Assembly: GCF_024584705.1 (NCBI RefSeq)
Contig: NZ_CP097384.1
Span: 1,302,001-1,366,000 of the forward strand
Direction: 5' to 3'
DNA: 64,000 nucleotides
DNA from: Blastopirellula sp. J2-11
GTDB lineage: Bacteria > Planctomycetota > Planctomycetia > Pirellulales > Pirellulaceae
Positions 1 to 64,000 of the stretch are shown piece by piece; position 1 is the stretch's first letter, and every line of letters starts with the position of its first letter. Under the pieces are notes generated by a model that worked only from the letters and a program-made list of their open reading frames with translations, made no database searches and was not told the origin of the DNA. The position numbers and the translations under genes are program-made.

Positions 1-152
1 TGGCACTTGAAACAATGTTGCGCCAATAGCGGGCGCACTTTCGTTTCAAAATAACGAACTGCTTCTTTGTCGTCCGCGCGGATCAAATCTGTCGAAGTCC
101 ACGCAACGGCGAAGATCAGCGGCGCAATCAGGATACGAAAACATTCAGACAT
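1..152 (-). CDS. Planctomycete cytochrome c (PSCyt1) domain protein, partial (N-terminus only)
   Basis: Only the first 50 codons are in the window; the gene continues past the left edge. Reading from the ATG at 152, the product starts with a hydrophobic signal peptide (FRILIAPLIFAVAW, ending near residue 26), followed by a stretch that reads RYFETKVRPLLAQHCFKC. The next codon begins CA, so a CxxCH heme motif is almost certainly completed. This ETKVRPLLxxxCxxCH context is the hallmark of the PSCyt1 domain, which usually precedes DUF1549 and DUF1553 in large secreted planctomycete proteins. It starts 7 bases after the FecR gene ends, so it is probably co-transcribed with the sigma/FecR pair. 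The full architecture cannot be seen. Confidence 0.8.
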   Translation of the reverse strand, partial: MSECFRILIAPLIFAVAWTSTDLIRADDKEAVRYFETKVRPLLAQHCFKC

Positions 153-159
153 GCGATTA

Positions 160-1875
160 CTACTCGGGCAGAGTGTGTGACGTGTTGGCGGGAAGCCCTC
201 CGAGGAAAACCGGATCAATCAAGTTCACGTCATCCAATGCGTCTTGAAAAAAGAGCTCGGAGACTTCGTCACCTTCGGCGTAGCCGAGGTCCGAGAGATC
301 GATTCCTACGGCAATTACTTTGGCAGGGACTTGATGGATATAGCCGCCGTTATGTTTTCCCGACAGCAATTCTTCCACCGATCGGACCGGAGGATCAAAT
401 CGATAGAGGAGGAAACCGGACAATTGATGGGCGCTGCGATGCGCCAACGAGACGTCATATTTACGAACCGTATGCGACCGCAAACCAGGCTCGAAATGGG
501 TCGGCGAGACATGAAACGGATCGCCATTTTCGGGATGCACGACCACGTGCAGTTCAAAGAAGACAATGTCAGGACCGACAGCGTTGATCACCGGTTGGTG
601 AAACCGAACGGCGAAACCAGGCGTGTGTCGAGCCGCGTCGGGACTGGTCCAATCGGGATCTGATTTTAACGGTTTGACGGCGCCCCCAGGGTTGAGCGTT
701 CCGGTCGTGAGCAACGCGTCGCGATCCAACAGCGCCGCTCGAGTTCGTGAGCCGTCTCCTTCACGCGGGTCGGGCCGGTCAAGCGGCGTGCTAAAGTTTG
801 CGCCGTTGGTCCCCGCTTTGAAATGAATCAGATCGAAACCGATCAGTTCTTCGACGTCATAACGTTGAATCTTTCCTCCCCGCTGCACCGTTACGTCCAA
901 TAGAGTGTCGGGCTGCGGATGCTTGCGATCGGTGACGCGATAGTCAACGATGCGATCGGAAAGCGAACCGCGATAGTCGCGATTCATGTCCGAAGCAGGC
1001 GGGTTGGAGATATGACCTTGCGAGTTGATGACGCGTCCCTCGCCGGCGCCTAGTAGCAGTCCAGACAAATCGGGAGCGACGTTGTTGGGCGTAAATATCT
1101 CGGCTTCGCCTTCAATCACATTGACATCCGCTTCGCCCGATTCGGTCACGTTGACCGCGAAACGAGTTCCTTTGTCGACGATCTCAGCCTGGGGCGTAAT
1201 GACGCGAAATCCCTCCGCTCCTGGCGGTGCGTAGACCGAACAGGCGCCTACTTTCATCAACACCTGATCGGCTGAGCGAGCGAGAAATACGGCGGGCGCC
1301 TGGACGATCATTTCGGCGCCGTGACGCGTACGCAACTGAATCTCCCCTTCGACCAGGGCATAGTCATGGTCGAGTTGCAGAACGTCGCCCGCGGACAAAG
1401 AACCAAGCTCGCCAAAGAAACGGCTGTGAGCCGTCTGAATCAAAGTAATCTCGGGCAGCGTTCGCTCCGCCGGGCCGGGGGTTGCAACTTTGGGCGGCTT
1501 GGGTGGATCTTGCTTCGTGACCTGTCGCGAGTTTCCGTTCCAATAAGCGAGCGGCGCCAGGACCAAGCCCGTTAAGCAAGCGGCTAACGCGAGCCAGACG
1601 CGCGGCGATGTTCGCCGTTGCGAAGGCTGCGGCGCACCCGGCAATCCTGCCGGGCGGATCGATTCGGGCAAACCGATCGACGGCTGGCCGGTTTCTTCGG
1701 CCGTCAACTTCGCTAAGCCGTATTCGAGATCGAGCAACAGAAAATAGTTTCGCCGCGCCTCTGCGTTTTCCAGCAGCAGTTGCTCTAGCTCTTGGTGCTG
1801 CTCTACGGTTAACGAAGCGTGCATCGCTAGATGCGTTAGTTCCGCCAACCGCTGAGACGGATCGTGTTGGCTCAT
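160..1875 (-). CDS. FecR-domain transmembrane protein, putative anti-sigma factor or sensor
   Basis: A 571-residue product. The ATG at 1875 was chosen because it overlaps the sigma stop codon as ATGA and gives a clean cytoplasmic start (MSQHDPSQRL); the longer open frame upstream lies inside the sigma gene. Residues 1-60 are helical and resemble planctomycete anti-sigma N-termini. Residues about 93-112 (VWLALAACLTGLVLAPLAYW) form one membrane segment, and a FecR-type domain follows at about 165-265 (EGEIQL..., DKGTRFAV, EGEAEIF). The remaining 300 residues are not a known domain to me but align with the other FecR protein here, ending in LFFQDALDDVNLIDPV. In FecR families the cytoplasmic part contacts the sigma factor and the outer part receives a signal; that role here is inferred from translational coupling. 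Confidence 0.82.
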   Translation of the reverse strand: MSQHDPSQRLAELTHLAMHASLTVEQHQELEQLLLENAEARRNYFLLLDLEYGLAKLTAEETGQPSIGLPESIRPAGLPGAPQPSQRRTSPRVWLALAACLTGLVLAPLAYWNGNSRQVTKQDPPKPPKVATPGPAERTLPEITLIQTAHSRFFGELGSLSAGDVLQLDHDYALVEGEIQLRTRHGAEMIVQAPAVFLARSADQVLMKVGACSVYAPPGAEGFRVITPQAEIVDKGTRFAVNVTESGEADVNVIEGEAEIFTPNNVAPDLSGLLLGAGEGRVINSQGHISNPPASDMNRDYRGSLSDRIVDYRVTDRKHPQPDTLLDVTVQRGGKIQRYDVEELIGFDLIHFKAGTNGANFSTPLDRPDPREGDGSRTRAALLDRDALLTTGTLNPGGAVKPLKSDPDWTSPDAARHTPGFAVRFHQPVINAVGPDIVFFELHVVVHPENGDPFHVSPTHFEPGLRSHTVRKYDVSLAHRSAHQLSGFLLYRFDPPVRSVEELLSGKHNGGYIHQVPAKVIAVGIDLSDLGYAEGDEVSELFFQDALDDVNLIDPVFLGGLPANTSHTLPE

Positions 1876-2426
1876 AGATCGTCTCCTGCAACGGCGAGCC
1901 GCATTTGGACGCATTGGGCCAGCTTGCGGCGAATCGTCGTTAGTTGGTTGTAAAGCGTTTGCGCCGAACGCCCTGTTGCGTCGGCCAAATCGGCCATCGT
2001 CGTTGCGCCCCCATAAGCGGTCCACACTAATTGCTGCTGTCGCGCCGTAAGTTGACCAACGCATTGCCGTAGCGCCAAAAGCCGTTGCGGCTGTTGGTTA
2101 AGCGTCGCAGCTCGATCTTCGGCCAGCAATTCGATCAGCTTTTCGCTGAATTGGAGGCGATCTCGTTGCGCCGTTCGCAGAAAATTTTTGACTTCGTAGA
2201 AGGCTACTCCGCATGCCCAGGAGAGAAAGTCACGCTCGCGATCAAACGTCTCAAATTTTTTCCACAGCAGCAGACTGCATCGTTGGAAGACGTCATCTGC
2301 ATCAGCATGATGCGGCAACATCGAAAAGATGTATGCATGGATCCGCTCGCAATCGGTCGAAAAATACGACAAAAATTCAGTATAGCGAGCGTCGGACGCC
2401 GCATCGGATGGGGTTGTTGCAGGCAT
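1872..2426 (-). CDS. ECF sigma-70 family RNA polymerase sigma factor (Rhodopirellula/Verrucomicrobium type)
   Basis: A 184-residue ECF sigma factor when started at the ATG at 2426; a TTG two codons upstream is possible. Region 2 is evident (HAYIFSMLPHHADADDVFQR, then LLWKKFETFDRERDFLSWACGVAF), and region 4 has a helix-turn-helix (TARQQQLVWTAYGG, ADLADATGRSAQTLYNQLTTI). The KFETFDRERDF and VAFYEVKNFLR segments closely match the second sigma factor at 26517-27056 and fit the planctomycete-type ECF family. Its stop overlaps the start of the FecR gene by four bases, the usual arrangement for a sigma/anti-sigma pair. It lies 158 bases beyond the lipoprotein gene on the same strand. Targets are unknown; autoregulation of the adjacent operon is the simplest guess. 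Confidence 0.9.
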   Translation of the reverse strand: MPATTPSDAASDARYTEFLSYFSTDCERIHAYIFSMLPHHADADDVFQRCSLLLWKKFETFDRERDFLSWACGVAFYEVKNFLRTAQRDRLQFSEKLIELLAEDRAATLNQQPQRLLALRQCVGQLTARQQQLVWTAYGGATTMADLADATGRSAQTLYNQLTTIRRKLAQCVQMRLAVAGDDL

Positions 2427-2583
2427 TGCCAAGAGTGAAATCAGGAGCAGGCGGTAATGTCAGTTTGTTTGTCGTACGGCTCTCTACTTATAGATCGTAC
2501 GTTCGCGCTAGAATCTACTATCAAGAGCCCGGATCTCCCCAAAATTTTGCGAGCGTTCGATGCTTTCAAACCACTCACATCCC

Positions 2584-3015
2584 TCATTTGGCCTTTACTT
2601 GCACGGCAAATTCGTTCTGGCCCGGCTCGACGCGAAACTGCAGATCTGAAGTAGCATAGGAACGATATTTGGCGGGAAAACTGTGAACCACGCCGGTTTC
2701 GCTGTTTTCGCTGGTCGCAGGGCTGACCAAGATCGCTTGATGATCCCCGGCGAGTGCGCCGTCATCCTGGCCGAACGTACTAAGCCGAAACGTTCCGTCA
2801 GATTCGATTTGGCCGCGTGCGTTGATAACGGAGCCATCTTCGGCGGTCGTGCGGAACTCGATCAGTCCGCTTTGGGCGGGCGTACCGTCCGCCTGTAAAA
2901 CTTTGCCGCTAACGGGATGAGTCGGGACGCCAGCTTCGCACCCGATACAAGCGGCCAGGCATAACGCCGCCAAGCAGCTCAGCGTTCCGTAGTTTTTCCA
3001 ATCAATAGATCTCAT
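2584..3015 (-). CDS. Small transthyretin/carboxypeptidase-regulatory-like lipoprotein
   Basis: A 143-residue protein with a lipoprotein signal: positive N-terminus, hydrophobic core LSCLAALCLA and lipobox-like AACIGC with the cysteine near residue 26. The mature part begins VPTHPVSGKVLQADGTPAQS, typical of a short prealbumin/carboxypeptidase-regulatory beta-sandwich found in many planctomycete lipoproteins. It follows two DUF1559 genes, 87 bases after the second, and precedes the sigma/FecR pair. The lipoproteins at 24497-24919 and 59040-59507 share the layout (VSGxVxxxGxPxxxGxIxF) and likewise sit directly behind a DUF1559 gene. The exact role is unknown; envelope anchoring or assembly with the DUF1559 protein is inference. 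Confidence 0.72.
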   Translation of the reverse strand: MRSIDWKNYGTLSCLAALCLAACIGCEAGVPTHPVSGKVLQADGTPAQSGLIEFRTTAEDGSVINARGQIESDGTFRLSTFGQDDGALAGDHQAILVSPATSENSETGVVHSFPAKYRSYATSDLQFRVEPGQNEFAVQVKAK

Positions 3016-3102
3016 GTTTCGAATCGTCCAAAAGCTGAAGTGGTGGTGAAAATAAACCTGAGGAGATTAATAGCCTTCACGCCGTGATGAAGCTCACTGC
3101 CG

Positions 3103-4041
3103 CTAAAAGTCGACCGAAATCACTTCGGAATCTTGCCGATTGGACAAGCGGCCGAGATTGTCGGTATCGATATTCACTTGCAGCGAACGAACGCTGGCGT
3201 CCCCCAGCAGAAAATTGCAAATGCCGGGATGGTAGCTGCCAAAAAGGAGATGCCCTGTTCCAGTTACCACGTCGTTGGGCCCTTTGCCCAGCGCATAACC
3301 TGGTCCGGCAACCCGCATCGTTGAAAAGGCCCAACCGCTGAAAATCGGTCCATCGCCACCGGTCGTTTCGTCTTTCAGCGCTGTCAGCGGAATATGCCGC
3401 TCGCCCATTAAAATGGTGTTGCTCAATCCGTCGACGATCGCCGCCAGATTGGTTTGGCTTTTGTATCGATTGTGGTCGCCGAAAGCGCAGACGAGCATTC
3501 CCATCGAAGTGGAGCACGGCTGCGTCACGGAGAGGGCCGGCGAATAGCCGGAACCGCATCGATAGGTGCTGCCGTCGCCAGAGCTCCCGTCGCAGGCGGC
3601 GTAATCCCACACTGCTCCATTATCAGCCGTGTCGGGCTGAACGACTTCGGTCAAATCGCCCAGTTGATGGCGACTCGGACAGACGTAAACCGAAATCGGC
3701 GTTTGTTGGACGGCTGCCGATTGCTCGCTGTACTTTTTCTTCAGGTCGAGTTGATCGTAAAGATTCTGCTGCTCGATAAACGGCAGAATCAGCGCCGACC
3801 AACCGAGATATTTGAACTCGATCCGCGAAGGAGGAAGTTCGTTGTACGTGTCGTGGAAATTGTGAACCGCCAACCCCATTTGCTTTAAGTTGCTCAGGCA
3901 CTGCGTGCGCCGGGCCGCTTCACGCGCCTGCTGCACCGCCGGCAATAACAGCGCGATCAACACGCCGATAATCGCAATGACGACTAGCAATTCAACCAGC
4001 GTAAAACCGCGGCGTAAAATTGCGCGAGTGAAATAAGGCAT
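3103..4041 (-). CDS. DUF1559 prepilin-like protein (type IV pilin N-terminus)
   Basis: A 312-residue protein starting at the ATG at 4041; the longer open frame upstream would put 34 unconserved residues before the leader. The leader is short and basic (MPYFTRAILRRG), with the prepilin peptidase cleavage site at G12 before FTLVELLVVIAIIGVL, then PAVQQAREAARR. These are the hallmarks of DUF1559. The body has the usual NLKQMGLAVHNFHDTY, ILPFIEQQNLYDQ, DGLSNTILMGER and a C-terminal His-containing segment, HPGICNFLLGDASVRS. The family version of the last motif is H-x9-DG; here the glycine is alanine. Cleavage would give a pseudopilin-like surface protein. It is the downstream half of a tandem pair with 4146-5033; both end in EVISVDF. 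Confidence 0.9.
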   Translation of the reverse strand: MPYFTRAILRRGFTLVELLVVIAIIGVLIALLLPAVQQAREAARRTQCLSNLKQMGLAVHNFHDTYNELPPSRIEFKYLGWSALILPFIEQQNLYDQLDLKKKYSEQSAAVQQTPISVYVCPSRHQLGDLTEVVQPDTADNGAVWDYAACDGSSGDGSTYRCGSGYSPALSVTQPCSTSMGMLVCAFGDHNRYKSQTNLAAIVDGLSNTILMGERHIPLTALKDETTGGDGPIFSGWAFSTMRVAGPGYALGKGPNDVVTGTGHLLFGSYHPGICNFLLGDASVRSLQVNIDTDNLGRLSNRQDSEVISVDF

Positions 4042-4145
4042 GATCGACCGCCTAGAATGCAAAAGATAAGACGAAGAAGAAATGAAATTATCTCGACTGC
4101 TCAGCGCGTGCTCTCGCCGCACTTGGCCAACTTGCATTTTCACGC

Positions 4146-5033
4146 CTAGAAGTCTACCGAAATGACTTCCCCATCTTCGCGATTCGCCAAGCGGGCGAGA
4201 TTCTCCGTATCAACGTTGGTCTGGATCGAACGGACGCTGGCGTCTCCCAATACAAAGTTCGAAACGCCGGGGTGGTAGCTGCCGAATACTTCGCGGCTCG
4301 ATGTCGTATCATTCGGCCCTTTCCCTAAAGAACGTCCCAGACCCGCCATGCGCATTGAGGAATAGGCCCAACCGCTCAAGACGGGGCCATCGCCGCCGTT
4401 CGTTTCGTTCAAGAGTTTGGAGAGGGGAACGTGCCGCTCGCCGATCATAATCGTGTTGCTTAAGCCGTCAGTAACATCCCGCATGCCGGTCACGCTTCTG
4501 TATTTATTCTGATCTCCGTCCGCGACGATCAGCATTCCGGTGCAAGTAATCATGCGAAACGTGCTGCCGACTCCGTCTCCGTCACAATTCGCGTAATCCC
4601 AGGCGGCGCCCAGGTCAGCCTGATCCGTTTGCGCTTCAGTCGTCAAATCGCCAGCAGAGTGACGACTGGGGCAAATGTAGCCGCCAATCGACGCCTGTTG
4701 GACCGCGGTCGTCTGATCTTTGTACGGCAGTTTCAAATCGATCTGATCAAACAGATTTTGCTGTTCCATGAACGGCATGAGCAGCGCTGACCAGCCGAGA
4801 TAATTCGCTTTGATGCGCGACGGCGGAAGGTGGCCGTAGGTGTCATGGAAGTTATGCACCGCCAGACCCATTTGTTTCAAATTATTCATGCATTGCGACC
4901 GTCGCGCCGCTTCGCGCGCCTGTTGCACCGCAGGCAGCAGCAACGCGATTAAAACGCCGATAATCGCAATGACAACGAGCAGCTCAACAAGGGTAAAGCC
5001 GCGGCGGTAAGTTGCTGAAGATGGTTGGGCCAT
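4146..5033 (-). CDS. DUF1559 prepilin-like protein (tandem paralogue)
   Basis: A 295-residue protein started at the ATG at 5033 (MAQPSSATYRRGFTLVELL); a further upstream in-frame start would add 27 residues before the leader and is not favoured. It carries the prepilin cleavage site G12/FTLVE, the hydrophobic helix and the PAVQQAREAARRSQCMNNLK signature. It closely matches the neighbour at 3103-4041 throughout (LGWSALLMPFMEQQNLFDQ, YICPSRHSAGDL, GWAYSSMRMAGLGRSLGKGPND, HPGVSNFVLGDASVRS), so the pair arose by tandem duplication. The neighbour has an extra cysteine-containing insert of about 15 residues in the middle. This is the first gene of the minus-strand series running toward the sigma/FecR pair. 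Confidence 0.9.
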   Translation of the reverse strand: MAQPSSATYRRGFTLVELLVVIAIIGVLIALLLPAVQQAREAARRSQCMNNLKQMGLAVHNFHDTYGHLPPSRIKANYLGWSALLMPFMEQQNLFDQIDLKLPYKDQTTAVQQASIGGYICPSRHSAGDLTTEAQTDQADLGAAWDYANCDGDGVGSTFRMITCTGMLIVADGDQNKYRSVTGMRDVTDGLSNTIMIGERHVPLSKLLNETNGGDGPVLSGWAYSSMRMAGLGRSLGKGPNDTTSSREVFGSYHPGVSNFVLGDASVRSIQTNVDTENLARLANREDGEVISVDF

Positions 5034-5682
5034 GAGGGGCTCTTTCACTGAATAGGAGAAAATGATGGGTGCGTCTGAAAAATGAAAACCAACGGCGCCA
5101 AACTGCCACATCAAGATAGGCTCCCCAGTAGCGGGGCTTTTGTCCGGCGCGAAAGCGCCTCTCGCTTCGTGTCGTGATACGGAGCGAGAGGGCTGGTTTA
5201 TAAAAAAAGGAAAAATTCAACTGGCATCCTAAGGTCGTACGCGCCGGCGCGAACCTACTACGATTGAACGGAAAAAGGAGAAAAATATTTCTCCGAGTGG
5301 AAAATAACAGACCAATCAACCCGCAGAAGGCTGTGAAAACCGGCACTTCGCTCTATCTAGCCCCTTTGCTCGTCTCTCGTGCTCCAAGAGAGCGTATATC
5401 GTAGGCTCAGAAAAATCGTCGGCGAAACGCCATTCCCTCGCAGTCAAATAGAGGGGGGGGCGATGGTCGGCGCCTTTGTGGCTGGGCATAGTGATCCCAG
5501 CAGGCCGGTGAGAACTTCGATCGTCGCCGGTTTTCCGGTGTAATCGCCCAAAGAGAATTCGTTTCGCAAACGTGTGCCGACAGGTATTAAGTTAGCCGAG
5601 GAGAGGCAACTAAGTCTGTGAATCGAAGAAGCTGAAGCCGGCTTGTGACTAATTGCAAGCCGGCTTTTGAGTTCGCTGTCGA
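5034..5682. other. Gene-free stretch (649 bp)
   Basis: Lies upstream of the DUF1559 tandem and downstream of the giant surface-protein gene, both on the minus strand. No supportable gene is seen. It holds a strong stem-loop at 5635-5668 (listed separately) and a run of eight or nine G at about 5452-5460. It should also carry the promoter for the DUF1559 genes, but no convincing promoter elements could be picked out by eye. Confidence 0.6.
5635..5668 (-). terminator. Stem-loop terminator of the giant surface-protein gene
   Basis: Perfect 11-bp arms (AAGCCGGCTTG and CAAGCCGGCTT) with a 10-base loop, starting 15 bases beyond the stop codon of the 5683-15834 gene. On the minus strand the bases after the hairpin are only moderately T-rich (CAGCTTCTTC), while the plus strand has TTTT, so it may act in both directions. 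Position and stem strength support the call. Confidence 0.6.
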
Positions 5683-8600
5683 CTAGAAGACGAGTAATTC
5701 TTCCAACTCGCCTTCCTCTTCTGTGAAGAGGCGATCGACGGCATCGAAATGCTCGACAATATCGCTTTCACCGTTCAGCGAGTCCAACAGCAGAGCATCG
5801 ACCAAGTCCACTTCTACGTCCACCTGGGCGAAGCTGGCGACGTCTGCATTGACTGCCTGATATGTTGCCGATTGGATTGGGGCCGTTGTGGTCGAAGTGA
5901 CATCGCTGGGGATCCAGATCAGACTGCTTGAATCTTCTCCTTCGAGCACCACGTTCGATGAGATCATCGACTCCGGTGCTTCTTCGGAGACCGGCGAAGC
6001 GATCTCAAAGTGCGACGTGGTCGCGGCCGGAGGCGCAGAAGTTTGGTCGACTGCTTCGGATTCCAGCGAGGCATTGTTGCCGGCTCCGTTCGGGGCGGAA
6101 TTATCGCGATTTCCAATTTTGCGAATCACCTTCGAGAGATCGAGCAAACTAATGACGCCGTCATGATCCAGATCATACGCCCAGCCGAAGTCGCTGGCCG
6201 ACCCGACATGCGCACCGATGTGACGGATCACCAACGCCAGGTCGAGCAATGTGACCACGCCGTCATGGTCCAAGTCAGCGGCTTCCTCCCAAGTGGAGAA
6301 ATGTGAGTTGGGAGACGGCACATTGATTTCGGGGAATTCAATTGTGGGCGTCGGGTTTTGCGGCAGCTCATCGGCGACCGGCGGATCAAAATTGCCGACG
6401 ACAGGCAGACCTTTGCTGTTGCCAAAGACCGCGTGCTGGTCGGGACCAAACGGGTCGGTCAGGAATTTCGCCACGTTGCGCCCCAACGGATCTTGCGACG
6501 GGGGAATCATGCGAGCCGGGTTTTCCCAGATCGGGCGAGCAACTCCATTCGCGTCGCTATCGGAGATCAATAGGAACCATTCGGCCTCGCTTCCGGCCGA
6601 GTTATTTTGATCGGGCACCCACAGGCCGAGATCCTCGACGCCGTCCGAGTTGAAGTCAGCCGAAACAGGTCGCTCGCGAACGCCCTCAAAGCCAAACGAG
6701 AAAATCTGGTCGGCACTTCCGTTCCAACCTTTATCCACGCCGTTGGTCAGGTCGAGGAAGAAGGTGTCGTCTCGCCAGACGCCCAGGTCGTCAAATCCGT
6801 CGCCATCCCAATCGCCGACGATTGGCTTGCCAACCAGGGAGGTAACGATCGGCGTATCAATCTGGTTGTCGTGATTAGTGTCGATCCAGAACGTGCCGGT
6901 TTCACCGACGTAAACGCCGACTTCGTCTCCGTTGGCGGCGTTGCCGTCAAAATTGCCGGCAATCGGAGTTCCGTTGATCTGCAGGTTCTGAACAACGGTG
7001 GCGTCCGGCGCCCCATCATTGTCAAAGTCGAACTGGAAGCGGAACTTGCCATGGACCATGCCGTAAACGGCCAGGCGATCGAAACCATCCGCAACACTGC
7101 CGGCGCTGGGCGTAAACTGGCCGGCGAAGACATCGTCGGTGGTGAATCCAATCGCAAAGGTCAGATCTTCATTGGTATCGTCGGCATTTTGCGTATCGAC
7201 ATACCAGTTGCCGTTGATGTCGATCAATGTCGTGCCGTAACTGGCGACGCCGATTTCGGGATGCGTATCGATCGTGAAACGTGCTGAGAACGCTCCGCCG
7301 GCGACACCGTTACCGGTTGCAAAGGATGGAGCATCTTGCGATTCGGCGGCGTTGCTCTCTCCATCCAATTGATTACCGGCTGGGTCGGTCAGCGAGTCGG
7401 CGATTTTCAACGTGTAACGATCATCGGGCAACGCTTCAAAGAATTCGAGCGTCACGGTCGAACGGCCAATTGAGCCCGGCGTCGTATCATGGTTGATCGT
7501 GATCGACTTGATCGGAACCAGACCGTTGGCGTCACCAATCAACTGGAAGGCGCCAGGTTGCAGCGCCGTGGCGTCGGAGATCGCCGGATAGAGGAAGCCG
7601 TAATTGTCGACAGCGACCGGCGCGATCACGCTTGTGTTCAACAGGTCGTTGGTAGTCGTGTAGACGACCGCATCGGGATCTATGATCTGCAATTCGGCCA
7701 GGTCAGACATGCCGACGCCGATTGCGTAGACATTCTTGGCAACTCCATGCAATTCGGCGGCTGCCGCGGCATGATCGCCAGGGGTGCCCGAGAATCCATC
7801 TGCAAAGAAGAGGACCGTCGAATTGGCGAATCCCGAGTTTTCTAATGCCGTTTTCGCGGCTTCCAATCCGGCCGTAAATTCGGCCGATCCGCCTGCGTTA
7901 ATCGATTTCAACGCTTCGATCAGATCGAGTTCGCCATTGTTGTTATTATCGGCGGCAGCCGTTGTGAAATCCGAGTTCGTATTCATCTCAAACATATGGA
8001 CCGAACCGCTAACCATCACCACCAGCGAGACTTTGGCGACATTGCCCAGGCCAGCGTCAATCAATTGCTGATTGGCCTGAATGACCGCAGCGATTTCGGC
8101 GTCCAAGATGGAGTTGAAGATTCCGTCACCGTTAAGATCGCCAACTTGACTGCCTGCGATCGCGCCATTCGTGCTAGACGAAGCGTCAATTACAAACACC
8201 ACGTTGGGCGAATTGCCGGGCGCAAACAATTCGACGCCTGGTCGAACCGGTAGATCGCTAAAGTCGATTTCCAGACTGGTGATCGGCGGAGTTGGTCCAT
8301 CGACCGCAGGCTTCGGTGCGAACAGATCATAGTCCGGCGAACCGGTGACGCTGACATTTTCGATCTGCGGACCTTGCGTATCGATCATCATTTCGAGGGT
8401 CGTAACGCTCGAAATATTTCCAGCCAGGTCTTCCGACGTTACGACAATCTGGCGAATCCCGTCGTAGGAGAAGTAGTTGGGATTGTTCAGATCGTACTTC
8501 CCGTTCAGGCCCCAATAGCCGACTTCCGGGTTGCCATCGTTGCCATCTAGCGGCGAAGCTGCAGTTAGTCCTTGATAGACGTAGTTGCTGTTGAGATAGG

Positions 8601-11600
8601 CAATCACATCGGCGGAAGACATGCCGTTCAGAGCTGCCAGCATCGCTGGATCGATCGGCGTATCGCCCGCGTACAAACGAATCACGGAGTTGGATTCGGC
8701 GTCGCCGACAAAGCCGGTATTGGAATCGCTGGTGATCTTGTCGGCTAGCGTGTTGGGATCGCCGGTAACGCCGGTATCGGTGCTGCTTGGATCGATCTCC
8801 AAGGTTGGAGCGTCCGGCTTCGTTCGATCGATCACGACATCCAGCAGATAATCGGTGCTGATATTGCCGGCTCGATCTTCGACTTCCAGCTTGAAGTCGT
8901 GGTAGCCTTCGGTCAGGACCGAAAGGTCCACTTTGCTGACGAAATTTTGATCCGTGAATCCATCCACTAAGGGGTCTATCGAAGTAAACACGGACGACGA
9001 ATCGTAAACCAATATTTCTTCGCCACCTTCGGCCCGCAGGTAAAGTCGGTACTGGAGGTTCGCATCAAAAATATGCGGCGGTTGACTCGTGTCGGATGTC
9101 GTCATGTGGAACGTCAACAATTCGGCCATCGTGACGTTGTCTTCATCATTGCGGCCAGTATCGCTGGCAGAGTCCAGATCGAGATAAGGCGTGTTGGGCG
9201 CCTGCGTATCGATTTCAATATCCAGGCCTTGCGAGAGCGCGCTGCGATTGCCGGCCAAGTCTTCGTAGGCGACGCGAATCGTGTAGACGCCGTCTGTCAG
9301 CGAGGAAGTTTGGACCGCCCATTTCCCTTGCGAATCGACGGACCCTTGTCCAATTGGGGTCGTATTATTATTCGCATACAGGAAGACTTTGGCGTTCGCT
9401 TCGCCGGTGCCTTGGAAGATCGGTTCCTTCACGTTGGTGACGTTGTCTCCCGCCAAGGCGCCGCTGTCTGCGGTCGACACCAAGTCCGGATTCGAGCCGC
9501 CAGGCTTAGCCGCATCCACCGTCAAACGGACCGAGGTCGCCAAACTAGTATTGGCGCGAGCGACCGGCGTTTGGCCGTCAAAGACGACGGTTCGCGCCGA
9601 GATAAGATATTCGCCATCTTCGAGCTCATCGCCATAGGTCTCGGGGTTGTAAACAAAGACGGTCGCGGTTTCCGGCGATCCGACGACGTCGGCAAAGCGA
9701 CGTATTACGGCGCCAGCGTTGACGCCGGTGAGTAACGTGATCGAAATCTCGACCGCAAACCCAGCTGTTGCTCCTAGGTTGGCCTGATCCGCCGTGAGAA
9801 TTGGCAATTCGCCTAACGTCGGATTAGGCGCTCCCGTCGGCGGGTCGACCATGTTGTTGCCGTTTTCATCCACAAACTGAAGCAAATCGTCTTGGATGTA
9901 AATCAACGGAGTCTTGCTGGTGGTGACATTGTCTAGCGGGGATGAACCCGTGTCCGACAACGGCGAGATCAAAATGCCGTGCGGCGCCGGGGCCGCAAAG
10001 TTTTCGATCTCCAACGAATATTGGTTGACGTCGTCGACCGGATTGACGCCATCATCGGAGCCGGCGACTCGAATGTAGTATTTCTGTTGACTGACGACTG
10101 AAATGACCAGATTTTCGTTGTCATCGTGGGTGTCGACTTTGGCGATCAAATCCCCTGATTGATCATAGACTTCCAGTTGCAAGTCCCCTTCGGGAACATT
10201 GGTGAACAACGCATTGACATACAGCTTGCCGGTAAAGTGCGCCGTATAGCGGAAGAAGTCGACATCGGAGTCATCGTGAATCGAAAGGTTGTTGAGAATC
10301 ACCGATTCCGGCGAACCCAAAATGGTCGCTTGCGCGATCGTGTTGTTGATCTCGTACTGATCGGGAACGATGATCGTTTCAATGCTGACGTAGTTGATAT
10401 CGGCGTGGCTGCCGGAGGTTACCGAGCCGTCGGGGGTCGGACCAACGACCGGATTGGTGACGCCGCCAAAGAACAACGCCAGCACGTCTCCCGGCGGTAC
10501 GTCAGGATCGCCAAAGACCGGATTGCCCCCGTCGATATTGATGACCGTCGTCAAGTGAGGCGCGATCGTAAAGCGATCGAGTCCGTCAAACGTGCTGACA
10601 AACATTTCATCCAGGTCGGTGAAATGAATGATGTCTTGATAGTCGCCGCCGCGGTTGTGTTGGAAGTTGTCCGTTCCGCCGATCGACTTCGAGTTGATGT
10701 CGATGATGTCTTCTTCGCCGGTGGTCGTTTCATAGTTGAACGTACCGACCGACTTGATCTTACTATCCGATCCGTTGCCGGTATATTCAACATCGAAGAT
10801 CGACAGGGTCAGCGAATTGCTGACACCAAATCCGCTGCCGGAACTGTCGTTCAAGATAAGATTTTCGAGCGTGATGTTACCGCCATTGTCGACTTGAACG
10901 CCATTACTATCACTCGACTGGATTTGCATGTTCTGCAGAATGACGTCACCGGCGGTGTCGATCAGAAAGCCGTTGCCAGCGGCCGCTGTCACCATGACTT
11001 CCGCAGGGCTCATCATCCCTTGACCTTGGACCGTGACACCGCGCGTGATGAAGACGCTTTCGTCATACGAACCTTCAAGGACGCGGACCTCACCATCGGT
11101 GTCAACATCGTCCACGCCTTCTTGAATGGTCGCGAAAGCGTTCACTCCTAAGAAGTACCCCGGGATTACTTCATCGCCCGAGGGAACGCCCATCGCCCAA
11201 TCATCATCAACATAGACGATCGGCGTCATGTCGGAGTCGCGAACCAAGACAACGTCGTTACCATTGCCGCCGTCATAAAAGAGAAGATAGTCTTCTCCCC
11301 CAATCGTGACGACATCACCGTTATTGATGCCGGCGAAAGTGCCGACCACGGGATCGAGGCTGCCGTCATTGTCGATCAGGATGAATTCGTACCCGAGGGC
11401 TTGGCTGGTAATCGGCAGTGTTTCAATGATGTCAAGCGTTGCGCCGCCCAGGTTGACCGTTCCATTGACGACGTATTGATCGAAATCGACCCCCGCGGTG
11501 ATCACATCCTCGATTTCGACGGTCAGCTTCGATCCAGCCGTTAGAACCATGTCGCCCGAGACGATGGTTCCCGGGCTAAAGCCTGCATTGAGCGTGGCGT

Positions 11601-14600
11601 CCATGGCGCTGGCCTTCAACTCTCCCAGCAACGTGAACTCACCGCTGACCGTGACCGGTTTGTTGATGTCGAGGTCTTCGTTGTAGTCGCCGTAGAGGTC
11701 CAGGAAGTAGAGCGTCGAGCCATCCTTCGCGGCGTTGACGGCGCCTTGCAAGGTTCCGCCATTCTGTTCCAGCGTGCGGACAACCATTCGGTCCCCGCTC
11801 GGCGTCATGCCGGGGATGAATTCAAAGTAGGTCTTGGCCGTCGGCATGCCGGGCAAAAAGGTGTTGCTGGTGACCAGATCAAACAGCGTCAGGGGGGCGA
11901 TCGAGAGTTCGCCGGTCGACGTGTTGAGGAGCGAGACGATGTTGGTGAACTCGCCTTGATCGGTGATGTCGAACGTGTTGTCGTGGATTTCGGCGTCTTT
12001 GCCGCGAACTTGCAACGTGGTGGCGGTTCCGAACGTCGTGCCTTTGAACTCGTTGTCGGTGATGACTGCTCCGTCGGAATCAATCGTCACCAGCGATTGG
12101 CCCACTTCCATCATCATCGCGTCGACGCCGCCGCTCGTACCTTCAATGGTATTGCCGGTGAAGGTGATGTTGGCGGTCATGCCTGTATTGTCGTTGGTGC
12201 TTCCGCCGTTGATGTAGACCAGACCACGCGGAACATTGTCGGTCGTAAACTGGGGTCCGCTCATGGGAGGAACGACAAATGTGGTTCCGCCGATGATGTT
12301 GTCGTTGATTACCAGATTGGTGACAGCGAAGTTGTATTCGGTCAGAATTGCGGAATCGCCGTTGGCGAGGATATGATTCCCCTCGATCGTGGTCCCGCTG
12401 TTGTCGTTATCAATATAGACCGCAGCGTTCTCGAGTCCGGGGGATCCATTGTCGATGCCGACAATCGTGAAGCCTTTGCCGCTTTCACCCAGCGTGACAT
12501 TGTCGGACGTGATCCAAACAGTCGCCAAGGCCAACGGCATGGCATTGGAAATTCCTTCGATGATCGTGTTGTCTCGACCGGTGTCCGAGACGAGCGTCAA
12601 TTCTTTATAGAGCAGGACGTTTTCGACGTAGGTTCCATCGTTAACCGTGACGGTTCCGCCTACGGTAACGTCATCCACGCCTTCTTGAATCGTGGAGAAG
12701 GCGTTGATGAGATAGAAGTAGCCGCCGCCTAAGTCCTCGCCGGCGAACGCAGTGGAGAAATCGTCGTCCACTAGTACGTCAGAAGAAGCGACGTTGTCGC
12801 GGATCAGGACGACGTCATTGCCGTCTCCGCCGTTGTAGAAGATGCGGAAATCTTGGCTGTTGAAATTGATCAAAGCGCCGTTGGCCAAACCGTCGAATGT
12901 TCCGGTAACAGCGTCTGTCCCATCATTGTCGATGAACGTGATCTGATCCAAGTGCGAGAGTCCCATCGCGGAGCCCGATAGCACGAGCGTCGAACCGCCG
13001 AGATCCACGGTTCCGGTGACCTGGTACTGATCGAAGTCGGTCCCCGCCGTGGCGATGCCGTTGAATTCGACGTCGAGCATCGTTCCCGACATGAGCGTCA
13101 AGTCGCCGGAGGCGATAATGCCGGGGCTGAAACCGGCCGAGAGGATCGCGCCAGGCGCACTTGCCGTCAGCGTGCCCGTTAAATCAAACTCACCGGCGAC
13201 GGTGATCGCTTGGCTGATATCGACAGCGGCCTCCGTGTAGTCACCGATAAAGTAGATCACGTCGCCGGGAGCGGCGGCGTCAATTGCATCTTGCATCGTG
13301 CCGACATCGATCTGGCCGTTTACAAAATAGGCGTTGTCGCCAAAGTCATTGTCGAGGAAGATGTCTTCGAAAGTAGCCGGGTCGGTCGAGAGCTTGTTCG
13401 CTATGTTGTTGTAAAGAAATAATGCGTTGGTTGATTCGCCTTGCATGCTAAGATCGAAAGTATTGCCGGTGATCGTCGTCATGTTGCCGCGAGCACGCAA
13501 ACTACTACCGTAGCGTGCGGTCGTACCGGCGAACGTGTTGTCGGTAATGAAGACGATGTTGGCGTCAATCGTCACCAGCGTATTGCCGGCGTTCGCGGCG
13601 ATATCGCCGGCCGTGCCGATAATTTGATTATTGCTGAAGGTGATATTACTGGTGCTTCCACCGTCGTTGCCTCCTCCCATCACGACTAACTGCTGCGCGC
13701 CGTTGGGATCAAAGGGACCGCCGATCACCGCCGGATCATCAAACGTCTGGCCCGAGAAAATGTTGTTGTCGATCAGGAAGTCGTTGATCGTGGCCGAGTA
13801 TTCGGTGATCAGGCCACCGTCGCCGTTGGCGACGATATCGTTGTTCAGGATTTTCGCGCCAGAGTGCGACCCTTGGAAATAGACCGCCGCTTTTTCGAGT
13901 CCTGTTGTGCCGTCAATGCCGATGATGGTAAAGCCGTCAATGGTGACCGCGGTCGTTGGGCTCTGGATGAACAGCGTCCCCAACGCGCCGCCGACCTCCA
14001 GTCCTTCGATCGTGGTGTCGTCTCGTCCATTCAGGGACTGCAGCGTCAGGTCTTTGTTGATCGTCACATTTTCGACGTAGGTTCCATCGTTAACCGTGAC
14101 GGTTCCGCCTACGGTAACGTCATCCACGCCTTCTTGAATCGTGGAGAAGGCGTTGATGAGATAGAAGTAGCCGCCGCCTAAGTCCTCGCCGGCGAACGCA
14201 GTGGAGAAATCGTCGTCCACTAGTACGTCAGAAGAAGCGACGTTGTCGCGGATCAGTACGACGTCATTGCCGTCTCCGCCGTTGTAGAAGATGCGGAAAT
14301 CTTGGCTGTTGAAATTGATCAAAGCGCCGTTGGCCAAACCGTCGAATGTTCCGGTAACAGCGTCTGTCCCATCATTGTCGATGAACGTGATCTGATCCAA
14401 GTGCGAGAGTCCCATCGCGGAGCCCGATAGCACGAGCGTCGAACCGCCGAGATCCACGGTTCCGGTGACCTGGTACTGATCGAAGTCGACCCCCGCCGTG
14501 GCGATGCCGTTGAATTCGACGTCGAGCATTGTTCCCGACATGAGCGTCAAGTCGCCGGAGGCGATAATGCCGGGGCTGAAACCGGCCGAGAGGATCGCGC

Positions 14601-15834
14601 CAGGCGCTGTAACGTCCAGCTTGCCGTTGAGTTTGAAATCTCCGCCTAGCGTAATGGCCTTATCGACGACAACATCTTCGGTGAATTCACCGCTGAAGCG
14701 CAGCACGTCCCCAGCGGTCGATAGGTCGATCAGATCTTGAATCGAGTCAACTTCAACGATTTTGGCGCCATTCGCGAAGACCGGTTGGGTGAACTCATTG
14801 TTGTTGAGGATATCACCAAGCGTTTCTGGATCGTTAGAAAGCTTGCCGGTCGACGTGTTGAGGAGCGAGACAACGCTGGTGGACTCGCCTTGCAAGGAGA
14901 CGTCAAACTTGTTGTCGTGGATCTCGGCGTTCTTGCCGCCAGCACGCAACGTCGCGGCGGTTCCGAACGTCGTGCCTTTGAATTCGTTGCCGGTGATAGT
15001 TGCACCGTCAGAATTAATCGTCACCAGCGATTGGCCCACTTCCATCATCATCGCGTCGACGCCGCCGCTCGTACCTTCAATGGTATTGCCGGTGAAGGTG
15101 ATGTTGGCGGTCATGCCTGTGTTGTCGTTGGTGCTTCCGCCGTTGATGTAGACCAGACCGCGCGGAACATTGTCGGTCGTAAACTGGGGTCCGCTCATGG
15201 GAGGAACGACAAATGTGGTTCCGCCGATGATGTTGTCGTTGATTACCAGATTGGTGACAGCGAAGTTGTATTCGGTCAGAATTGCGGAATCGCCGTTGGC
15301 GAGGATATGATTCCCCTCGATCGTGGTCCCGCTGTTGTCGTTATCAATATAGACCGCAGCGTTCTCGAGTCCGGGGGATCCATTGTCGATGCCGACAATC
15401 GTGAAGCCTTTGCCGCTTTCACCCAGCGTGACATTGTCGGACGTGATCCAAACGGTCGCCAAGGCGCCGACGCCAGAGATCCCTTCAATCGTCGTGTTGT
15501 CGCGTCCCGTTACGGAGACGAGCGTCAATTCTTTGTTGAGCAGAATGTTTTCGGTGTAGGCGCCGTCACCTACAGTGACGGTGCCGCCAGCATCAACTTT
15601 GTTCACCGCTTCTTGAATCGTAGCGAACGAATCGACGCCGAAATTGGTCGCCGGACCATCTGGATCATCCCCCGGCGAGAGGAGAGCCCAGTTGTCGTCA
15701 ACATAGACATCCATCGCGAGCAACTGGCGCGCTTCCAAGTGTTCGGCCTGCATCGCCTGACGTTTGCGGCGTTTGCGCAATTTGTTATTTGAGTTCGTCT
15801 TACGTTGCTTGCCGCGATTGATGGAAGAGCTCAT
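5683..15834 (-). CDS. Giant LEPR-XLL-type surface protein: beta-helix, PPC, Ig-like, vWA, FG-GAP-like and dockerin domains
   Basis: A 3383-residue protein. The basic N-terminus (KLRKRRKRQ) runs into HLEARQLLA at residues 32-40, matching the LEPR-XLL signal found at the N-terminus of very large planctomycete surface proteins. Four units of about 500 residues then begin near 43, 541, 1024 and 1541, each opening with a VxVDD(D/N) motif and FATIQE or FSTIQE, followed by parallel beta-helix sequence (TIEGNHI, ITDNEF). A PPC-like domain lies at about 1825-1945, Ig-like modules at about 2125-2500 (GTGEANAKVFLY, DLAGNRS), a vWA domain at about 2540-2720 (VVFVIDASSS, a MIDAS motif) and VCBS/FG-GAP-like sequence at about 2830-3080. 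A dockerin with two calcium loops (DLDHDGVVTLLDLALVI, DLDHDGVISLLDLSKVI) lies at about 3185-3245. Probably exported and involved in adhesion or scaffold assembly; no catalytic domain is seen. Flanked by terminators, so likely monocistronic. Confidence 0.88.
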   Translation of the reverse strand: MSSSINRGKQRKTNSNNKLRKRRKRQAMQAEHLEARQLLAMDVYVDDNWALLSPGDDPDGPATNFGVDSFATIQEAVNKVDAGGTVTVGDGAYTENILLNKELTLVSVTGRDNTTIEGISGVGALATVWITSDNVTLGESGKGFTIVGIDNGSPGLENAAVYIDNDNSGTTIEGNHILANGDSAILTEYNFAVTNLVINDNIIGGTTFVVPPMSGPQFTTDNVPRGLVYINGGSTNDNTGMTANITFTGNTIEGTSGGVDAMMMEVGQSLVTINSDGATITGNEFKGTTFGTAATLRAGGKNAEIHDNKFDVSLQGESTSVVSLLNTSTGKLSNDPETLGDILNNNEFTQPVFANGAKIVEVDSIQDLIDLSTAGDVLRFSGEFTEDVVVDKAITLGGDFKLNGKLDVTAPGAILSAGFSPGIIASGDLTLMSGTMLDVEFNGIATAGVDFDQYQVTGTVDLGGSTLVLSGSAMGLSHLDQITFIDNDGTDAVTGTFDGLANGALINFNSQDFRIFYNGGDGNDVVLIRDNVASSDVLVDDDFSTAFAGEDLGGGYFYLINAFSTIQEGVDDVTVGGTVTVNDGTYVENVTINKDLTLQSLNGRDDTTIEGLEVGGALGTLFIQSPTTAVTIDGFTIIGIDGTTGLEKAAVYFQGSHSGAKILNNDIVANGDGGLITEYSATINDFLIDNNIFSGQTFDDPAVIGGPFDPNGAQQLVVMGGGNDGGSTSNITFSNNQIIGTAGDIAANAGNTLVTIDANIVFITDNTFAGTTARYGSSLRARGNMTTITGNTFDLSMQGESTNALFLYNNIANKLSTDPATFEDIFLDNDFGDNAYFVNGQIDVGTMQDAIDAAAPGDVIYFIGDYTEAAVDISQAITVAGEFDLTGTLTASAPGAILSAGFSPGIIASGDLTLMSGTMLDVEFNGIATAGTDFDQYQVTGTVDLGGSTLVLSGSAMGLSHLDQITFIDNDGTDAVTGTFDGLANGALINFNSQDFRIFYNGGDGNDVVLIRDNVASSDVLVDDDFSTAFAGEDLGGGYFYLINAFSTIQEGVDDVTVGGTVTVNDGTYVENVLLYKELTLVSDTGRDNTIIEGISNAMPLALATVWITSDNVTLGESGKGFTIVGIDNGSPGLENAAVYIDNDNSGTTIEGNHILANGDSAILTEYNFAVTNLVINDNIIGGTTFVVPPMSGPQFTTDNVPRGLVYINGGSTNDNTGMTANITFTGNTIEGTSGGVDAMMMEVGQSLVTIDSDGAVITDNEFKGTTFGTATTLQVRGKDAEIHDNTFDITDQGEFTNIVSLLNTSTGELSIAPLTLFDLVTSNTFLPGMPTAKTYFEFIPGMTPSGDRMVVRTLEQNGGTLQGAVNAAKDGSTLYFLDLYGDYNEDLDINKPVTVSGEFTLLGELKASAMDATLNAGFSPGTIVSGDMVLTAGSKLTVEIEDVITAGVDFDQYVVNGTVNLGGATLDIIETLPITSQALGYEFILIDNDGSLDPVVGTFAGINNGDVVTIGGEDYLLFYDGGNGNDVVLVRDSDMTPIVYVDDDWAMGVPSGDEVIPGYFLGVNAFATIQEGVDDVDTDGEVRVLEGSYDESVFITRGVTVQGQGMMSPAEVMVTAAAGNGFLIDTAGDVILQNMQIQSSDSNGVQVDNGGNITLENLILNDSSGSGFGVSNSLTLSIFDVEYTGNGSDSKIKSVGTFNYETTTGEEDIIDINSKSIGGTDNFQHNRGGDYQDIIHFTDLDEMFVSTFDGLDRFTIAPHLTTVINIDGGNPVFGDPDVPPGDVLALFFGGVTNPVVGPTPDGSVTSGSHADINYVSIETIIVPDQYEINNTIAQATILGSPESVILNNLSIHDDSDVDFFRYTAHFTGKLYVNALFTNVPEGDLQLEVYDQSGDLIAKVDTHDDNENLVISVVSQQKYYIRVAGSDDGVNPVDDVNQYSLEIENFAAPAPHGILISPLSDTGSSPLDNVTTSKTPLIYIQDDLLQFVDENGNNMVDPPTGAPNPTLGELPILTADQANLGATAGFAVEISITLLTGVNAGAVIRRFADVVGSPETATVFVYNPETYGDELEDGEYLISARTVVFDGQTPVARANTSLATSVRLTVDAAKPGGSNPDLVSTADSGALAGDNVTNVKEPIFQGTGEANAKVFLYANNNTTPIGQGSVDSQGKWAVQTSSLTDGVYTIRVAYEDLAGNRSALSQGLDIEIDTQAPNTPYLDLDSASDTGRNDEDNVTMAELLTFHMTTSDTSQPPHIFDANLQYRLYLRAEGGEEILVYDSSSVFTSIDPLVDGFTDQNFVSKVDLSVLTEGYHDFKLEVEDRAGNISTDYLLDVVIDRTKPDAPTLEIDPSSTDTGVTGDPNTLADKITSDSNTGFVGDAESNSVIRLYAGDTPIDPAMLAALNGMSSADVIAYLNSNYVYQGLTAASPLDGNDGNPEVGYWGLNGKYDLNNPNYFSYDGIRQIVVTSEDLAGNISSVTTLEMMIDTQGPQIENVSVTGSPDYDLFAPKPAVDGPTPPITSLEIDFSDLPVRPGVELFAPGNSPNVVFVIDASSSTNGAIAGSQVGDLNGDGIFNSILDAEIAAVIQANQQLIDAGLGNVAKVSLVVMVSGSVHMFEMNTNSDFTTAAADNNNNGELDLIEALKSINAGGSAEFTAGLEAAKTALENSGFANSTVLFFADGFSGTPGDHAAAAAELHGVAKNVYAIGVGMSDLAELQIIDPDAVVYTTTNDLLNTSVIAPVAVDNYGFLYPAISDATALQPGAFQLIGDANGLVPIKSITINHDTTPGSIGRSTVTLEFFEALPDDRYTLKIADSLTDPAGNQLDGESNAAESQDAPSFATGNGVAGGAFSARFTIDTHPEIGVASYGTTLIDINGNWYVDTQNADDTNEDLTFAIGFTTDDVFAGQFTPSAGSVADGFDRLAVYGMVHGKFRFQFDFDNDGAPDATVVQNLQINGTPIAGNFDGNAANGDEVGVYVGETGTFWIDTNHDNQIDTPIVTSLVGKPIVGDWDGDGFDDLGVWRDDTFFLDLTNGVDKGWNGSADQIFSFGFEGVRERPVSADFNSDGVEDLGLWVPDQNNSAGSEAEWFLLISDSDANGVARPIWENPARMIPPSQDPLGRNVAKFLTDPFGPDQHAVFGNSKGLPVVGNFDPPVADELPQNPTPTIEFPEINVPSPNSHFSTWEEAADLDHDGVVTLLDLALVIRHIGAHVGSASDFGWAYDLDHDGVISLLDLSKVIRKIGNRDNSAPNGAGNNASLESEAVDQTSAPPAATTSHFEIASPVSEEAPESMISSNVVLEGEDSSSLIWIPSDVTSTTTAPIQSATYQAVNADVASFAQVDVEVDLVDALLLDSLNGESDIVEHFDAVDRLFTEEEGELEELLVF
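11911..12531 (-). repeat. Internal direct repeat B, copy 2 (in giant gene)
   Basis: Matches 14845-15465 in the same orientation at an offset of 2934 bases. The first 170 bases have drifted, but 12083-12531 differs from its partner at only about three positions. It encodes about residues 1102-1308 of the beta-helix region (NGSPGLENAAVYIDNDN and following). Confidence 0.9.
12620..13158 (-). repeat. Internal direct repeat A, copy 2 (in giant gene)
   Basis: 539 bases matching 14069-14607 at an offset of 1449 bases with four differences counted by eye. It encodes about residues 893-1072, including GDGNDVVLIRDNVASSD and the start of the next beta-helix unit. Confidence 0.93.
14069..14607 (-). repeat. 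Internal direct repeat A, copy 1 (in giant gene)
   Basis: Partner of 12620-13158; encodes about residues 410-589. One visible replacement distinguishes the copies (AGVDFDQY here, AGTDFDQY in the other). Identity this high at synonymous sites points to recent duplication or gene conversion. Confidence 0.93.
14845..15465 (-). repeat. Internal direct repeat B, copy 1 (in giant gene)
   Basis: Partner of 11911-12531; encodes about residues 124-330 in the first beta-helix unit. The pair B1-A1 ... A2-B2 shows that segments of neighbouring units were copied separately. Confidence 0.9.
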
Positions 15835-16041
15835 GTCGATCGTTCGCCTTCGCTAGAAGATAATGCCTATTTGAGTTCATCGTTAGGCTTTCCCAAGCTG
15901 GCCAAACCTGCCGATAATCACGCTTACTCCGAAAGTAGCGAAAATAACGACTGGGATGTTTGGGAAAGATTTCAGTGCGATGTTAACCTAAATGGGGGAG
16001 TTATCAAGCAGTTTCCTGAGCATACGAAGAGAGCGGCGCAT

Positions 16042-16078
16042 AAAAAAAACGGAGCCTTCTTGGTAAAGAAGGCTCCGT
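16042..16078 (-). terminator. Rho-independent terminator of the outer-membrane protein gene
   Basis: On the minus strand a perfect 13-bp stem (ACGGAGCCTTCTT paired with AAGAAGGCTCCGT) with a 4-base loop is followed directly by eight T. It starts 38 bases beyond the stop of the 16116-17285 gene and separates it from the giant gene downstream. Confidence 0.92.
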
Positions 16079-16115
16079 CGCAATTTTTGCCGTTATTTTG
16101 GTGTAGTGGTCGTTT

Positions 16116-17285
16116 TTACCACATATACTCAACTTTCGCGGTCAAGCCATCGAAAGTCATCGTGTTATTTAATCCAACAAAATTGGAATTCTGAACTCCT
16201 TGAATCCAGGAATCGGTGCTTACGGTGTTGAACCAAGACTGGACAATATAGCCAGCGGTCAGACGCAGACGATTGTCGCAGCCGTGCCAACCAACGCCTA
16301 ATTCGAGATCAAGCACAGGCATGATGCGTCCTGCTTGCCAATTGGTTTGAACTTCCAACGGGTCCGCCGAGTCAAATTGCGTGTAGTCCCCGCGGAACTC
16401 GCCTGCTAAAAACGCGGCGTTTCCTTTGCTATAGATCAGCCAGCCATTGCAAGGAGCGTAACGCTCAGCGTCAAAGCCAAAGGTGAAGCCAACCCCGTCA
16501 AAATCAAGTTCCGACTGAACCGTCGTCGTTCCATTGACTGAGATGGCCGACTCGAACTGCTGCTGCAAGCGGCCATAACGTACGCCAGCCAGCCAATTAA
16601 CGGCGGAAGTTTCGGTTGCTCCCCAAATCCGGCGGTAAGTGATATCGACCTGATCAAAGCTGACGTCAAGCGACGCATTCGCGAGTAGCCCCGTGGAACC
16701 AGCCGCAACCGAACTAGGATGAATGACCAGCGACGCAATAGAAAGCGGAACGTCGGTCGTCAATTCGCTAGTCGTGTTGCTTTCAAAGCCGGTGTACGAA
16801 GCGCCAATACTGGAATTGCAATCCCAGGCGCTCCAAAAACCGACTTTCACGCCAGAACTGTAGTCGGGATCAGCGACAGCAGTTCTCCCCATCGGAGATG
16901 CTCCGTCGCGAACCTGGGCATATGCGACTTCAGCGTCGCGAGCTCGCAGATACAGAAACTGACCATAGCCGCCGCTACGATGAGCCCAGCGTTGATCGCA
17001 GCAACAGGTGTCGTAGCCGCAAGGACTACAGCGACTACAGTCGCAAGCTGCTAAGCTCGCTTCGTACGCGACTGGTTGAGCGAGTGAAGCGTCGTTGTTC
17101 ATGTAAAGCAACGGATGAACGTCGGAATCCGAGCGAATCTCGGTGTCGCTTTCTGGAAGCGGAGGGCTGACGTTGGCAGACATTGAATTCGCCTGAATGC
17201 CGAATCCGTGTGCCGAAGTAACTGAAGGTTGCTGTGCATAAGCTGGCGTCGCCGCCATCATGAGAATGAAAAAAGTTCTCAACAT
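16116..17285 (-). CDS. Predicted outer-membrane beta-barrel protein (Lpg1974/BBP7-like)
   Basis: A 389-residue protein. The ATG at 17285 is preferred over a GTG three codons upstream because AAGG lies 8 bases before it. The signal peptide is MLRTFFILMMAATPAYA. After a low-complexity stretch comes an unusual cysteine-rich segment (CDCSRCSPCGYDTCCC) at about residues 82-98, then GGYGQFLYLRARDAEVAYAQ, and repeated amphipathic beta-strand sequence through to a C-terminus ending KVEYMW. The terminal aromatic residue and alternating strands (GFWSAWDCNSSIGASYTGF, WLAGVRYGRLQQQFESAI) fit outer-membrane barrels of the Lpg1974 pore-forming type common in planctomycetes. Monocistronic, with its own terminator at 16042-16078. 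Substrate specificity cannot be told. Confidence 0.75.
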   Translation of the reverse strand: MLRTFFILMMAATPAYAQQPSVTSAHGFGIQANSMSANVSPPLPESDTEIRSDSDVHPLLYMNNDASLAQPVAYEASLAACDCSRCSPCGYDTCCCDQRWAHRSGGYGQFLYLRARDAEVAYAQVRDGASPMGRTAVADPDYSSGVKVGFWSAWDCNSSIGASYTGFESNTTSELTTDVPLSIASLVIHPSSVAAGSTGLLANASLDVSFDQVDITYRRIWGATETSAVNWLAGVRYGRLQQQFESAISVNGTTTVQSELDFDGVGFTFGFDAERYAPCNGWLIYSKGNAAFLAGEFRGDYTQFDSADPLEVQTNWQAGRIMPVLDLELGVGWHGCDNRLRLTAGYIVQSWFNTVSTDSWIQGVQNSNFVGLNNTMTFDGLTAKVEYMW

Positions 17286-18178
17286 CCCGTTCACCTTCGA
17301 CTAGTAGCGTAACCATTATGGTTGAAATCGGTATCCCCTTTTGGAGATCGGATTTTGACGACTACAAGGCCAATTTTTTCGTTTCAATTGACAAGAAAGT
17401 CACTAACCTAATATTCAGATGGGTAATAGAGGTCGGATTGCGCGATTATCTTGAAAAAATCGGTGATTGAACATCTGTGAGCGGTAGCAGAAAGCCACGC
17501 TGTGCTGGTGCTGATAGCAATCAAACCCCGTTTGATTTTCCGAGGGAGAGGCCACGTCGCAACCGCCGTGAAGTAAAGGGTCACTCTGGGTTAAGTCGCT
17601 CTTTCAACGATTTAGGGGGCGGTTCTAAGCTTCATCAAGGCGAGGTTCAAAAATGGGTCAGATTTTCGTTAATCTCTTCGTCTTGTCGTTACAGATGTGC
17701 AAAGTTCAGACGTAGTTGTGCAGCAACTAGCTCGTATGATCCGCTAGCATTGCACTCTCAAGTCAATGCACTGGTCGTTCGACATGACGTTCCGCGAAGA
17801 TGAATCGTGATTAAGAAGTCGTCAAGCGGCTGACAGTCTGGCGTGGCTCTTCCGCTTCGCATTCGGTCGAAGAGAAATGGATCGACCAAACATGGTTCGG
17901 ACTACGTCGCTTCCCGCTTACTTTCGCTTTTTCGATCGATTTTACAATTCGTCCCAGGAGATACTGGCGTGCGTTTCGGCATAGATCGAGCGGGAACGTG
18001 TCGGGAAAGAATACGAATCAACATCGTCCTGAGCGATCTTGTTGGTCATCCACTGTTTCAGCGATGCGTGTGGCGAAATCGAATAGACGTTATTATCGCA
18101 AAATTGATCCGGCCGCGCTGCGCTAGTTTATCCAGAGCGCTCGCTGATCATAGCCGGCGAGATCGCAATGAAGAGCTT
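17286..18178. other. Gene-free stretch (893 bp)
   Basis: Upstream of the beta-barrel gene and downstream of the SGNH hydrolase gene. Two plus-strand open frames of 108 and 120 codons exist, but neither has a recognisable domain, a plausible ribosome site or family-like sequence, and they are arginine-rich shadows. No repeat or RNA gene was recognised. A decayed gene cannot be excluded. Confidence 0.5.
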
Positions 18179-19573
18179 TTAATTGCGAGGCATAAGTTCC
18201 ATTAGCGCATCCGCGAAAATCGCCAATCCACTCGCGTTGGGATGGTTAATGCAGTTTACCATTAAGGTGTTGTAGGGAATGCCTTGTCTCCAAAGTCGTC
18301 CATATCGCAACGACGCGTCGGCGAGCGCCAGTTGATGTTTTGCGGCAAAAGACCTCAAGCCTTTGACATAGGGGCGAGGGTCATCGTCAATATCACGTTG
18401 ACGATCCAAGTCCATCCAATCGGGACGTACGTAATGCGGAGTTAGGATGATCCATTCGGCGTTAATTTTTTGGAATTCGCTTAGAAGCTTTCCATAGCGT
18501 TCCTCGACTCGAGCCTCATTCAGATGGGCGTCATTCACAAATTCGCTGATGATAAGATCCGGGCGCACGTCCAGCACCGTCTGCTGAAAATTGTGCGGCT
18601 GGCCAAGAGGCGCCGCTAGATAAGAGCCGGTGGTTCTTCCGCCCCATGCCTCGGTGATCAGTTCGATGTTCGCAGTGGGGAAGCGTTTCTTGAGTCGATG
18701 AACAAACTGCGATTGCCATCGATCTCGTTCTGGATCCTTTAAATAGGCGCCATCCGTGACGCTGTCGCCCCAAGCCAGGATTCGCAACGTCTCACCTGAT
18801 CGCAGCTTAGCTATCGCATGAGGAATCCGTTGCTCAGCAATCCTTGGAACCATTGCCGCCGATTCTGGATAAGCGGTTTCCATGATAGGAAAAAGATGAT
18901 CTGTCGTGAGACGTTCGATGGGGCCTGGAATCCAGATATTCGCGAGCCGTCTTTGTCCGTCCGCACATTCTGGCGGCACAGGCGTTTCTGCCCGCGGTTG
19001 GCCAGTGCGATATTCAATAGCGCCGTTGGCCCCCAGGAAGATGGAATCGATCCGAGGGAGCGCATGCCGATAACTGACGTAGACGACGTCTCCCTCTTTT
19101 ATCCTTCCGTTTGGCAACCGGCCAATGCGTCCCCAGCGACTTTCGAGCTCATAATCTTGACCTCGAAGAAATCTGCTGTCTGATTCCGCAGGACCAGAAC
19201 GAACGATGACGCTCTCGGCGACAAGCAAATCGGAGGCTGTAAACTTATCGGATTTCAAGGCCTCCAACCTCGCGCCGCGCGCATAGGCGGAGGCCTGCGG
19301 ATTGTAAATTGGCAATCCGTTATGCCGTTCCGCCGCCACGGCAAGCACAGCAGGAGGAGGCACGCTCACAGCAGCTGTGAAAGCAGACCCTTCTCCAGTA
19401 CTTGCGCAATGAACCTGCACTTCCCAGTCATCGGGCAACGTGAGTTGCGTTGAGTTTTCGGCGGCGAAACAAGCTGTCGAAATGATGCCGCTGACAAAAA
19501 CTGGCAACACGAGGTTGTTAATCGCGGAGATGAAATTGCTTGATTTTGCTTGAGTCCAGATGGATAGCAGCAT
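18179..19573 (-). CDS. Secreted SGNH/GDSL-type hydrolase
   Basis: A 464-residue protein with an N-terminal hydrophobic segment (NLVLPVFVSGIISTACFAA) acting as signal peptide. About 200 residues of beta-rich sequence precede the SGNH fold. Block I is LAWGDSVTDG (nucleophile serine near residue 270), block II the glycine in AWGGRTTGSY, block III ISEFVND with the oxyanion asparagine, and block V the histidine of NHPNASG near 444. Such enzymes hydrolyse esters, often acetyl groups on polysaccharides. It is the last gene of a minus-strand series behind the DUF1501 gene (69-base gap), suggesting a role in polymer breakdown. The usual aspartate of block V is not in its normal DxxH spacing (the sequence is NCINH), which is worth noting. 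Confidence 0.8.
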   Translation of the reverse strand: MLLSIWTQAKSSNFISAINNLVLPVFVSGIISTACFAAENSTQLTLPDDWEVQVHCASTGEGSAFTAAVSVPPPAVLAVAAERHNGLPIYNPQASAYARGARLEALKSDKFTASDLLVAESVIVRSGPAESDSRFLRGQDYELESRWGRIGRLPNGRIKEGDVVYVSYRHALPRIDSIFLGANGAIEYRTGQPRAETPVPPECADGQRRLANIWIPGPIERLTTDHLFPIMETAYPESAAMVPRIAEQRIPHAIAKLRSGETLRILAWGDSVTDGAYLKDPERDRWQSQFVHRLKKRFPTANIELITEAWGGRTTGSYLAAPLGQPHNFQQTVLDVRPDLIISEFVNDAHLNEARVEERYGKLLSEFQKINAEWIILTPHYVRPDWMDLDRQRDIDDDPRPYVKGLRSFAAKHQLALADASLRYGRLWRQGIPYNTLMVNCINHPNASGLAIFADALMELMPRN

Positions 19574-19642
19574 GGATCAAATTTCTCGAGGGCGTTGAAA
19601 GAACTGCCAAGGCGTCTAATATTTCGGGCGGCGCATCACGAA

Positions 19643-21073
19643 CTAGCTGATTCCTAGAATCTTCGATTCTGCACGCCCTTCGTTCATATCGATCCGCTCT
19701 GGGCGCCCCTTATGTCGATAAATCAGCTTCGTGTGATCCATTCCCAAGGCTCTAATGATTGTCGCGTGCAGGTCATGCACATGCATTGGGGTTTCAATTG
19801 CTCGCAGGCCAAGCTCATCCGTCGCCCCCACGGTACGTCCCCCAGTGATGCCGCCGCCAGCCATCCACATGGTGAACCCGGTGGGGTTGTGATCGCGGCC
19901 GCTCCCTTTCTCGGACATCGGCGTGCGACCAAATTCTCCCCCCCAAATCACCAACGTCTCATCCCATAGTCCGCGGCGTTTTAGGTCTTTCAGCAAGCCG
20001 GCGATCGGTTTATCGACTTCTTTGCAGAGCTTGCCGTGGTTGCCTTCGATGTTGTTATGAGCGTCCCACCCACTACCGGCTCCACTGTAGAGCTGAACGA
20101 AACGTACGCCGTTTTCGACCAGCCGCCGAGCCATCAGGCAATTGCTGCCGAAGACATTCGTTTCTTTTTGATCGATTCCATACAACTGCTTCGTCTCTTC
20201 CGACTCAGCGCTCAGGTCGACGATGCTCGGAGCGGCTGACTGCATGCGGAAGGCCAGTTCGTATGACTTGATTCGTGCTTCCAGTTCCGACAAGTCGCTG
20301 CGCTCGTCCGCGTGACGGCGATCTATTTGATTCAAGAAGCCGAGCTTCGCCTTTTGTCGCGCGGCCGTAATGTGACTGGGAGGGTTTAGATGCAAAATAG
20401 GATCGGAGCCCGATTTGAATTTAACCCCTTGATAAACAGCCGGCATGAAGCCGTTGCCCCAATTGCGGGGACCGTTGACCACTTGCCTGTTGGAGTCGGT
20501 GAGTACTACGAAGGCAGGCATGTCTTGATTCTCGGCGCCCAAGCCGTAAGTGGCCCACGCTCCGAGGGACGGCCGTCCGCCGATCACGTGCCCTGTGTTC
20601 ATTTGGCACACCCCCGACGAATGATTGATGCCGTCCGAAATACAAGAGCGGATCACGCACAAGTCATCGGCGCACGTGGCGATCTCGGGGAACCAATCCG
20701 AGACCCACAGGCCGCTTTCGCCATGCTGCTTCCATTTGCGGGGGCACTTGAGTAGCGGAGCGTCGTTTTCCCCCATCGCCAGAACGACTTTGCCAAAGCT
20801 CTCGGGGATCTTCTGCCCGGCTAGTTTGTTCAGCAACGGTTTGGGGTCAAACAGGTCGATGTGACTCGGTCCCCCTTCCATAAAGAGGAAGATTACATTC
20901 TTCGCCTTGGCGGGGAAGTGGGGCGCCTTGGGAGCTCGCGGGTCTTGCGAGACGGCGGCTTGTCCAGCGCCGCCCATCAAAGCGGCTAAGGCCAAAGCGC
21001 CAAAACCGCCGCCGGACTTGGCTAGGAATTCTCGGCGTGAGGTGGGGACTTCGATGTGCGGTTGGTGGGTCAT
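19643..21073 (-). CDS. DUF1501 family protein with Tat signal
   Basis: A 476-residue member of DUF1501, a sulfatase/alkaline-phosphatase-fold family almost always encoded beside PSCyt1/DUF1549/DUF1553 genes in planctomycetes. The N-terminus has a twin-arginine signal (SRREFL at residues 12-17, then GALALAALMGG), so it is exported folded. Family motifs include NVIFLFMEGGPSHIDLFDPK, GVCQMNTGH, GAGSGWDAHNNIEGNH, WGGEFGRTPM, GRDHNPTGFTMWMAGGG and VHDLHATIIRALG. The Asp/His-rich motifs would bind metals. Its start lies 30 bases after the large cytochrome gene, so the two are co-transcribed. The biochemical activity of the family is unknown; the fold suggests hydrolase or transferase activity. Confidence 0.92.
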   Translation of the reverse strand: MTHQPHIEVPTSRREFLAKSGGGFGALALAALMGGAGQAAVSQDPRAPKAPHFPAKAKNVIFLFMEGGPSHIDLFDPKPLLNKLAGQKIPESFGKVVLAMGENDAPLLKCPRKWKQHGESGLWVSDWFPEIATCADDLCVIRSCISDGINHSSGVCQMNTGHVIGGRPSLGAWATYGLGAENQDMPAFVVLTDSNRQVVNGPRNWGNGFMPAVYQGVKFKSGSDPILHLNPPSHITAARQKAKLGFLNQIDRRHADERSDLSELEARIKSYELAFRMQSAAPSIVDLSAESEETKQLYGIDQKETNVFGSNCLMARRLVENGVRFVQLYSGAGSGWDAHNNIEGNHGKLCKEVDKPIAGLLKDLKRRGLWDETLVIWGGEFGRTPMSEKGSGRDHNPTGFTMWMAGGGITGGRTVGATDELGLRAIETPMHVHDLHATIIRALGMDHTKLIYRHKGRPERIDMNEGRAESKILGIS

Positions 21074-21103
21074 CGGATTTCTCGCTAAGGAGGGCGTGTT
21101 CGC

Positions 21104-24100
21104 TTAATCGATGAATTGAAATTCGCTGGAGTTCAACAAGACATGGCAATAGTCGCTAAGGGCGATCAATATGGAGTTCATGTCGCCTCTGTCCGAACGG
21201 TTCGAGAGCTGCAATTCGTGCTTGCCTCCATCCGTATCAGAAAGGGGGCCGTGCGGATCGGAACGAACGAATCGCCACATCGCCACGGTGTCGTCGGTTG
21301 TCAGGTCATTGGGGGAATTGATCATGAGCTGCGATTCGTCCAGGATCGCTTTCTGCGTCAAACGGATGTCGTCAATCAGGCCGTCCCAATTGTGCGGACC
21401 TTGGGCATCGCGTCCGCCAATGCTAAACCGCAGAGAATCGCTGCTACAGTCACCGACGATTGAGTGTTTTACGACGACCGTTTCGAGTTCCGACTCGTCG
21501 TAGGACATGTCGCGGGCATAAAACGTGGCCGTGCCGGCATCGAAGTCGACGGCGGCCGCGACATAGTACGGCTTATCGGCGGGTATTCGCAGATTGGACG
21601 GAACAACTTCGTACTTCACCTTGCCCTCCTTGTCGTCGCCAATTAGTTGCAGAACCAAATTCCGCGGACGATAGGCTGACTGCTCGCTAGTAATGCCAAA
21701 GTTCCAGCCAGGCGTCGTCAACGCCCCATTCCACTGCGCGGCGATTGTGCGAACCGTTGCGCCGGGAAAAAGAGTTCGATTGAAAACGATCGCTTCGATG
21801 GTGAAGTTGCGAGCAGGGAGAACCCGGTTGTCCGGTAACGTCAGGAGCTGATGCGGCGTTTTGTCACTGATGTTGAACGCCGTACTCCAACGCTGCATCT
21901 GTGGTTCGTCCAGTAGGACTGTTGAAGGGAGCTGCTCATATTTTGCGTTCGAGAGATCGCGGTTAGTGACAACTTGATCTTCGATGAAAGCGACTGCAGC
22001 TTCCAGTTCTTCCGTACGCGGAGGACGACCGAAACAGACTTGGTAACTGTCGCGAACCATCGCCGCGTAGTCGGTTATATATTGTTGCTTAAGGCGCTTG
22101 GCCATGGCCTCGGCCCGTTTGAGCGTCCAGTCGCCGTTGATCATCAACAGGGACTGCGTGGCCGTCGTGGTCGAGTTACGCAATGCGACGCTTGAGAACC
22201 CGCTGGGGGCATCAAAGCTATCCAGCAAGGCATCCGGTGAATTTCGCATCTTCTTGGTATAGACGCTGCGAACGGGACTGTTGCTGGAAGCGGGAGGGCC
22301 GCCCGGCTTGTCGGAAAGCTCGCCGCTGGCAGCCAGCATCGCGTCGCGAATCTGCTCCGCTTTCAATCGATGGGACGGAAATCGCCACAGTAATCGATTC
22401 TTAGGATCAACCAGCTTGGCCTTTTCCGGTACGTCAATCAACGACGACTGCTGATAGGCGGCCGAAAGGAGAATCTCGCGGTGCAGCGGTTTCAGTCGCC
22501 ATCCATTTTCGATGAACTGGCTGGTCAGCCAATCCAACAGTTCGGGATGGCTCGGAGGTTCGCCCAACCGGCCGAAGTCGCTGGCGCTGGAAGAGATGCC
22601 CGCGCCAAAGTGATACTGCCAAATGCGGTTGACGATGACGCGGGGAACCAAAGGGTTGTCGTCGCGTGATAGCCACTTGGCCAGCGTTGCTCGGCGTCCG
22701 CTCGTGCTTGCGGCAGGTAGGCTCGCAGGATCGATCTGGGCCGGTTCGGGGTGCAGAATAGTCAGGAATCCAGGCTTGATCTCGCGTTTGTCGTGGTCAT
22801 CGGGTTTGATTGTGGGAGGAATCTCGCCGCGTGCATCCGTCGCGATGCTGGCCATTGGGGGAGCTGTGGGCTTCGACTTCAAGAAGGCTTGCACTTGCTT
22901 CTTCAACTCCTCCCACTTCTGCTTGTCATCTTTGGGGATCGCCCCGCTCAGTCGTCCATACTCAAATTTGACCTGATCGTAGACCAAGTAGTAAATCTGG
23001 TTTTCATACGCATTTCGCTCTTCGGCCGGTTTCCAGTAGATGGCCTGGACTTCGGAGGGGAACATTTCGACCGCTTTGCGTTCCACCTTTTCACGAGGCC
23101 TGGCTTCGATGTTAGCGATCTGATCCAGCAAGTCCTGATGCTTGGCTTCCCACTGGGCGAGCTTCGCTTCGTACTCTTTCAACTCTTGCTCACCGCACAG
23201 CGGGTAGTCGTCTTTCCAGACCAGCGGCTTGAAAAAAGCTTGCAGGCGGTAGTAGTCGTCGTGCAGGATGGGATCGAACTTGTGGTTGTGGCAATGAGCA
23301 CACGCGATCCCCATGCCCAGGAAGACGTCGCCGACGGTGTCGGTCAGTTCGTCCGCAAGCAGAACTTGCTGGCCCTCAGCATCTCGGCTGTTCCATTCGT
23401 ACACGCCGCCGCGCAGGAAATAGGTGGCGATCAACGCGTCGGGATCATCGGGTGCGATTTCGTCGCCAGCCAACTGTTCCTGCATAAATTGCCGATACGA
23501 CTTGTCGTCATTGAAGCTGCGAATAACATAATCGCGATAGCGCCACGCATTCGGTCGAAAGGCATCTTGACGGTAGCCGTCTGAATCGGCGTAGCGAACC
23601 AGGTCGAGCCAGTGCGTGGCCCAGCGTTGGCCATAGCGAGGATCAGCCAAGATAGCGTCCACTAGCTGTTCGTAGGCGTCTGGGCTGGTGTTGTTCACGA
23701 ACTCCGATATTTCCTCGGGCGTTGGCGGAACGCCAAGCATGTCAAAATAAATGCGCCGAATTAATTCGCGATCAGCAGTTGGAGGAGCCATTACAAGCCC
23801 TTCCGCCGCAAGCTTCGCTTGGACAAAATTATCAATCGGATTTTGCACCAACGCACCGGAAACAACTTTGGGCGGTGGTGGACGCAACACGGGCTGGAAG
23901 GCCCACCAGTCGCGATCTTCCTGGGTGAATACGTCATCTTCTCGCGCACCCTCAGGATGCTCAGGCCAATAGGCGCCATTACTGACCCAGGTCTCGAGAA
24001 TTGAAATCTGCTCGCTAGAGAGTTGCTTGGAAGGGGGCATCTCGTAACTCTCATACTTAATCGCGGCGATCAACTCGCTATCTCCCGGCATGCCGGGGAC

Positions 24101-24334
24101 AACAATCGCCCCTCCTTCACCTCCCTTGAAAAAGTGACTGCGCTGATCAAGTCGAAGCTTTGATTTCTGCTCGCGCGGGCCGTGGCAGCTAAAACAATTC
24201 GCAGCCAATATTGGGCGCACTTTCGATTCAAAGAAGTCGCCACTTTCTTTCTCTCCTGCAGAGAGGAGATTGGAGCCCAGCAAAGCCCCGAGAAGCGCCA
24301 GGAGCGGCGTGAGCCGTTTGTATGTGATCGACAT
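21104..24334 (-). CDS. PSCyt1 / DUF1549 / DUF1553 protein with a LamG-like domain
   Basis: A 1076-residue secreted protein. Signal peptide at 1-26; PSCyt1 domain with CFSCH heme motif at 47-51 followed by KSKLRLDQR; DUF1549 at about 155-370 (NPIDNFVQAKL, YGQRWATHWLDLVRYADSDG, ACAHCHNHKFDP, which is a second CxxCH); a coiled or charged linker; DUF1553 from about 545 (LAKWLSRDDNPLVPRVIVNR, DFGRLGEPPSHPELLDWL). Between about 835 and 1015 there is a concanavalin/LamG-like beta-sandwich (FTIEAIVFNR, NWDGLIDDIRLT), after which the protein ends with the usual DUF1553 tail (YCHVLLNSSEFQFID). So the lectin-like domain sits inside the DUF1553 C-terminal part. Probably an exported heme protein acting with the adjacent DUF1501 protein on a polymer. 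The reaction is unknown. Confidence 0.92.
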   Translation of the reverse strand: MSITYKRLTPLLALLGALLGSNLLSAGEKESGDFFESKVRPILAANCFSCHGPREQKSKLRLDQRSHFFKGGEGGAIVVPGMPGDSELIAAIKYESYEMPPSKQLSSEQISILETWVSNGAYWPEHPEGAREDDVFTQEDRDWWAFQPVLRPPPPKVVSGALVQNPIDNFVQAKLAAEGLVMAPPTADRELIRRIYFDMLGVPPTPEEISEFVNNTSPDAYEQLVDAILADPRYGQRWATHWLDLVRYADSDGYRQDAFRPNAWRYRDYVIRSFNDDKSYRQFMQEQLAGDEIAPDDPDALIATYFLRGGVYEWNSRDAEGQQVLLADELTDTVGDVFLGMGIACAHCHNHKFDPILHDDYYRLQAFFKPLVWKDDYPLCGEQELKEYEAKLAQWEAKHQDLLDQIANIEARPREKVERKAVEMFPSEVQAIYWKPAEERNAYENQIYYLVYDQVKFEYGRLSGAIPKDDKQKWEELKKQVQAFLKSKPTAPPMASIATDARGEIPPTIKPDDHDKREIKPGFLTILHPEPAQIDPASLPAASTSGRRATLAKWLSRDDNPLVPRVIVNRIWQYHFGAGISSSASDFGRLGEPPSHPELLDWLTSQFIENGWRLKPLHREILLSAAYQQSSLIDVPEKAKLVDPKNRLLWRFPSHRLKAEQIRDAMLAASGELSDKPGGPPASSNSPVRSVYTKKMRNSPDALLDSFDAPSGFSSVALRNSTTTATQSLLMINGDWTLKRAEAMAKRLKQQYITDYAAMVRDSYQVCFGRPPRTEELEAAVAFIEDQVVTNRDLSNAKYEQLPSTVLLDEPQMQRWSTAFNISDKTPHQLLTLPDNRVLPARNFTIEAIVFNRTLFPGATVRTIAAQWNGALTTPGWNFGITSEQSAYRPRNLVLQLIGDDKEGKVKYEVVPSNLRIPADKPYYVAAAVDFDAGTATFYARDMSYDESELETVVVKHSIVGDCSSDSLRFSIGGRDAQGPHNWDGLIDDIRLTQKAILDESQLMINSPNDLTTDDTVAMWRFVRSDPHGPLSDTDGGKHELQLSNRSDRGDMNSILIALSDYCHVLLNSSEFQFID

Positions 24335-24496
24335 CGGAATCTCTAGCTAGATAAAAAGGACGCATCCGTAGAACACGAGGCGATTCTCGTAAGCCAGTCA
24401 TTACGCACTCGCCATAGGTGCGCCCGGCTCCCTCTAGAGGAAGTCGTTATATGCGAGTACGACGGCGCCGTTGGCGACGGAAAACGACTAGGCGCG

Positions 24497-24919
24497 TTAC
24501 TGAGCCAGTTCAAAATTGAGTGCTGAAGATTGACCGGCTTCAATGGTTATTTTCTGCTCGTAGCCAACCACTAACGCATCTCCATTCGGCTTGAGATCAG
24601 GATCAATATTCTTTAACGAATAGGCGTCGATCGTCACGATGTAAGCCCCGCTATTGATGCCGTTGCCGCTCACATCGGTGTCATAACCGCCTTCGCGTAC
24701 CTCCGCAAAGCCAACCTCCCCACTACCGCCCTTGGACGCGTCTGGGGTGAACTGGATTACTCCGATCGGGACAGGCGCTCCCTTAAAGGTGACGCTGCCG
24801 AAAGCCCTGTCTTGCAAAGGACCATTGCCGCCACATCCCGGAGTGATTACTGCAAGACATAATAGAACAGACATGTAGAAACAGGTACGGATACATGTCG
24901 ACAAACGTATTGCAGGCAT
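24497..24919 (-). CDS. Small transthyretin-like lipoprotein downstream of DUF1559
   Basis: A 140-residue product started at the ATG at 24919 (MPAIRLSTCIRTC), which places the hydrophobic core MSVLLCLAVI and lipobox ITPGC correctly; a start 15 codons upstream is possible but less likely. The mature domain reads GSVTFKGAPVPIGVIQFTPD ... GGYDTDVSGNGINSGAYIVTIDAY, a short beta-sandwich shared with the lipoprotein at 59040-59507 and, more distantly, with 2584-3015. It lies between a DUF1559 gene and the PSCyt1 gene, all minus strand; a terminator-like hairpin separates it from the DUF1559 gene. Confidence 0.75.
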   Translation of the reverse strand: MPAIRLSTCIRTCFYMSVLLCLAVITPGCGGNGPLQDRAFGSVTFKGAPVPIGVIQFTPDASKGGSGEVGFAEVREGGYDTDVSGNGINSGAYIVTIDAYSLKNIDPDLKPNGDALVVGYEQKITIEAGQSSALNFELAQ

Positions 24920-24948
24920 AAAACGCCGCCCTCGGTTGATAAGAATGG

Positions 24949-24994
24949 AAAAAACGAGCGGCAAGATTCTCGGAAGAGGCCGAGAACTTGCCGC
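24949..24994 (-). terminator. Stem-loop with T-run between DUF1559 and lipoprotein genes (attenuator or partial terminator)
   Basis: On the minus strand the arm GCGGCAAGTTCTCGG (24994-24980) pairs with 24973-24958 around a 6-base loop, with one bulged base, and is followed within three bases by TTTTTT. It starts 12 bases after the DUF1559 stop. Placed inside a likely operon, it would lower read-through into the lipoprotein, PSCyt1 and DUF1501 genes and yield more DUF1559 transcript. Confidence 0.8.
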
Positions 24995-25006
24995 CTGACG
25001 AATGAA

Positions 25007-25942
25007 CTACAGCGCGGTATTTATTTCTCCACCATCTCGACTTGCAAACGCCAAGTAGCTAGCCATATCGATCGTCTCCGGGAGAAACCGAACGCTTCCA
25101 TCGCCGAGCGCAAAATTGGCGCCGCCTGGATGATGACTGCCGAACGCCCCCACGTTATTAAATCCGGTATACACGGCGCCGGTGCTTCGCAAGCCAATAT
25201 TGATCGGCCACTTAATGCTCTTGTACGAATACCCCACATAGCCTGTGGAACCGCCGCCGTTCACTGTTCCCATCGTATATTCGCGGTATCCGCCATAGTC
25301 ATTCCAGCAGATCTCGCCAAATACGGCCGTGTTAGACAATCCGTCCGTCATGCCTGCAAACGTGATCGGTTTCCGAAGGTCGTTCGTACAAAGAGTAAAC
25401 GTGCCTTGCGTTGCAAACTCACCCAGGGTTAGCGAAGAGTGGAGGTTGTAATTCTCGCCTGTCGTTCCGTTCGCACCAACGGGCCCCAAGATGCCATAGT
25501 AGTGCGTAGTATAGTGCTCGACGCGACTGGTGTCGGTCCCGCTGTAATGATCCTGCGTTCCGCTTGGGCAGCGAAGGTGTGGCATGGGAGCGCTTTGATT
25601 GAGGGCGTAGTTGTCAGCCGAGACGCATGATTGATCAAAATGGTACTGGTCATAGAACGCCCCCTGTTCCATGAACGGAGCCAACTGGGTCCAGATGCTA
25701 ATTCCGACAAAGCTTGCCGTGCCATAGGCGGCCGACGGAATCTTGTTATGCGTATCGACATAATTGTGCAGCGCAAGGACCGCCTGTTTCATCTGATTAG
25801 TGCATTGCATTCGACGCGCGGCTTCTCTCGCCTGCTGAACTGCCGGTAACAGCAGGGCGATCAACACGCCAATAATTGCGATGACCACTAATAATTCGAC
25901 GAGCGTAAAACCTCGCGATTTGTCGTTCATGAAACGATTCAT
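25007..25942 (-). CDS. DUF1559 prepilin-like protein
   Basis: A 311-residue protein with ATG at 25942 (MNRFMNDKSRGFTLVELL; the second methionine at residue 5 is an alternative). Prepilin cleavage site G11/FTLVE, hydrophobic helix, PAVQQAREAARRMQCTNQMK, then the family body: QLAPFMEQGAFYDQYHFDQ, GMTDGLSNTAVFGE and a canonical H-x9-DG motif (HHPGGANFALGDGSVRF). First gene of the minus-strand cluster with lipoprotein, PSCyt1, DUF1501 and SGNH genes. It is transcribed away from the second sigma/FecR pair, with 574 bases between, so this intergenic region probably contains promoters for both directions. Confidence 0.92.
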   Translation of the reverse strand: MNRFMNDKSRGFTLVELLVVIAIIGVLIALLLPAVQQAREAARRMQCTNQMKQAVLALHNYVDTHNKIPSAAYGTASFVGISIWTQLAPFMEQGAFYDQYHFDQSCVSADNYALNQSAPMPHLRCPSGTQDHYSGTDTSRVEHYTTHYYGILGPVGANGTTGENYNLHSSLTLGEFATQGTFTLCTNDLRKPITFAGMTDGLSNTAVFGEICWNDYGGYREYTMGTVNGGGSTGYVGYSYKSIKWPINIGLRSTGAVYTGFNNVGAFGSHHPGGANFALGDGSVRFLPETIDMASYLAFASRDGGEINTAL

Positions 25943-26516
25943 AGAAGGGAGCCTTTATTGGTAAAAATGAAGAGAGGGGGATGAATAGCGGCCACTAGAT
26001 GAAAGGCTGCGGGGGTTCACGCGCCTAACGTCACTAGTAGTCGTACAGAGCGACCGCCTTCTCTGTGATAAAAAACAAAGTTTTTTAAAAGAATCCAATG
26101 GTCCATCGAGGGCTTTGCTTCGCCGAAATGACGAATCAAAGGGTCGGATTGCGGTATTCGTCTGCGGGGTGCGACTTTTTCGTCGCTGCTGAGATGATGC
26201 GTTATTGGGAACGAGGTTCAGTGCTTGCCATGCTGCACGCGGATGGATTTCCGTCGACAGCGGCCTAAAGCTCGCTGTCTCTCCGTTTCTTGCCTGAGCG
26301 AGATTTTTGCTCCGCAAGTCTTCTCCCGGTTCAAGCGTGCCTGTTCGAACGGTTCATTGCAATTTGAGCAAGCGTCGAAATCGGAGCATACTTTTCAGGG
26401 GAAATTTCATCAGAGAACTGTCATCGGCCGTACGATACCTTCCAGAGAGGAGTGAAATCAGAGAATATCGGGCGAGGGGCCTTGTGTCGCAATCAGCCGA
26501 AAAGTGAAAGAGTTGA
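25943..26516. other. Divergent intergenic region (574 bp)
   Basis: Separates the DUF1559-lipoprotein-PSCyt1-DUF1501-SGNH cluster (minus) from the sigma/FecR pair (plus). No gene or repeat is supported. As it faces two divergent transcripts it is the best candidate region for a promoter recognised by the adjacent sigma factor, but no pair of boxes could be assigned by eye. Confidence 0.55.
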
Positions 26517-27056
26517 ATGAATCAGCGGTCAACAAGTCAAAGGTTTACTGAGCAAATCACGGTACACCGGCGGCAATTGTATGCATTCATTTACTCCATC
26601 GTGTCAAGCCATGCCGATGCTGAAGATATTTACCAACGCAGTTGCATGGTGATCTGGGAAAAATTTGACGAGTATGATTCCGAACGAGGGTTTCTTCCTT
26701 GGGCGATGGGCGTTGCGTTTTACGAGGCCAAAAACTTTATGCGTCGCTCTTCGCGAGACCGGCATTATTTCTCGGAAAAGCTCGTGGAACAACTCTGTGA
26801 CCAAATGGCTTCTTCTCAAGATGAACAAGATGTATTTTTGGCATCTCTCGAGCGCTGCTTGAAAAAGTTGCCCGAGGACGATTTGCAACTCATTCACAAG
26901 GTCTACTGGGAGAGGTCTGACTTCTCGTGCCTTGCAAAAGAATTGGGAATCCTGATCAACTCGCTCTACGATCGTTTGTGGCGATTGCGAACCAGATTGA
27001 GGAAGTGCATATCGCTTCGCTTACTAGATGGAGTGCGTCATGGCAAACGAAGCTGA
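26517..27056 (+). CDS. ECF sigma-70 family RNA polymerase sigma factor (second copy of the type)
   Basis: A 179-residue ECF sigma factor. Region 2: QLYAFIYSIVSSHADAEDIY and VIWEKFDEYDSERGFLPWAM; then VAFYEAKNFMRRSSRDRHYF; region 4: LPEDDLQLIHKVYWERSDFS, followed by LAKELGILINSLYDRLWRLR (helix-turn-helix). It is clearly homologous to 1872-2426, including the KFxxxDxERxFLxWAxGVAFYExKNF core. It overlaps the start of the FecR gene by 17 bases, so the two are translationally linked. The divergent DUF1559-led cluster is the likely target; this is inferred from position only. Confidence 0.92.
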   Translation: MNQRSTSQRFTEQITVHRRQLYAFIYSIVSSHADAEDIYQRSCMVIWEKFDEYDSERGFLPWAMGVAFYEAKNFMRRSSRDRHYFSEKLVEQLCDQMASSQDEQDVFLASLERCLKKLPEDDLQLIHKVYWERSDFSCLAKELGILINSLYDRLWRLRTRLRKCISLRLLDGVRHGKRS

Positions 27057-28680
27057 AGAGAATCAAGAGTTCGCCAAGCTTTTGAGTCGTCTGGTGAATT
27101 CTCCACTTGATAAAGAAGAGACGGAGGCGCTTGAGGAATTGCTGCTTGATCGACCAGAGCGACAACGAATCTATCTCGAGTACGTATGGCTAGATTCATA
27201 CCTTCTGGATTTTGGCCAGCAAGTTTCCAGAGGGTCGCTTGATCGTCCTGTGCCGGCAAATTCATTAAGACGCGGCATGTTCGCTTGGGGCGGGTATTTG
27301 GTGGCTGGATTGTTGTTTGTTGGCGGCTTTATCGCTTACCAATATCTGGGCGAACCGAAGATGCCTTCTGATGTTCCCCTTACAGCTTCTGCAAGTAACC
27401 CGCCGCCAACACAGACTCCAGTGGCTTCTCGCGAAAATGCCGAATCATTCTCGAGCGCGAAATTTGATAGCGACTATCGTGCGGTCTTTCGTCAGGCGCC
27501 TTCTTCGACGACGCGAGGAGGCCGACTCGTATTCCAGAAAGACTACGTCCTGCAAGCTGGCATGACGAAAATTGAATTTGAATCGGGCGCTGAAGTCGTT
27601 TTAAGTTCCCCGGCAGTCTTTCATGTCGAGGGTAATAACAAGCTTTCAATCAGCTTGGGAAGTTGCTCCGTCTTCGCGCCTGAGGGCGCCCAAGGATTTC
27701 AAGTGGTTACTCCGACAGGTAATATCCTTGACCTGGGCACGAAATTTTCTGTCGCTGTTGAAGAGAATGGCGCAGCGAGCGTCGCCGTCGTCAGCGGAGA
27801 AGCGGAGGTGAGTATTCCGAACCGGCAAGCGAAGAAGATCCTTCAGGAGGGAGAATTCGCCCGACTCGACACGAGCTTGCAGATTTCCGATGAAGTCGAT
27901 GAATCTCAGCGTCGAGACAATTATGATTTGACCATTCCTGATCACATTGTGTCGTATAAATCGGTGCTTGATGAAACAGGAAGATCGGCGGAGCTTGCGG
28001 CTCTTACCGTGCAAAGAGATGGAGTTCATCGCACCTACCAGGCGGAAGATCTAATTCTGCCAGCGGTCACGCACTATCTCTCTCCTATAATTAACAACTC
28101 CATTGTTCCTGCTTCTGCTGGTCCCGAGGAATACGTTCGCCTAGGGCCGATGGATTTGTCTTTCACAAGAGGTTTCATCAATCCAGGAGGCAGCGAGTCG
28201 CTTCACCAAGGGGCTTTTGAGTTTGGACCTGACGGCACGCCAGGGATGAATATCGTTTTTTCTCAACCAGTCGTTAACTCGCCGGGGCCGGACATCATTC
28301 TATTTGATGTGCAACTGATTACCCATTCGCTATTGGGGGACATATTTCGACTGTATCCCATTTCTGATTCGGATGAAGCTATCCCAGTAATCATCAAAGA
28401 ATATGATATTGACGGGCAATCGAACGCCGCTCAGACAATCTCGACAAGTCGTCTTGTGCCATTGAGTTCAGAACGCTTTGAAGACGGTACGCCAATGCCG
28501 ATGTCGGAGCATTCGCAAATTGAATTTACGATTCCATGTCGCATTTTTACGGTTGGGATTGATCTCGACGACATGGGCATTCCACCAGGCGGCACGATCA
28601 AGGGATTTTTTCTCCAAGATGTCTTGGATGATGAAAATTTCATCGATCCTGTTGTCATCGTTGGACTTCCACCTTGTTAA
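27040..28680 (+). CDS. FecR-domain transmembrane protein, putative anti-sigma factor or sensor
   Basis: A 546-residue product started at the ATG at 27040, which has GGAG at the right distance; an ATG four codons upstream is also in frame. Residues 1-60 are helical and acidic (NEAEENQEFAKLLSRLV). One membrane segment lies at about 81-101 (FAWGGYLVAGLLFVGGFIAY). A FecR domain follows (MTKIEFESGAEVVLSSPAVF, GAQGFQVVTPTGNILDLGTK, VVSGEAEVSI). The C-terminal 250 residues align with the first FecR protein: LTVQRDGVHRTYQAEDLI, FSQPVVNSPGPDIILFD, TVGIDLDDMG and FFLQDVLDDENFIDPV. Topology predicts the cytoplasmic N-terminus meets the sigma factor and the large C-terminal region faces the periplasm. 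The sensed ligand is unknown. Confidence 0.84.
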   Translation: MANEAEENQEFAKLLSRLVNSPLDKEETEALEELLLDRPERQRIYLEYVWLDSYLLDFGQQVSRGSLDRPVPANSLRRGMFAWGGYLVAGLLFVGGFIAYQYLGEPKMPSDVPLTASASNPPPTQTPVASRENAESFSSAKFDSDYRAVFRQAPSSTTRGGRLVFQKDYVLQAGMTKIEFESGAEVVLSSPAVFHVEGNNKLSISLGSCSVFAPEGAQGFQVVTPTGNILDLGTKFSVAVEENGAASVAVVSGEAEVSIPNRQAKKILQEGEFARLDTSLQISDEVDESQRRDNYDLTIPDHIVSYKSVLDETGRSAELAALTVQRDGVHRTYQAEDLILPAVTHYLSPIINNSIVPASAGPEEYVRLGPMDLSFTRGFINPGGSESLHQGAFEFGPDGTPGMNIVFSQPVVNSPGPDIILFDVQLITHSLLGDIFRLYPISDSDEAIPVIIKEYDIDGQSNAAQTISTSRLVPLSSERFEDGTPMPMSEHSQIEFTIPCRIFTVGIDLDDMGIPPGGTIKGFFLQDVLDDENFIDPVVIVGLPPC

Positions 28681-29217
28681 CAGAAGTTGCCTGGATGCCA
28701 GGAATCACATTCTGCTAGGTGTTGTTGCTCCAGATCTTATGCTCCTGCAGCCACACGTCTAAAGTTCTTTCTGTTTCAACTCTAGGCCCTTTATCGCCCC
28801 GCAGTATCCACATAAATTATTGAGCCAATTTTGGCGTTGTGAAACCGAAGCTGGTGTCGCCGTGCTGGTCAAGTCAACCAGATCAATCTCACAAACTTGA
28901 GCGATGGTCCAATTGCTAAACAGAGACGATTCCACCGGAGTCCGTTTGATCCGGACCAGCGTCCGCTGAACTACCTCCTTGCTGTCCTTGCTTCGACTTC
29001 GAACCTCGTTCTCGTCGAAACAAGCTTCGCGATGCCTCATCCCGGGCGAAGCGATTTTCGATTCCTTTCAATTTGCCTTTTTGTGCTCTCCCGGTTCCCT
29101 GGTTCGCAGCCTCAACATTACGAGAGGAAAAAAAGTCGATCGGCGGCGATTTTCTTTTACAATAGAGGACTCGATTCCCACTTCGTCCTGCTGTATGAAA
29201 ACCCGCCGAGATTCCCT
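28681..29217. other. Gene-free stretch (537 bp)
   Basis: Lies between the FecR gene and the sulfatase, both plus strand. An in-frame extension of the sulfatase frame runs through the last 320 bases, but it lacks sulfatase homology and would bury the signal peptide. TACAAT at 29158-29163 could be a -10 box for the sulfatase, although no good -35 box is seen. No RNA gene or repeat was recognised. Confidence 0.5.
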
Positions 29218-30714
29218 ATGCCCATGCTTCGCAAGCTGCTTTCCGTCGTCCTGGCGGTCTATTGTCTACCGTTGGTCAGCCAAGCTGCCGAACTGGCCAG
29301 TTCTAAGCCCAACGTCATCTTGATCATGACTGACGATCAAGGGTATGGCCCGGTGGGCCGTCATGGCCACCCCTGGATTCAAACGCCTAACATGGATCAG
29401 CTGTACGACACCAGCGTCCGCTTCTCGCGGATGTTGGTCGCTCCGACCTGTGCTCCCACGCGATCGGCCCTGATGACCGGTCGCCATCCGATGCGCAACG
29501 GCGTGACCCATACGATCTTGGAACGGGAGCGAATGACGCTCGACGCGGTGACGTTGCCCCAGGCCTTGAAGCAGGTCGGTTATACCAGCGGTATTTTCGG
29601 GAAATGGCATCTGGGAGACGAAAACGAATACCAGCCGAATCATCGCGGGTTTGACGAGACTTTCATTCATGGCGCCGGCGGCATCGGTCAGGCTTATGAT
29701 TGCAGTTGTGCTGACGCGCCGGGCAATAAATACTTTGACCCGGCGATCCGTCATAACGGCAAGTTTGTCAAAACCGAAGGCTTTTGCACCGATCTCTTCT
29801 TCACCGCAGCGCTCGGTTGGATCCAGGAAAAGAAAGAGGCCGATGCTCCTTTCTTCGCCTATATTGTGACCAACGCGCCGCACGGACCATTTCTCGCTCC
29901 CGAAAAAGATAAGCAGCGGTTCAAAGAGTTGGGCTTTAGCGAATCCGAGGCCGGCTTCTACGGCATGATCGAAAACATCGACGACAATGTCGGCCGGTTG
30001 ATGGCCAAGCTGGAAGAGTGGAAGTTGCTCGACAACACGGTCGTCATCTTCATGTCTGACAACGGCATGACCGGCGGCGGCTCAGGCCGCATGGGCAAAC
30101 CGATCGGCAAGACGGCCAATGGCGAGACGCTCTATCCCTATAACGCGAAGATGAAAGGTTTGAAGGGTTCGAGCGATGAAGGGGGAGTTCGCGTTCCGTT
30201 CTTCGTTCGCTGGGATGGTCACGTCACACCCAATCGCGACGTCGATACGATCGCCGCTCATATCGACGTCTTCCCGACGATCGCCGCTTTGGCCGGCGCC
30301 CAGCTTCCCGCAGGTCAGGTCGAAGGCCGCAGTTTGTTGCCGTTGGTCGAAAACGAAAACGCCGATTGGAAAGATCGCTACCTCTTCACGCATCAAGGAC
30401 GCTGGAAAACCGGCGAGGAACCGAACGACTACCAGTGGAAAAACTTCGCCGTCCGCAATCAAAAGTATCGCCTGGTCGGTGAAAACGCGCTGTTCGACAT
30501 GGAAGCGGACCCCAGCCAAAAGACCAACGTCATTGATCAACATCCCGACGTCGCCCAAGCGATGAAAACGGCCTACGACGCGTGGTGGAAAAAGACTCGC
30601 CCCATGATGGTCAACGAAACGGCGAAGATGTCGCCCACCAAGCCGTTCTTCGAAGCGTTCTACGCCCAGGAGAAAGAGGAGGGGATCCCCGCTTGGGTTC
30701 CGCCGAAGTTGTAA
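29218..30714 (+). CDS. Secreted sulfatase (arylsulfatase family, formylglycine type)
   Basis: A 498-residue enzyme started at the ATG at 29218 so that the signal peptide (MPMLRKLLSVVLAVYCLPLVSQA) is N-terminal; the open frame extends 107 codons upstream without family similarity. Sulfatase hallmarks: metal-binding NVILIMTDDQGYG (D39, D40), the activation motif C78-A-P-T-R-S-A-L-M-T-G-R with the cysteine converted to formylglycine, FGKWHLG, and a second metal site VVIFMSDNG. It hydrolyses sulfate esters, probably on a sulfated polysaccharide, outside the cytoplasm. No formylglycine-generating enzyme is in the window, so activation must come from elsewhere. It converges on the beta-helix/cytochrome gene at 30755. 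Confidence 0.93.
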   Translation: MPMLRKLLSVVLAVYCLPLVSQAAELASSKPNVILIMTDDQGYGPVGRHGHPWIQTPNMDQLYDTSVRFSRMLVAPTCAPTRSALMTGRHPMRNGVTHTILERERMTLDAVTLPQALKQVGYTSGIFGKWHLGDENEYQPNHRGFDETFIHGAGGIGQAYDCSCADAPGNKYFDPAIRHNGKFVKTEGFCTDLFFTAALGWIQEKKEADAPFFAYIVTNAPHGPFLAPEKDKQRFKELGFSESEAGFYGMIENIDDNVGRLMAKLEEWKLLDNTVVIFMSDNGMTGGGSGRMGKPIGKTANGETLYPYNAKMKGLKGSSDEGGVRVPFFVRWDGHVTPNRDVDTIAAHIDVFPTIAALAGAQLPAGQVEGRSLLPLVENENADWKDRYLFTHQGRWKTGEEPNDYQWKNFAVRNQKYRLVGENALFDMEADPSQKTNVIDQHPDVAQAMKTAYDAWWKKTRPMMVNETAKMSPTKPFFEAFYAQEKEEGIPAWVPPKL

Positions 30715-30754
30715 AGCGGCGGAGGCTCCGACTGATCGCGGCGAATTTCGATGT

Positions 30755-33088
30755 TTAATTTTTGCCGTGATCGGTTGGCTCGACCGTTGGGTGCTGCTCG
30801 ATCCATTGTCGAATGATCCGCACTCCTTCATCGTGCACGATTTCATGCGCGATCGGCGGCATCTGGATGGCGGATTGGGATGACTCAAGTCGCCGCATCA
30901 AAATCGAGGCCTCGGGATGTCCCGGTACGATGTCGTACTTACGATCGCCAGCGCCTTGTCCGGCTGCGACCGGCGGCTTCCAGACGCCGTATTGAAACGG
31001 GTCGGTCTGCGCCGACCGTAAATCGAGCCCCGAAGTACTCGCTGTCCCCGTCGGGTTATGGCAATGGGCGCAATTGACTTCCAAGTAAGCGCGCGCACGC
31101 CGGTCGATGTCGCCGGTCGGATCTTGGAAGTCGGCCAGTCGAGGGCGCCGCGCTTCTGGCGGAGCGTTGCTTAACCAGCCGCGGGCGCTCCAATGCGACA
31201 ATTGATTTTCGCCGCCGTGCGGATAGGCGAACTCGCGGTTCAAATTGCGTGCGGTCGGGCCGAGCGGCGTGAACTCGCGATCATTGCGATGACAGTTCAA
31301 GCATTCGTTCGCGTTCGGCACGCGGTACTGATTGGTTCGACGCGCACCGTTCGTATGAATCCAACTGGCGTTGATCTCGCCCCCTCCCAGGCTTAGCATC
31401 GCCTCGTTTTGCTCATCGTTCCAGATATAGGCGAAGCCGTACCAACCGGTCTCCTTGCGGATTTGAATTCGCGTCTCCAGCAATGTTTGGCCGGCGTCCA
31501 GGTCGCGCATGTCGGTGGGATAGGCGAAGGTTTTGGCGATCACCGTCCCGACCGGAAAATCCAATACGTCGTCGTCGCGCCAATCGATAGACGCTGCTTT
31601 CGGTAAGCGGATAAAGCGATATTTCGAGGCGTAATCCGAAAAGAGCGGCGTGTTCAAGTCGTACGGAATTACGCCGTCGACTGGCTGCTGCGACGATCCG
31701 TCGCCGACAAACAAGCCCCATTCGGATAGTCGCTTGGGCGCGCTGCGATAAACGGCGACCGCTGCGCTGACGGTTCCCTGTGCTGGAGCGTGCGGCGTCA
31801 GTTTCACTTCGGACAGCGCCGCGATTGGTTTCTGATAGGCGTCTGTGTTTCGGATGATCTGGTACTTACCGCTCAGCAGATTTTGCGGCGTCAGTTGCCC
31901 GATTTGAATGTCGGCGAAGGTTGCTTCGCCATTGTTCTCTAGATAGATCAACGGCCCTTGCTTCTTTTCGTCGTAATTCGGAGGCCGCACGCCGTCGTAC
32001 AGAATGTCGGGAAACTGATCGCTGAAAAATGAGGCCAATTGTTGGGCCAAGATTCCCTGAGGTTGATCGCCGCCGCTGGAAAAACGGTTGTCGTGAATCG
32101 AGATGCGCTCGGGCGTCGGGTCAAAATTCGCATCCGAGTGGCGCGTGCCGGCCGTCTCATAGCTGAGCACGGCCAGATTGCACGTTTTGTTGGCCGAAAT
32201 CTCGTTTTGGAACAGTTCGACATCGTCGGTCGCCATCACCATCATGCCGGTGCCTGGGGGAAGCGTCGCCACCAGGTTACCCTGCGGAGCGAAGTTAACG
32301 TGGTTGTTCTTCGTCACTTGGTTGTTGAAGACTCGCACGCGTTTGCCGTTACGTTGCGGTAGACCCGGCAAATCGAAAACGAGAAGGCCTGCGGTGTTGT
32401 TTGTCGCCACGTTTTCGTAGACGTCTGCGTCGATCGTATTCTCGATCTCGATACCGGCGACGTTTCTCTCGGCCCGGCAGCGGCGAACGACGACCTGCCG
32501 CGATTGCCCAACATAGATGCCGGCGTCGGAAGCGCCGATCGCCGTGCACGCTTCGATCAAGACGTTATCGCACTGCACGGGATAAAGGCCATACGCGCCG
32601 TTGGTAGGCTTCTCGCCGCCGGTCCATTCGGCTCGCAGGCGACGAAAGATCACATTGCGGCACCCGAGCGTTTTCAACGCGGTCCCGGCAGCGTCTTCAA
32701 TCGCGAAATCTTCCAGCACTAGATTGTCACCGGTCGCCAACAAGCCATGCGAGCCGGTTCGCTGACCGGCGAACTGCAAAATGGTTTGGTCAGGCCCTTG
32801 GCCGCGAATTGTGACGCTGCTCGCCGCGACGTTTAGTTCTTTATCCAACTTGAAACGACCAACCGGCAAGATAATCACTTCACCGGGCGCCGCTGTGATC
32901 AAGCGTCCCTGCAATCGCTCTTGAAAGCCGTCGCCGGCGTCGATATTGACGATTGCCGGCGCCTGCGTCGTCGCTTCTTCCGCGAAAAGAGGAGCGAGGA
33001 TGACGCCTGCTGCGACCAGCGTCGATAGAGATGTGAGTGTGCGGAGCCAAGTCTGCGCGGGGCTTAAGAAAGGATTCTCGCCAAACAT
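30755..33088 (-). CDS. Fusion of parallel beta-helix protein and SO2930/HNE_0200-type diheme cytochrome
   Basis: A 777-residue exported protein (hydrophobic segment about 18-36). Residues about 45-400 form a right-handed parallel beta-helix (FRRLRAEWTGG, NVLIEACTAIGASDAGIYVG, RCRAERNVAGIEIENT, NQVTKNNHVNF). Residues about 440-777 match the family known from Shewanella SO2930 and HNE_0200: RLSEWGLFVGD, IPYDLNTPLFSDYASKYRFI, then heme motifs CLNCH (about 596-600) and CAHCH (about 673-677), and a C-terminal IQMPPIAHEIVHDEGVRIIR. From memory, in other bacteria these two parts are usually separate neighbouring genes; here they are one polypeptide. It lies 68 bases behind a DUF1559 gene. Function unknown; a secreted electron-transfer or polymer-acting protein is plausible. 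Confidence 0.85.
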   Translation of the reverse strand: MFGENPFLSPAQTWLRTLTSLSTLVAAGVILAPLFAEEATTQAPAIVNIDAGDGFQERLQGRLITAAPGEVIILPVGRFKLDKELNVAASSVTIRGQGPDQTILQFAGQRTGSHGLLATGDNLVLEDFAIEDAAGTALKTLGCRNVIFRRLRAEWTGGEKPTNGAYGLYPVQCDNVLIEACTAIGASDAGIYVGQSRQVVVRRCRAERNVAGIEIENTIDADVYENVATNNTAGLLVFDLPGLPQRNGKRVRVFNNQVTKNNHVNFAPQGNLVATLPPGTGMMVMATDDVELFQNEISANKTCNLAVLSYETAGTRHSDANFDPTPERISIHDNRFSSGGDQPQGILAQQLASFFSDQFPDILYDGVRPPNYDEKKQGPLIYLENNGEATFADIQIGQLTPQNLLSGKYQIIRNTDAYQKPIAALSEVKLTPHAPAQGTVSAAVAVYRSAPKRLSEWGLFVGDGSSQQPVDGVIPYDLNTPLFSDYASKYRFIRLPKAASIDWRDDDVLDFPVGTVIAKTFAYPTDMRDLDAGQTLLETRIQIRKETGWYGFAYIWNDEQNEAMLSLGGGEINASWIHTNGARRTNQYRVPNANECLNCHRNDREFTPLGPTARNLNREFAYPHGGENQLSHWSARGWLSNAPPEARRPRLADFQDPTGDIDRRARAYLEVNCAHCHNPTGTASTSGLDLRSAQTDPFQYGVWKPPVAAGQGAGDRKYDIVPGHPEASILMRRLESSQSAIQMPPIAHEIVHDEGVRIIRQWIEQHPTVEPTDHGKN

Positions 33089-33105
33089 GATGATTTAAAT
33101 CCGGG

Positions 33106-33133
33106 GAATCGCGCCGACTATTGGGCGCGATTC
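33106..33133 (-). other. Stem-loop between DUF1559 and beta-helix/cytochrome genes
   Basis: Perfect 10-bp arms (GAATCGCGCC and GGCGCGATTC) with an 8-base loop, 23 bases after the DUF1559 stop and 17 bases before the next start. No T-run follows on the minus strand, so it is more likely an RNA-stabilising or processing element than a full terminator. Confidence 0.65.
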
Positions 33134-33156
33134 TTGAGAAGCTTTTCGGAAACCGT

Positions 33157-34170
33157 CTATTCTAGCGTTACGACTTCGTTGCCTGCCATGGTCGACAAGC
33201 CGCGATAGGTCGTCATGTTGATCGTTTCGCTGATGAAATGCCCTGATGAGTCGCCGAATAAGAAGAGCGCTCCGCCAGGATGATAGCTGCGAAAACCGCT
33301 GATCGTATCGGTCGTATTGCCGACGCAGTCGGTCATGCTGTCGACATCCATATAGGACGATGTCACCGGATATTTGTTGATCTTTTCGTAGGTCGATCCG
33401 TAGATGCTGGCCGAATAGGGAACTCCAGCCGAGACAAAGTCACTAGGAATGGGAGTCGGAACCATCCACGCTTGGCCCGGAATCATCGTCGTCGAGACCG
33501 TCGTGCTGCCCCAGCCCTCGCCGATTTCTCCCCGCTTGCCGGTTGCTCCTTCGCCCATCGCGATCGTATTGCTGCTGCCATCGCGGACATCGGCCAAGCG
33601 CGTTTTTGAATTCACGTCAAACATGCCGCGTTCCGCCGCTGGCGCCGTCCGTGGATTACTGCACCATCCTAAATAGCCTCCGCGACTGAAGAGATAGGTG
33701 GTGATCGCCAGTTTGCTTCCCACGGAGTAGCCGCTGGCCGACAGAAATTCGAGCGTGAGCGTTTTGTCCCCGGCGTTCGATGGGCAGACGAAGGTGTCCA
33801 CAACCGTCTGCGCTACGACAGACGATTGATCCTCCCACGGTTCCGTCGAATCATACAAATCCTTCAGATTCCCTTGCTCCAAGAAAGGGAGCAGCGCCGC
33901 ATTGCCGCTGGTGATCCAATCCCCGCCGCCTGAACTCGACGTGCTGTAGTTAAGCGTCGCCGCCGGAGGGAAACTGCCGAACGTGTCATGATAGGTATGC
34001 AACGCGATGCCCATTTGCTTGAGATTGTTCGAGCAGGACATCCGTCTCGCCGCTTCGCGCGCTTGCTGAACCGCCGGTAAGAGCAAAGCGATTAAGACGC
34101 CGATAATCGCGATAACAACGAGCAGTTCGACTAGTGTAAAGCCCTGGCGGCCCACCTTAGAAGAAGACAT
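33157..34170 (-). CDS. DUF1559 prepilin-like protein
   Basis: A 337-residue protein started at the ATG at 34170, which has AGGGAG 7 bases before it and gives a short leader (MSSSKVGRQG); an extension of 62 codons upstream is rejected. Prepilin site G10/FTLVE, hydrophobic helix, PAVQQAREAARRMSCSNNLK, then GIALHTYHDTFGSFPPAATL, AALLPFLEQGNLKDLYD and DVRDGSSNTIAMGEGATG. The C-terminal motif is HPGGALFLFGDSSGHF, with D-S in place of the usual D-G. It precedes the beta-helix/cytochrome fusion, so the same type of gene pair (DUF1559 then secreted heme protein) recurs without a lipoprotein here. Confidence 0.9.
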   Translation of the reverse strand: MSSSKVGRQGFTLVELLVVIAIIGVLIALLLPAVQQAREAARRMSCSNNLKQMGIALHTYHDTFGSFPPAATLNYSTSSSGGGDWITSGNAALLPFLEQGNLKDLYDSTEPWEDQSSVVAQTVVDTFVCPSNAGDKTLTLEFLSASGYSVGSKLAITTYLFSRGGYLGWCSNPRTAPAAERGMFDVNSKTRLADVRDGSSNTIAMGEGATGKRGEIGEGWGSTTVSTTMIPGQAWMVPTPIPSDFVSAGVPYSASIYGSTYEKINKYPVTSSYMDVDSMTDCVGNTTDTISGFRSYHPGGALFLFGDSSGHFISETINMTTYRGLSTMAGNEVVTLE

Positions 34171-34607
34171 GGCGACGCTCCCTGTGAGAATGGAGAGAAG
34201 AGATAAGGAAGTGTGAGCGAGCGGATCTTTCACGGATAGATCGGCATCGCTTGATCTAAAGATCAATCCTACCGTGTAGCGATGGGAGTTACAGGAAAAA
34301 CCGGTTCGTTTATTTGATTTTACCGGCATTCTGAAATGACATGCGGTGGGTGGCAATAATTGCGATGTCGACGGTTTGGTGCTACGTCATGATTCTTGGG
34401 AGATCGTAGGTCGCGCCGAGCATCGCCGTTGGGGTGTCGGAAAGACGTACCAATCGTTGCTCACGGAAGATAAAGAACGCCGATCTTATCGGCCCGTATC
34501 GCTAGTGCTTCCCACTGCTGACGGGGAAGAGCGGCAATTTTGGATGCGAGTATTCAGCGCCGGCTAGAACCGGCGAACGATTTTGTTTCCGTCACATCGT
34601 CAGAGAT
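34171..34607. other. Gene-free stretch (437 bp)
   Basis: Lies upstream of a DUF1559 gene and downstream of the leucine-rich-repeat gene. A short GC hairpin (CGCCGG and CCGGCG, 34558-34575) sits 32 bases past the latter's stop but lacks a T-run. Nothing else is recognised. Confidence 0.5.
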
Positions 34608-35855
34608 CTAAAGGCTTTCCACTTCTTGCCCGGTCGAATTCAGCAAAGTGATTTTGCACTTGGGCAACGCTTCTTTCAGACGCTGGACCGCTTCCTTGGT
34701 GACCTTGGCGCCCAGCGTGACCTGACGCAGCGTCTTCACTTTCGCCACGATTTCGAGCATGTTCTCTGTAGCCGCTTCACCTTCGATCGTCAGCTGCTCT
34801 AGATTCGTCAACTTGTCCAAGCCGGCGAGCGACGAATCTTGAATGCCTTCGCCGACGTTCAATGATTTTAGATGGGTCGCGGTGGTGATCGCGGTGAAGT
34901 CTTCGACGCCGCGCACCTTCAGCAGCGAGAGCTGTGTTAGCTTCGTCAGCGTTTCCAGCGCAGGCCAGGCGTCCAACGGCGGCTCGACTTTCATCAGGCC
35001 GATTTCTAATGACTGTAACGACTTGATCGCCGCCAACTCTTGGACGAACTCCGGCGAAACGCGGACGCCGTCAAACGATCGCAAGTCGCCAAAATCGATT
35101 TCGATACGCTTTAGATTCGGCAGATCTCGCAGCGCCGGCGAAGCGCCCGCTGGCGTTTTTGAAGAAGTAATCCGAAGCGTTTCGAGCTGGGTAACCTTGC
35201 CGAGCGCCTGCCAGCCTGCGGCGTTGGGCCAGCGGACTTGATATAGGAAGAGCTCGCGGAGCGATGGGATACCGGCGATCGCATCGACCAGCTCAGGCGT
35301 CATATCGGCGTCAATCAGCGTCAGTTCCGTTAGACTGGCGCAGTCCGCCATGGGAGCCAATTTCTCGTTTTGCGTTTCACCGCCAACTAGCGTCAGATGC
35401 TTTAGTTGGCGAGCGCGGGCCAGAATCGCATAACCTTTTGGCGTCAGGGTAGTGCTGTCGAGATCGAGTTCTTCGATCGAAGAAGCGCCAATCGCGATCG
35501 CGTCGTCGTCGCTAATTCCTTGGCCGTAGGCGTTCATGCAGACCGGCGAGTCAAACTGAATGACTCGTCCAACCAATCCAGGCGCTGGTTGGTTCAGGAA
35601 CAGGGTCACTTCCTCCAGTTCGGCGAAAGCGTTTTCGCCAAAGAGGCCATCCGCCCAACTGGACGCTGGCTGCTCGTCTTCCTCCTCGGTTTCCGTCGTC
35701 AACGTCATCGCTCCTCCGTTGGCTGCAAGTTCGCTTTGTACGCTGGCGAAGCGAGCGGAACGGACGCGATAGTAGCCGACATAGGCGAGCAAGACCGCGA
35801 CAACAGTCACCGCCAGCATCAGGGCCAGCAGCGAGAAGCGGAAGAAGCGTTTCAT
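34608..35855 (-). CDS. Membrane-anchored leucine-rich-repeat-like protein
   Basis: A 415-residue protein with an N-terminal membrane anchor (RFSLLALMLAVTVVAVLLAYVG, residues 5-27) and no cleavage site, followed by an acidic linker (TETEEEDEQ). From about residue 75 come repeated leucine-rich units of 22-26 residues: IEELDLDSTTLTPKGYAIL, LKHLTLVGG, LTELTLIDADMTPELVDAIA, LRELFLYQVRWPN, LETLRITSSK, LKRIEIDFGDL, LQSLEIGLMKV, LTQLSLLKVRGVEDF, LKSLNVGEGIQDSSLAGL and LEQLTIEGEA. This is the cysteine-free internalin/RNase-inhibitor-like repeat seen in many planctomycete proteins, which serves protein binding. Not in an obvious operon. The partner is unknown. Confidence 0.75.
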   Translation of the reverse strand: MKRFFRFSLLALMLAVTVVAVLLAYVGYYRVRSARFASVQSELAANGGAMTLTTETEEEDEQPASSWADGLFGENAFAELEEVTLFLNQPAPGLVGRVIQFDSPVCMNAYGQGISDDDAIAIGASSIEELDLDSTTLTPKGYAILARARQLKHLTLVGGETQNEKLAPMADCASLTELTLIDADMTPELVDAIAGIPSLRELFLYQVRWPNAAGWQALGKVTQLETLRITSSKTPAGASPALRDLPNLKRIEIDFGDLRSFDGVRVSPEFVQELAAIKSLQSLEIGLMKVEPPLDAWPALETLTKLTQLSLLKVRGVEDFTAITTATHLKSLNVGEGIQDSSLAGLDKLTNLEQLTIEGEAATENMLEIVAKVKTLRQVTLGAKVTKEAVQRLKEALPKCKITLLNSTGQEVESL

Positions 35856-35959
35856 GATGAAAGGGCGTCGCTAAAAAAAGAGGGGCGAAGAGATACGCTG
35901 ATTGTACCGACCATGATTGACGGTTGCGAACGGCAAACAAATTTACGGAGAAAGCGCAC

Positions 35960-35990
35960 AAAAAAAGCCGCCGAGACAACCTCGACAGCT
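35960..35990 (-). terminator. Rho-independent terminator of cysS
   Basis: On the minus strand AGCTGTCGAG pairs with CTCGGCGGCT (10 bp including two G-T pairs) around a 5-base loop, followed by seven T. It begins 25 bases after the cysS stop codon at 36015. Confidence 0.88.
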
Positions 35991-36014
35991 TAGGGAGAAA
36001 CTTGGAACGCGGAA

Positions 36015-37538
36015 CTAGCCCAGTCGCCAGGTCGCGCCTTCTTTGCGATCTTCGAGGGTGACGCCCAGCGCGGTCAGGCGATCGCGGATGATGTCGCTCA
36101 TCTCAAAGTCTTTCTTTTGGCGAGCCGACGCGCGGACGTCGATCAATAGCTGCATCAGCTGGCCGACCAGTTCGCTGTCGCCGCTGGATGATTTCTCTGG
36201 CGCCGTCACAAAAATACCGAGGATGCCGGTCAGTTCTCGCAAAACCGAGAAGGCTTTCTTGATGCTGGTCAGATCGGCCGATGTGTCGCCTTCCAGCTTT
36301 TGCTGATCGATCGTCTTGTTAATCAAGCGGGCAATCTCAAACAGTTCGCTCACCGCGCCGCCGGTGTTGAAATCGTCGTCCATCTTTTCGAGATAGGCGT
36401 CGCGATGCTTGGCGATCGCGACCAGCAAGTCCTCTTTTTTCGGATCGAAATCGCCATCTTTCCGCGTCTTGGCGGCCGGCAGATCGAAAAAGCTTTCGCC
36501 GGTCAGACGTTCGTACCGTTCGAACAAACGGTAGAAGCTGTCGAGTCCGACGCCGGCTTCGGCGATCGCTTCTTCGCTAAAGAGGATCGTGCTGCGGTAG
36601 TGCGTCCGGAGGAGGAAAAAGCGGATCCGTTCGCCCGACTGACGCTCAATCAACTTGGCCAGACCGCCCGCGCCGCCTGATCGGCTCATTTTGCCGCCGG
36701 CTTCCGCGGCGCCTTCACGTTCGGCGCGACCGCCGATTTTTCCGGCAGCGGGATCGCTGCGGAGCAGCCCGTTGTGCATCCAATATTTGACCATCGGCTT
36801 GGCGTGGCAGCATTCGCTTTGGGCGATTTCGTTTTCGTGATGAGGGAAGATCAGGTCGAGTCCGCCCCCATGAATGTCGAAGGTTTCGCCCAGAATCGCC
36901 TTGCTCATTGCCGAGCATTCGATATGCCAGCCGGGGCGGCCGTCGCCCCAAGGACTCTTCCAACTTGGTTCGCCGGCTTTCGCTTTTTTCCAGAGCGCAA
37001 AGTCGCCAGGCGAACGTTTGCGTGAAGCGGCTTCGCCTCCTTCTCCCTGCATCGCTTCGACGGTTCGATTGGTCAGCTTGCCATACTCGGGGTCTTTGGT
37101 GACCTCAAAGTAGACATCCCCTTCCGAGGCGTAGGCGAACCCTTTTTCGATCAGCTCGGCGACCATCGCGATGATGCCGTCCATCGTCTCGGTCGCTTTG
37201 GGCATCTGATCGATTTGGTCAACGCCCAGCGCAGAGAGGTTATGCAAATAGTCGGCGATGTTCTCATTCGCGACTTCTTCCATGCTGATGCCGCGCTCGG
37301 TCGCCTTTTTGATCAGCTTGTCATCGACGTCGGTAATGTTGACGACCAGGTTTACTTCATAACCCGAGTAGGCGAGATAACGTTTGACCGTATCAAAAAT
37401 GACGGGGCCCACCATGTGGCCGATATGCGCCTCGGCGTAGACCGTGGGGCCGCAGAGATAAATCCCTACCTTGCCCGGCGTCACCGTTTGAAACTCTTCC
37501 TTGGTTTTCGACAACGTGTTGTAAACGCGAATGGTCAT
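36015..37538 (-). CDS. cysS: Cysteine--tRNA ligase
   Basis: A 507-residue class I aminoacyl-tRNA synthetase that charges tRNA-Cys. The zinc ligands are present (C29 in CGPTVY, C208 in WHIECSAM, H233 and E237 in PHHENEIAQ), as are the HIGH motif (H38-I-G-H41) and the KMSKS loop as KMSRS at 283-287. The segment between YWMHNG and KMSRS is about 17 residues longer than in the E. coli enzyme and rich in Gly/Ala/Glu/Arg ([14 protein letters not shown]). Length and C-terminal DALR-type region are otherwise normal. It follows ispF on the minus strand, but a long palindrome lies between, and it ends with its own terminator at 35960-35990. Confidence 0.97.
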
Positions 37539-37560
37539 GGCTTTTTGGATGAAGAATGGA

Positions 37561-37596
37561 ACACGGAGGACACGGATAAATCACGGAAAGACACGG
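37561..37596. repeat. Short CACGG-rich direct repeat
   Basis: Four CACGG units spaced 8-10 bases apart (ACACGGAGG, ACACGGATAAAT, CACGGAAAG, ACACGG) just upstream of cysS. Runs of this kind occur between genes in many bacterial genomes. AATCACG and CGTGATT flanking it can pair as a 7-bp stem. Confidence 0.55.
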
Positions 37597-37651
37597 TAAG
37601 AATCGTGATTAGCGTGGCGATATTTTTTCACTAGGAATTGGTGACGGGGGC

Positions 37652-37714
37652 GAATTCAATGGGGTCAGGTCCCCTTTTTTGCTGCAAAAAAGGGGACCTG
37701 ACCCCATTGAATTC
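37652..37714. repeat. Perfect 63-bp palindrome (REP-like), 31-bp arms
   Basis: The left arm begins GAATTCAATGGGGTCAGGTC and runs through CCCC, a T-run and GC; the right arm is its exact reverse complement, with a single T (37683) in the centre. The palindrome ends 4 bases before the ispF stop codon on the minus strand. The core GGGGTCAGGTCCCC resembles intergenic palindromes that I associate with RAYT (Y1-type) transposases in other phyla; that link is from memory. It would form a very stable hairpin in ispF mRNA, and may also affect transcription into cysS. Confidence 0.93.
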
Positions 37715-37718
37715 TTGT

Positions 37719-38207
37719 TCATATAAACTCGTCAATCTTCTCGAGCAGTACGACGCATTCGGCTTGGATTGCTTCGCGGCGACCGACCAGGCCGACTTGT
37801 TCGCCGGTTTTGGCTTTGATGCCGACTTGTTCTGGTTCGACCGTGAGGATTTTGGCCAGAGCCATGCGCATCGCCTCTTTGTAAGGCGAAAGTTTGGGCT
37901 CCTGAGCAAAAATGACGGTATCTATATTGATAATTCGCCAGCCTTCTTCATTCACCTTGTGATAGGCGAAGCGGAGAAAGTCGGCCGAATCACGGCCGCG
38001 ATTTTCGGCCGCACTATTGGGGAACCACTCGCCGATGTCGGGCAAATTAGCGGCGCCCAGTAACGCGTCGGTGATCGCATGCATCAAAACGTCAGCGTCA
38101 CTATGACCGACCAGATGTTGGTCATGTGGAATATCGACTCCTCCCAGGCGAAGCGGACCACCCTCGGCGAGCCGGTGCGTGTCGTGTCCTAAACCGATGC
38201 GGATCAT
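37719..38207 (-). CDS. ispF: 2-C-methyl-D-erythritol 2,4-cyclodiphosphate synthase
   Basis: A 162-residue enzyme of the non-mevalonate isoprenoid pathway, converting CDP-ME 2-phosphate to the cyclic diphosphate. The metal ligands are visible: D9 and H11 in GHDTHRL and H43 in GHSDADVLMH. Other family motifs are AITDALLGAANLPDIGEWFP and the C-terminal KAKTGEQVGLVGRREAIQ, where the more usual sequence is KATTxExLGFxGRxEGI. Length is typical for the trimeric enzyme. It is divergent from the ABC transporter operon (197 bases) and followed by the 63-bp palindrome, then cysS. Confidence 0.96.
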   Translation of the reverse strand: MIRIGLGHDTHRLAEGGPLRLGGVDIPHDQHLVGHSDADVLMHAITDALLGAANLPDIGEWFPNSAAENRGRDSADFLRFAYHKVNEEGWRIINIDTVIFAQEPKLSPYKEAMRMALAKILTVEPEQVGIKAKTGEQVGLVGRREAIQAECVVLLEKIDEFI

Positions 38208-38404
38208 GACGGGTTGCTGGGGTTGGGATGGTAACTATAAAAGCCGACAGAGTTTACGCACCTTGCGTGAACTTCCAATGGCGGGCGATTATAGCTCACT
38301 TGGCGAAAACCGACAACGCGAACGAGTAACGCCAACGTCGCAGCGTTTACCGCACTGGTTCGACCTGCACTTCCTTCATGACCCGTCAGGGTTACAATCG
38401 AATT

Positions 38405-39415
38405 ATGCCCCCAATTATCGAAATCCAACGACTGACGAAGACGTACGAGGTTTACCAGAAAAAAGAGGGGCTGTTCGCCTCGATTCAGGGGCTGTTTCAC
38501 CGCGATTACAAGACCGTTGAAGCGGTTCGCGGGATTGATCTGACCGTAGACCAGGGCGAATTCGTCGCGTTTCTCGGCCCCAATGGCGCCGGAAAAACGA
38601 CCACGCTCAAGCTCCTCTCTGGCGTCATTAACCCCACCAGCGGCAACGCGACGGTCATGGGCTATGTCCCCTGGAAACGCGAAAATGGGTATCGTCGCCG
38701 ATTTGCGTTGGTGATGGGGCAAAAGAATCAGCTGTGGTGGGACCTGCCGGCTCAAGACAGCTTTCGGCTCCATCAGAAGATCTACCGCGTTGACGCCAAC
38801 GAGTTTCAGCGCACCCAGGACGAATTGACCGATCTGTTGGATGTCCGTCGTTTGCTCAATCAGCCGGTCCGCAACTTGTCGCTGGGCGAGCGGATGAAGA
38901 TGGAACTGATCGCGGCGCTGTTGCACTCGCCAGAGGTGTTGTTTCTGGATGAACCGACAATCGGGCTAGATGTCGTCGCGCAGCACAACATTCAAAAGTT
39001 CCTGAAGCATTATCAGGCCGAGCGGAAGATCACGGTGCTGCTGACCAGTCACTACATGAAAGATATCGCCGCGCTCTGTCAGCGCGTGGTCGTGATCGCC
39101 GGGGGCGAAATCATCTATGACGGATCGCTCTCTGGAATCATCGATCGGTTTGGCGGTCATAAAATTGTCACGCTGCAATTTGAACAAGAAGCCGTGCCCG
39201 GCGATCTATCGCGGTTTGGCGATGTGATTGAGATTCAGCATCCTCGCGCCAAGATTCGGGTTGATCGCAATGCGGTCGGCCGCGTGCTGGGTTCGATTTT
39301 GGATCAGTACGAGCTGGCCGATGTCAGCGTCGAAGATCCGCCGCTCGAAGAAGTGATCGCCGAGGTCTTCTCGTTGTCCAAAGGGCAGTCGCCCGAACCG
39401 GCCGCTATCCACTAA
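38405..39415 (+). CDS. ABC-2 type exporter ATP-binding protein (COG4586-like)
   Basis: A 336-residue ATPase started at the ATG at 38405 ([16 protein letters not shown]); a start nine codons upstream is also open. Walker A is GPNGAGKTT at 58-66, the signature [11 protein letters not shown] lies near 158, Walker [12 protein letters not shown] near 178, and the H-loop LLTSHYMKD near 210. The insertion before Walker A ([17 protein letters not shown]) and the long C-terminal extension ([12 protein letters not shown]) are typical of the COG4586 group. Two permease genes follow immediately. Together they form an exporter of unknown substrate; the TSHYMKDI and [11 protein letters not shown] motifs fit this group. 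Confidence 0.92.
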
Positions 39416-39440
39416 TCCTCGCAGCGAAGGACCTAACGTC

Positions 39441-40298
39441 ATGACCGAATTGGCGGCCCGCGCTTCGACCTGGTGGGCAATCTTCAAGATCAATTTTCAC
39501 GAGAAGCTCGTCTATCGCGGCGACTTCATGCTCGGCACGCTGATGCGTTTTTTGCCGATCGTGACGCAAGTCTTTTTGTGGTACGCCGTCTTTGGCTCGA
39601 TTCGGGCCACCACCGGCGAAGGCGCCGACCAGGCGAAAATCGCCGGCTACACCTACGACAATATCGTCGCTTATTACCTGCTGTCGACGGTTAGCCGCGC
39701 CTTCTCCAGCATGCCGGGGCTGGCCTCGGGGATTGCGTTGCAAATTCGCGAAGGGGAGATCAAGAAGTATCTGATCCAGCCGTTGGATCTGATTTCGTTC
39801 ATGTTTCTCAATCGCCTGGCGCACAAACTGACCTACTACATTGTCGCCGCGCTGCCGTTCGCGCTGGTCTTTTGGCTCTGTCGCGACTTTTTTGGAGGCT
39901 GGCCCCCCGCGACTACTTTGCTGGCGTTCTTTGCGTCCCTGTTGATGAGTTTCGCACTCGGCTTTTTTATGGAAGCGACGATCGGCATGATCGGCTTCTG
40001 GTTTTTGGAAGTCAGTTCGCTGCTATTCGTCTATATGTTGTTCAATTTTTTCCTTTCGGGGCACATGTTTCCGCTCGACATGCTCGACAGCGTCGGCGGC
40101 CCGTGGGGAACAATCGTGCGCGTCTTGCCGCTGATGTATCTCGCTTATTTTCCGGCGGCGGTTTTTCTGGGAAAGATCCAAGGGACAGAACTGGTGATCG
40201 GGTTGGTCGTGCAGTTGGCCTGGGTGATTTTCTTTTACGTGACCTGTCGCATGGCGCTGCATTACGGCGTCAAACGATATAGCGGATACGGAGGTTAA
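39441..40298 (+). CDS. ABC-2 type transporter permease (COG4587-like)
   Basis: A 285-residue membrane protein with about six hydrophobic segments (for example FLPIVTQVFLWYAVFGSI, LLAFFASLLMSFALGFFM, IGFWFLEVSSLLFVYMLFNFF, LVIGLVVQLAWVIFFYV). The N-terminal ARASTWWAIFKINFHEKLVYRGDF and central GEIKKYLIQPLD motifs are characteristic of the permease partnered with COG4586 ATPases. It starts 25 bases after the ATPase gene and ends one base before the second permease, so the three genes form one operon. Confidence 0.88.
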   Translation: MTELAARASTWWAIFKINFHEKLVYRGDFMLGTLMRFLPIVTQVFLWYAVFGSIRATTGEGADQAKIAGYTYDNIVAYYLLSTVSRAFSSMPGLASGIALQIREGEIKKYLIQPLDLISFMFLNRLAHKLTYYIVAALPFALVFWLCRDFFGGWPPATTLLAFFASLLMSFALGFFMEATIGMIGFWFLEVSSLLFVYMLFNFFLSGHMFPLDMLDSVGGPWGTIVRVLPLMYLAYFPAAVFLGKIQGTELVIGLVVQLAWVIFFYVTCRMALHYGVKRYSGYGG

Positions 40299-40299
40299 G

Positions 40300-41157
40300 A
40301 TGTCTTCGGATCGCGCGGCGTATTGGCCGGTCTTTTACACGTTTGTGCGGAACAGTTTGATCCGCGACTTGAGCTATCGCAGCAACTTCGTCATTGAATG
40401 CGCTTCGAGCTTGTCGTGGGTGTTGATGAACCTGGGGTTCTATCTGCTGATCTTCACCTTTACGGCCGAGATCGGCGACGGGACCGGCTGGAAGAAGTAC
40501 GAGTTCTTCGTCTTTTTAGCGACGACTCTCTTTATCAACAGTTTGATGCAGACCTTCTTTATGCCGAACGCCCAGGAATTTTCCGAATTGATCCGGACAG
40601 GGCGGCTCGACTTTGCGCTGCTCAAACCGATTGATACGCAGTTTTTGATTTCGTTTCAGAAGGTGAACTGGCCGTCGATGTCGAACTTTTTGTTCGGCCT
40701 GGTCTTGCTTAGCATTTCGCTCTGGAATTTGACCGAACGCCCTGACCAGCCGCTGGTGATTACGTCTTACATGTTGATCGCGTATCCCCTGTTTTTATTG
40801 TGCGGCGTCGGCATTCTCTACAGCTTGATGATCGTGTTGGCGGCGACCAGCATCTGGCTCGGCCGAAACCAGTCGCTGTACGATTTTTGGTTCTACATCA
40901 CCAGCTTTTCCCGCTACCCGATGGAGATCTACCAGGGGGGAATCGGCGACACGCTACGGATTATCTTTACGTTCGCGATCCCAATTTTGGTGGTGGTCAA
41001 CGTACCGGCGCGGATCATGGCGAAGCCGCTGGGGATTTCGTCGAGCGAAAATATCATGCTCGCCTGTTTCGCCGTCGTCGCCACCACCGGCAGCATCCTC
41101 GGCTCACGCTGGGTCTTCAAGCGAGCCCTGCTCAGCTATCGCAGCGCTTCTTCGTAA
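40300..41157 (+). CDS. ABC-2 type transporter permease (COG3694-like)
   Basis: A 285-residue membrane protein, the second permease of the exporter. Hydrophobic segments include LSWVLMNLGFYLLIFTFTAEI, FLFGLVLLSISLWNL, ITSYMLIAYPLFLLCGVGIL, IIFTFAIPILVVVNVP and IMLACFAVVATTGSIL. RTGRLDFALLKPIDTQFLIS is the family signature, and FWFYITSFSRYPMEIYQGG is also typical. Its start codon is preceded by GGAGG at 40290-40294, inside the end of the previous gene. The substrate is unknown; related systems are annotated only as uncharacterised exporters. Confidence 0.88.
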   Translation: MSSDRAAYWPVFYTFVRNSLIRDLSYRSNFVIECASSLSWVLMNLGFYLLIFTFTAEIGDGTGWKKYEFFVFLATTLFINSLMQTFFMPNAQEFSELIRTGRLDFALLKPIDTQFLISFQKVNWPSMSNFLFGLVLLSISLWNLTERPDQPLVITSYMLIAYPLFLLCGVGILYSLMIVLAATSIWLGRNQSLYDFWFYITSFSRYPMEIYQGGIGDTLRIIFTFAIPILVVVNVPARIMAKPLGISSSENIMLACFAVVATTGSILGSRWVFKRALLSYRSASS

Positions 41158-41205
41158 TGATCTTCGTAGCCCGAAGCGCGAGTTTTGAGGTTGCGCTCTT
41201 TCTCT

Positions 41206-41381
41206 GGTTGGCCGCGATAGCTCCGCTATCGGGGCGGCGCAGCCGTAGGAGGCATTAGTTCCCGGTATGTAGTTCGGGGCCATTTCAAACGGCGCGGCAA
41301 CCACCGCTATCAGATCCGACCACGGCTCGCTGCCTCTTACCGACTTCGTCGGCCCCGATAGCGGAGCTATCGCGGCCAACC
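41206..41381. repeat. Inverted repeat pair 1 (29-bp perfect arms)
   Basis: Arms at 41206-41234 and 41353-41381 are exact reverse complements and contain GCCGCGATAGCTCCGCTATC, which is itself partly palindromic. The 118-base interior shows no open frame of note. Confidence 0.92.
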
Positions 41382-41395
41382 GGGCGTGGTTTGGA

Positions 41396-41509
41396 AAATA
41401 GCGCAACCTCAAAAAGCGCGAGCGAGGGAAATGCGGTCGGCAATTCCAAAACGGTTTGAAGTAGCCAAGCGATTTTCCCTCGCTCGTGCTTTTTGAAGTT
41501 GCGATATTT
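41396..41509. repeat. Inverted repeat pair 2 (36-bp arms, three mismatches)
   Basis: Arms at 41396-41431 and 41474-41509. They include CGCAACCTCAAAAAGCG and GAGCGAGGGAAA, so part of the arm is shared with the outer 36-bp repeat, and the GAGGGAA end is shared with pair 4. This suggests a family of related elements inserted in one another. Confidence 0.9.
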
Positions 41510-41646
41510 AGCAATTCAGGAAGTATTGAACACGGGCGACGCACGATAAAACAGGGGCTGAATCCACCGAAAATCGTCACACTAGAGCGCTTTTCAGCAA
41601 GCTGAACAAAGAGTCCCCTGTCGTCTAGCTTCTCCCCCAAAATCAG

Positions 41647-41730
41647 CCGCACGGCGTTAGCCGCGGTTTCTGACAGGAACTCTTTGTCGACGGAAAATTG
41701 GAGACAAAAACCGCGGCTAACGCCGTGCGG
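41647..41730. repeat. Inverted repeat pair 3 (23-bp perfect arms)
   Basis: Arms at 41647-41669 and 41708-41730 are exact reverse complements built around GCACGGCGTTAGCCGCGG. Outside, ACAAAGAGTCCCCTGTC (from about 41606) and GACAGGAACTCTTTGT (from about 41671) form a second imperfect pair overlapping this one. Confidence 0.9.
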
Positions 41731-41815
41731 TTGATGTCGATACGTGCCGCGCAGCACCGTCTTCACTTTCAATCGTTGGAAAATCAAAATGGGTCAGCTA
41801 GCAGGAAACCGTCAC

Positions 41816-41911
41816 ACTAGCCCGCCAGCGCCAGCGAGGGAATAGAGTTGGCGATCCTAACACGGATTGAAGTGGCGAACCGTATTCCCTCGCTGGCGCT
41901 GGCGGGCTAGT
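41816..41911. repeat. Inverted repeat pair 4 (29-bp perfect arms)
   Basis: Arms at 41816-41844 and 41883-41911 are exact reverse complements built around CCCGCCAGCGCCAGCGAGGG; a 38-base loop separates them. Confidence 0.93.
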
Positions 41912-42005
41912 GTTCAATCGGTTCGAAATAGCGCAACCTCAAAACTCGCGTTTCGAGCTACGAAGAAAAGAGATGCCAAGATGAGATGCGAAGCGAATGA
42001 ATGCG

Positions 42006-43922
42006 TTACGCGTCGATCCACTCGCGCTGCCAAAGCTCTAGCACCAACAGCGCCCAGAGCCGGGCGCTATGGTCGAATTGTCCCGACATGTGTTCGTCGA
42101 GCAACTCACGGACCGTCTCTTCGCGGAAGAGTCCGCGGCGGAGCGCTTTTTCGGACAATAGCGAATCGATCAGCAGTTCTTTCAGTTCGTGCCGGAACCA
42201 ATAGTCCAGCGGCACGCCGAAGCCCATCTTGGGGCGATCCCAGATCTGCACCGGCAGCCGATCGCCAAACACCTTCCGTAAGATCTGCTTGCCGCGTCCT
42301 CGTTGATACTTGCGGCCAATCGGCAATGCGGCCGCATATTCGACCAGCCGATAGTCGAGAAACGGCTGCCGGCATTCGAGCCCGTGCGCCATCGAGGCGA
42401 TGTCGACCTTGCAGTTCAAGTCGCACGGCAAGTAGGTCGTCAGATCGGCCAACGAAGCGCAGGTGATCGCATCCCGTTTGCCGCTACGTCGCCAGGCGGC
42501 TTTCAGAAAATCAAACGGGTCGCTATCGGACAATTGCGCGACAAACTCGTCCGTGTACAACTGCCCGCGACGCGTCTCGTTGAAAATGCTGACCCAGTCG
42601 AGATAACGCCGCTCTGGCGCCATCGCAATCGCTTCGGCGAAGCGTTTCGCTTGTCGTAATCGCGACTTCTGACGTCCGCTGGAAGGGAGCTTTTGCCAGA
42701 GTTTGGCGCCTAGCACGCGTTTCAATGGGCCCAAGTGATCGATCATCGCTCCCAGACCAACCGCTCGATAGCGACGATAGCCGGCGAACAATTCGTCCCC
42801 CCCGTCGCCGCTGAGCGCGACCGTCACTTCGGCCCGGGTTTGCTGCGAGACGTACCAGGTTGGAATCGCGGAACTGTCGGCCATCGGCTCGTCGTAGTGC
42901 CAAATCAGTTTCGGCAAGATCTCGAGCGCACTGGGGGTGACTTGAAATTCGTGGTGTTCAGTTCCCAAGTGCTGAGCGACCTGACGGGCGAAACTGGTCT
43001 CGTCATATTCCTTCTGCGGAAAACCGATCGAGAAAGTTTTCACCGGGCGATCGCTCTGCCTTTGCATCGACGAAACGACCAATGACGAATCAACGCCGCC
43101 AGAGAGAAACGCGCCCAACGGCACGTCGGCTTGCAGTCGCAAGCGGACCGCGTCGTCAAACAGTTCGCGCAGTTCGGCGTCTTGCAGGGGAGGGGAACGG
43201 CGATCTTCGTGCGTGAAGTCCGGTTTCCAATACCGCTCGACGTGCAGACCGGCGTCGCTAAAAACCGCCAACTCGCCGGGCGCCAGCTTCTTGATCCCTT
43301 TCAGGATCGTGTTGGGATGCGGGACGTATTGGTAAGTCAGGTACTCGTCAATCGCAGTCGGATCGATTTCACGCGGCACATCGGGCAGCGCGAGCAGCGT
43401 TTTCAGTTCGCTCCCAAATACGATTCGCCCGGCGTGATGATAGTAATAGAGCGGCTTTTGCCCCAGTCGATCGCGCCCCAATACCAAACGCCGCTCACGC
43501 AGGTCCCAGATCGCGATCGCGAACATCCCGTTGAAATGGCGAAAGCAGTCAGGCCCTTCGTCTTCGTACAGATGGACGATCGTCTCGGTGTCGCTGTGCG
43601 TCCGAAACGCGTGCCCGCCTCCTTCGAGGCGCCCCCGCAGCGCGCCGAAGTTGTAGATCTCACCGTTGAAGATGGTCCAGACGGTTTCATCTTCGTTGGA
43701 GAGCGGCTGCTTGCCGCCGGCTAGATCGATGATGGAGAGTCGTCGATGCCCCAAGGCGACGCCGGGAACTGCTGGATAAGGATTGCGATTTTCCAGCTCT
43801 CGATGCAGATAGCCGGCGTCATCGGGACCGCGATGCGAAATGCAGTCGGTCATTCGCCGCAGCGCCTCGGCCGAAACCGCTAGTTGTGGATCGGTCCATG
43901 CCGCCCCGGTGATGCCGCACAC
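42006..43922 (-). CDS. asnB: Asparagine synthase, glutamine-hydrolysing
   Basis: A 638-residue class II amidotransferase starting with GTG at 43922, so the catalytic cysteine follows the initiator (M-C2-G-I-T-G). The glutaminase domain (1-210) shows GHRRLSIIDLAGGKQPLSNE, FNGEIYNFGALR and RTHSDTETIVHLYE. The synthetase domain has the PP-loop FLSGGVDSSLVV near 260, and HYDEPMADSSAIPTWYVS and LSGDGGDELFAGYRRY further on. Length and layout fit the bacterial asnB family, which includes versions devoted to exopolysaccharide or peptide modification; no neighbour suggests this, so a metabolic role is assumed. The gene stands alone on the minus strand. Confidence 0.93.
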   Translation of the reverse strand: MCGITGAAWTDPQLAVSAEALRRMTDCISHRGPDDAGYLHRELENRNPYPAVPGVALGHRRLSIIDLAGGKQPLSNEDETVWTIFNGEIYNFGALRGRLEGGGHAFRTHSDTETIVHLYEDEGPDCFRHFNGMFAIAIWDLRERRLVLGRDRLGQKPLYYYHHAGRIVFGSELKTLLALPDVPREIDPTAIDEYLTYQYVPHPNTILKGIKKLAPGELAVFSDAGLHVERYWKPDFTHEDRRSPPLQDAELRELFDDAVRLRLQADVPLGAFLSGGVDSSLVVSSMQRQSDRPVKTFSIGFPQKEYDETSFARQVAQHLGTEHHEFQVTPSALEILPKLIWHYDEPMADSSAIPTWYVSQQTRAEVTVALSGDGGDELFAGYRRYRAVGLGAMIDHLGPLKRVLGAKLWQKLPSSGRQKSRLRQAKRFAEAIAMAPERRYLDWVSIFNETRRGQLYTDEFVAQLSDSDPFDFLKAAWRRSGKRDAITCASLADLTTYLPCDLNCKVDIASMAHGLECRQPFLDYRLVEYAAALPIGRKYQRGRGKQILRKVFGDRLPVQIWDRPKMGFGVPLDYWFRHELKELLIDSLLSEKALRRGLFREETVRELLDEHMSGQFDHSARLWALLVLELWQREWIDA

Positions 43923-44019
43923 GCGCTAGTTCGCCTTGCTGTCGGTCGTGAAAATGGGAAGAGCCCTTATTTTAATCGGGCATCGCGTGGCGACTAGCAG
44001 CAGAAAAATTGGGCGAAAA

Positions 44020-45309
44020 TCAACGTTTGAGACTCACGCAAATGATTTCCTGGTCATTTCGGACAAAAACGTGCCGGCCGGCGAACGCCGGATGCGCCCA
44101 GGTCACCCCGCCGCGACGTGAAAGTTGGGCGGTGGTCGGCTCGATGATTTTCGCGCGGTCGATTTCGTGGAATCCCTGTTTCGACAGCTTCGCGATGATC
44201 AACTCTCCCTTTTCATTGAAGAGCCAAAAGAGCGGTCCATTTTGCACAAAGTGAATGTTGCTCCAGCGGTTGGGGGGAGTCGCCGTTAGATCGGTCCAGA
44301 TACGATCGCCGGTCTGTGGATCGAGACAACGTAGCTCGCCATGGCTATCGCATCCATAGATGACGCCTGGCAAAAAGACCGGCGTGCTGATGATCGATTG
44401 CAGCGCGTCGGTATCGCGCTCGCTGCGACCGACGCGCAGCCATAATTTTTCGACGGTCGGTTCGTTTTGATGGAGTCGCAACATCAGCGCGCCATCATAG
44501 AAGTCGGTCAGAAACAGGCGATCTCCTTGCACGACCGGCGTCGAAATGCCGATCGGCATGTTTCTCGGCGGCCAAGCGAATCGCCAGAAGACTTTCCCAT
44601 TTTTGGGATCGATGCCGGCGACGCTATCGCCGGTCCAGCAAACCACGACATCTTCACCGGCCTGCTTGATCAAGATCGGCGCCGAATAGCCGGCGCGATC
44701 GTCCAGCGCGCGCCATTCTTCTTTGCCGGTTTTCGTATTCAAAGCGACAATGCAGGCGCCGTCCGCTCCGCCGATCTGCAAGATCAAGCGATCGCGGTAA
44801 ACCAGCGGCGCCGCGGCGATGCCCCAGTCGGGCATGCGAATCTTTAACTCGGCGTTCAGATCGCGCTGCCAGAGAATCGCGCCGCTCGCTGCGTCAAAGC
44901 AAAACAGATTGCCCATCGTGCCGAGCGCGAAGGCGCTGCCGTTGTCGATCGTCACGCTGGCCCGAGGGCCTGCTTGATAACCGACGCCCACATAAGGGCA
45001 GTCGTACTCATGCGACCAGAGTTTCTCGCCCGATCGTTCGTCGAAGCAATGAACGCGTTCGATTTGCTTTGGTTCGACCAGGCGGTCGGTGACATAGACT
45101 TTGCCGCTAGCGACGGTAGGTCCGCTGTAGCCAGAGCCGATGGGCGCTCGCCATTGGACTTCGGGACCCTCAGCTGGGAACTTGCGCAGGATGCGATCTT
45201 CGCGCCAGACGCCGTCCCGATTTTCGCCGCGCCACTGCGGCCAATCATCGGCCAACGCCGAAGAGACGATCGCCAGACACGCACCCAAGAGCAACCAATT
45301 GATACGCAT
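44020..45309 (-). CDS. Secreted PQQ-like beta-propeller protein
   Basis: A 429-residue protein with a signal peptide (MRINWLLLGACLAIVSSALA) and mature start DDWPQWRGENRDGVW, the common opening of planctomycete PQQ-like propellers. Propeller blades are visible as repeated G(E/A)xLWxxxx or TGxxxW motifs: RSGEKLWSHEYD, ASGAILWQRDLN, KTGKEEWRALDD, KNGKVFWRFAWP and QTGDRIWTDL. The PQQ-like fold is shared with quinoprotein dehydrogenases and BamB, but no dehydrogenase catalytic residues can be identified. It follows the DUF1549/DUF1553 gene by 40 bases and may be co-transcribed. Confidence 0.88.
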   Translation of the reverse strand: MRINWLLLGACLAIVSSALADDWPQWRGENRDGVWREDRILRKFPAEGPEVQWRAPIGSGYSGPTVASGKVYVTDRLVEPKQIERVHCFDERSGEKLWSHEYDCPYVGVGYQAGPRASVTIDNGSAFALGTMGNLFCFDAASGAILWQRDLNAELKIRMPDWGIAAAPLVYRDRLILQIGGADGACIVALNTKTGKEEWRALDDRAGYSAPILIKQAGEDVVVCWTGDSVAGIDPKNGKVFWRFAWPPRNMPIGISTPVVQGDRLFLTDFYDGALMLRLHQNEPTVEKLWLRVGRSERDTDALQSIISTPVFLPGVIYGCDSHGELRCLDPQTGDRIWTDLTATPPNRWSNIHFVQNGPLFWLFNEKGELIIAKLSKQGFHEIDRAKIIEPTTAQLSRRGGVTWAHPAFAGRHVFVRNDQEIICVSLKR

Positions 45310-45349
45310 CCAACGAATCCCTTCGTGTGGCGACCAGCGGCCGCCGTGA

Positions 45350-48300
45350 CTAACGGTTGAACAAAAAGGCAGGACTGTTGATCAACGCCCAAGCCAAGTC
45401 TTGCACGCCGGTCAAGCGTTGATTCTTCTCCAGTTCGGCGAGTTTCGCAACCTTATCTTGCATTTCTTTCAGGCGACCATCGCGTGATCGATAGAACTCG
45501 GTCAGCTTTTTCGTCTGTTCATCGGTCCGATCGGCCGCGGCCAGCGCCAAGATATCTTGGATCTCCTGCGGCAAGTTGCTCTTTAAGTGCAGCGGCCGCG
45601 GGCTAGTTGTGACCGAAACGCGGAACTTGCCCAGCAGATGACTGCCGTCGGGATATTGGAAGTTCATCCGCACCGTCAGATTGGTTCCCTCGGCGAATCC
45701 CGCATCATCGGCCGTTTCAAAGATCGCGACGTGCGGCACGTTGAACTCAGGACTCACCGCCCAACCGCTGGCCGGGTTGTTGTCGATCGCTCCCCGCACG
45801 GCCCAACCTTGCTGCGAAAAATCGGCTTCGCCGCCGGTAAGCGGCACATCGGCAGTTTGAGCCGCATCTTTGGCGTTGGTCGCAGCGACTTTCAGTTCGC
45901 TCAGGACAAAGTTGCCATTTTTCGCACGACCCGGACCACCAGCAGGCAGACTAGAATCGGCCAGCGCTTCGATCCGGATGCCGGTGACGCCGGCCAGGTC
46001 GGTCGGAAAGACCAGTTCGTATTCGTCTTTCGCCAGCGTGCCGGAGACAAGGATCGACTGATCCTCTAGCGACTTGAACTCGGCGCCAACGGTCGACTTC
46101 ATCGCGGAGGCGGTCAGCGGCGTCCAATCTGGCGTGCGGGCGGAACTTGCTTCCCACTCCGGCATTTTGGCCATCAGGTCGGCGTCGTACTTGGCTAGCT
46201 CTTCTTGCGCTTCTTCATAGTCGCCGATCGATTCGTGCAACGTGCGAATCGCCAGATCGCGCTCTTCCACCGTCGGCTTGCGGGCAAAGAATCGCAGGAA
46301 GAGTTCTTCGATCAGCTTCTCATCATCCGGCGTTTCGCGCGTCAGCTTGGTCAGTTCGCTGTTGGGATCGGCGATCGCATCGGCGATGGTCGGGCCGTTC
46401 ACCAGTTTCATCACCGGGCCCAGCATCACGCCGCCCGAGCGTTCGCATTCGCACGAGCTTTCCCGCGGCGGGCGACCAAAATCGTCGAGAAACGGAATGC
46501 GCGCCGAGACGTCAGGCAATTGCATCGCGCGAAATCCGGTCGGTACGCCGGGCAACTTGGCTGTGCTGCCGGTCGCCTGGTGGATCGAATCGAACAGTAC
46601 TTCAGCCGGCAAGCGGCGGGGCAGGGCATGCGAATAGTTGATGCCGTCGTCATCGTTCCAGCGGTTGGTTTCGACCGAATGCTGATAGACGCGCGACTTA
46701 CAGATGCGACGGAGAATTGCCTGCATGTCAAAATCGCTCTCGAGAAACTCTTGCGTCAAGCGATCGAGCAACTGCGGGTTGGCGGCCGGATTGCCGGCGC
46801 GAATGTCGTCGATCGGTTCAATGATGCCGACCCCAAACAGGTAGCCCCAGAGTCGATTGACATAGCTCTTGGCGAAGTATTGATTCTCGGGCGAGATCAT
46901 CCAGTCGGCGAGCTTTTCGCGACGGCTGTCCGCGTCTTCGACCAGCTCGTTCTGATACGGAAATTCTGGCGGCGCCACATCGCCGGTCAGCAGATGCTTC
47001 ACTTCGCCAGACCCGGTGTCGTAAATCACTTCGACCAGCGGCTGAGCCCCTTCGACCGCCGTGCCGCCGATCCGCTGACCGACGAAATGCTTGTCCTCTT
47101 TACGACCAACCTGGGCGAAGAAAGCCGAGAGTTGATAGTACTGGCTTTGCGTCCAGCGCTCAAACGGATGGTCATGACACTTGTTGCAGTTGAAACGGAC
47201 CGCCAAAAAGAGCTGCGTCGTATTCTCCATCGCCCCTTCCGGGTCACGGAGAATCTTGTAGTAAGAGCTCGGCGGATTGTCGATGTTGGAGCCGGATGCG
47301 GTCAGAATCTCATGGACGAACTGATCGTACGGCTTGTTCTCAGCGATCGATTCTTTGATCCAATCGCGGAACGCATGAACGCCGGGCTCACCCAGGAACT
47401 TCTCATTCACCTGCAGTAAGTCGGCCCACTTGTTGGTCCAAAATTCGATAAACGCCGCGCTGCCGATCAGGCGATCGACCAACGCTTCGCGTTTGGCCTG
47501 AGTCGCGGTCGTATCGGCCAGAAAGGCTTTCACGTCTTCGGATGTCGGCGGCAACCCGGTCAGGTCGAGATAGACGCGGCGGATGAACTCTTCATCGGTG
47601 CAAAGTCCGCTGGGGAGCACTTTGACGCGCTGCAGCTTGTCATACACCAGTTCATCTACATAGCTCTCGGTTGGCGGATTGGTCCACTCAAAGCCGCTGC
47701 GATCGCCCATGACGGTGACCGTGGTTGCGACGTAGGCGCCGTCAAAGCGCGCGAGCACCGCCGCTTCGCCGCGGCGCAGCAATGACAACACGCCGTAGGC
47801 GTCGGCCACGGCGACTTCGATGTTGCCGCTTTCGATAAATGCGTCGGCGGTGACGTCTTTGGTCGTGCCGTCCGCATAGTTGGCGAGAATCACAAACTGC
47901 TGCTTCATCTTCGGCAGCGGAATGACCGGGTTTTTCGGCAAGATCTCGATCGAAGTAACTTTCGGCGACTCCAGATTCAGTTTCACGCCGCCTGCGATCC
48001 AGTTGCGCAAAATTTCGTAGCGGCGATCGCCGGGCTTGGTCAGTTGACCGCCGACATGCGGAATGGCGCCGCTCGATTTGAGCAGCATCAGGCTTTGGTC
48101 GGGCGCCGCACGATTGAAACGGCGACCGGCGACATCGTCGACCAGAGCTCGGTGATCGTACAGCGGGTCGTAGCCGCGCAGCGACAGCTTGAAGCCATTC
48201 TTGCCATCTTTTGACCCATGGCACGTCCCTTGATTACAACCCATTTTCGACATCGCGGGATTCACATCGCGGACATAGTCGGCATGCACTTCCGCTTCCA

Positions 48301-48646
48301 GGTTTCGCACGCTGACCGGTACGCTGACGTCGTGATCGGCGTACTTCAGGACAAGTTGCGTCTCGCCGTCGGCCAAGGGAGAAACGAGGCCATTGGGGGT
48401 GATTTTGAACTGCGTCGATTCATCTTTGCGCTCGACGACGCGAGTCAGGTCGACGATCTCGCCCGAGTCGAGCGTGCCGGTGACCAGCACTTGGGCGTAA
48501 GCGAAGGGAGAATCAAGTTCGATCCGCTCGGGCCAAACGTCAACTTTGACCAACTGCTTTCCGGCGGGGATCGTATTCTCGGCGCGTGTCGAACCGAGCG
48601 ACACGGCGAGCGCGAGCAACAGGCTGAAAAAGATTCGCGAAATCAT
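45350..48646 (-). CDS. DUF1549 / DUF1553 protein with Ig-like N-terminal domain
   Basis: A 1098-residue exported protein: signal peptide 1-22, Big2-like domain at about 28-115 (LDSPFAYAQVLVTGTLDSGE, GLVSPLADGETQLVLKY), then a cytochrome-like segment with CNQGTCHG near 136, where the spacing C-x4-CH differs from standard CxxCH. DUF1549 follows at about 320-530 (YVDELVYDKLQRV, FIEFWTNKWADLLQVNEKFL, CNKCHDHPFERW with a regular CxxCH near 486), then DUF1553 (REKLADWMISPENQYFAKSY, LTQEFLESDFDMQAILRRIC, EELFLRFFARKPTVEERDLA), a beta-rich insertion (about 860-1020) and the tail DLAWALINSPAFLFNR. This is the Ig-containing subtype normally found with a DUF1501 gene, which is missing here. Neighbours are a cytochrome-WD40 gene and a propeller gene. 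Confidence 0.92.
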   Translation of the reverse strand: MISRIFFSLLLALAVSLGSTRAENTIPAGKQLVKVDVWPERIELDSPFAYAQVLVTGTLDSGEIVDLTRVVERKDESTQFKITPNGLVSPLADGETQLVLKYADHDVSVPVSVRNLEAEVHADYVRDVNPAMSKMGCNQGTCHGSKDGKNGFKLSLRGYDPLYDHRALVDDVAGRRFNRAAPDQSLMLLKSSGAIPHVGGQLTKPGDRRYEILRNWIAGGVKLNLESPKVTSIEILPKNPVIPLPKMKQQFVILANYADGTTKDVTADAFIESGNIEVAVADAYGVLSLLRRGEAAVLARFDGAYVATTVTVMGDRSGFEWTNPPTESYVDELVYDKLQRVKVLPSGLCTDEEFIRRVYLDLTGLPPTSEDVKAFLADTTATQAKREALVDRLIGSAAFIEFWTNKWADLLQVNEKFLGEPGVHAFRDWIKESIAENKPYDQFVHEILTASGSNIDNPPSSYYKILRDPEGAMENTTQLFLAVRFNCNKCHDHPFERWTQSQYYQLSAFFAQVGRKEDKHFVGQRIGGTAVEGAQPLVEVIYDTGSGEVKHLLTGDVAPPEFPYQNELVEDADSRREKLADWMISPENQYFAKSYVNRLWGYLFGVGIIEPIDDIRAGNPAANPQLLDRLTQEFLESDFDMQAILRRICKSRVYQHSVETNRWNDDDGINYSHALPRRLPAEVLFDSIHQATGSTAKLPGVPTGFRAMQLPDVSARIPFLDDFGRPPRESSCECERSGGVMLGPVMKLVNGPTIADAIADPNSELTKLTRETPDDEKLIEELFLRFFARKPTVEERDLAIRTLHESIGDYEEAQEELAKYDADLMAKMPEWEASSARTPDWTPLTASAMKSTVGAEFKSLEDQSILVSGTLAKDEYELVFPTDLAGVTGIRIEALADSSLPAGGPGRAKNGNFVLSELKVAATNAKDAAQTADVPLTGGEADFSQQGWAVRGAIDNNPASGWAVSPEFNVPHVAIFETADDAGFAEGTNLTVRMNFQYPDGSHLLGKFRVSVTTSPRPLHLKSNLPQEIQDILALAAADRTDEQTKKLTEFYRSRDGRLKEMQDKVAKLAELEKNQRLTGVQDLAWALINSPAFLFNR

Positions 48647-48697
48647 GAAAGCGTTTCCTTGCCGGGGGATAATAGCGCTGCGAGATCGTAGGAATAT

Positions 48698-50092
48698 TTA
48701 ATTTGCCGCGGCTGTTTGAGCGGCCAGCGGAACGGCCGAAAACTGACGCACCAGCGTACCGTCTTTGACCTGGTTAATACGAACGACGCCGTCAAAGCCG
48801 ACCGAAGCTAATTGTTCGCCATCGGGACTGAAAGCGATCGAATAGACCGCGCCTTGCTGCTCGGCCATCTGGCGAAGCAGTTTGCCGTCGGCCGTGTTAA
48901 ACAGATGAATCTCTCCGGTTTGGTCGTTGCTGCTGCAAGCGGCGACCAGCGATGCGTCAGGAGAAAACGCGACATCGAACACGCGGCCCGGCAGCGCCGG
49001 AAAGGCGCGAATCAAATTGAAGTCGTCGCCGATCTTCCGATCTTTCTCGCGAAACATCTTATAGATCTTGGGGATGCCGTCGGCGCCGCCGATCAGCAGT
49101 TGATCTTCGGTCGGATGACGCATCACCGCGGCGATGCCCCCTTTGAGTGCGCCCGGCGTGATGCTGGTGATGTTGTCGATGAAGCGTTCGGTTTTGACTT
49201 CGTACAGCTTCATCGTCATGTCGCGACTGACCGAAACCAGATGCGAACCGTCGACCGAGAAAGTCGTATCGAGCGCCCAATCTTCGTGAGCGCCGTTGAA
49301 CAACACCTGATCGCCGGTCTCGGCGTTGAAAACGCGGACCGTGTTGTCACCGCAACCGACAGAAACTTGTTTACCGTCAGGCGACCAGTTAGCGCCGTAG
49401 ATCGTGTCGTACGAAACCGGTATCGAATAGGTCAGCTCGCCGCTCTCGACGTCCCACATTTGCAGTTCGCCCAAGCGACCCGGCGATCCGCCTGCGACGA
49501 CCAGGCGTTTGCCATCGGGGGAGAACCGTGCGGATTCGATCCGCTCGGACATGCCGACCAGACGTTTGGCGACGCCGCTGCCGTCCACTTTTTGCAGCAG
49601 CACTTCGTGATAGCCGGAAACGGCCAGCAGGCCGCCGTCGGGCGAGTATTCAATCGAGGTCAGCACCGGCGGCAACGAATAGATCGGGGGATGATCATGA
49701 TCAATCGTCGGGCGCGTCGAAGCCGGCGTATCGTCTTTCGCGCCTTGCGAGATCCAAAGCGTCAACGTTTGACGATCGGCTTCGGTAAGCGGCTTTTTTC
49801 CTTTCGGCATTTCGGCTTTGCCTTCGGCCGGCGTGATCAGCTCGATCAAATAGCTTTCGTCCGGTTTGCCAGCGACGATTGCAGCGCCGCCGCTTTCTCC
49901 GCCTGCGATCAGCTTCTCAAAATCGGTCATGACGTATTCGCCTCCTTGCTTGGCCGGCTGATGACAGCCTTGGCAGTTGGCCTGCAAGATCGGACGAACG
50001 TCGCGGTAGTAACTAACCGTTCGCTCTTCTTCCGCCATCAGCGAGGGAGCGAAGAGGAGAACCAAAGAGAATACGAACAGCTTCGATGGCAT
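48698..50092 (-). CDS. PSCyt1-type cytochrome fused to WD40 repeats
   Basis: A 464-residue secreted protein: signal peptide to residue 20, then a planctomycete cytochrome domain with C40-Q-G-C43-H44 in VRPILQANCQGCHQP, MPKGKKPLTEADRQTLTLWI closing the domain near 115, and a WD40 propeller from about 130 to the end. Blades show SIEYSPDGGLLAVSG, SARFSPDGKRLVVAGG, GANWSPDGKQVSVGCGDNTV, DVAFSPDASLVAACSSND and SIAFSPDGEQLASVGFDGVV. It precedes the DUF1549/DUF1553 gene by 51 bases. This cytochrome-WD40 and DUF1549/1553 pairing is common in planctomycetes; the proteins presumably form an exported complex, function unknown. Confidence 0.92.
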   Translation of the reverse strand: MPSKLFVFSLVLLFAPSLMAEEERTVSYYRDVRPILQANCQGCHQPAKQGGEYVMTDFEKLIAGGESGGAAIVAGKPDESYLIELITPAEGKAEMPKGKKPLTEADRQTLTLWISQGAKDDTPASTRPTIDHDHPPIYSLPPVLTSIEYSPDGGLLAVSGYHEVLLQKVDGSGVAKRLVGMSERIESARFSPDGKRLVVAGGSPGRLGELQMWDVESGELTYSIPVSYDTIYGANWSPDGKQVSVGCGDNTVRVFNAETGDQVLFNGAHEDWALDTTFSVDGSHLVSVSRDMTMKLYEVKTERFIDNITSITPGALKGGIAAVMRHPTEDQLLIGGADGIPKIYKMFREKDRKIGDDFNLIRAFPALPGRVFDVAFSPDASLVAACSSNDQTGEIHLFNTADGKLLRQMAEQQGAVYSIAFSPDGEQLASVGFDGVVRINQVKDGTLVRQFSAVPLAAQTAAAN

Positions 50093-50277
50093 CGCAACGG
50101 ATCCTTTTCGAAAGCGCTGGCTTTGATCGAGGAATCGTGAGCAGGCAAGGGGAGGAGCGCCGCCGAGGATGGGCGTCGCGGGATGACTAATGGTTAATGC
50201 TAACCGAAAAGTTGGCGAGATTGCAAGAATTTCCCGCTCTGGCGGAGGGATCGCGGGGAAGATTGCCCCCCAGGCAC

Positions 50278-50303
50278 AAAAAAAGGTGCGCCGAAGCGCA
50301 CCT
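50278..50303 (-). terminator. Rho-independent terminator with UUCG tetraloop
   Basis: On the minus strand AGGTGCGC-TTCG-GCGCACCT forms a perfect 8-bp stem with a stable TTCG loop, followed by seven T. It begins 36 bases after the stop of the 50340-52253 gene and thus separates it from the cytochrome-WD40 gene. Confidence 0.93.
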
Positions 50304-50339
50304 GGGTATCGTTGGTTGGACGGGGATCCTGGGAGGGAT

Positions 50340-52253
50340 TTACTTCCGCAGCGTCACGCCGGTCATCATCCAGCCGTTTCCTTCGGTGTTGACGAAGAAG
50401 CCGCCTGGTCCCAGGAAGGGAGCGACCTGGGCGAAAGGAGGGAGCTTCGATCCGTCGAGCTCTTGCCGGCGGACTTCGTCTTCGTGACCGATGCGCCAGA
50501 TGCGATTGATCGCTTCGCCGAGCAGCGATTTCGCTTCGGGCATGCGATTGGTGCGAATCATTTCGTGCGTGACGCGGAACATCTCGTCGGTCCGTCCGAA
50601 TTGAAAAAAGCTGTCCTGAGCCAAGCCCAAATCGGTCAGCGCCGTTTTCACGCGAATGAAATCGGCCGAGTTGGAGAGGTTCCCCTTGTTTTGCAATACT
50701 TTTTCCAACAGTCCGACGTGCGACGAAACGAAGAGCCATTTGTCATGGATCGTGATCGCCATGTTCGGCAATTTTTGCGCCGGTTGTGGATTAGGAGCCG
50801 CGACGAAAGCGGTCGGAAAGCCGGGGCCAATGATCGTCAGCGTCGGCAGTTCTTCTTCGGCTTCTTCGATACGCCAGGCGTCAAAATTTCCATCGGCGCC
50901 TTTGATCTCGATCGGCTCCGCGTTCGGTTCGTTCTCGAGAATCTTCCAGATCGCCGCTTTGACCATCGCGACGTTCGTGATTTCGACCGCGAATAACCGA
51001 CGTTCGCTATTGGGCGTGATCGGTACCGCGGCATCCGAAATCATGATGACTTCGTCATCGAGAAACGGCACGATGTCGTTAGGGATATCGACCTGCGGAC
51101 CGAGGTTATCTTCTTTCAAGCTCTCCATCACTTCGTCGAAGATCTCGTCATCGGCGTAAGCGTTGACGATCGTTTTGACGTACTTGAACGCGTCTTGCAT
51201 GTCCCAGCGGACCGAGAAGTAAGTCGCGACTTCGTCCGGTACCCACACGGGCGGCGGTTCAATCGGCCCATTCGGGAAGTCCATGATTCGGGCGCCCAGC
51301 ACAAAACGATCCCCGGCGGCTGCGTTGGGGTCGGTCGGAGCATAAGCGAACTCACGATGGAGGATGTCGTATTGCTTGTCAGCGCCGGCGTTGAAATTGA
51401 TCAGCCCGCCGCCCCCTTGAAGGGCTTCAAAGCCTTCGCCTTCGAGCATTTTCAAGATATCTTTGCCCCGCTTCTTACGACCGCCGGCTTGCGCTCGCAT
51501 CACTTCGACAAAGCCAAATGGTTCGGCGAACCAGCGAATGTTGGGGACCAGACCGTTGGCGTCTTGCTCGCAGCGTTTCTTTACTTCGACGAACGGCTCA
51601 AAGTCGGAGAGGGGTTTCGCCGCTTTGCCGGCCGCTTGGGCTTTGACGATCGCGGTCAACACATCCAGGTTGTCGCCGGCCAGCAGCAGGTCTTGGTTGA
51701 TCAGATAGAAGGCGATTTTGGCTTCGACCTCTCCCTTTTTCTTGGGAAAGGTGAACTTCACTGCGTCGACGCCTTCGATCTTGAGGGTCGCTTTGACGGC
51801 GCCTTGTTCGACCTGGTTTTTTTCAATCTTCGCCAACAACGCCTGGGCCGGCTTCAATTTGCCGGTGATATCGACCAGCAACACCATCGCGTGCGATTTG
51901 TCGTCGTCCTTGATCGGTTGGATCATCGCAGCACAGATTTCACCGTTATAGACCCCTTTGAGGTCAGCGAAGGTGATCCCCAGTTTGACGCCGCCGTCAG
52001 ACAGCTTCGCTTTGAGCTGTTCGGCCAGATCGTCCGCGAACGGTTTCATATTGGGGTGAGCCGCCAATTCCCCTAACTGGGTCGCATCAAAACGAGCGCG
52101 CAGTTCGTCCATGTCGGGGGTCGAGATGTAGCTCTTCGTCGTCTCGGGTAGCAGATCGGCCATCGGCGGAACCGCGAGGGCTAGTGAGGAGGAAGTGGCG
52201 GCGCAAATTGCGCAAATTGCCAAACGGAAACTCGGTGGCATGCGAAATTTCAC
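50340..52253 (-). CDS. Secreted protein of unknown function
   Basis: A 637-residue product from a GTG at 52253 (GGAGG lies about 10 bases upstream); an ATG at 52241 would remove four residues. Signal peptide: LAICAICAATSSSLALA. I do not recognise a domain. The mature part begins MADLLPETTKSYISTPDMDE and alternates helices and strands: GVYNGEICAAMIQP, VLLVDITGKLKPAQALLAKIE, FYLINQDLLLAGDNLDVLTA and, near the C-terminus, MAITIHDKWLFVSSHVGLLE. The two last segments look like copies of the same unit (a protein asking whether a value is held or shown), suggesting an internal duplication similar to DUF3352-like proteins, but I cannot confirm that. Monocistronic with its own terminator; divergent from the HD hydrolase gene. 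Confidence 0.6.
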   Translation of the reverse strand: MKFRMPPSFRLAICAICAATSSSLALAVPPMADLLPETTKSYISTPDMDELRARFDATQLGELAAHPNMKPFADDLAEQLKAKLSDGGVKLGITFADLKGVYNGEICAAMIQPIKDDDKSHAMVLLVDITGKLKPAQALLAKIEKNQVEQGAVKATLKIEGVDAVKFTFPKKKGEVEAKIAFYLINQDLLLAGDNLDVLTAIVKAQAAGKAAKPLSDFEPFVEVKKRCEQDANGLVPNIRWFAEPFGFVEVMRAQAGGRKKRGKDILKMLEGEGFEALQGGGGLINFNAGADKQYDILHREFAYAPTDPNAAAGDRFVLGARIMDFPNGPIEPPPVWVPDEVATYFSVRWDMQDAFKYVKTIVNAYADDEIFDEVMESLKEDNLGPQVDIPNDIVPFLDDEVIMISDAAVPITPNSERRLFAVEITNVAMVKAAIWKILENEPNAEPIEIKGADGNFDAWRIEEAEEELPTLTIIGPGFPTAFVAAPNPQPAQKLPNMAITIHDKWLFVSSHVGLLEKVLQNKGNLSNSADFIRVKTALTDLGLAQDSFFQFGRTDEMFRVTHEMIRTNRMPEAKSLLGEAINRIWRIGHEDEVRRQELDGSKLPPFAQVAPFLGPGGFFVNTEGNGWMMTGVTLRK

Positions 52254-52506
52254 TTCTTTTCTTCCTCCGCCTTCTGATTAACTGCCTGATCGAGAGAGTG
52301 TGCACAGATGTTCGCCTGTCGCGCACTCTCTTAATATCGGCAGCGGCGTACTCAAATAAAAACAATGTGTCGTAAGGAATCCGGCGCGATTCAGAGCGTC
52401 TTGCCGTACTTCCGTCAAGTTGTACCGAATGTTTCGGATTAATGATTCTGAAACGCCTGCGCAGTTTATGCAACCTGACTGAAGAGGGCAAACCCGGTGG
52501 ACGCTA

Positions 52507-53916
52507 ATGGGGACAAGTTCCATAATCGGCCGGATGAATCCATTTTCCAGCGAAAGTCTCTGTTCGGACCCCATTCACGGCTACATCCCCTTCGTCGTGG
52601 ACGGCGAACCGGGAGAAGTGACCGAGCGTGACATTATTGACTCTCCTTGGGTGCAGCGGATGCGGCAGATTCATCAGCTGCAAACCGCCTGGTGGGTCTA
52701 TCCGACGGCCGAACATACCCGTTTTCAGCACATTCTGGGGGTGATGCACTTGGCGAGCCGCGCCATCGCCCAGCTTTATCCCAGCTTGCAAGCGTCGTGC
52801 GCCGATCTCCCCAGTCGGGGATATGTCGAAACGTTATTGCGTATGGCGGGACTGCTGCATGATGTCGGACATGGTCCGTTTGGCCATTTCTTTGACACCC
52901 ACTTTTTGTCGCAATTTAATCTGACCCACGAAAAACTGGGAGCCCAGATTATTGAACAAAAACTAGCTGGAATGCTGTCACAATTGCGGCGTAACCCCAA
53001 TAGCGTGCTCGATCCCAATGAACAAATCGACCCGCAGCAGATCGCCTGGCTGATCCAACGCCCTCGTGAAGAGGAGGGGACGCCCTATCCGCCGTGGTTG
53101 ATCCATTTGCGCAGTTTGCTGAGCGGCATCTATACGATCGACAACATGGATTTCGTCCTCCGTGACGCCTACATGACCGGCTATAGCAGCCGTTCGTACG
53201 ATCTCGATCGATTGCTTCACTACAGCTTTTTCACGCCGAAAGGGCTGACGATCCATCACCGCGGCATGGGCGCGCTGATCCGCTTTATGAACGTGCGAGC
53301 CGAGCTGTTCCACAACGTCTATTTTCATCGCGAAGTGATGGCGATCGACAAAACGTTGGAAGACTTGTTTCGCGATAGCCGCCAGCACTTCTTTCCTGGC
53401 GATCCGTCGGCCGACTTGGATCGGTATCGTCAACTGACCGAGTTTTCGCTGTTGATCGATGTCGCGCGCTGGAGCCAAAGCGACAATCCCGAAGTTCGCG
53501 CCTTGGGCGAGCGGTGGGATCAATTGCTGCAGCGCAAGATTGAGTGGAAGTTTGTTTGCGAGCGCTCGCTCGGATTCAATGATGCGACCACCGAGCAGTC
53601 GAACATTTTGCAGTCTGACCAAATGGCCGAATTTGCGATTCGCCAAGGGTTGCCCGCAGAGCTCAAGGAACTGCCGCTAAAGGTCGCGGTCAGCCGCTAC
53701 ATTTTTCGCCATGAGACGGCGCAGCAGAACTATTTGTACGATGCCGCACAAAACGAAGCGAAGCCGCTGACGAGCGATCAAATTTTTCGCAGTTTGCCGA
53801 TCAGCCGCAAGATTTGTCGTATCTATGCGCAAAATACGGACCACGCGCCGCAGTTATCGACTGCCCTGGACGCGTTGTTTGGCGGAAATCGGGTCGACGA
53901 TTTGACCAACATGTGA
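52507..53916 (+). CDS. HD-domain phosphohydrolase (dNTPase-like)
   Basis: A 469-residue cytoplasmic protein. The start at 52507 is taken, with GGTGG a few bases before it; an ATG at 52534 is an alternative closer to the conserved DPIHGYIPF. HD-superfamily metal ligands: H70 in TAEHTRFQH, H118-D119 in LLHDVGHGPFGH, and a later aspartate in IYTIDNMDFVLRDAYMTG. This matches the family of HD proteins related to dGTP triphosphohydrolases and to YdhJ-like phosphohydrolases. Likely hydrolyses a nucleotide phosphate. It lies 102 bases before the AAA+ ATPase gene, which appears to have its own promoter. Confidence 0.88.
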   Translation: MGTSSIIGRMNPFSSESLCSDPIHGYIPFVVDGEPGEVTERDIIDSPWVQRMRQIHQLQTAWWVYPTAEHTRFQHILGVMHLASRAIAQLYPSLQASCADLPSRGYVETLLRMAGLLHDVGHGPFGHFFDTHFLSQFNLTHEKLGAQIIEQKLAGMLSQLRRNPNSVLDPNEQIDPQQIAWLIQRPREEEGTPYPPWLIHLRSLLSGIYTIDNMDFVLRDAYMTGYSSRSYDLDRLLHYSFFTPKGLTIHHRGMGALIRFMNVRAELFHNVYFHREVMAIDKTLEDLFRDSRQHFFPGDPSADLDRYRQLTEFSLLIDVARWSQSDNPEVRALGERWDQLLQRKIEWKFVCERSLGFNDATTEQSNILQSDQMAEFAIRQGLPAELKELPLKVAVSRYIFRHETAQQNYLYDAAQNEAKPLTSDQIFRSLPISRKICRIYAQNTDHAPQLSTALDALFGGNRVDDLTNM

Positions 53917-53946
53917 ACCTTCGCAGGGGATAAGTTTCCTCGTGAG

Positions 53947-53974
53947 TTGGCGATACGTCGCCGCGCGCTATAAT
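53947..53974 (+). promoter_or_regulatory. Putative sigma-70-type promoter for the AAA+/vWA operon
   Basis: TTGGCG (53947-53952) and TATAAT (53969-53974), separated by 16 bases, lie 44 bases upstream of the ATG at 54019. The -10 is a consensus match and the -35 matches at four of six positions. Confidence 0.45.
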
Positions 53975-54018
53975 GCGCTGCGACGCTCCCACTCACGAAT
54001 CTTTGCCACAGGAAACTT

Positions 54019-55455
54019 ATGGCGTCTGAATCGTCCGCCGGGCGGACCCATCGACCGCACACGCTGAGCGAACTTCGCGAAAGCGGCTGGAAATCGAAAA
54101 GCGTAAAAGACGAAATTCGCGACAATTTCATTCGCATGCTCGCCGCTGGCGAGACCCTCTATCCCGGCATCGTCGGTTATGACGATACCGTCATTCCCGA
54201 GATCAACCTGGCGCTGATCGCCGGGCACGACATGCTGTTTCTCGGCGAGAAGGGACAAGCGAAGAGCCGCATCATGCGGATGATCTCGCGGTTCCTGGAT
54301 GAGGAAGTGCCGTATCTCGACATTCCCGGTTGCCCCGTTCACGAAGATCCGTACCATCCGATCTCAAGCGTCGCCAAAACTTACCTGGCGACGCATGACG
54401 AAAACCAAGTGCCGATCGCCTGGTGGTCGCGCGACGATCGGTATGTCGAACGTTTGGCGCCAGGCACCAAGTTTGCCGACGTGATCGGCGAAATCGATCC
54501 GGCCAAACTGGTCGGCGGCGTCAGCATGTCGACCGAAGAGGCGCTCCACTTTGGATTGATCCCCCGCATGCATCGCGGCATTTTTGCGATGAACGAACTG
54601 CCGGAACTGGACGAGTTGGTTCAGGTCGGGCTGTTCAACATGCTGGAAGAACGAGACGTGCAGATTCGGGGCTATCCGGTGCAGTTCGATATTGATCTGC
54701 TGTTGCTCTTCTCGGCGAACCCGGCGACTTACAATCGCAGCGGCAAAGTGATTCCACAACTCAAGGATCGCATCGGGACGGTCGTCCATACGCATTACCC
54801 GCGTGAGCGCGATCTTGGCATTCAGATCATGCAGCAGGAAGCGGCGGTCGAACTGGATGGCGATTATCCCGTCGTCGTTCCCTACTTCATTCGCGAAATC
54901 CTGGAGCAGATCACCGTTTGCGGTCGCAAGAGCAAATACATCGATCATCAGTCCGGCGTCAGCGCTCGTTTTAGCATCGCCAACTTTCGGACGGCGGTCG
55001 CCAGCGCTCGACATCGCGGCATCATCTTGGGCGAGAAGCCGGCGGTCGTGCGTCTCTCGGACCTGGGGCATCTCTACTCGTCGTCGCTCGGCAAGTTAGA
55101 GCTCGACATGATGGGAAGCCATCAAATGTCGGAACGTCAGGTGTTGGATGCGCTGGTCGCCGAAGCGGTCCGGATCGTCTTCAGCGAATATGTCGAGCAG
55201 CATGGACTGGAAGAGATCGGCCAGATCTTCAGCCGCGGCGTGAAGATCGAAGTGGGCGATTTGCTTCCTTCTAGCCAATACGCCGATCGTCTGCAGCATG
55301 TGCCGCCGATCTGGGACAAAGCGTTTGAGCTGAACGCATCGGAAAACGAAGCGATGCGGGCCTCCTGCGTCGAGTTTGTGTTGGCCGGCTTGCACGCGCT
55401 CGATCGCATTTCTCGCTCGCAGCAGCATGGTCGGATCGAATACGAGTTCGAATAA
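54019..55455 (+). CDS. Magnesium-chelatase/MoxR-like AAA+ ATPase
   Basis: A 478-residue ATPase. The Walker A loop reads GEKGQAKS at 76-83 (a chelatase-like variant of GxxGxGKS), and the acidic Walker B region is [20 protein letters not shown], which corresponds to the helix-2-insert/Walker B layout of the ChlI/BchI group. Sensor 1 is in [20 protein letters not shown] and an arginine finger is likely in [16 protein letters not shown]. The C-terminal part contains a helical lid domain ([17 protein letters not shown]). Such ATPases pair with a vWA protein, encoded here 14 bases downstream, to insert metals or remodel a target complex. The client is unknown. Confidence 0.88.
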
Positions 55456-55469
55456 CAGAAAGCGTTCGC

Positions 55470-57176
55470 GTGAACCAACCTTATCGACCCGGCGGCGTGA
55501 TTCATACGTACCAAAAGTACGATCCGCAGCGGTTCCCTAGTCCCACGCAAGAGGCGCCCGATCTCGTCTCGCCGGCGATGGAACATATGCTGATGTACGG
55601 CGAGATGCGCGAGCTGACGCCGGAAGAGCTAGCCCGCGCGATCAAGCTTGACCCCAGCCAGATCGCCGGGCTCGGCCCGAGTCTCGATGCGCTGATCAAG
55701 ATGCTCCAGGAGCGCAAGCGGAAGATCCTCGAGACGTATGAAACCGACAGCGTTTTGAAAAAGGCCCGCAAGAATTACTACAAAGCAGGCAAGCAGATCC
55801 ACTATCCGCAAGGAAAGTTGGGTGACGCCGCTCGAGCCGCCGTCGATCGCGAGCAAATCTACGATCTCGAGCGGCTCTGGTATTTGGCCGACGAAGCGCG
55901 TTCTCCGTTGGCCGGCGAACTGGTTCACCTGATCGAGCGTCTCGGCGAAAAGTACGAAGTTGACGAACTCGCGGCCAAGTACGACTTCACCGGGCAAACG
56001 TCGATGACCGTGCCTGAAGCGATCGCCATCAAAGAAGAGCTGGAGCGAATCGACGAGCTGTTAAAGCAGCTCGAAGAGGCGAAAGAGTCGGCTCAGATCG
56101 GCGTGATCGACATGTCCGAGCTGTCGCAGTTCGCCGAGCCAGGCCAGATGGAACAACTGATGGACCTGCAGCGTCAGCTGGAAGAGTACGTTCGCAACAT
56201 GGCCGAACAGCAAGGGCTCACCGGCAATAAAAATGGCGCGTTCCAGATCACGCCGCAAGCGTTTCGCATCTTTCAGGGCAAGCTGCTAGAGAAGATTTTC
56301 TCGAATCTCGAAGCGTCCCGATCGGGTCGTCATCAAGGTCCGATCCTCGGCGAAGGCGCCGTCGAATTGCAACAGACCAAGCCGTATGAGTTTGGCGATT
56401 CGATCACGCAGATGGACATTCCGCAGTCGATGATCAACGCGATTCTAAGGCAAGAAGGGCAGACGCCGCTCCGGCTCAAGCCGGAAGATATCGAGATCCA
56501 CCGCACGCGTAACACTCCCAAGTGCGCCACGACCGTCATCATGGATATGAGCGGGTCGATGCGGTACGAAGGGCAGTACGTCAACGTCAAACGAATGGCC
56601 CTGGCCCTGCAAGGTTTGATCCGCAGCGAGTATCCCGGCGACTATCTGCAGATGTTGGAGATGTACTCCTTCGCCAAGCCGGTTCGCCCCGGCGACGTGA
56701 TTGGCCTGTTGCCGAAACCGGTGACGCTGCATGATCCGGTGGTGCGACTGCGAGCCGACATGAGCGACCCCGGCGCCAGCGAATATCGCATTCCTCCTCA
56801 CTTCACGAACATCCAACACGCGCTGCAACAGTCGCGGATGTTTTTGGCGAATCAAGACACGCCGAACCGCCAAATCATTCTAATCACCGACGGACTGCCG
56901 ACGGCCCACTTTGAAGGCTCGCAACTCTTCCTGCTCTACCCGCCGGACCCGGCGACCGAAGCGGCGACCCTGCGCGAAGGCGCGCTGTGTGCGCGAGAAG
57001 GAATCACGATCAACATCTTCTTGATTCCCAGTTGGTCGCAGACGGAAGAAGACGTGAAGTTCGCCTATCGCTTAGCCCAAACGTCCCAAGGACGCGTTTT
57101 CTTTACGGCCGGCCGCGATCTCGATCGGTATGTGATCTGGGATTATGTGCAGCACAAGCGAGAGATCATCGGGTGA
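55470..57176 (+). CDS. vWA-domain partner of the AAA+ ATPase
   Basis: A 568-residue protein with a GTG start at 55470, 14 bases after the ATPase stop. The N-terminal 330 residues are largely helical and charged (ELARAIKLDPSQIAGLG, coiled-coil ELERIDELLKQLEEAKES at about 190-215, QMEQLMDLQRQLEEYVRNM). The vWA domain spans about 350-568 with the MIDAS motif D359-M-S-G-S-M, a conserved threonine-bearing loop (FTNIQHALQQSRMF) and IILITDGLPTAHFEG. No signal peptide is present. The pair resembles ChlI/ChlD or MoxR/vWA systems that mature metalloenzymes; neighbours give no clear target. Metal chelation is possible but unproven. Confidence 0.87.
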   Translation: MNQPYRPGGVIHTYQKYDPQRFPSPTQEAPDLVSPAMEHMLMYGEMRELTPEELARAIKLDPSQIAGLGPSLDALIKMLQERKRKILETYETDSVLKKARKNYYKAGKQIHYPQGKLGDAARAAVDREQIYDLERLWYLADEARSPLAGELVHLIERLGEKYEVDELAAKYDFTGQTSMTVPEAIAIKEELERIDELLKQLEEAKESAQIGVIDMSELSQFAEPGQMEQLMDLQRQLEEYVRNMAEQQGLTGNKNGAFQITPQAFRIFQGKLLEKIFSNLEASRSGRHQGPILGEGAVELQQTKPYEFGDSITQMDIPQSMINAILRQEGQTPLRLKPEDIEIHRTRNTPKCATTVIMDMSGSMRYEGQYVNVKRMALALQGLIRSEYPGDYLQMLEMYSFAKPVRPGDVIGLLPKPVTLHDPVVRLRADMSDPGASEYRIPPHFTNIQHALQQSRMFLANQDTPNRQIILITDGLPTAHFEGSQLFLLYPPDPATEAATLREGALCAREGITINIFLIPSWSQTEEDVKFAYRLAQTSQGRVFFTAGRDLDRYVIWDYVQHKREIIG

Positions 57177-57201
57177 TGTGGCGCGTTGCTCTTCAATGTA
57201 G

Positions 57202-57228
57202 GTTGGGTGTAGCGAAGCGAAACCCAAC
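57202..57228. repeat. Short REP-like palindrome
   Basis: GTTGGGT and ACCCAAC (57202-57208 and 57222-57228) around a loop containing AGCGAAGCG. Palindromes of this type recur between genes in several bacterial phyla. It lies 25 bases after the vWA gene stop. Confidence 0.7.
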
Positions 57229-57298
57229 AAGCGGCGGTAGCGGAATAATCGCCGTGAAACCGATCGCGCTTGCTTGGTTCAACACCGCTTTGCAGTCA

Positions 57299-57446
57299 CG
57301 TAGGGTGCGTCAAGACGCACCTGGATCCTGCTTATCGACGACTATCATCAACGCGTGATAACGCAGCTCTCTGGCTTGTGCGTTTCCACGCTTGGTTTAT
57401 TTCCGTGACCTGTTGCCGGGCTTTGTGCGTCCAGACGCACCCTACG
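57299..57446. repeat. Inverted pair of 22-bp REP-like elements
   Basis: CGTAGGGTGCGTCAAGACGC (57299 onward) and an inverted copy ending at 57446 differ by two bases. Each element is itself palindromic (GTGCGTC..GACGCAC). A related piece (GTAGGTCGAGACGCAC) occurs near 62596, just after the serine hydrolase gene. Confidence 0.75.
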
Positions 57447-57473
57447 AAAGCTCCCCTGTCGAACGCTGTGAAA

Positions 57474-58985
57474 CTACCGTCGCACAGGAGCAATCCTCTG
57501 CAACCGCTGCGAGAGCGATTTCGCCAAGGTCGCACAATCGTTTTGATACGCTTTGGCGCCGGCCAGGTTGCGGCTTTCTTGCGGGTCGCTTTGATGATCG
57601 TAAAGTTCCTGGGCGACGACTTGGTTCGTTTCAAAATCGCGCCATTCGTTGTAGCGAAAGCGATTGGTTCGCAGTGAATAGCCCAGTACTTCCGGCTTGT
57701 TTTTAAAGTAGGCGGGACGCGGATGCTGCGATAATGCGGCGTCGCGAACGGTCGCTGTCGGATCCGCCAAGATCGGACGGAGGCTTTTTCCTTGCAGCGC
57801 CGCGGGAATGGGGAGATCGCATAGGTCGACTAAAGTTGGGTAGAGGTCGACCAATTCGGTCAATGCCGTCGTCTTTTGACCTGGGTGCGCTGCGGCGGGG
57901 GCCGCAATGAGCAGCGGCACGCGCGTGTCGAGTTCAAAATTGCTCGTCTTGCACCAGAGATCGTGCTCTCCGAGATGAAATCCATGATCCGACCACAGAA
58001 CCACGATCGTGTTTTCTGCGAGTCCTTGGCGGTCGAGTTCATGAAGAACCTTGCCGATCTGCGCGTCGAGAAAAGAGATCGCGGCGTAGTAGCCATGATT
58101 TAAAACCAAATTTTGTTCGTCTGAAATCTCCCCGGTTTTGGGAATGTCGGTATAGCTGCGAAGTTCTCCGTAGGGGTGGAGCGCGATCTGAGGCGCATCG
58201 GATTGGGGAAGCCGCTCCAATTGCGCTGCGATCTCCTGGGGATCGTACTTGTCCCAATATTGCTTCGGCGCATTGAAGGGAAGGTGCGGCTTCCAGAAAC
58301 CGACGGCCAGGAAGAACGGTTGTTTCTGTGCGGCGCGCTCGCGAATGGCCAAAATGGCGTCGGCGGCGATTCGTCCGTCCAGATAGGCTTCGTCGGCGAC
58401 GTCCACTTGCTGCACGGCAGGGCCTTTGGAAATCGACTTCAGCCCAAATGGCTCGCCGCTCACGAACCAGTCGTTGGAATGAGCGCCCCAGTCATGCACC
58501 GCAGGCGTCGACCACGATTGCGGATCGTTGCGAAGCGTTTGCCGATAGTTGTGATAGATTTTTCCAATGTTTTGCGTGAAGTAACCATGTCCTTGGAAGA
58601 ACTCCGGCAAGGTCACGATATCAGGATAGAGCTGACGAAAATGGGTGGGTAAATCCCAGATCTGCAGCGCGTGAGGATAGCATCCGGTCATCACGGAAGT
58701 GCGCGACGGGTTGCAAAGCGCTTGCTGACAATAGGCGCGCTCGAACAGCATGCCGCGCTGCGCTAGTTTGTCGATGTTAGGAGTTTGGGCGATCGAATCG
58801 CCGTAGCATCCCAACTGAACGCGTAAGTCGTCTACCGCAATGAACAGCACGTTAGGCCGTTGTCCCCAAGAAGTCGCGTCTGGTTGCGGATCTGCTCGGC
58901 CTGACGAAGTGAACACGAACGCGCCGCACAACACGAATGCAAATGTGACGAGTCGTTTCTGCGGCGAATTCTTCAAGCAGTCCAT
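57474..58985 (-). CDS. Secreted sulfatase (iduronate-2-sulfatase-like)
   Basis: A 503-residue enzyme started at the ATG at 58985; the open frame extends five codons further to a TTG. The signal peptide ends near GRA (residue 31). Hallmarks: metal site VLFIAVDDLR (D52, D53), formylglycine motif C91-N-P-S-R-T-S-V-M-T-G, NIGKIYHNYR, FFLAVGFWKPHLPFNAPK and IVVLWSDHGFHLGEHDLWCK. FxAVDDLR, KPHLPF and DHGFHLGEH are typical of the iduronate-2-sulfatase branch. The likely substrate is a sulfated polysaccharide unit outside the cytoplasm. It is third in a minus-strand row with a DUF1559 gene and a lipoprotein, 54 bases behind the latter. Confidence 0.93.
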   Translation of the reverse strand: MDCLKNSPQKRLVTFAFVLCGAFVFTSSGRADPQPDATSWGQRPNVLFIAVDDLRVQLGCYGDSIAQTPNIDKLAQRGMLFERAYCQQALCNPSRTSVMTGCYPHALQIWDLPTHFRQLYPDIVTLPEFFQGHGYFTQNIGKIYHNYRQTLRNDPQSWSTPAVHDWGAHSNDWFVSGEPFGLKSISKGPAVQQVDVADEAYLDGRIAADAILAIRERAAQKQPFFLAVGFWKPHLPFNAPKQYWDKYDPQEIAAQLERLPQSDAPQIALHPYGELRSYTDIPKTGEISDEQNLVLNHGYYAAISFLDAQIGKVLHELDRQGLAENTIVVLWSDHGFHLGEHDLWCKTSNFELDTRVPLLIAAPAAAHPGQKTTALTELVDLYPTLVDLCDLPIPAALQGKSLRPILADPTATVRDAALSQHPRPAYFKNKPEVLGYSLRTNRFRYNEWRDFETNQVVAQELYDHQSDPQESRNLAGAKAYQNDCATLAKSLSQRLQRIAPVRR

Positions 58986-59039
58986 CGATGCGCATTTCAA
59001 GGGAGGAAGTCGGATTGATTGCCGTTGCCGCCAGCCGGC

Positions 59040-59507
59040 CTAAGGTGCGACCGAGAGCGCTAGCTCAGGCTTATTATTTTGCGTCGTCACTTCTACTTTG
59101 AGCGTCGCCGTTTTCAGGGGAAGATCGATCTGAGATCGCACCGAACCGAACAGCGGTTTTCCTTCTTCAACCACCAGCTCGCGCCCTTCAAAGGCGACCC
59201 CATCAAACGCTTTTAACTCCACCTGATAGGGGCCGCCCACTACGTCGCGTCCGCTGCCGGCGGTGGTGAACTTGCCATCTTTGATCTTGGCGCGCCCCTG
59301 GGGACCTTTGTTTCCCTGTTTGGTATCCGGCGTGAAAATGAGTTCGCCCACCGGAATCGGTTTTCCGTCATAGGTCGCTTCGCCGGAGATCACGATTTGA
59401 TCGGACGATTCCGACCAGCACCCCGGCAGCGCGATGCCGCCGATCAAAAGGAGGCATCCTATCCAGCAAGGCGCCGTGAACGAGCAGGGTTGGAATTGCT
59501 TAACCAT
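59040..59507 (-). CDS. Small transthyretin-like lipoprotein between DUF1559 and sulfatase
   Basis: A 155-residue protein. Signal region MVKQFQPCSFTAPCWIGCLL, hydrophobic core LLLIGGIA and lipobox LPGC. The mature domain reads ISGEATYDGKPIPVGELIFT ... DGKFTTAGSGRDVVGGPYQV, matching 24497-24919 (GSVTFKGAPVPIGVIQFTP ... GINSGAYIVTIDAY) along its length. As at the other loci it follows a DUF1559 gene (95 bases) and here precedes a sulfatase. Probably a lipid-anchored beta-sandwich; role unknown. Confidence 0.78.
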   Translation of the reverse strand: MVKQFQPCSFTAPCWIGCLLLIGGIALPGCWSESSDQIVISGEATYDGKPIPVGELIFTPDTKQGNKGPQGRAKIKDGKFTTAGSGRDVVGGPYQVELKAFDGVAFEGRELVVEEGKPLFGSVRSQIDLPLKTATLKVEVTTQNNKPELALSVAP

Positions 59508-59549
59508 CTCGGTTTCTTTTCTGGGGGTGGGGGGATAGTGCCCTGGGAA

Positions 59550-59575
59550 GTCGAGTCAAACGGTTTGATCTCGAC
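59550..59575 (-). other. Stem-loop between DUF1559 and lipoprotein genes
   Basis: GTCGAGTCAAAC and GTTTGATCTCGAC can pair over 12 bases with one bulge. It lies 28 bases beyond the DUF1559 stop and has no T-run, so it is likely an mRNA stability or processing element. Confidence 0.55.
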
Positions 59576-59602
59576 GCCAGGTTTCGGATGCTAGAAGCCG
59601 TT

Positions 59603-60547
59603 TTAAGGCGCGGTCAACGGTTCGCCGCCGTTGCGACTAGCGAGCGCCAGGAGGATATCAAAGTCGATCGTTTCCGCGATGAACTTGACCGATCCGTCCC
59701 CGATCGCAAAGAGGGCGCCGCCTGGGTGATTGCTCGAAAATGGTCGCGAATTGTAATACGAGCCGCACGATTCATTGGGGCCGCAAAAATTGACGCTATA
59801 TTCCAGGTTCTTAAAGCCGGCGGCGTCGCAGGGCCAAGCGACCGTGTTGCTGGTTCCCGCCAACCAACTTGTTTCTCCTTCAAATCGCTCGCCGACAACC
59901 AACGTATTTGACGTGCCGTCGGTGATATCGCCAAATCGCACTTTGGAATCAACGTAGAGCGTTCCGCCGATCGCCATCCCTTTTCGTTCGTCGCTTGCTC
60001 CCGTACATGCCGAGTGATAGGTCGCACCGATGAGTAGGGGGTAGTTTTGTCCCGTTTGGGGATTCACGCCGATAGGGCCTGCAACGCCGTTGTAGTGCTG
60101 CGTGTAGGTCGATTCGCCGTTCACTTTGCCGCTGCCCCATGTTCCACGCAGTTTCTCCGAAGAATTGCTTGGACAGTGATAACCATCAGGGACGAAATCA
60201 AGCGAAAGCGGTTTGTTCGCTTGGTACCCGCTGGCGGTCCAATCGATCAACTCATAGAAGGCCTGTTGTTCGATAAAGGGGAGGATCCGAGCGTGCCAAC
60301 TCAGCTGATTGCCGTCGCTGTAGCCCCCCGGCGGAAAAGCGCCAGACGAATCGTGATAGGTATGCAGAGCCAGCCCGATTTGTTTTAAGTGGTTGCTGCA
60401 TTGCATTCGGCGAGCCGCTTCGCGCGCTTGCTGAACGGCCGGCAGCAGCAAAGCGATCAAGACCCCAATAATGGCGATCACGACCAACAACTCGACAAGC
60501 GTGAATCCAGGACGACGAACTTGAGATCGAGGCGAACGAGCGAACAT
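59603..60547 (-). CDS. DUF1559 prepilin-like protein
   Basis: A 314-residue protein started at the ATG at 60547 (MFARSPRSQVRRPGFTLVEL); an upstream start 27 codons earlier would lengthen the leader. Prepilin cleavage site G14/FTLVE, hydrophobic helix, PAVQQAREAARRMQCSNHLK, then GLALHTYHDSSGAFPPGGYS, ARILPFIEQQAFYELID, GDITDGTSNTLVVGERFEG and the canonical H-x9-DG motif (HPGGALFAIGDGSVKF). First gene of a minus-strand trio with lipoprotein and sulfatase, which suggests a role in handling the sulfatase's polymer. Confidence 0.92.
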   Translation of the reverse strand: MFARSPRSQVRRPGFTLVELLVVIAIIGVLIALLLPAVQQAREAARRMQCSNHLKQIGLALHTYHDSSGAFPPGGYSDGNQLSWHARILPFIEQQAFYELIDWTASGYQANKPLSLDFVPDGYHCPSNSSEKLRGTWGSGKVNGESTYTQHYNGVAGPIGVNPQTGQNYPLLIGATYHSACTGASDERKGMAIGGTLYVDSKVRFGDITDGTSNTLVVGERFEGETSWLAGTSNTVAWPCDAAGFKNLEYSVNFCGPNESCGSYYNSRPFSSNHPGGALFAIGDGSVKFIAETIDFDILLALASRNGGEPLTAP

Positions 60548-61203
60548 GAGTCGATACCTTTGCGAAGAGGAGATACGCAATTCTGACGAATAGAGATCAA
60601 TGAACTCTTCGAACCAGAGCGGGCCCACGACGAACGTTGCAAGTCGCCAGGTTCGATTGAATTTTGAAAAGCAGTTTTTGATCGATGTTTCTTCCGCGAT
60701 TGGACGTACGTTGCGCTGTTGCAGCGAAAGTATCCCGCTGGGATCCCATGCTAGGGCGAGCGAGAAAAATGGTCAAACGTTTTCTTGATTTACTTGAAAA
60801 AAAACGCGATTATTCGCCCGCCCAAAAAGCAAGTCTAGCGGTTGCTTATTGGCGTTGGCCCCTCTGATTTTCGATGCTTAGGGGTTTATCTCTTGCTGAG
60901 AGATGGAAGCGGAGGGCTTGGCCGAACGTGGTGAGGAGAGTGAGAGGAGCGGGGAAAATCGATTTTCGCCCTTAGACTTTGCGTTACCGATCTACCGCAA
61001 AACGCAGCCCTGTTCGCGACGGTCTCTACCTGCTGGCGCTACGAGGTGGGTTGTGGAAGCGCGCGTTGCGCCGTGAATTGCGTTTGCTCCGCCCCCTCTA
61101 CTAAACTGCAATAGTTCCTATCGTCGAGCGAATTCGCTAATGAGATTGAATCGGATCCGGATACGAGTAGATGCGTCAGCGAGTTCCCCGTAATAGGCAC
61201 GTT
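60548..61203. other. Divergent intergenic region (656 bp)
   Basis: Separates the DUF1559-lipoprotein-sulfatase trio (minus) from the serine hydrolase (plus). No gene, repeat or RNA was recognised. It presumably holds promoters for both directions, but no clear boxes were found. Confidence 0.55.
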
Positions 61204-62583
61204 ATGAAAACTTCTGCAACTATCGCCATCCTCTTTCTGCTGTTCGCCTCGGTCGCTCAGGCGGCCGATTTGGCCGAGCAGATGGACCGCCTGGCGAAAC
61301 CCTACATCGACAGCGAAACGGTCGTCGGCATGTCGATTGGAATCATCCAGGGAGACAAAACCGTCGTCCGCGGATATGGCGAACTTTCGGCCGACGATTC
61401 CCAAGTTCCCGACGGCAAAACGATCTATGAGATCGGATCGATATCCAAAGTGTTCACCGGGCTGTTGCTCGCTGATGCCGTGGTCGAAGGGCGAGTCTCG
61501 CTGGAGACGCCGGCCGAGGACTTGCTGCCAGAGGGATTCTCGATGCGTCGCAGCGAGAAGGACCAGCCGATCCAACTGCGGCATTTGGCGACGCACGCTT
61601 CCGGCTTGCCGCGACTGCCTGACAATCTGAAGCCGGCCGACCCGTACAATCCGTACGCCGACTATACCGATCAGCGCTTGGCTGAGTTTCTTGCTGGACA
61701 TCAGCCCAATAAGCAGCCGGGAGCGAGCATGGAGTACTCGAACTTGGGCGCCGGTCTGCTGGGCACGTTGTTGGCCTTCGAACGGAAAACGAATTATGAA
61801 TCGCTCCTGCAAGAGCGGATCGCGACTCCGCTCAAGCTTGTGGATACGGGGATCACGCTCAATGCCGAGCAGCAGAAGCGTCTGGCGTCACCGCACATCG
61901 CCGGGGGGACTCCAGGGCATACGTGGGACTTTGACGCATTGGCCGGCGCCGGAGCGATTCGCAGCGATGTTGATGATCTGCTCAAATTCGCTCAAGCCCA
62001 GCTAGATCCGCCTGCGGGAAAACTGGGCGCCGCGATCGACGTCGCCTGGCGAGTTCAGCAAAAGCCGCTCGACAAGAATGACTTTGCGATGGGGCTGGGC
62101 TGGCACGTCGCTCGGGACGGCTCGACGCGTTGGCATAACGGTCAGACCGGCGGTTATCATTCGTCACTGTTCGTCAGTCGCAAGCTCGACGCCGCGGTGG
62201 TCGTATTGACCAACACGGCGACCGGCGAGGTCGACGCGCTGGCCGAGCAACTGATGCGCATGTTGGCCGGCGCGGAAGAGAAGCCCCGTGAGTTCGCTAA
62301 GCAGCTTGAAGTGGCGCCTGCCAAGATGCAGCGTCTGGCGGGCAAGTATCAACTAGCGCCCGGCGCCGTATTCACCGTTTCTGTCCAGGACGACAAGTTG
62401 CTGGTCGGTCTGACTGGACAGCCAATGCTGCGGGTCTATCCCCGCAGCGAGACAGTCTGGTTCTACAAGGTTGTGGACGCAACGCTCACGTTTCAAGTCA
62501 ACGATTCAGGGCGCAGCGTCTCGGTCGAATTGTTCCAAAACGGCGTGCGTCAGACGGCGAAACGAGTCGAGAAGAGCGAGTGA
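61204..62583 (+). CDS. Secreted serine hydrolase of the beta-lactamase/DD-peptidase fold
   Basis: A 459-residue protein started at the ATG at 61204 (signal peptide MKTSATIAILFLLFASVAQA); an upstream start 11 codons earlier is less likely. The catalytic triad of the class C/beta-lactamase-like fold is present: S79-I-S-K82 (SxxK), Y178-S-N (YxN) and HNGQTGG near 312-318 (the KTG-equivalent). MSIGIIQGDKTVVRGYG, HLATHASGLPRLP and SNLGAGLLGTLL are typical of the family. The last 110 residues form a beta-rich extension (LAGKYQLAPGAVFTVSVQDD). Members include D-aminopeptidases and esterases, so beta-lactam resistance should not be assumed. No operon partner. Confidence 0.93.
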   Translation: MKTSATIAILFLLFASVAQAADLAEQMDRLAKPYIDSETVVGMSIGIIQGDKTVVRGYGELSADDSQVPDGKTIYEIGSISKVFTGLLLADAVVEGRVSLETPAEDLLPEGFSMRRSEKDQPIQLRHLATHASGLPRLPDNLKPADPYNPYADYTDQRLAEFLAGHQPNKQPGASMEYSNLGAGLLGTLLAFERKTNYESLLQERIATPLKLVDTGITLNAEQQKRLASPHIAGGTPGHTWDFDALAGAGAIRSDVDDLLKFAQAQLDPPAGKLGAAIDVAWRVQQKPLDKNDFAMGLGWHVARDGSTRWHNGQTGGYHSSLFVSRKLDAAVVVLTNTATGEVDALAEQLMRMLAGAEEKPREFAKQLEVAPAKMQRLAGKYQLAPGAVFTVSVQDDKLLVGLTGQPMLRVYPRSETVWFYKVVDATLTFQVNDSGRSVSVELFQNGVRQTAKRVEKSE

Positions 62584-62751
62584 CGATTTCCTAAGTAGGT
62601 CGAGACGCACCGCGAACCTGTATAAAGTCGCCCGCCATTGCCCTCGCGTGAAAACGCAATCTTGGGATGCTGTTTCGGTTTCCAGAGGTGGATGGTTGCT
62701 GGGCTCCCTGCGATGCATGTTCTAATCGCACCCGACGGGACATCAAAATTG

Positions 62752-63177
62752 CTAGTCCCACCATACCGCGTACGCCACGCAATCTTCCGGCGGTTGTTCG
62801 GCATGGGGAGGCAGCGGGTATTCGCTATCAATTTCGGACGGCTGTAAGCGGACTAGAAGCTTGGCGATCGTTGCGAGATCGGCCTTGGTGACGATAAACA
62901 CCCGTTCGGAAAACGGCCACATCGTGACGTCGTCTTCCTCGACTTCGTAGATTTGAACCAGGACGTTGACGACATCGCTACGGTCACGAATGGAACGCAG
63001 GGTTTCGTAAAAACCTTGGGGGCCTGGGTGATCGGTCAGGTTGCAGCCGATCGAGCCGTAGTCGTCATTGCCATCAAAGAAAGCATCGATGGTCACCACC
63101 GGCGCAGGCGCCGACATCCCGAGCCCGCCGATCGATTGAATGTGCTCAATTAACGCTTGCCGCTTCGATAGATCCAT
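62752..63177 (-). CDS. Small cytoplasmic protein of unknown function
   Basis: A 141-residue acidic protein without signal peptide or membrane segment. It starts with helical MDLSKRQALIEHIQSIGGLG, then a strand-rich core (VVTIDAFFDGNDDYGSIGCN, VNVLVQIYEVEEDD, RVFIVTKADLATIAKLLVRL). The composition and the run ...DGNDDYGSIGCNL... TDHPGPQGFYETL look like a conserved globular family rather than chance, and codon use appears normal. I do not recognise the family. It lies 10 bases from the 108-bp repeat region's leading spacer, so nothing downstream suggests a partner. Confidence 0.6.
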   Translation of the reverse strand: MDLSKRQALIEHIQSIGGLGMSAPAPVVTIDAFFDGNDDYGSIGCNLTDHPGPQGFYETLRSIRDRSDVVNVLVQIYEVEEDDVTMWPFSERVFIVTKADLATIAKLLVRLQPSEIDSEYPLPPHAEQPPEDCVAYAVWWD

Positions 63178-63371
63178 CAGTCGTAATCACTCTGGGAAAA
63201 TGTAGGGGTTCGAATTCCGCACCGCGTTTCCTAACATTTGCGGCGCTGGCAAGTCAAATATTGTCGGTTGACATTGCGCACGGCCTGCTGGTTGACTGAG
63301 AGGTCTGGCGGTGTGCGCGCGTGGGCAGTGCATCGGCGGGACGGGAGGAGAACGGGATGCGCATGATCCAT

Positions 63372-63816
63372 GTCCGGTCCAGTCCAACCTTTTGGTCCAA
63401 TGGTTCCGCAGCGGCTTCAAAACTACCCAAATTAACGTATGGACAGAGAGAGGCGAGATTCGACGAAAAAAACGCGTGTGTCCGGTCCAGTCCAACCTTT
63501 TGATCCAACGGATCTGCAGCGGCTTCAAAACTACCCAGATTAACGTATGGACAACGAGAGGCGAGATTCGACAGAAAAAATGCGTGTGTCCGGTCCAGTC
63601 CAACCTTTTGGTCCAACGGATCTGCAGCGGCTTCAAAACTACCCAAATTAACGTATGGACATCGAGAGACGAGATTCGACAGAAAAAATGCGTGCGTCCG
63701 GTCCAGTCCAACCTTTTGATCCAACGGATCTGCAGCGGCTTCAAAACTACCCAAATTAACGTATGGAAAGAGAGACGAGGTGCGACAGAAAAAAACGCGT
63801 ACGGTCCGGTCCAACC
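63372..63816. repeat. 108-bp tandem repeat, four copies plus a fragment
   Basis: Units start at 63372, 63480, 63588 and 63696, with a partial fifth at 63804, all exactly 108 bases apart. Each begins GTCCGGTCCAGTCCAACCTT, contains CAGCGGCTTCAAAACTACCC and ends with a GACGAAAAAA or GACAGAAAAAA run. Divergence rises toward the right end. Because 108 is divisible by three, several frames stay open and give 36-residue repeated peptides on the minus strand; there is no start, signal or family match, so I treat it as non-coding. Confidence 0.92.
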
Positions 63817-64000
63817 GTCTGGGGTGATCGCGACCTACGCAGAAAGTTATCGTGCGCCTGTTCGTCCATTCTTCCTGACCTACGGTGATCGATTCTTCTC
63901 TCTTAAGACGCCAATCTTTGCCAGGGTCTCCCTTTTCGCACACGGCGTGGCCCGATACGATTGCGACCAGACCTGCAACAAATTGTCGAGGAACCGGATG

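Follow-up and report, generated by a model that had tools for sequence, protein, structure and literature searches.

ECF sigma factors with overlapping FecR-type genes are found at two loci in a window of 64,000 nucleotides from Blastopirellula sp. J2-11 (contig NZ_CP097384.1, 1,302,001-1,366,000), and the five-family unit proposed for them in a preliminary description is really two blocks around one sigma/FecR switch. The first block is an operon of sigma, FecR, PSCyt1/PSCyt2/PSD1 and DUF1501 genes found in Planctomycetes and Verrucomicrobia, and the second is the sigma/FecR pair with a DUF1559-lipoprotein pair, which depends on the lineage. What can be read directly from the DNA is how the genes are linked, which domains their products have, and that promoter-like sites in front of the sigma and DUF1559 genes match at both loci. 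At odds of roughly two in three, the module is a FecI/FecR-like switch in which the freed sigma factor would transcribe its own operon and the DUF1559-lipoprotein operon, the signal most likely being a glycan.

All genes of locus 1 (1-5033 of the window) lie on the minus strand. Two prepilin-type DUF1559 proteins come first, at 4146-5033 (PF07596, 174 bits; N_methyl; H-X9-DG) and 3103-4041 (PF07596, 164.1 bits), followed by a small lipoprotein of a carboxypeptidase-regulatory-like family (2584-3015), which was placed by family alignment A5 and itself has no Pfam match. The ECF sigma factor of the Sig-70_gvs1 type (1872-2432; TIGR02989, 142.2 bits) and the FecR-type anti-sigma/sensor protein (160-1875; PF04773, 30.6 bits; alignments A2 and A3) share an ATGA overlap (1872/1875). 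Positions 1-152 hold the start of a PSCyt1-PSD1 heme protein truncated at the window edge; in the genome this is a 1097-aa frame, searched for PSCyt1 (found at 1301844-1302014) and PSD1 (1299804-1300514), after which comes a DUF1501 gene.

Locus 2 (18179-28680) carries its Sig-70_gvs1-type sigma factor (26517-27056; TIGR02989, 138.1 bits) and its FecR-type protein (27028-28680, possible start 27040; PF04773, 25.5 bits) on the plus strand, again with overlapping genes (27028/27056). The remainder lies on the minus strand and consists of a prepilin-type DUF1559 protein (25007-25942; PF07596, 162.6 bits), a small lipoprotein of family A5 with the lipobox PGC (24497-24919, frame open to 24964), a PSCyt1-PSCyt2-PSD1 protein with all three domains over cut-off, two CxxCH motifs and a C-terminal LamG domain (21104-24334), a DUF1501 protein (19643-21073; PF07394, 534.3 bits) and, as the last gene of the divergent cluster, a GDSL-type hydrolase (18179-19573; PF13472, 47.8 bits). 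One sulfatase adjoins this locus. The preliminary description had placed locus 1 on one strand, had set the sigma/FecR pair of locus 2 divergent from the rest and had named sigma, FecR, DUF1559, lipoprotein and PSCyt1 at both loci, and it proved right on each point.

Family membership could be confirmed by several features. Both sigma factors exceed the curated cut-off of TIGR02989 (124.55 bits), and PF04773 is over cut-off in both FecR proteins. The three DUF1559 proteins of the window combine a PF07596 match over the gathering cut-off with a prepilin N-terminus and the H-X9-DG motif. In lipoprotein family A5 (n = 24) the lipobox Cys is invariant, and PF13620 is matched by 11 members at E ≤ 0.1 (best 4.7e-8). 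The two CxxCH heme motifs of the locus 2 PSCyt/PSD1 protein are likewise found in 22 of 23 aligned sequences.

The proposed mechanism is inferred as to the regulation, its signal and what DUF1559, lipoprotein, PSD1 and DUF1501 do. In it, the N-terminal helices of FecR would keep the ECF sigma factor at the inner membrane, and the periplasmic part would respond to a signal that is most likely a glycan or a partner bound to one. Sensing would free the sigma factor for transcription of two operons: its own, made up of sigma, FecR and any PSCyt1/PSCyt2/PSD1 and DUF1501 genes present, and a DUF1559-lipoprotein operon, either adjoining or elsewhere in the genome. An AlphaFold2 model of the locus 2 FecR (mean pLDDT 84.6) has predicted helices at 5-24, 29-39 and 43-68, a long helix at 83-106 and beta domains after 141, a layout suggestive of cytoplasmic anti-sigma helices, one membrane helix (placed by eye) and a periplasmic FecR domain. 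The best fold match of this model is the anti-sigma factor BDI_1681 (4m0n; prob 1.00, 133 columns); no confident match to the C-terminal domain was returned by the fold search.

A glycan signal is suggested by carbohydrate-binding-type domains on 10 FecR genes (LamG on 8, CBM96 on 2) among those following the 27 sigma factors of TIGR02989 type (≥100 bits) in the 6.43-Mb genome. Genes of sugar-oxidation type neighbour some of these modules. For the polymer-acquiring surface apparatus imagined in the preliminary description, these domains and neighbours only hint at glycans. The module might instead respond to envelope or oxidative stress in general, in which case FecR would sense the state of the envelope and the diheme-type protein would handle redox stress; in the available portion of PMC2754498, the Rhodopirellula baltica factor RB10049 is indeed reported to rise under heat, cold and salt. 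Twenty-seven parallel copies with differing FecR ectodomains fit many ligands better, and the carbohydrate-binding-type domains and sugar-oxidation-type neighbours also speak against a stress response, which we regard as rather unlikely.

The division into two blocks was apparent from comparison with other genomes, for which the Blastopirellula genome supplied the profiles (sigma, FecR, DUF1559, lipoprotein, PSD1, DUF1501). Of 127 confirmed loci, 80 were kept, several of them on short contigs; sigma matches were taken from genomes G021 (26 of 31), G020 (9 of 10) and G014 (6 of 7), with the weakest left out. In loci titled as Verrucomicrobia, PSD1 lies directly 3' of FecR in at least 30 of 33, as profiles of this origin give minimum counts in distant genomes, and the PSD1 label also picks up looser relatives; DUF1559 was found beside none of these 33. 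Among closer relatives, the sigma gene is directly 5' of FecR in 41 of 41 and PSD1 directly 3' of it in 30 of 41, and no DUF1559 was found beside the homologous operons in 25 of 41, some on short contigs. Two related genomes with 15 such sigma factors had no DUF1559 within 8 kb, and within the same distance PSD1 was not found at 16 of the 27 modules of the Blastopirellula genome itself. A single five-family unit was therefore rejected, since PSD1-DUF1501 and DUF1559-lipoprotein join sigma/FecR independently. The earlier proposal of a functional unit that includes the divergent cluster is partly supported, by computation (linkage and a common promoter-like site), except that the unit is not one of five families. 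Close orthologues of either window FecR were not found in the relatives searched (24 other genomes at E ≤ 1e-40), the best matches outside the genome of origin having 43% and 35% identity.

Promoter-like sites could be identified before both the sigma gene and the DUF1559 operon at each locus. At locus 1, exact copies of TAGTAG-N14-GTACGA lie on the minus strand before the sigma gene (2495-2520) and before the DUF1559 operon (5235-5260); at locus 2, exact matches to the pattern CAGAGA-N13-GTACGA precede the divergent DUF1559 operon (26041-26065, minus strand) and the sigma gene (26411-26435, plus strand). Only three exact copies of the locus 1 site exist in the 6.43-Mb genome, the third of them some 80 bases upstream of an unlinked pair of DUF1559 and lipoprotein genes. 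Allowing up to one mismatch, the locus 1 site was found 16 times genome-wide versus 78 for the reversed pattern, and a looser form 13 times versus 30 for its control, so that both fall below control. A -10 model trained on nine sigma promoters of other genomes ranked the locus 2 DUF1559 site first and the locus 2 sigma site seventh among about 128,000 window positions scored, and left the locus 1 sites unranked; across 40 further regions of the same genome, three sites outscore the locus 2 DUF1559 site. The site common to the two locus 2 operons, taken with the gene linkage, suggests that the locus 2 sigma factor may control the divergent cluster. When 20 of the 27 sigma factors were aligned, the two window factors were 51% identical in region 2 (the highest of 19 comparisons, the next being 49%) and 26% in region 4, as expected for a common -10 and different -35 elements.

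Two-block elements recur between species. Upstream of such sigma genes in other genomes (78 regions), GTARN-N-[TC]GTACGA (by the -10) was found in 9, a GTAACC-N-TGCCAT-like element in 11 and GTAAAA/GTTAAA-N-GGAGATA in 18, each class recurring partly among close relatives. Two blocks with near-fixed spacing that recur between species are what an autoregulated promoter of the ECF type would be predicted to have, and the three classes show this in part of the 78 regions. In all, 8 of 19 pairs of a sigma gene with a DUF1559 gene (divergent or, at locus 1, the upstream operon head) had a common element, a number reached in 2 of 20,000 reshufflings of partners, with -35 anchors and score threshold picked after seeing the data. 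For locus 1, the DUF1559 gene at the head of the operon was entered in this test although it is only the second nearest, and locus 2, whose -35 does not contain the anchors, gained no score. A rank test that took in the entire distribution did not reach significance (p = 0.089), and a free two-block search over 25 modules was weak, a score of 13-14 of 14 being reached by 7 of 25 matched versus 31 of 300 mismatched pairs. Only a minority of the 27 modules show a recognised common site, and the idea that one GTACGA element serves every module was rejected, since it is suitably placed at both genes in the two window modules only.

These modest promoter statistics over all modules, like the loci that lack DUF1559 in Verrucomicrobia and closer relatives, would suit a sigma/FecR pair that controls only its own operon, the DUF1559-lipoprotein pair adjoining it for other reasons (e.g. 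gene mobility) and the common sites being due to chance. Such an arrangement appears unlikely in view of the matched elements at modules L073, L074, L081, L107 and L110 and at both window loci, the first rank given to the locus 2 DUF1559 site by a model from other species and the unlinked DUF1559-lipoprotein pair that is preceded by the third exact locus 1 site.

The preliminary description had called for co-occurrence to be compared with chance, and it was far above chance against both circular shifts and fixed windows. By the FecR profile from this genome, a FecR-like gene follows all 27 strong sigma genes, 20 of these being found also by Pfam at E 0.001 and 7 by that profile only. In own-profile scans of 20-kb regions, FecR, DUF1559, lipoprotein and PSD1 lay within 5 kb of 27, 24, 23 and 9 of the 27 sigma genes, respectively, versus 0, 3, 2 and 0 of 14 control windows at fixed coordinates of our choosing (Fisher 3e-5 for DUF1559). 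In 2000 circular shifts of the listed Pfam matches, the observed counts were never reached for FecR within 2.5 kb (19 of 27; shift mean 0.4), DUF1559 within 2.5 kb (14 of 27; mean 2.8, with 150 of 226 candidates scored) or PSCyt1 within 5 kb (11 of 27; mean 1.9); PSD1 within 5 kb (6 of 27; mean 1.7) was reached in 15 shifts. Within 5 kb of 27 weaker ECF matches, FecR and PSCyt1 were each found at 0 of 27, DUF1559 at 4 of 27 (mean 5.3) and PSD1 at 4 of 27 (mean 1.7, reached in 206 of 2000). Families as common as DUF1559 (151 scored matches and 226 candidates in 6.43 Mb, present in 3 of 14 fixed windows) and PSCyt/PSD might adjoin sigma/FecR by accident, yet these counts, the weaker ECF matches lacking an excess of FecR, DUF1559 and PSCyt1, and the position of PSD1 directly after FecR in another phylum make this highly improbable, and chance was rejected for FecR, DUF1559 and PSCyt1, the case for PSD1 alone in this genome being weaker.

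The overlap of the ECF sigma gene by the FecR gene resembles FecI/FecR(/FecA) signalling. Unlike in FecI/FecR/FecA, FecR here has a large C-terminal domain and the partners are DUF1559-lipoprotein and PSD1-DUF1501; among 16 proteins of both loci and their flanks scanned with Pfam, there was neither a TonB-dependent transporter with a signalling domain nor SusC/SusD with glycoside hydrolases, as would mark a polysaccharide utilisation locus. Glycan-use loci of Bacteroidota under sigma/anti-sigma control, in which ECF/anti-sigma pairs likewise occur in many parallel copies next to genes for surface proteins, would work alike, with DUF1559-lipoprotein taking the place of SusC/SusD only by analogy. 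As a tentative extension, the roughly 27 modules might form parallel insulated glycan channels, with polymer-specific FecR ectodomains, private -35/-10 codes and DUF1559-lipoprotein as substrate-specific parts akin to SusC/SusD or TonB receptors; the DUF1559 candidates, which number up to 226 and belong to the largest planctomycete family lacking an explanation, would then be divided among regulons.

Also close to the module is the proposal of Studholme et al., cited in PMC2754498, that the ECF factor RB10049 regulates the PSD1/PSC2 (PSD1/PSCyt2) protein RB10051 in R. baltica; the available portion of that account makes no mention of FecR, DUF1559, a lipoprotein or promoter elements, nor of the module being repeated. 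Sig-70_gvs1 (TIGR02989) is listed as a Rhodopirellula/Verrucomicrobium family without partners or promoters, whereas linkage and promoter-like sites are given here. Among the literature matches listed, none described sigma/FecR with DUF1559; PMC3497475, on the genomics of planctomycete signal transduction, could contain such an account. In the parts available of the respective papers, DUF1559 makes up the largest set of paralogs in Planctopirus limnophila (PMC10632474) and the function of PSCyt genes is called unknown (PMC5615132). DUF1559 and PSCyt/PSD are large planctomycete paralog families whose function a named switch and a predicted promoter site open to direct tests; a FecR ligand or the freed sigma factor would reveal which DUF1559, lipoprotein and heme genes respond. 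Sequence searches of the PDB gave no match for PSD1 or FecR and two chance-level matches for DUF1501. In a fold search, the best matches of the PSD1 protein were lectin- and laminin-type domains, which presumably come from its LamG part.

The genome under study is a single contig of 6.43 Mb (window, G000:C1:1302001-1366000), and its host is a near relative of Blastopirellula marina, since two other module regions match strain DSM 3645 in pieces with 80-93% DNA identity, mostly 85-90%. As the preliminary description held, locus 1 (window 1-5033) and locus 2 (18179-28680) each contain an ECF sigma gene, an overlapping FecR gene, DUF1559, a small lipoprotein gene and a PSCyt1 heme gene (its protein also has a PSD1 domain, and the gene is written PSD1 in the orders below). 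Locus 1 was rightly placed on one strand (DUF1559-DUF1559-lipoprotein-sigma-FecR-PSD1-DUF1501, the heme gene crossing the window edge), and locus 2 is split into sigma-FecR on the plus strand and DUF1559-lipoprotein-PSD1-DUF1501-GDSL on the minus strand. Both sigma genes match TIGR02989 over its cut-off, and the DUF1559 proteins of both loci have prepilin N-termini. Directly upstream of locus 1, at 5683-15834 (-), lies a gene for a surface-type protein of 3383 aa; by eye, it has internal repeats, nearly identical and a few hundred residues long, and a C-terminal dockerin-like stretch. A sulfatase gene (28897-30714, +; likely start 29218, gap of ~540 bases) is found downstream of the locus 2 FecR gene on the same strand and could belong to that module.

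A whole-genome TIGR02989 search returned 54 matches, of which 23 exceeded the cut-off and 27 scored at least 100 bits. Around these 27 sigma genes, Pfam FecR, DUF1559 and PSCyt1 were strongly enriched relative to 2000 circular shifts, and the 27 weaker ECF matches, used as a control, showed no excess of the three families (PSD1 was near 4 of 27, where the shifts gave 1.7 on average, a non-significant difference). In scans of 20-kb regions with profiles built here, every one of the 27 sigmas was followed by a FecR-like gene; Pfam FecR recognised 20 at E 0.001, and the remaining 7 were called by our own profile alone. Within 5 kb of the 27 sigmas, FecR was present at 27, DUF1559 at 24, the lipoprotein at 23 and PSD1 at 9, compared with 0, 3, 2 and 0 in 14 fixed control windows. 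The co-occurrence is real, and was understated by the preliminary description. In the 20-kb scans the DUF1559-lipoprotein order recurs before, after or divergent from sigma genes, and sigma 4772999 is the sole module with no DUF1559 within 8 kb; it is followed by a 1551-aa protein (L056:5119-9774, -) that is FecR-like by our own profile only and has a PQQ_2 match. At three sigma/FecR modules (L036, L051 and L052), a PSCyt-type gene followed by DUF1552 stands in place of PSD1-DUF1501. Neighbours of other modules include PSCyt3-DUF1552 pairs, a Gfo/Idh/MocA oxidoreductase, an FAD oxidoreductase, a 3-keto-disaccharide hydrolase, a cyclophilin and a glycerophosphodiesterase, among others, part of which may point to sugar oxidation. 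In a region at genome 6206602-6210707 (-; L211), a 746-aa PSD1-type protein and then DUF1501 come after one of the weaker ECF sigmas (83.6 bits); by eye, the N-terminus of the PSD1-type protein resembles a cytoplasmic anti-sigma region, and a fusion of sensor and PSD1 is possible.

The proposal that the five families form a single functional unit gave way to two blocks, sigma-FecR-PSD1-DUF1501 and DUF1559-lipoprotein, when distribution across genomes was compared. Locus 1, locus 2 and modules 2529618, 578115 and 6081569 share a FecR subclass with a common C-terminal domain, and PSD1 and DUF1501 lie near 5 of 5 of these versus 5 of 22 others (Fisher 0.003). A scan of named genomes for this subclass retained 80 of 127 loci. 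Among the 41 from closer relatives, sigma precedes FecR in all 41, PSD1 is present in 36 (directly after FecR in 30), DUF1501 in 31, DUF1559 in 16 and the lipoprotein in 9. The 39 distant loci were grouped by hand from titles as 6 planctomycete and 33 verrucomicrobial; in the latter, PSD1 directly follows FecR in 30 of 33, with DUF1559 and the lipoprotein each in 0 of 33. In the genome G021, from the same order, 23 of 26 sigmas have FecR within 5 kb and 20 have DUF1559 (control windows, DUF1559 in 2 of 10). Two other genomes, G020 and G014, have FecR near 13 of 15 sigmas, DUF1559 near 0 of 15, and PSD1 and sulfatases near some. These distributions suggest that sigma-FecR-PSD1-DUF1501 is the older operon, with DUF1559-lipoprotein as a second block that depends on lineage. 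The three same-genus genomes searched contained no close copy of either FecR, and the proteins nearest to the locus 2 FecR (47-48%) come from Pan216 and a Gimesia MAG, so turnover of modules seems fast. In the literature consulted, PMC2754498 cites a proposal by Studholme and co-workers in which the PSD1/PSC2 protein RB10051 is under the control of ECF factor RB10049. Conserved neighbours of PSCyt genes have been noted and their function called unknown in a paper whose main text lacks the word "sigma" (PMC5615132), and in Planctopirus limnophila DUF1559 is said to outnumber every other paralog group, with two essential members (PMC10632474). The portions of the literature searched contained no tie of sigma/FecR to DUF1559.

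A FecI/FecR-like switch that would drive transcription of both its own operon and a DUF1559-lipoprotein operon is the most likely working reading (probability roughly two in three). Candidate promoters TAGTAG-N14-GTACGA precede the locus 1 sigma gene (2495-2520) and DUF1559 operon (5235-5260), and CAGAGA-N13-GTACGA precedes the locus 2 sigma gene (26411-26435) and the divergent DUF1559 (26041-26065). In 78 regions of other genomes, three classes of two-block elements recur before homologous sigma genes (about 9, 11 and 18, partly among close relatives), and in five regions (L073, L074, L081, L107 and L110) an element of the class found before the sigma gene also precedes its divergent DUF1559 gene. 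Among 19 pairs in which DUF1559 is divergent from sigma or, at locus 1, heads the upstream operon, 8 share an element, a number reached in 2 of 20000 partner reshufflings, with anchors and threshold picked after inspection; 0 of 24 other pairs reach the score of these 8. Given that choice, the absence of locus 2 from the 8 (no anchors in its -35) and a non-significant rank test over the whole distribution of pairs (p 0.089), the pair test supports shared promoters and does not prove them. Control by sigma/FecR of its own operon only is judged unlikely; the 7 FecR-like genes called by our own profile alone made this reading slightly more probable and the two-operon switch slightly less. A cleaner test used a -10 model built from 9 sigma promoters, all of them from other genomes. 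In the window, the DUF1559 site of locus 2 came first by this model (chance ~0.002) and the sigma site of that locus seventh; neither site of locus 1 ranked, and in 40 further regions of the genome three sites outscore the locus 2 DUF1559 site. Sigma 1 and sigma 2 are 51% identical in region 2, the highest of 19 comparisons (next 49%; 20 of 27 sigmas aligned), and 26% in region 4, which would fit a common predicted -10 and different -35 elements.

The genome contains the exact locus 1 site three times, twice at locus 1 itself and once ~80 bases ahead of a DUF1559-lipoprotein pair at 6216361 that is unlinked to it; a copy with one mismatch stands 195 bases ahead of a further such pair (4424631). 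For the looser form GTAR-N14-GTACGA, 2 of 11 sites outside locus 1 fall <300 bases before DUF1559 genes (chance ~0.0015). Totals were below those of reversed-pattern controls (16 versus 78 with up to one mismatch; 13 versus 30 for the looser form), which counts against a wider regulon of the locus 1 site. The third exact copy of the locus 2 site overlaps the called start of an unrelated gene and is probably due to chance.

In the model of the locus 2 FecR (pLDDT 84.6), three helices at the N-terminus are followed by a long one (83-106), taken to span the membrane, and by beta domains. The anti-sigma BDI_1681 of Parabacteroides is the best match to this model by fold, over 133 columns and presumably through the FecR domain; the C-terminal beta sandwich had no confident match. 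LamG matches occur in 8 of 27 FecR genes and CBM96 in 2 of 27. In the lipoprotein family the lipobox cysteine is invariant, and 11 of 24 members match a carboxypeptidase regulatory-like domain. The PSD1 protein has two CxxCH motifs and a LamG domain; top matches in its fold search were lectin- or laminin-type only, and none named the core. Elsewhere in the window, a tandem array at 63371-63813 (period 108, 4.1 copies, 91% matches) lies within overlapping frames on both strands.
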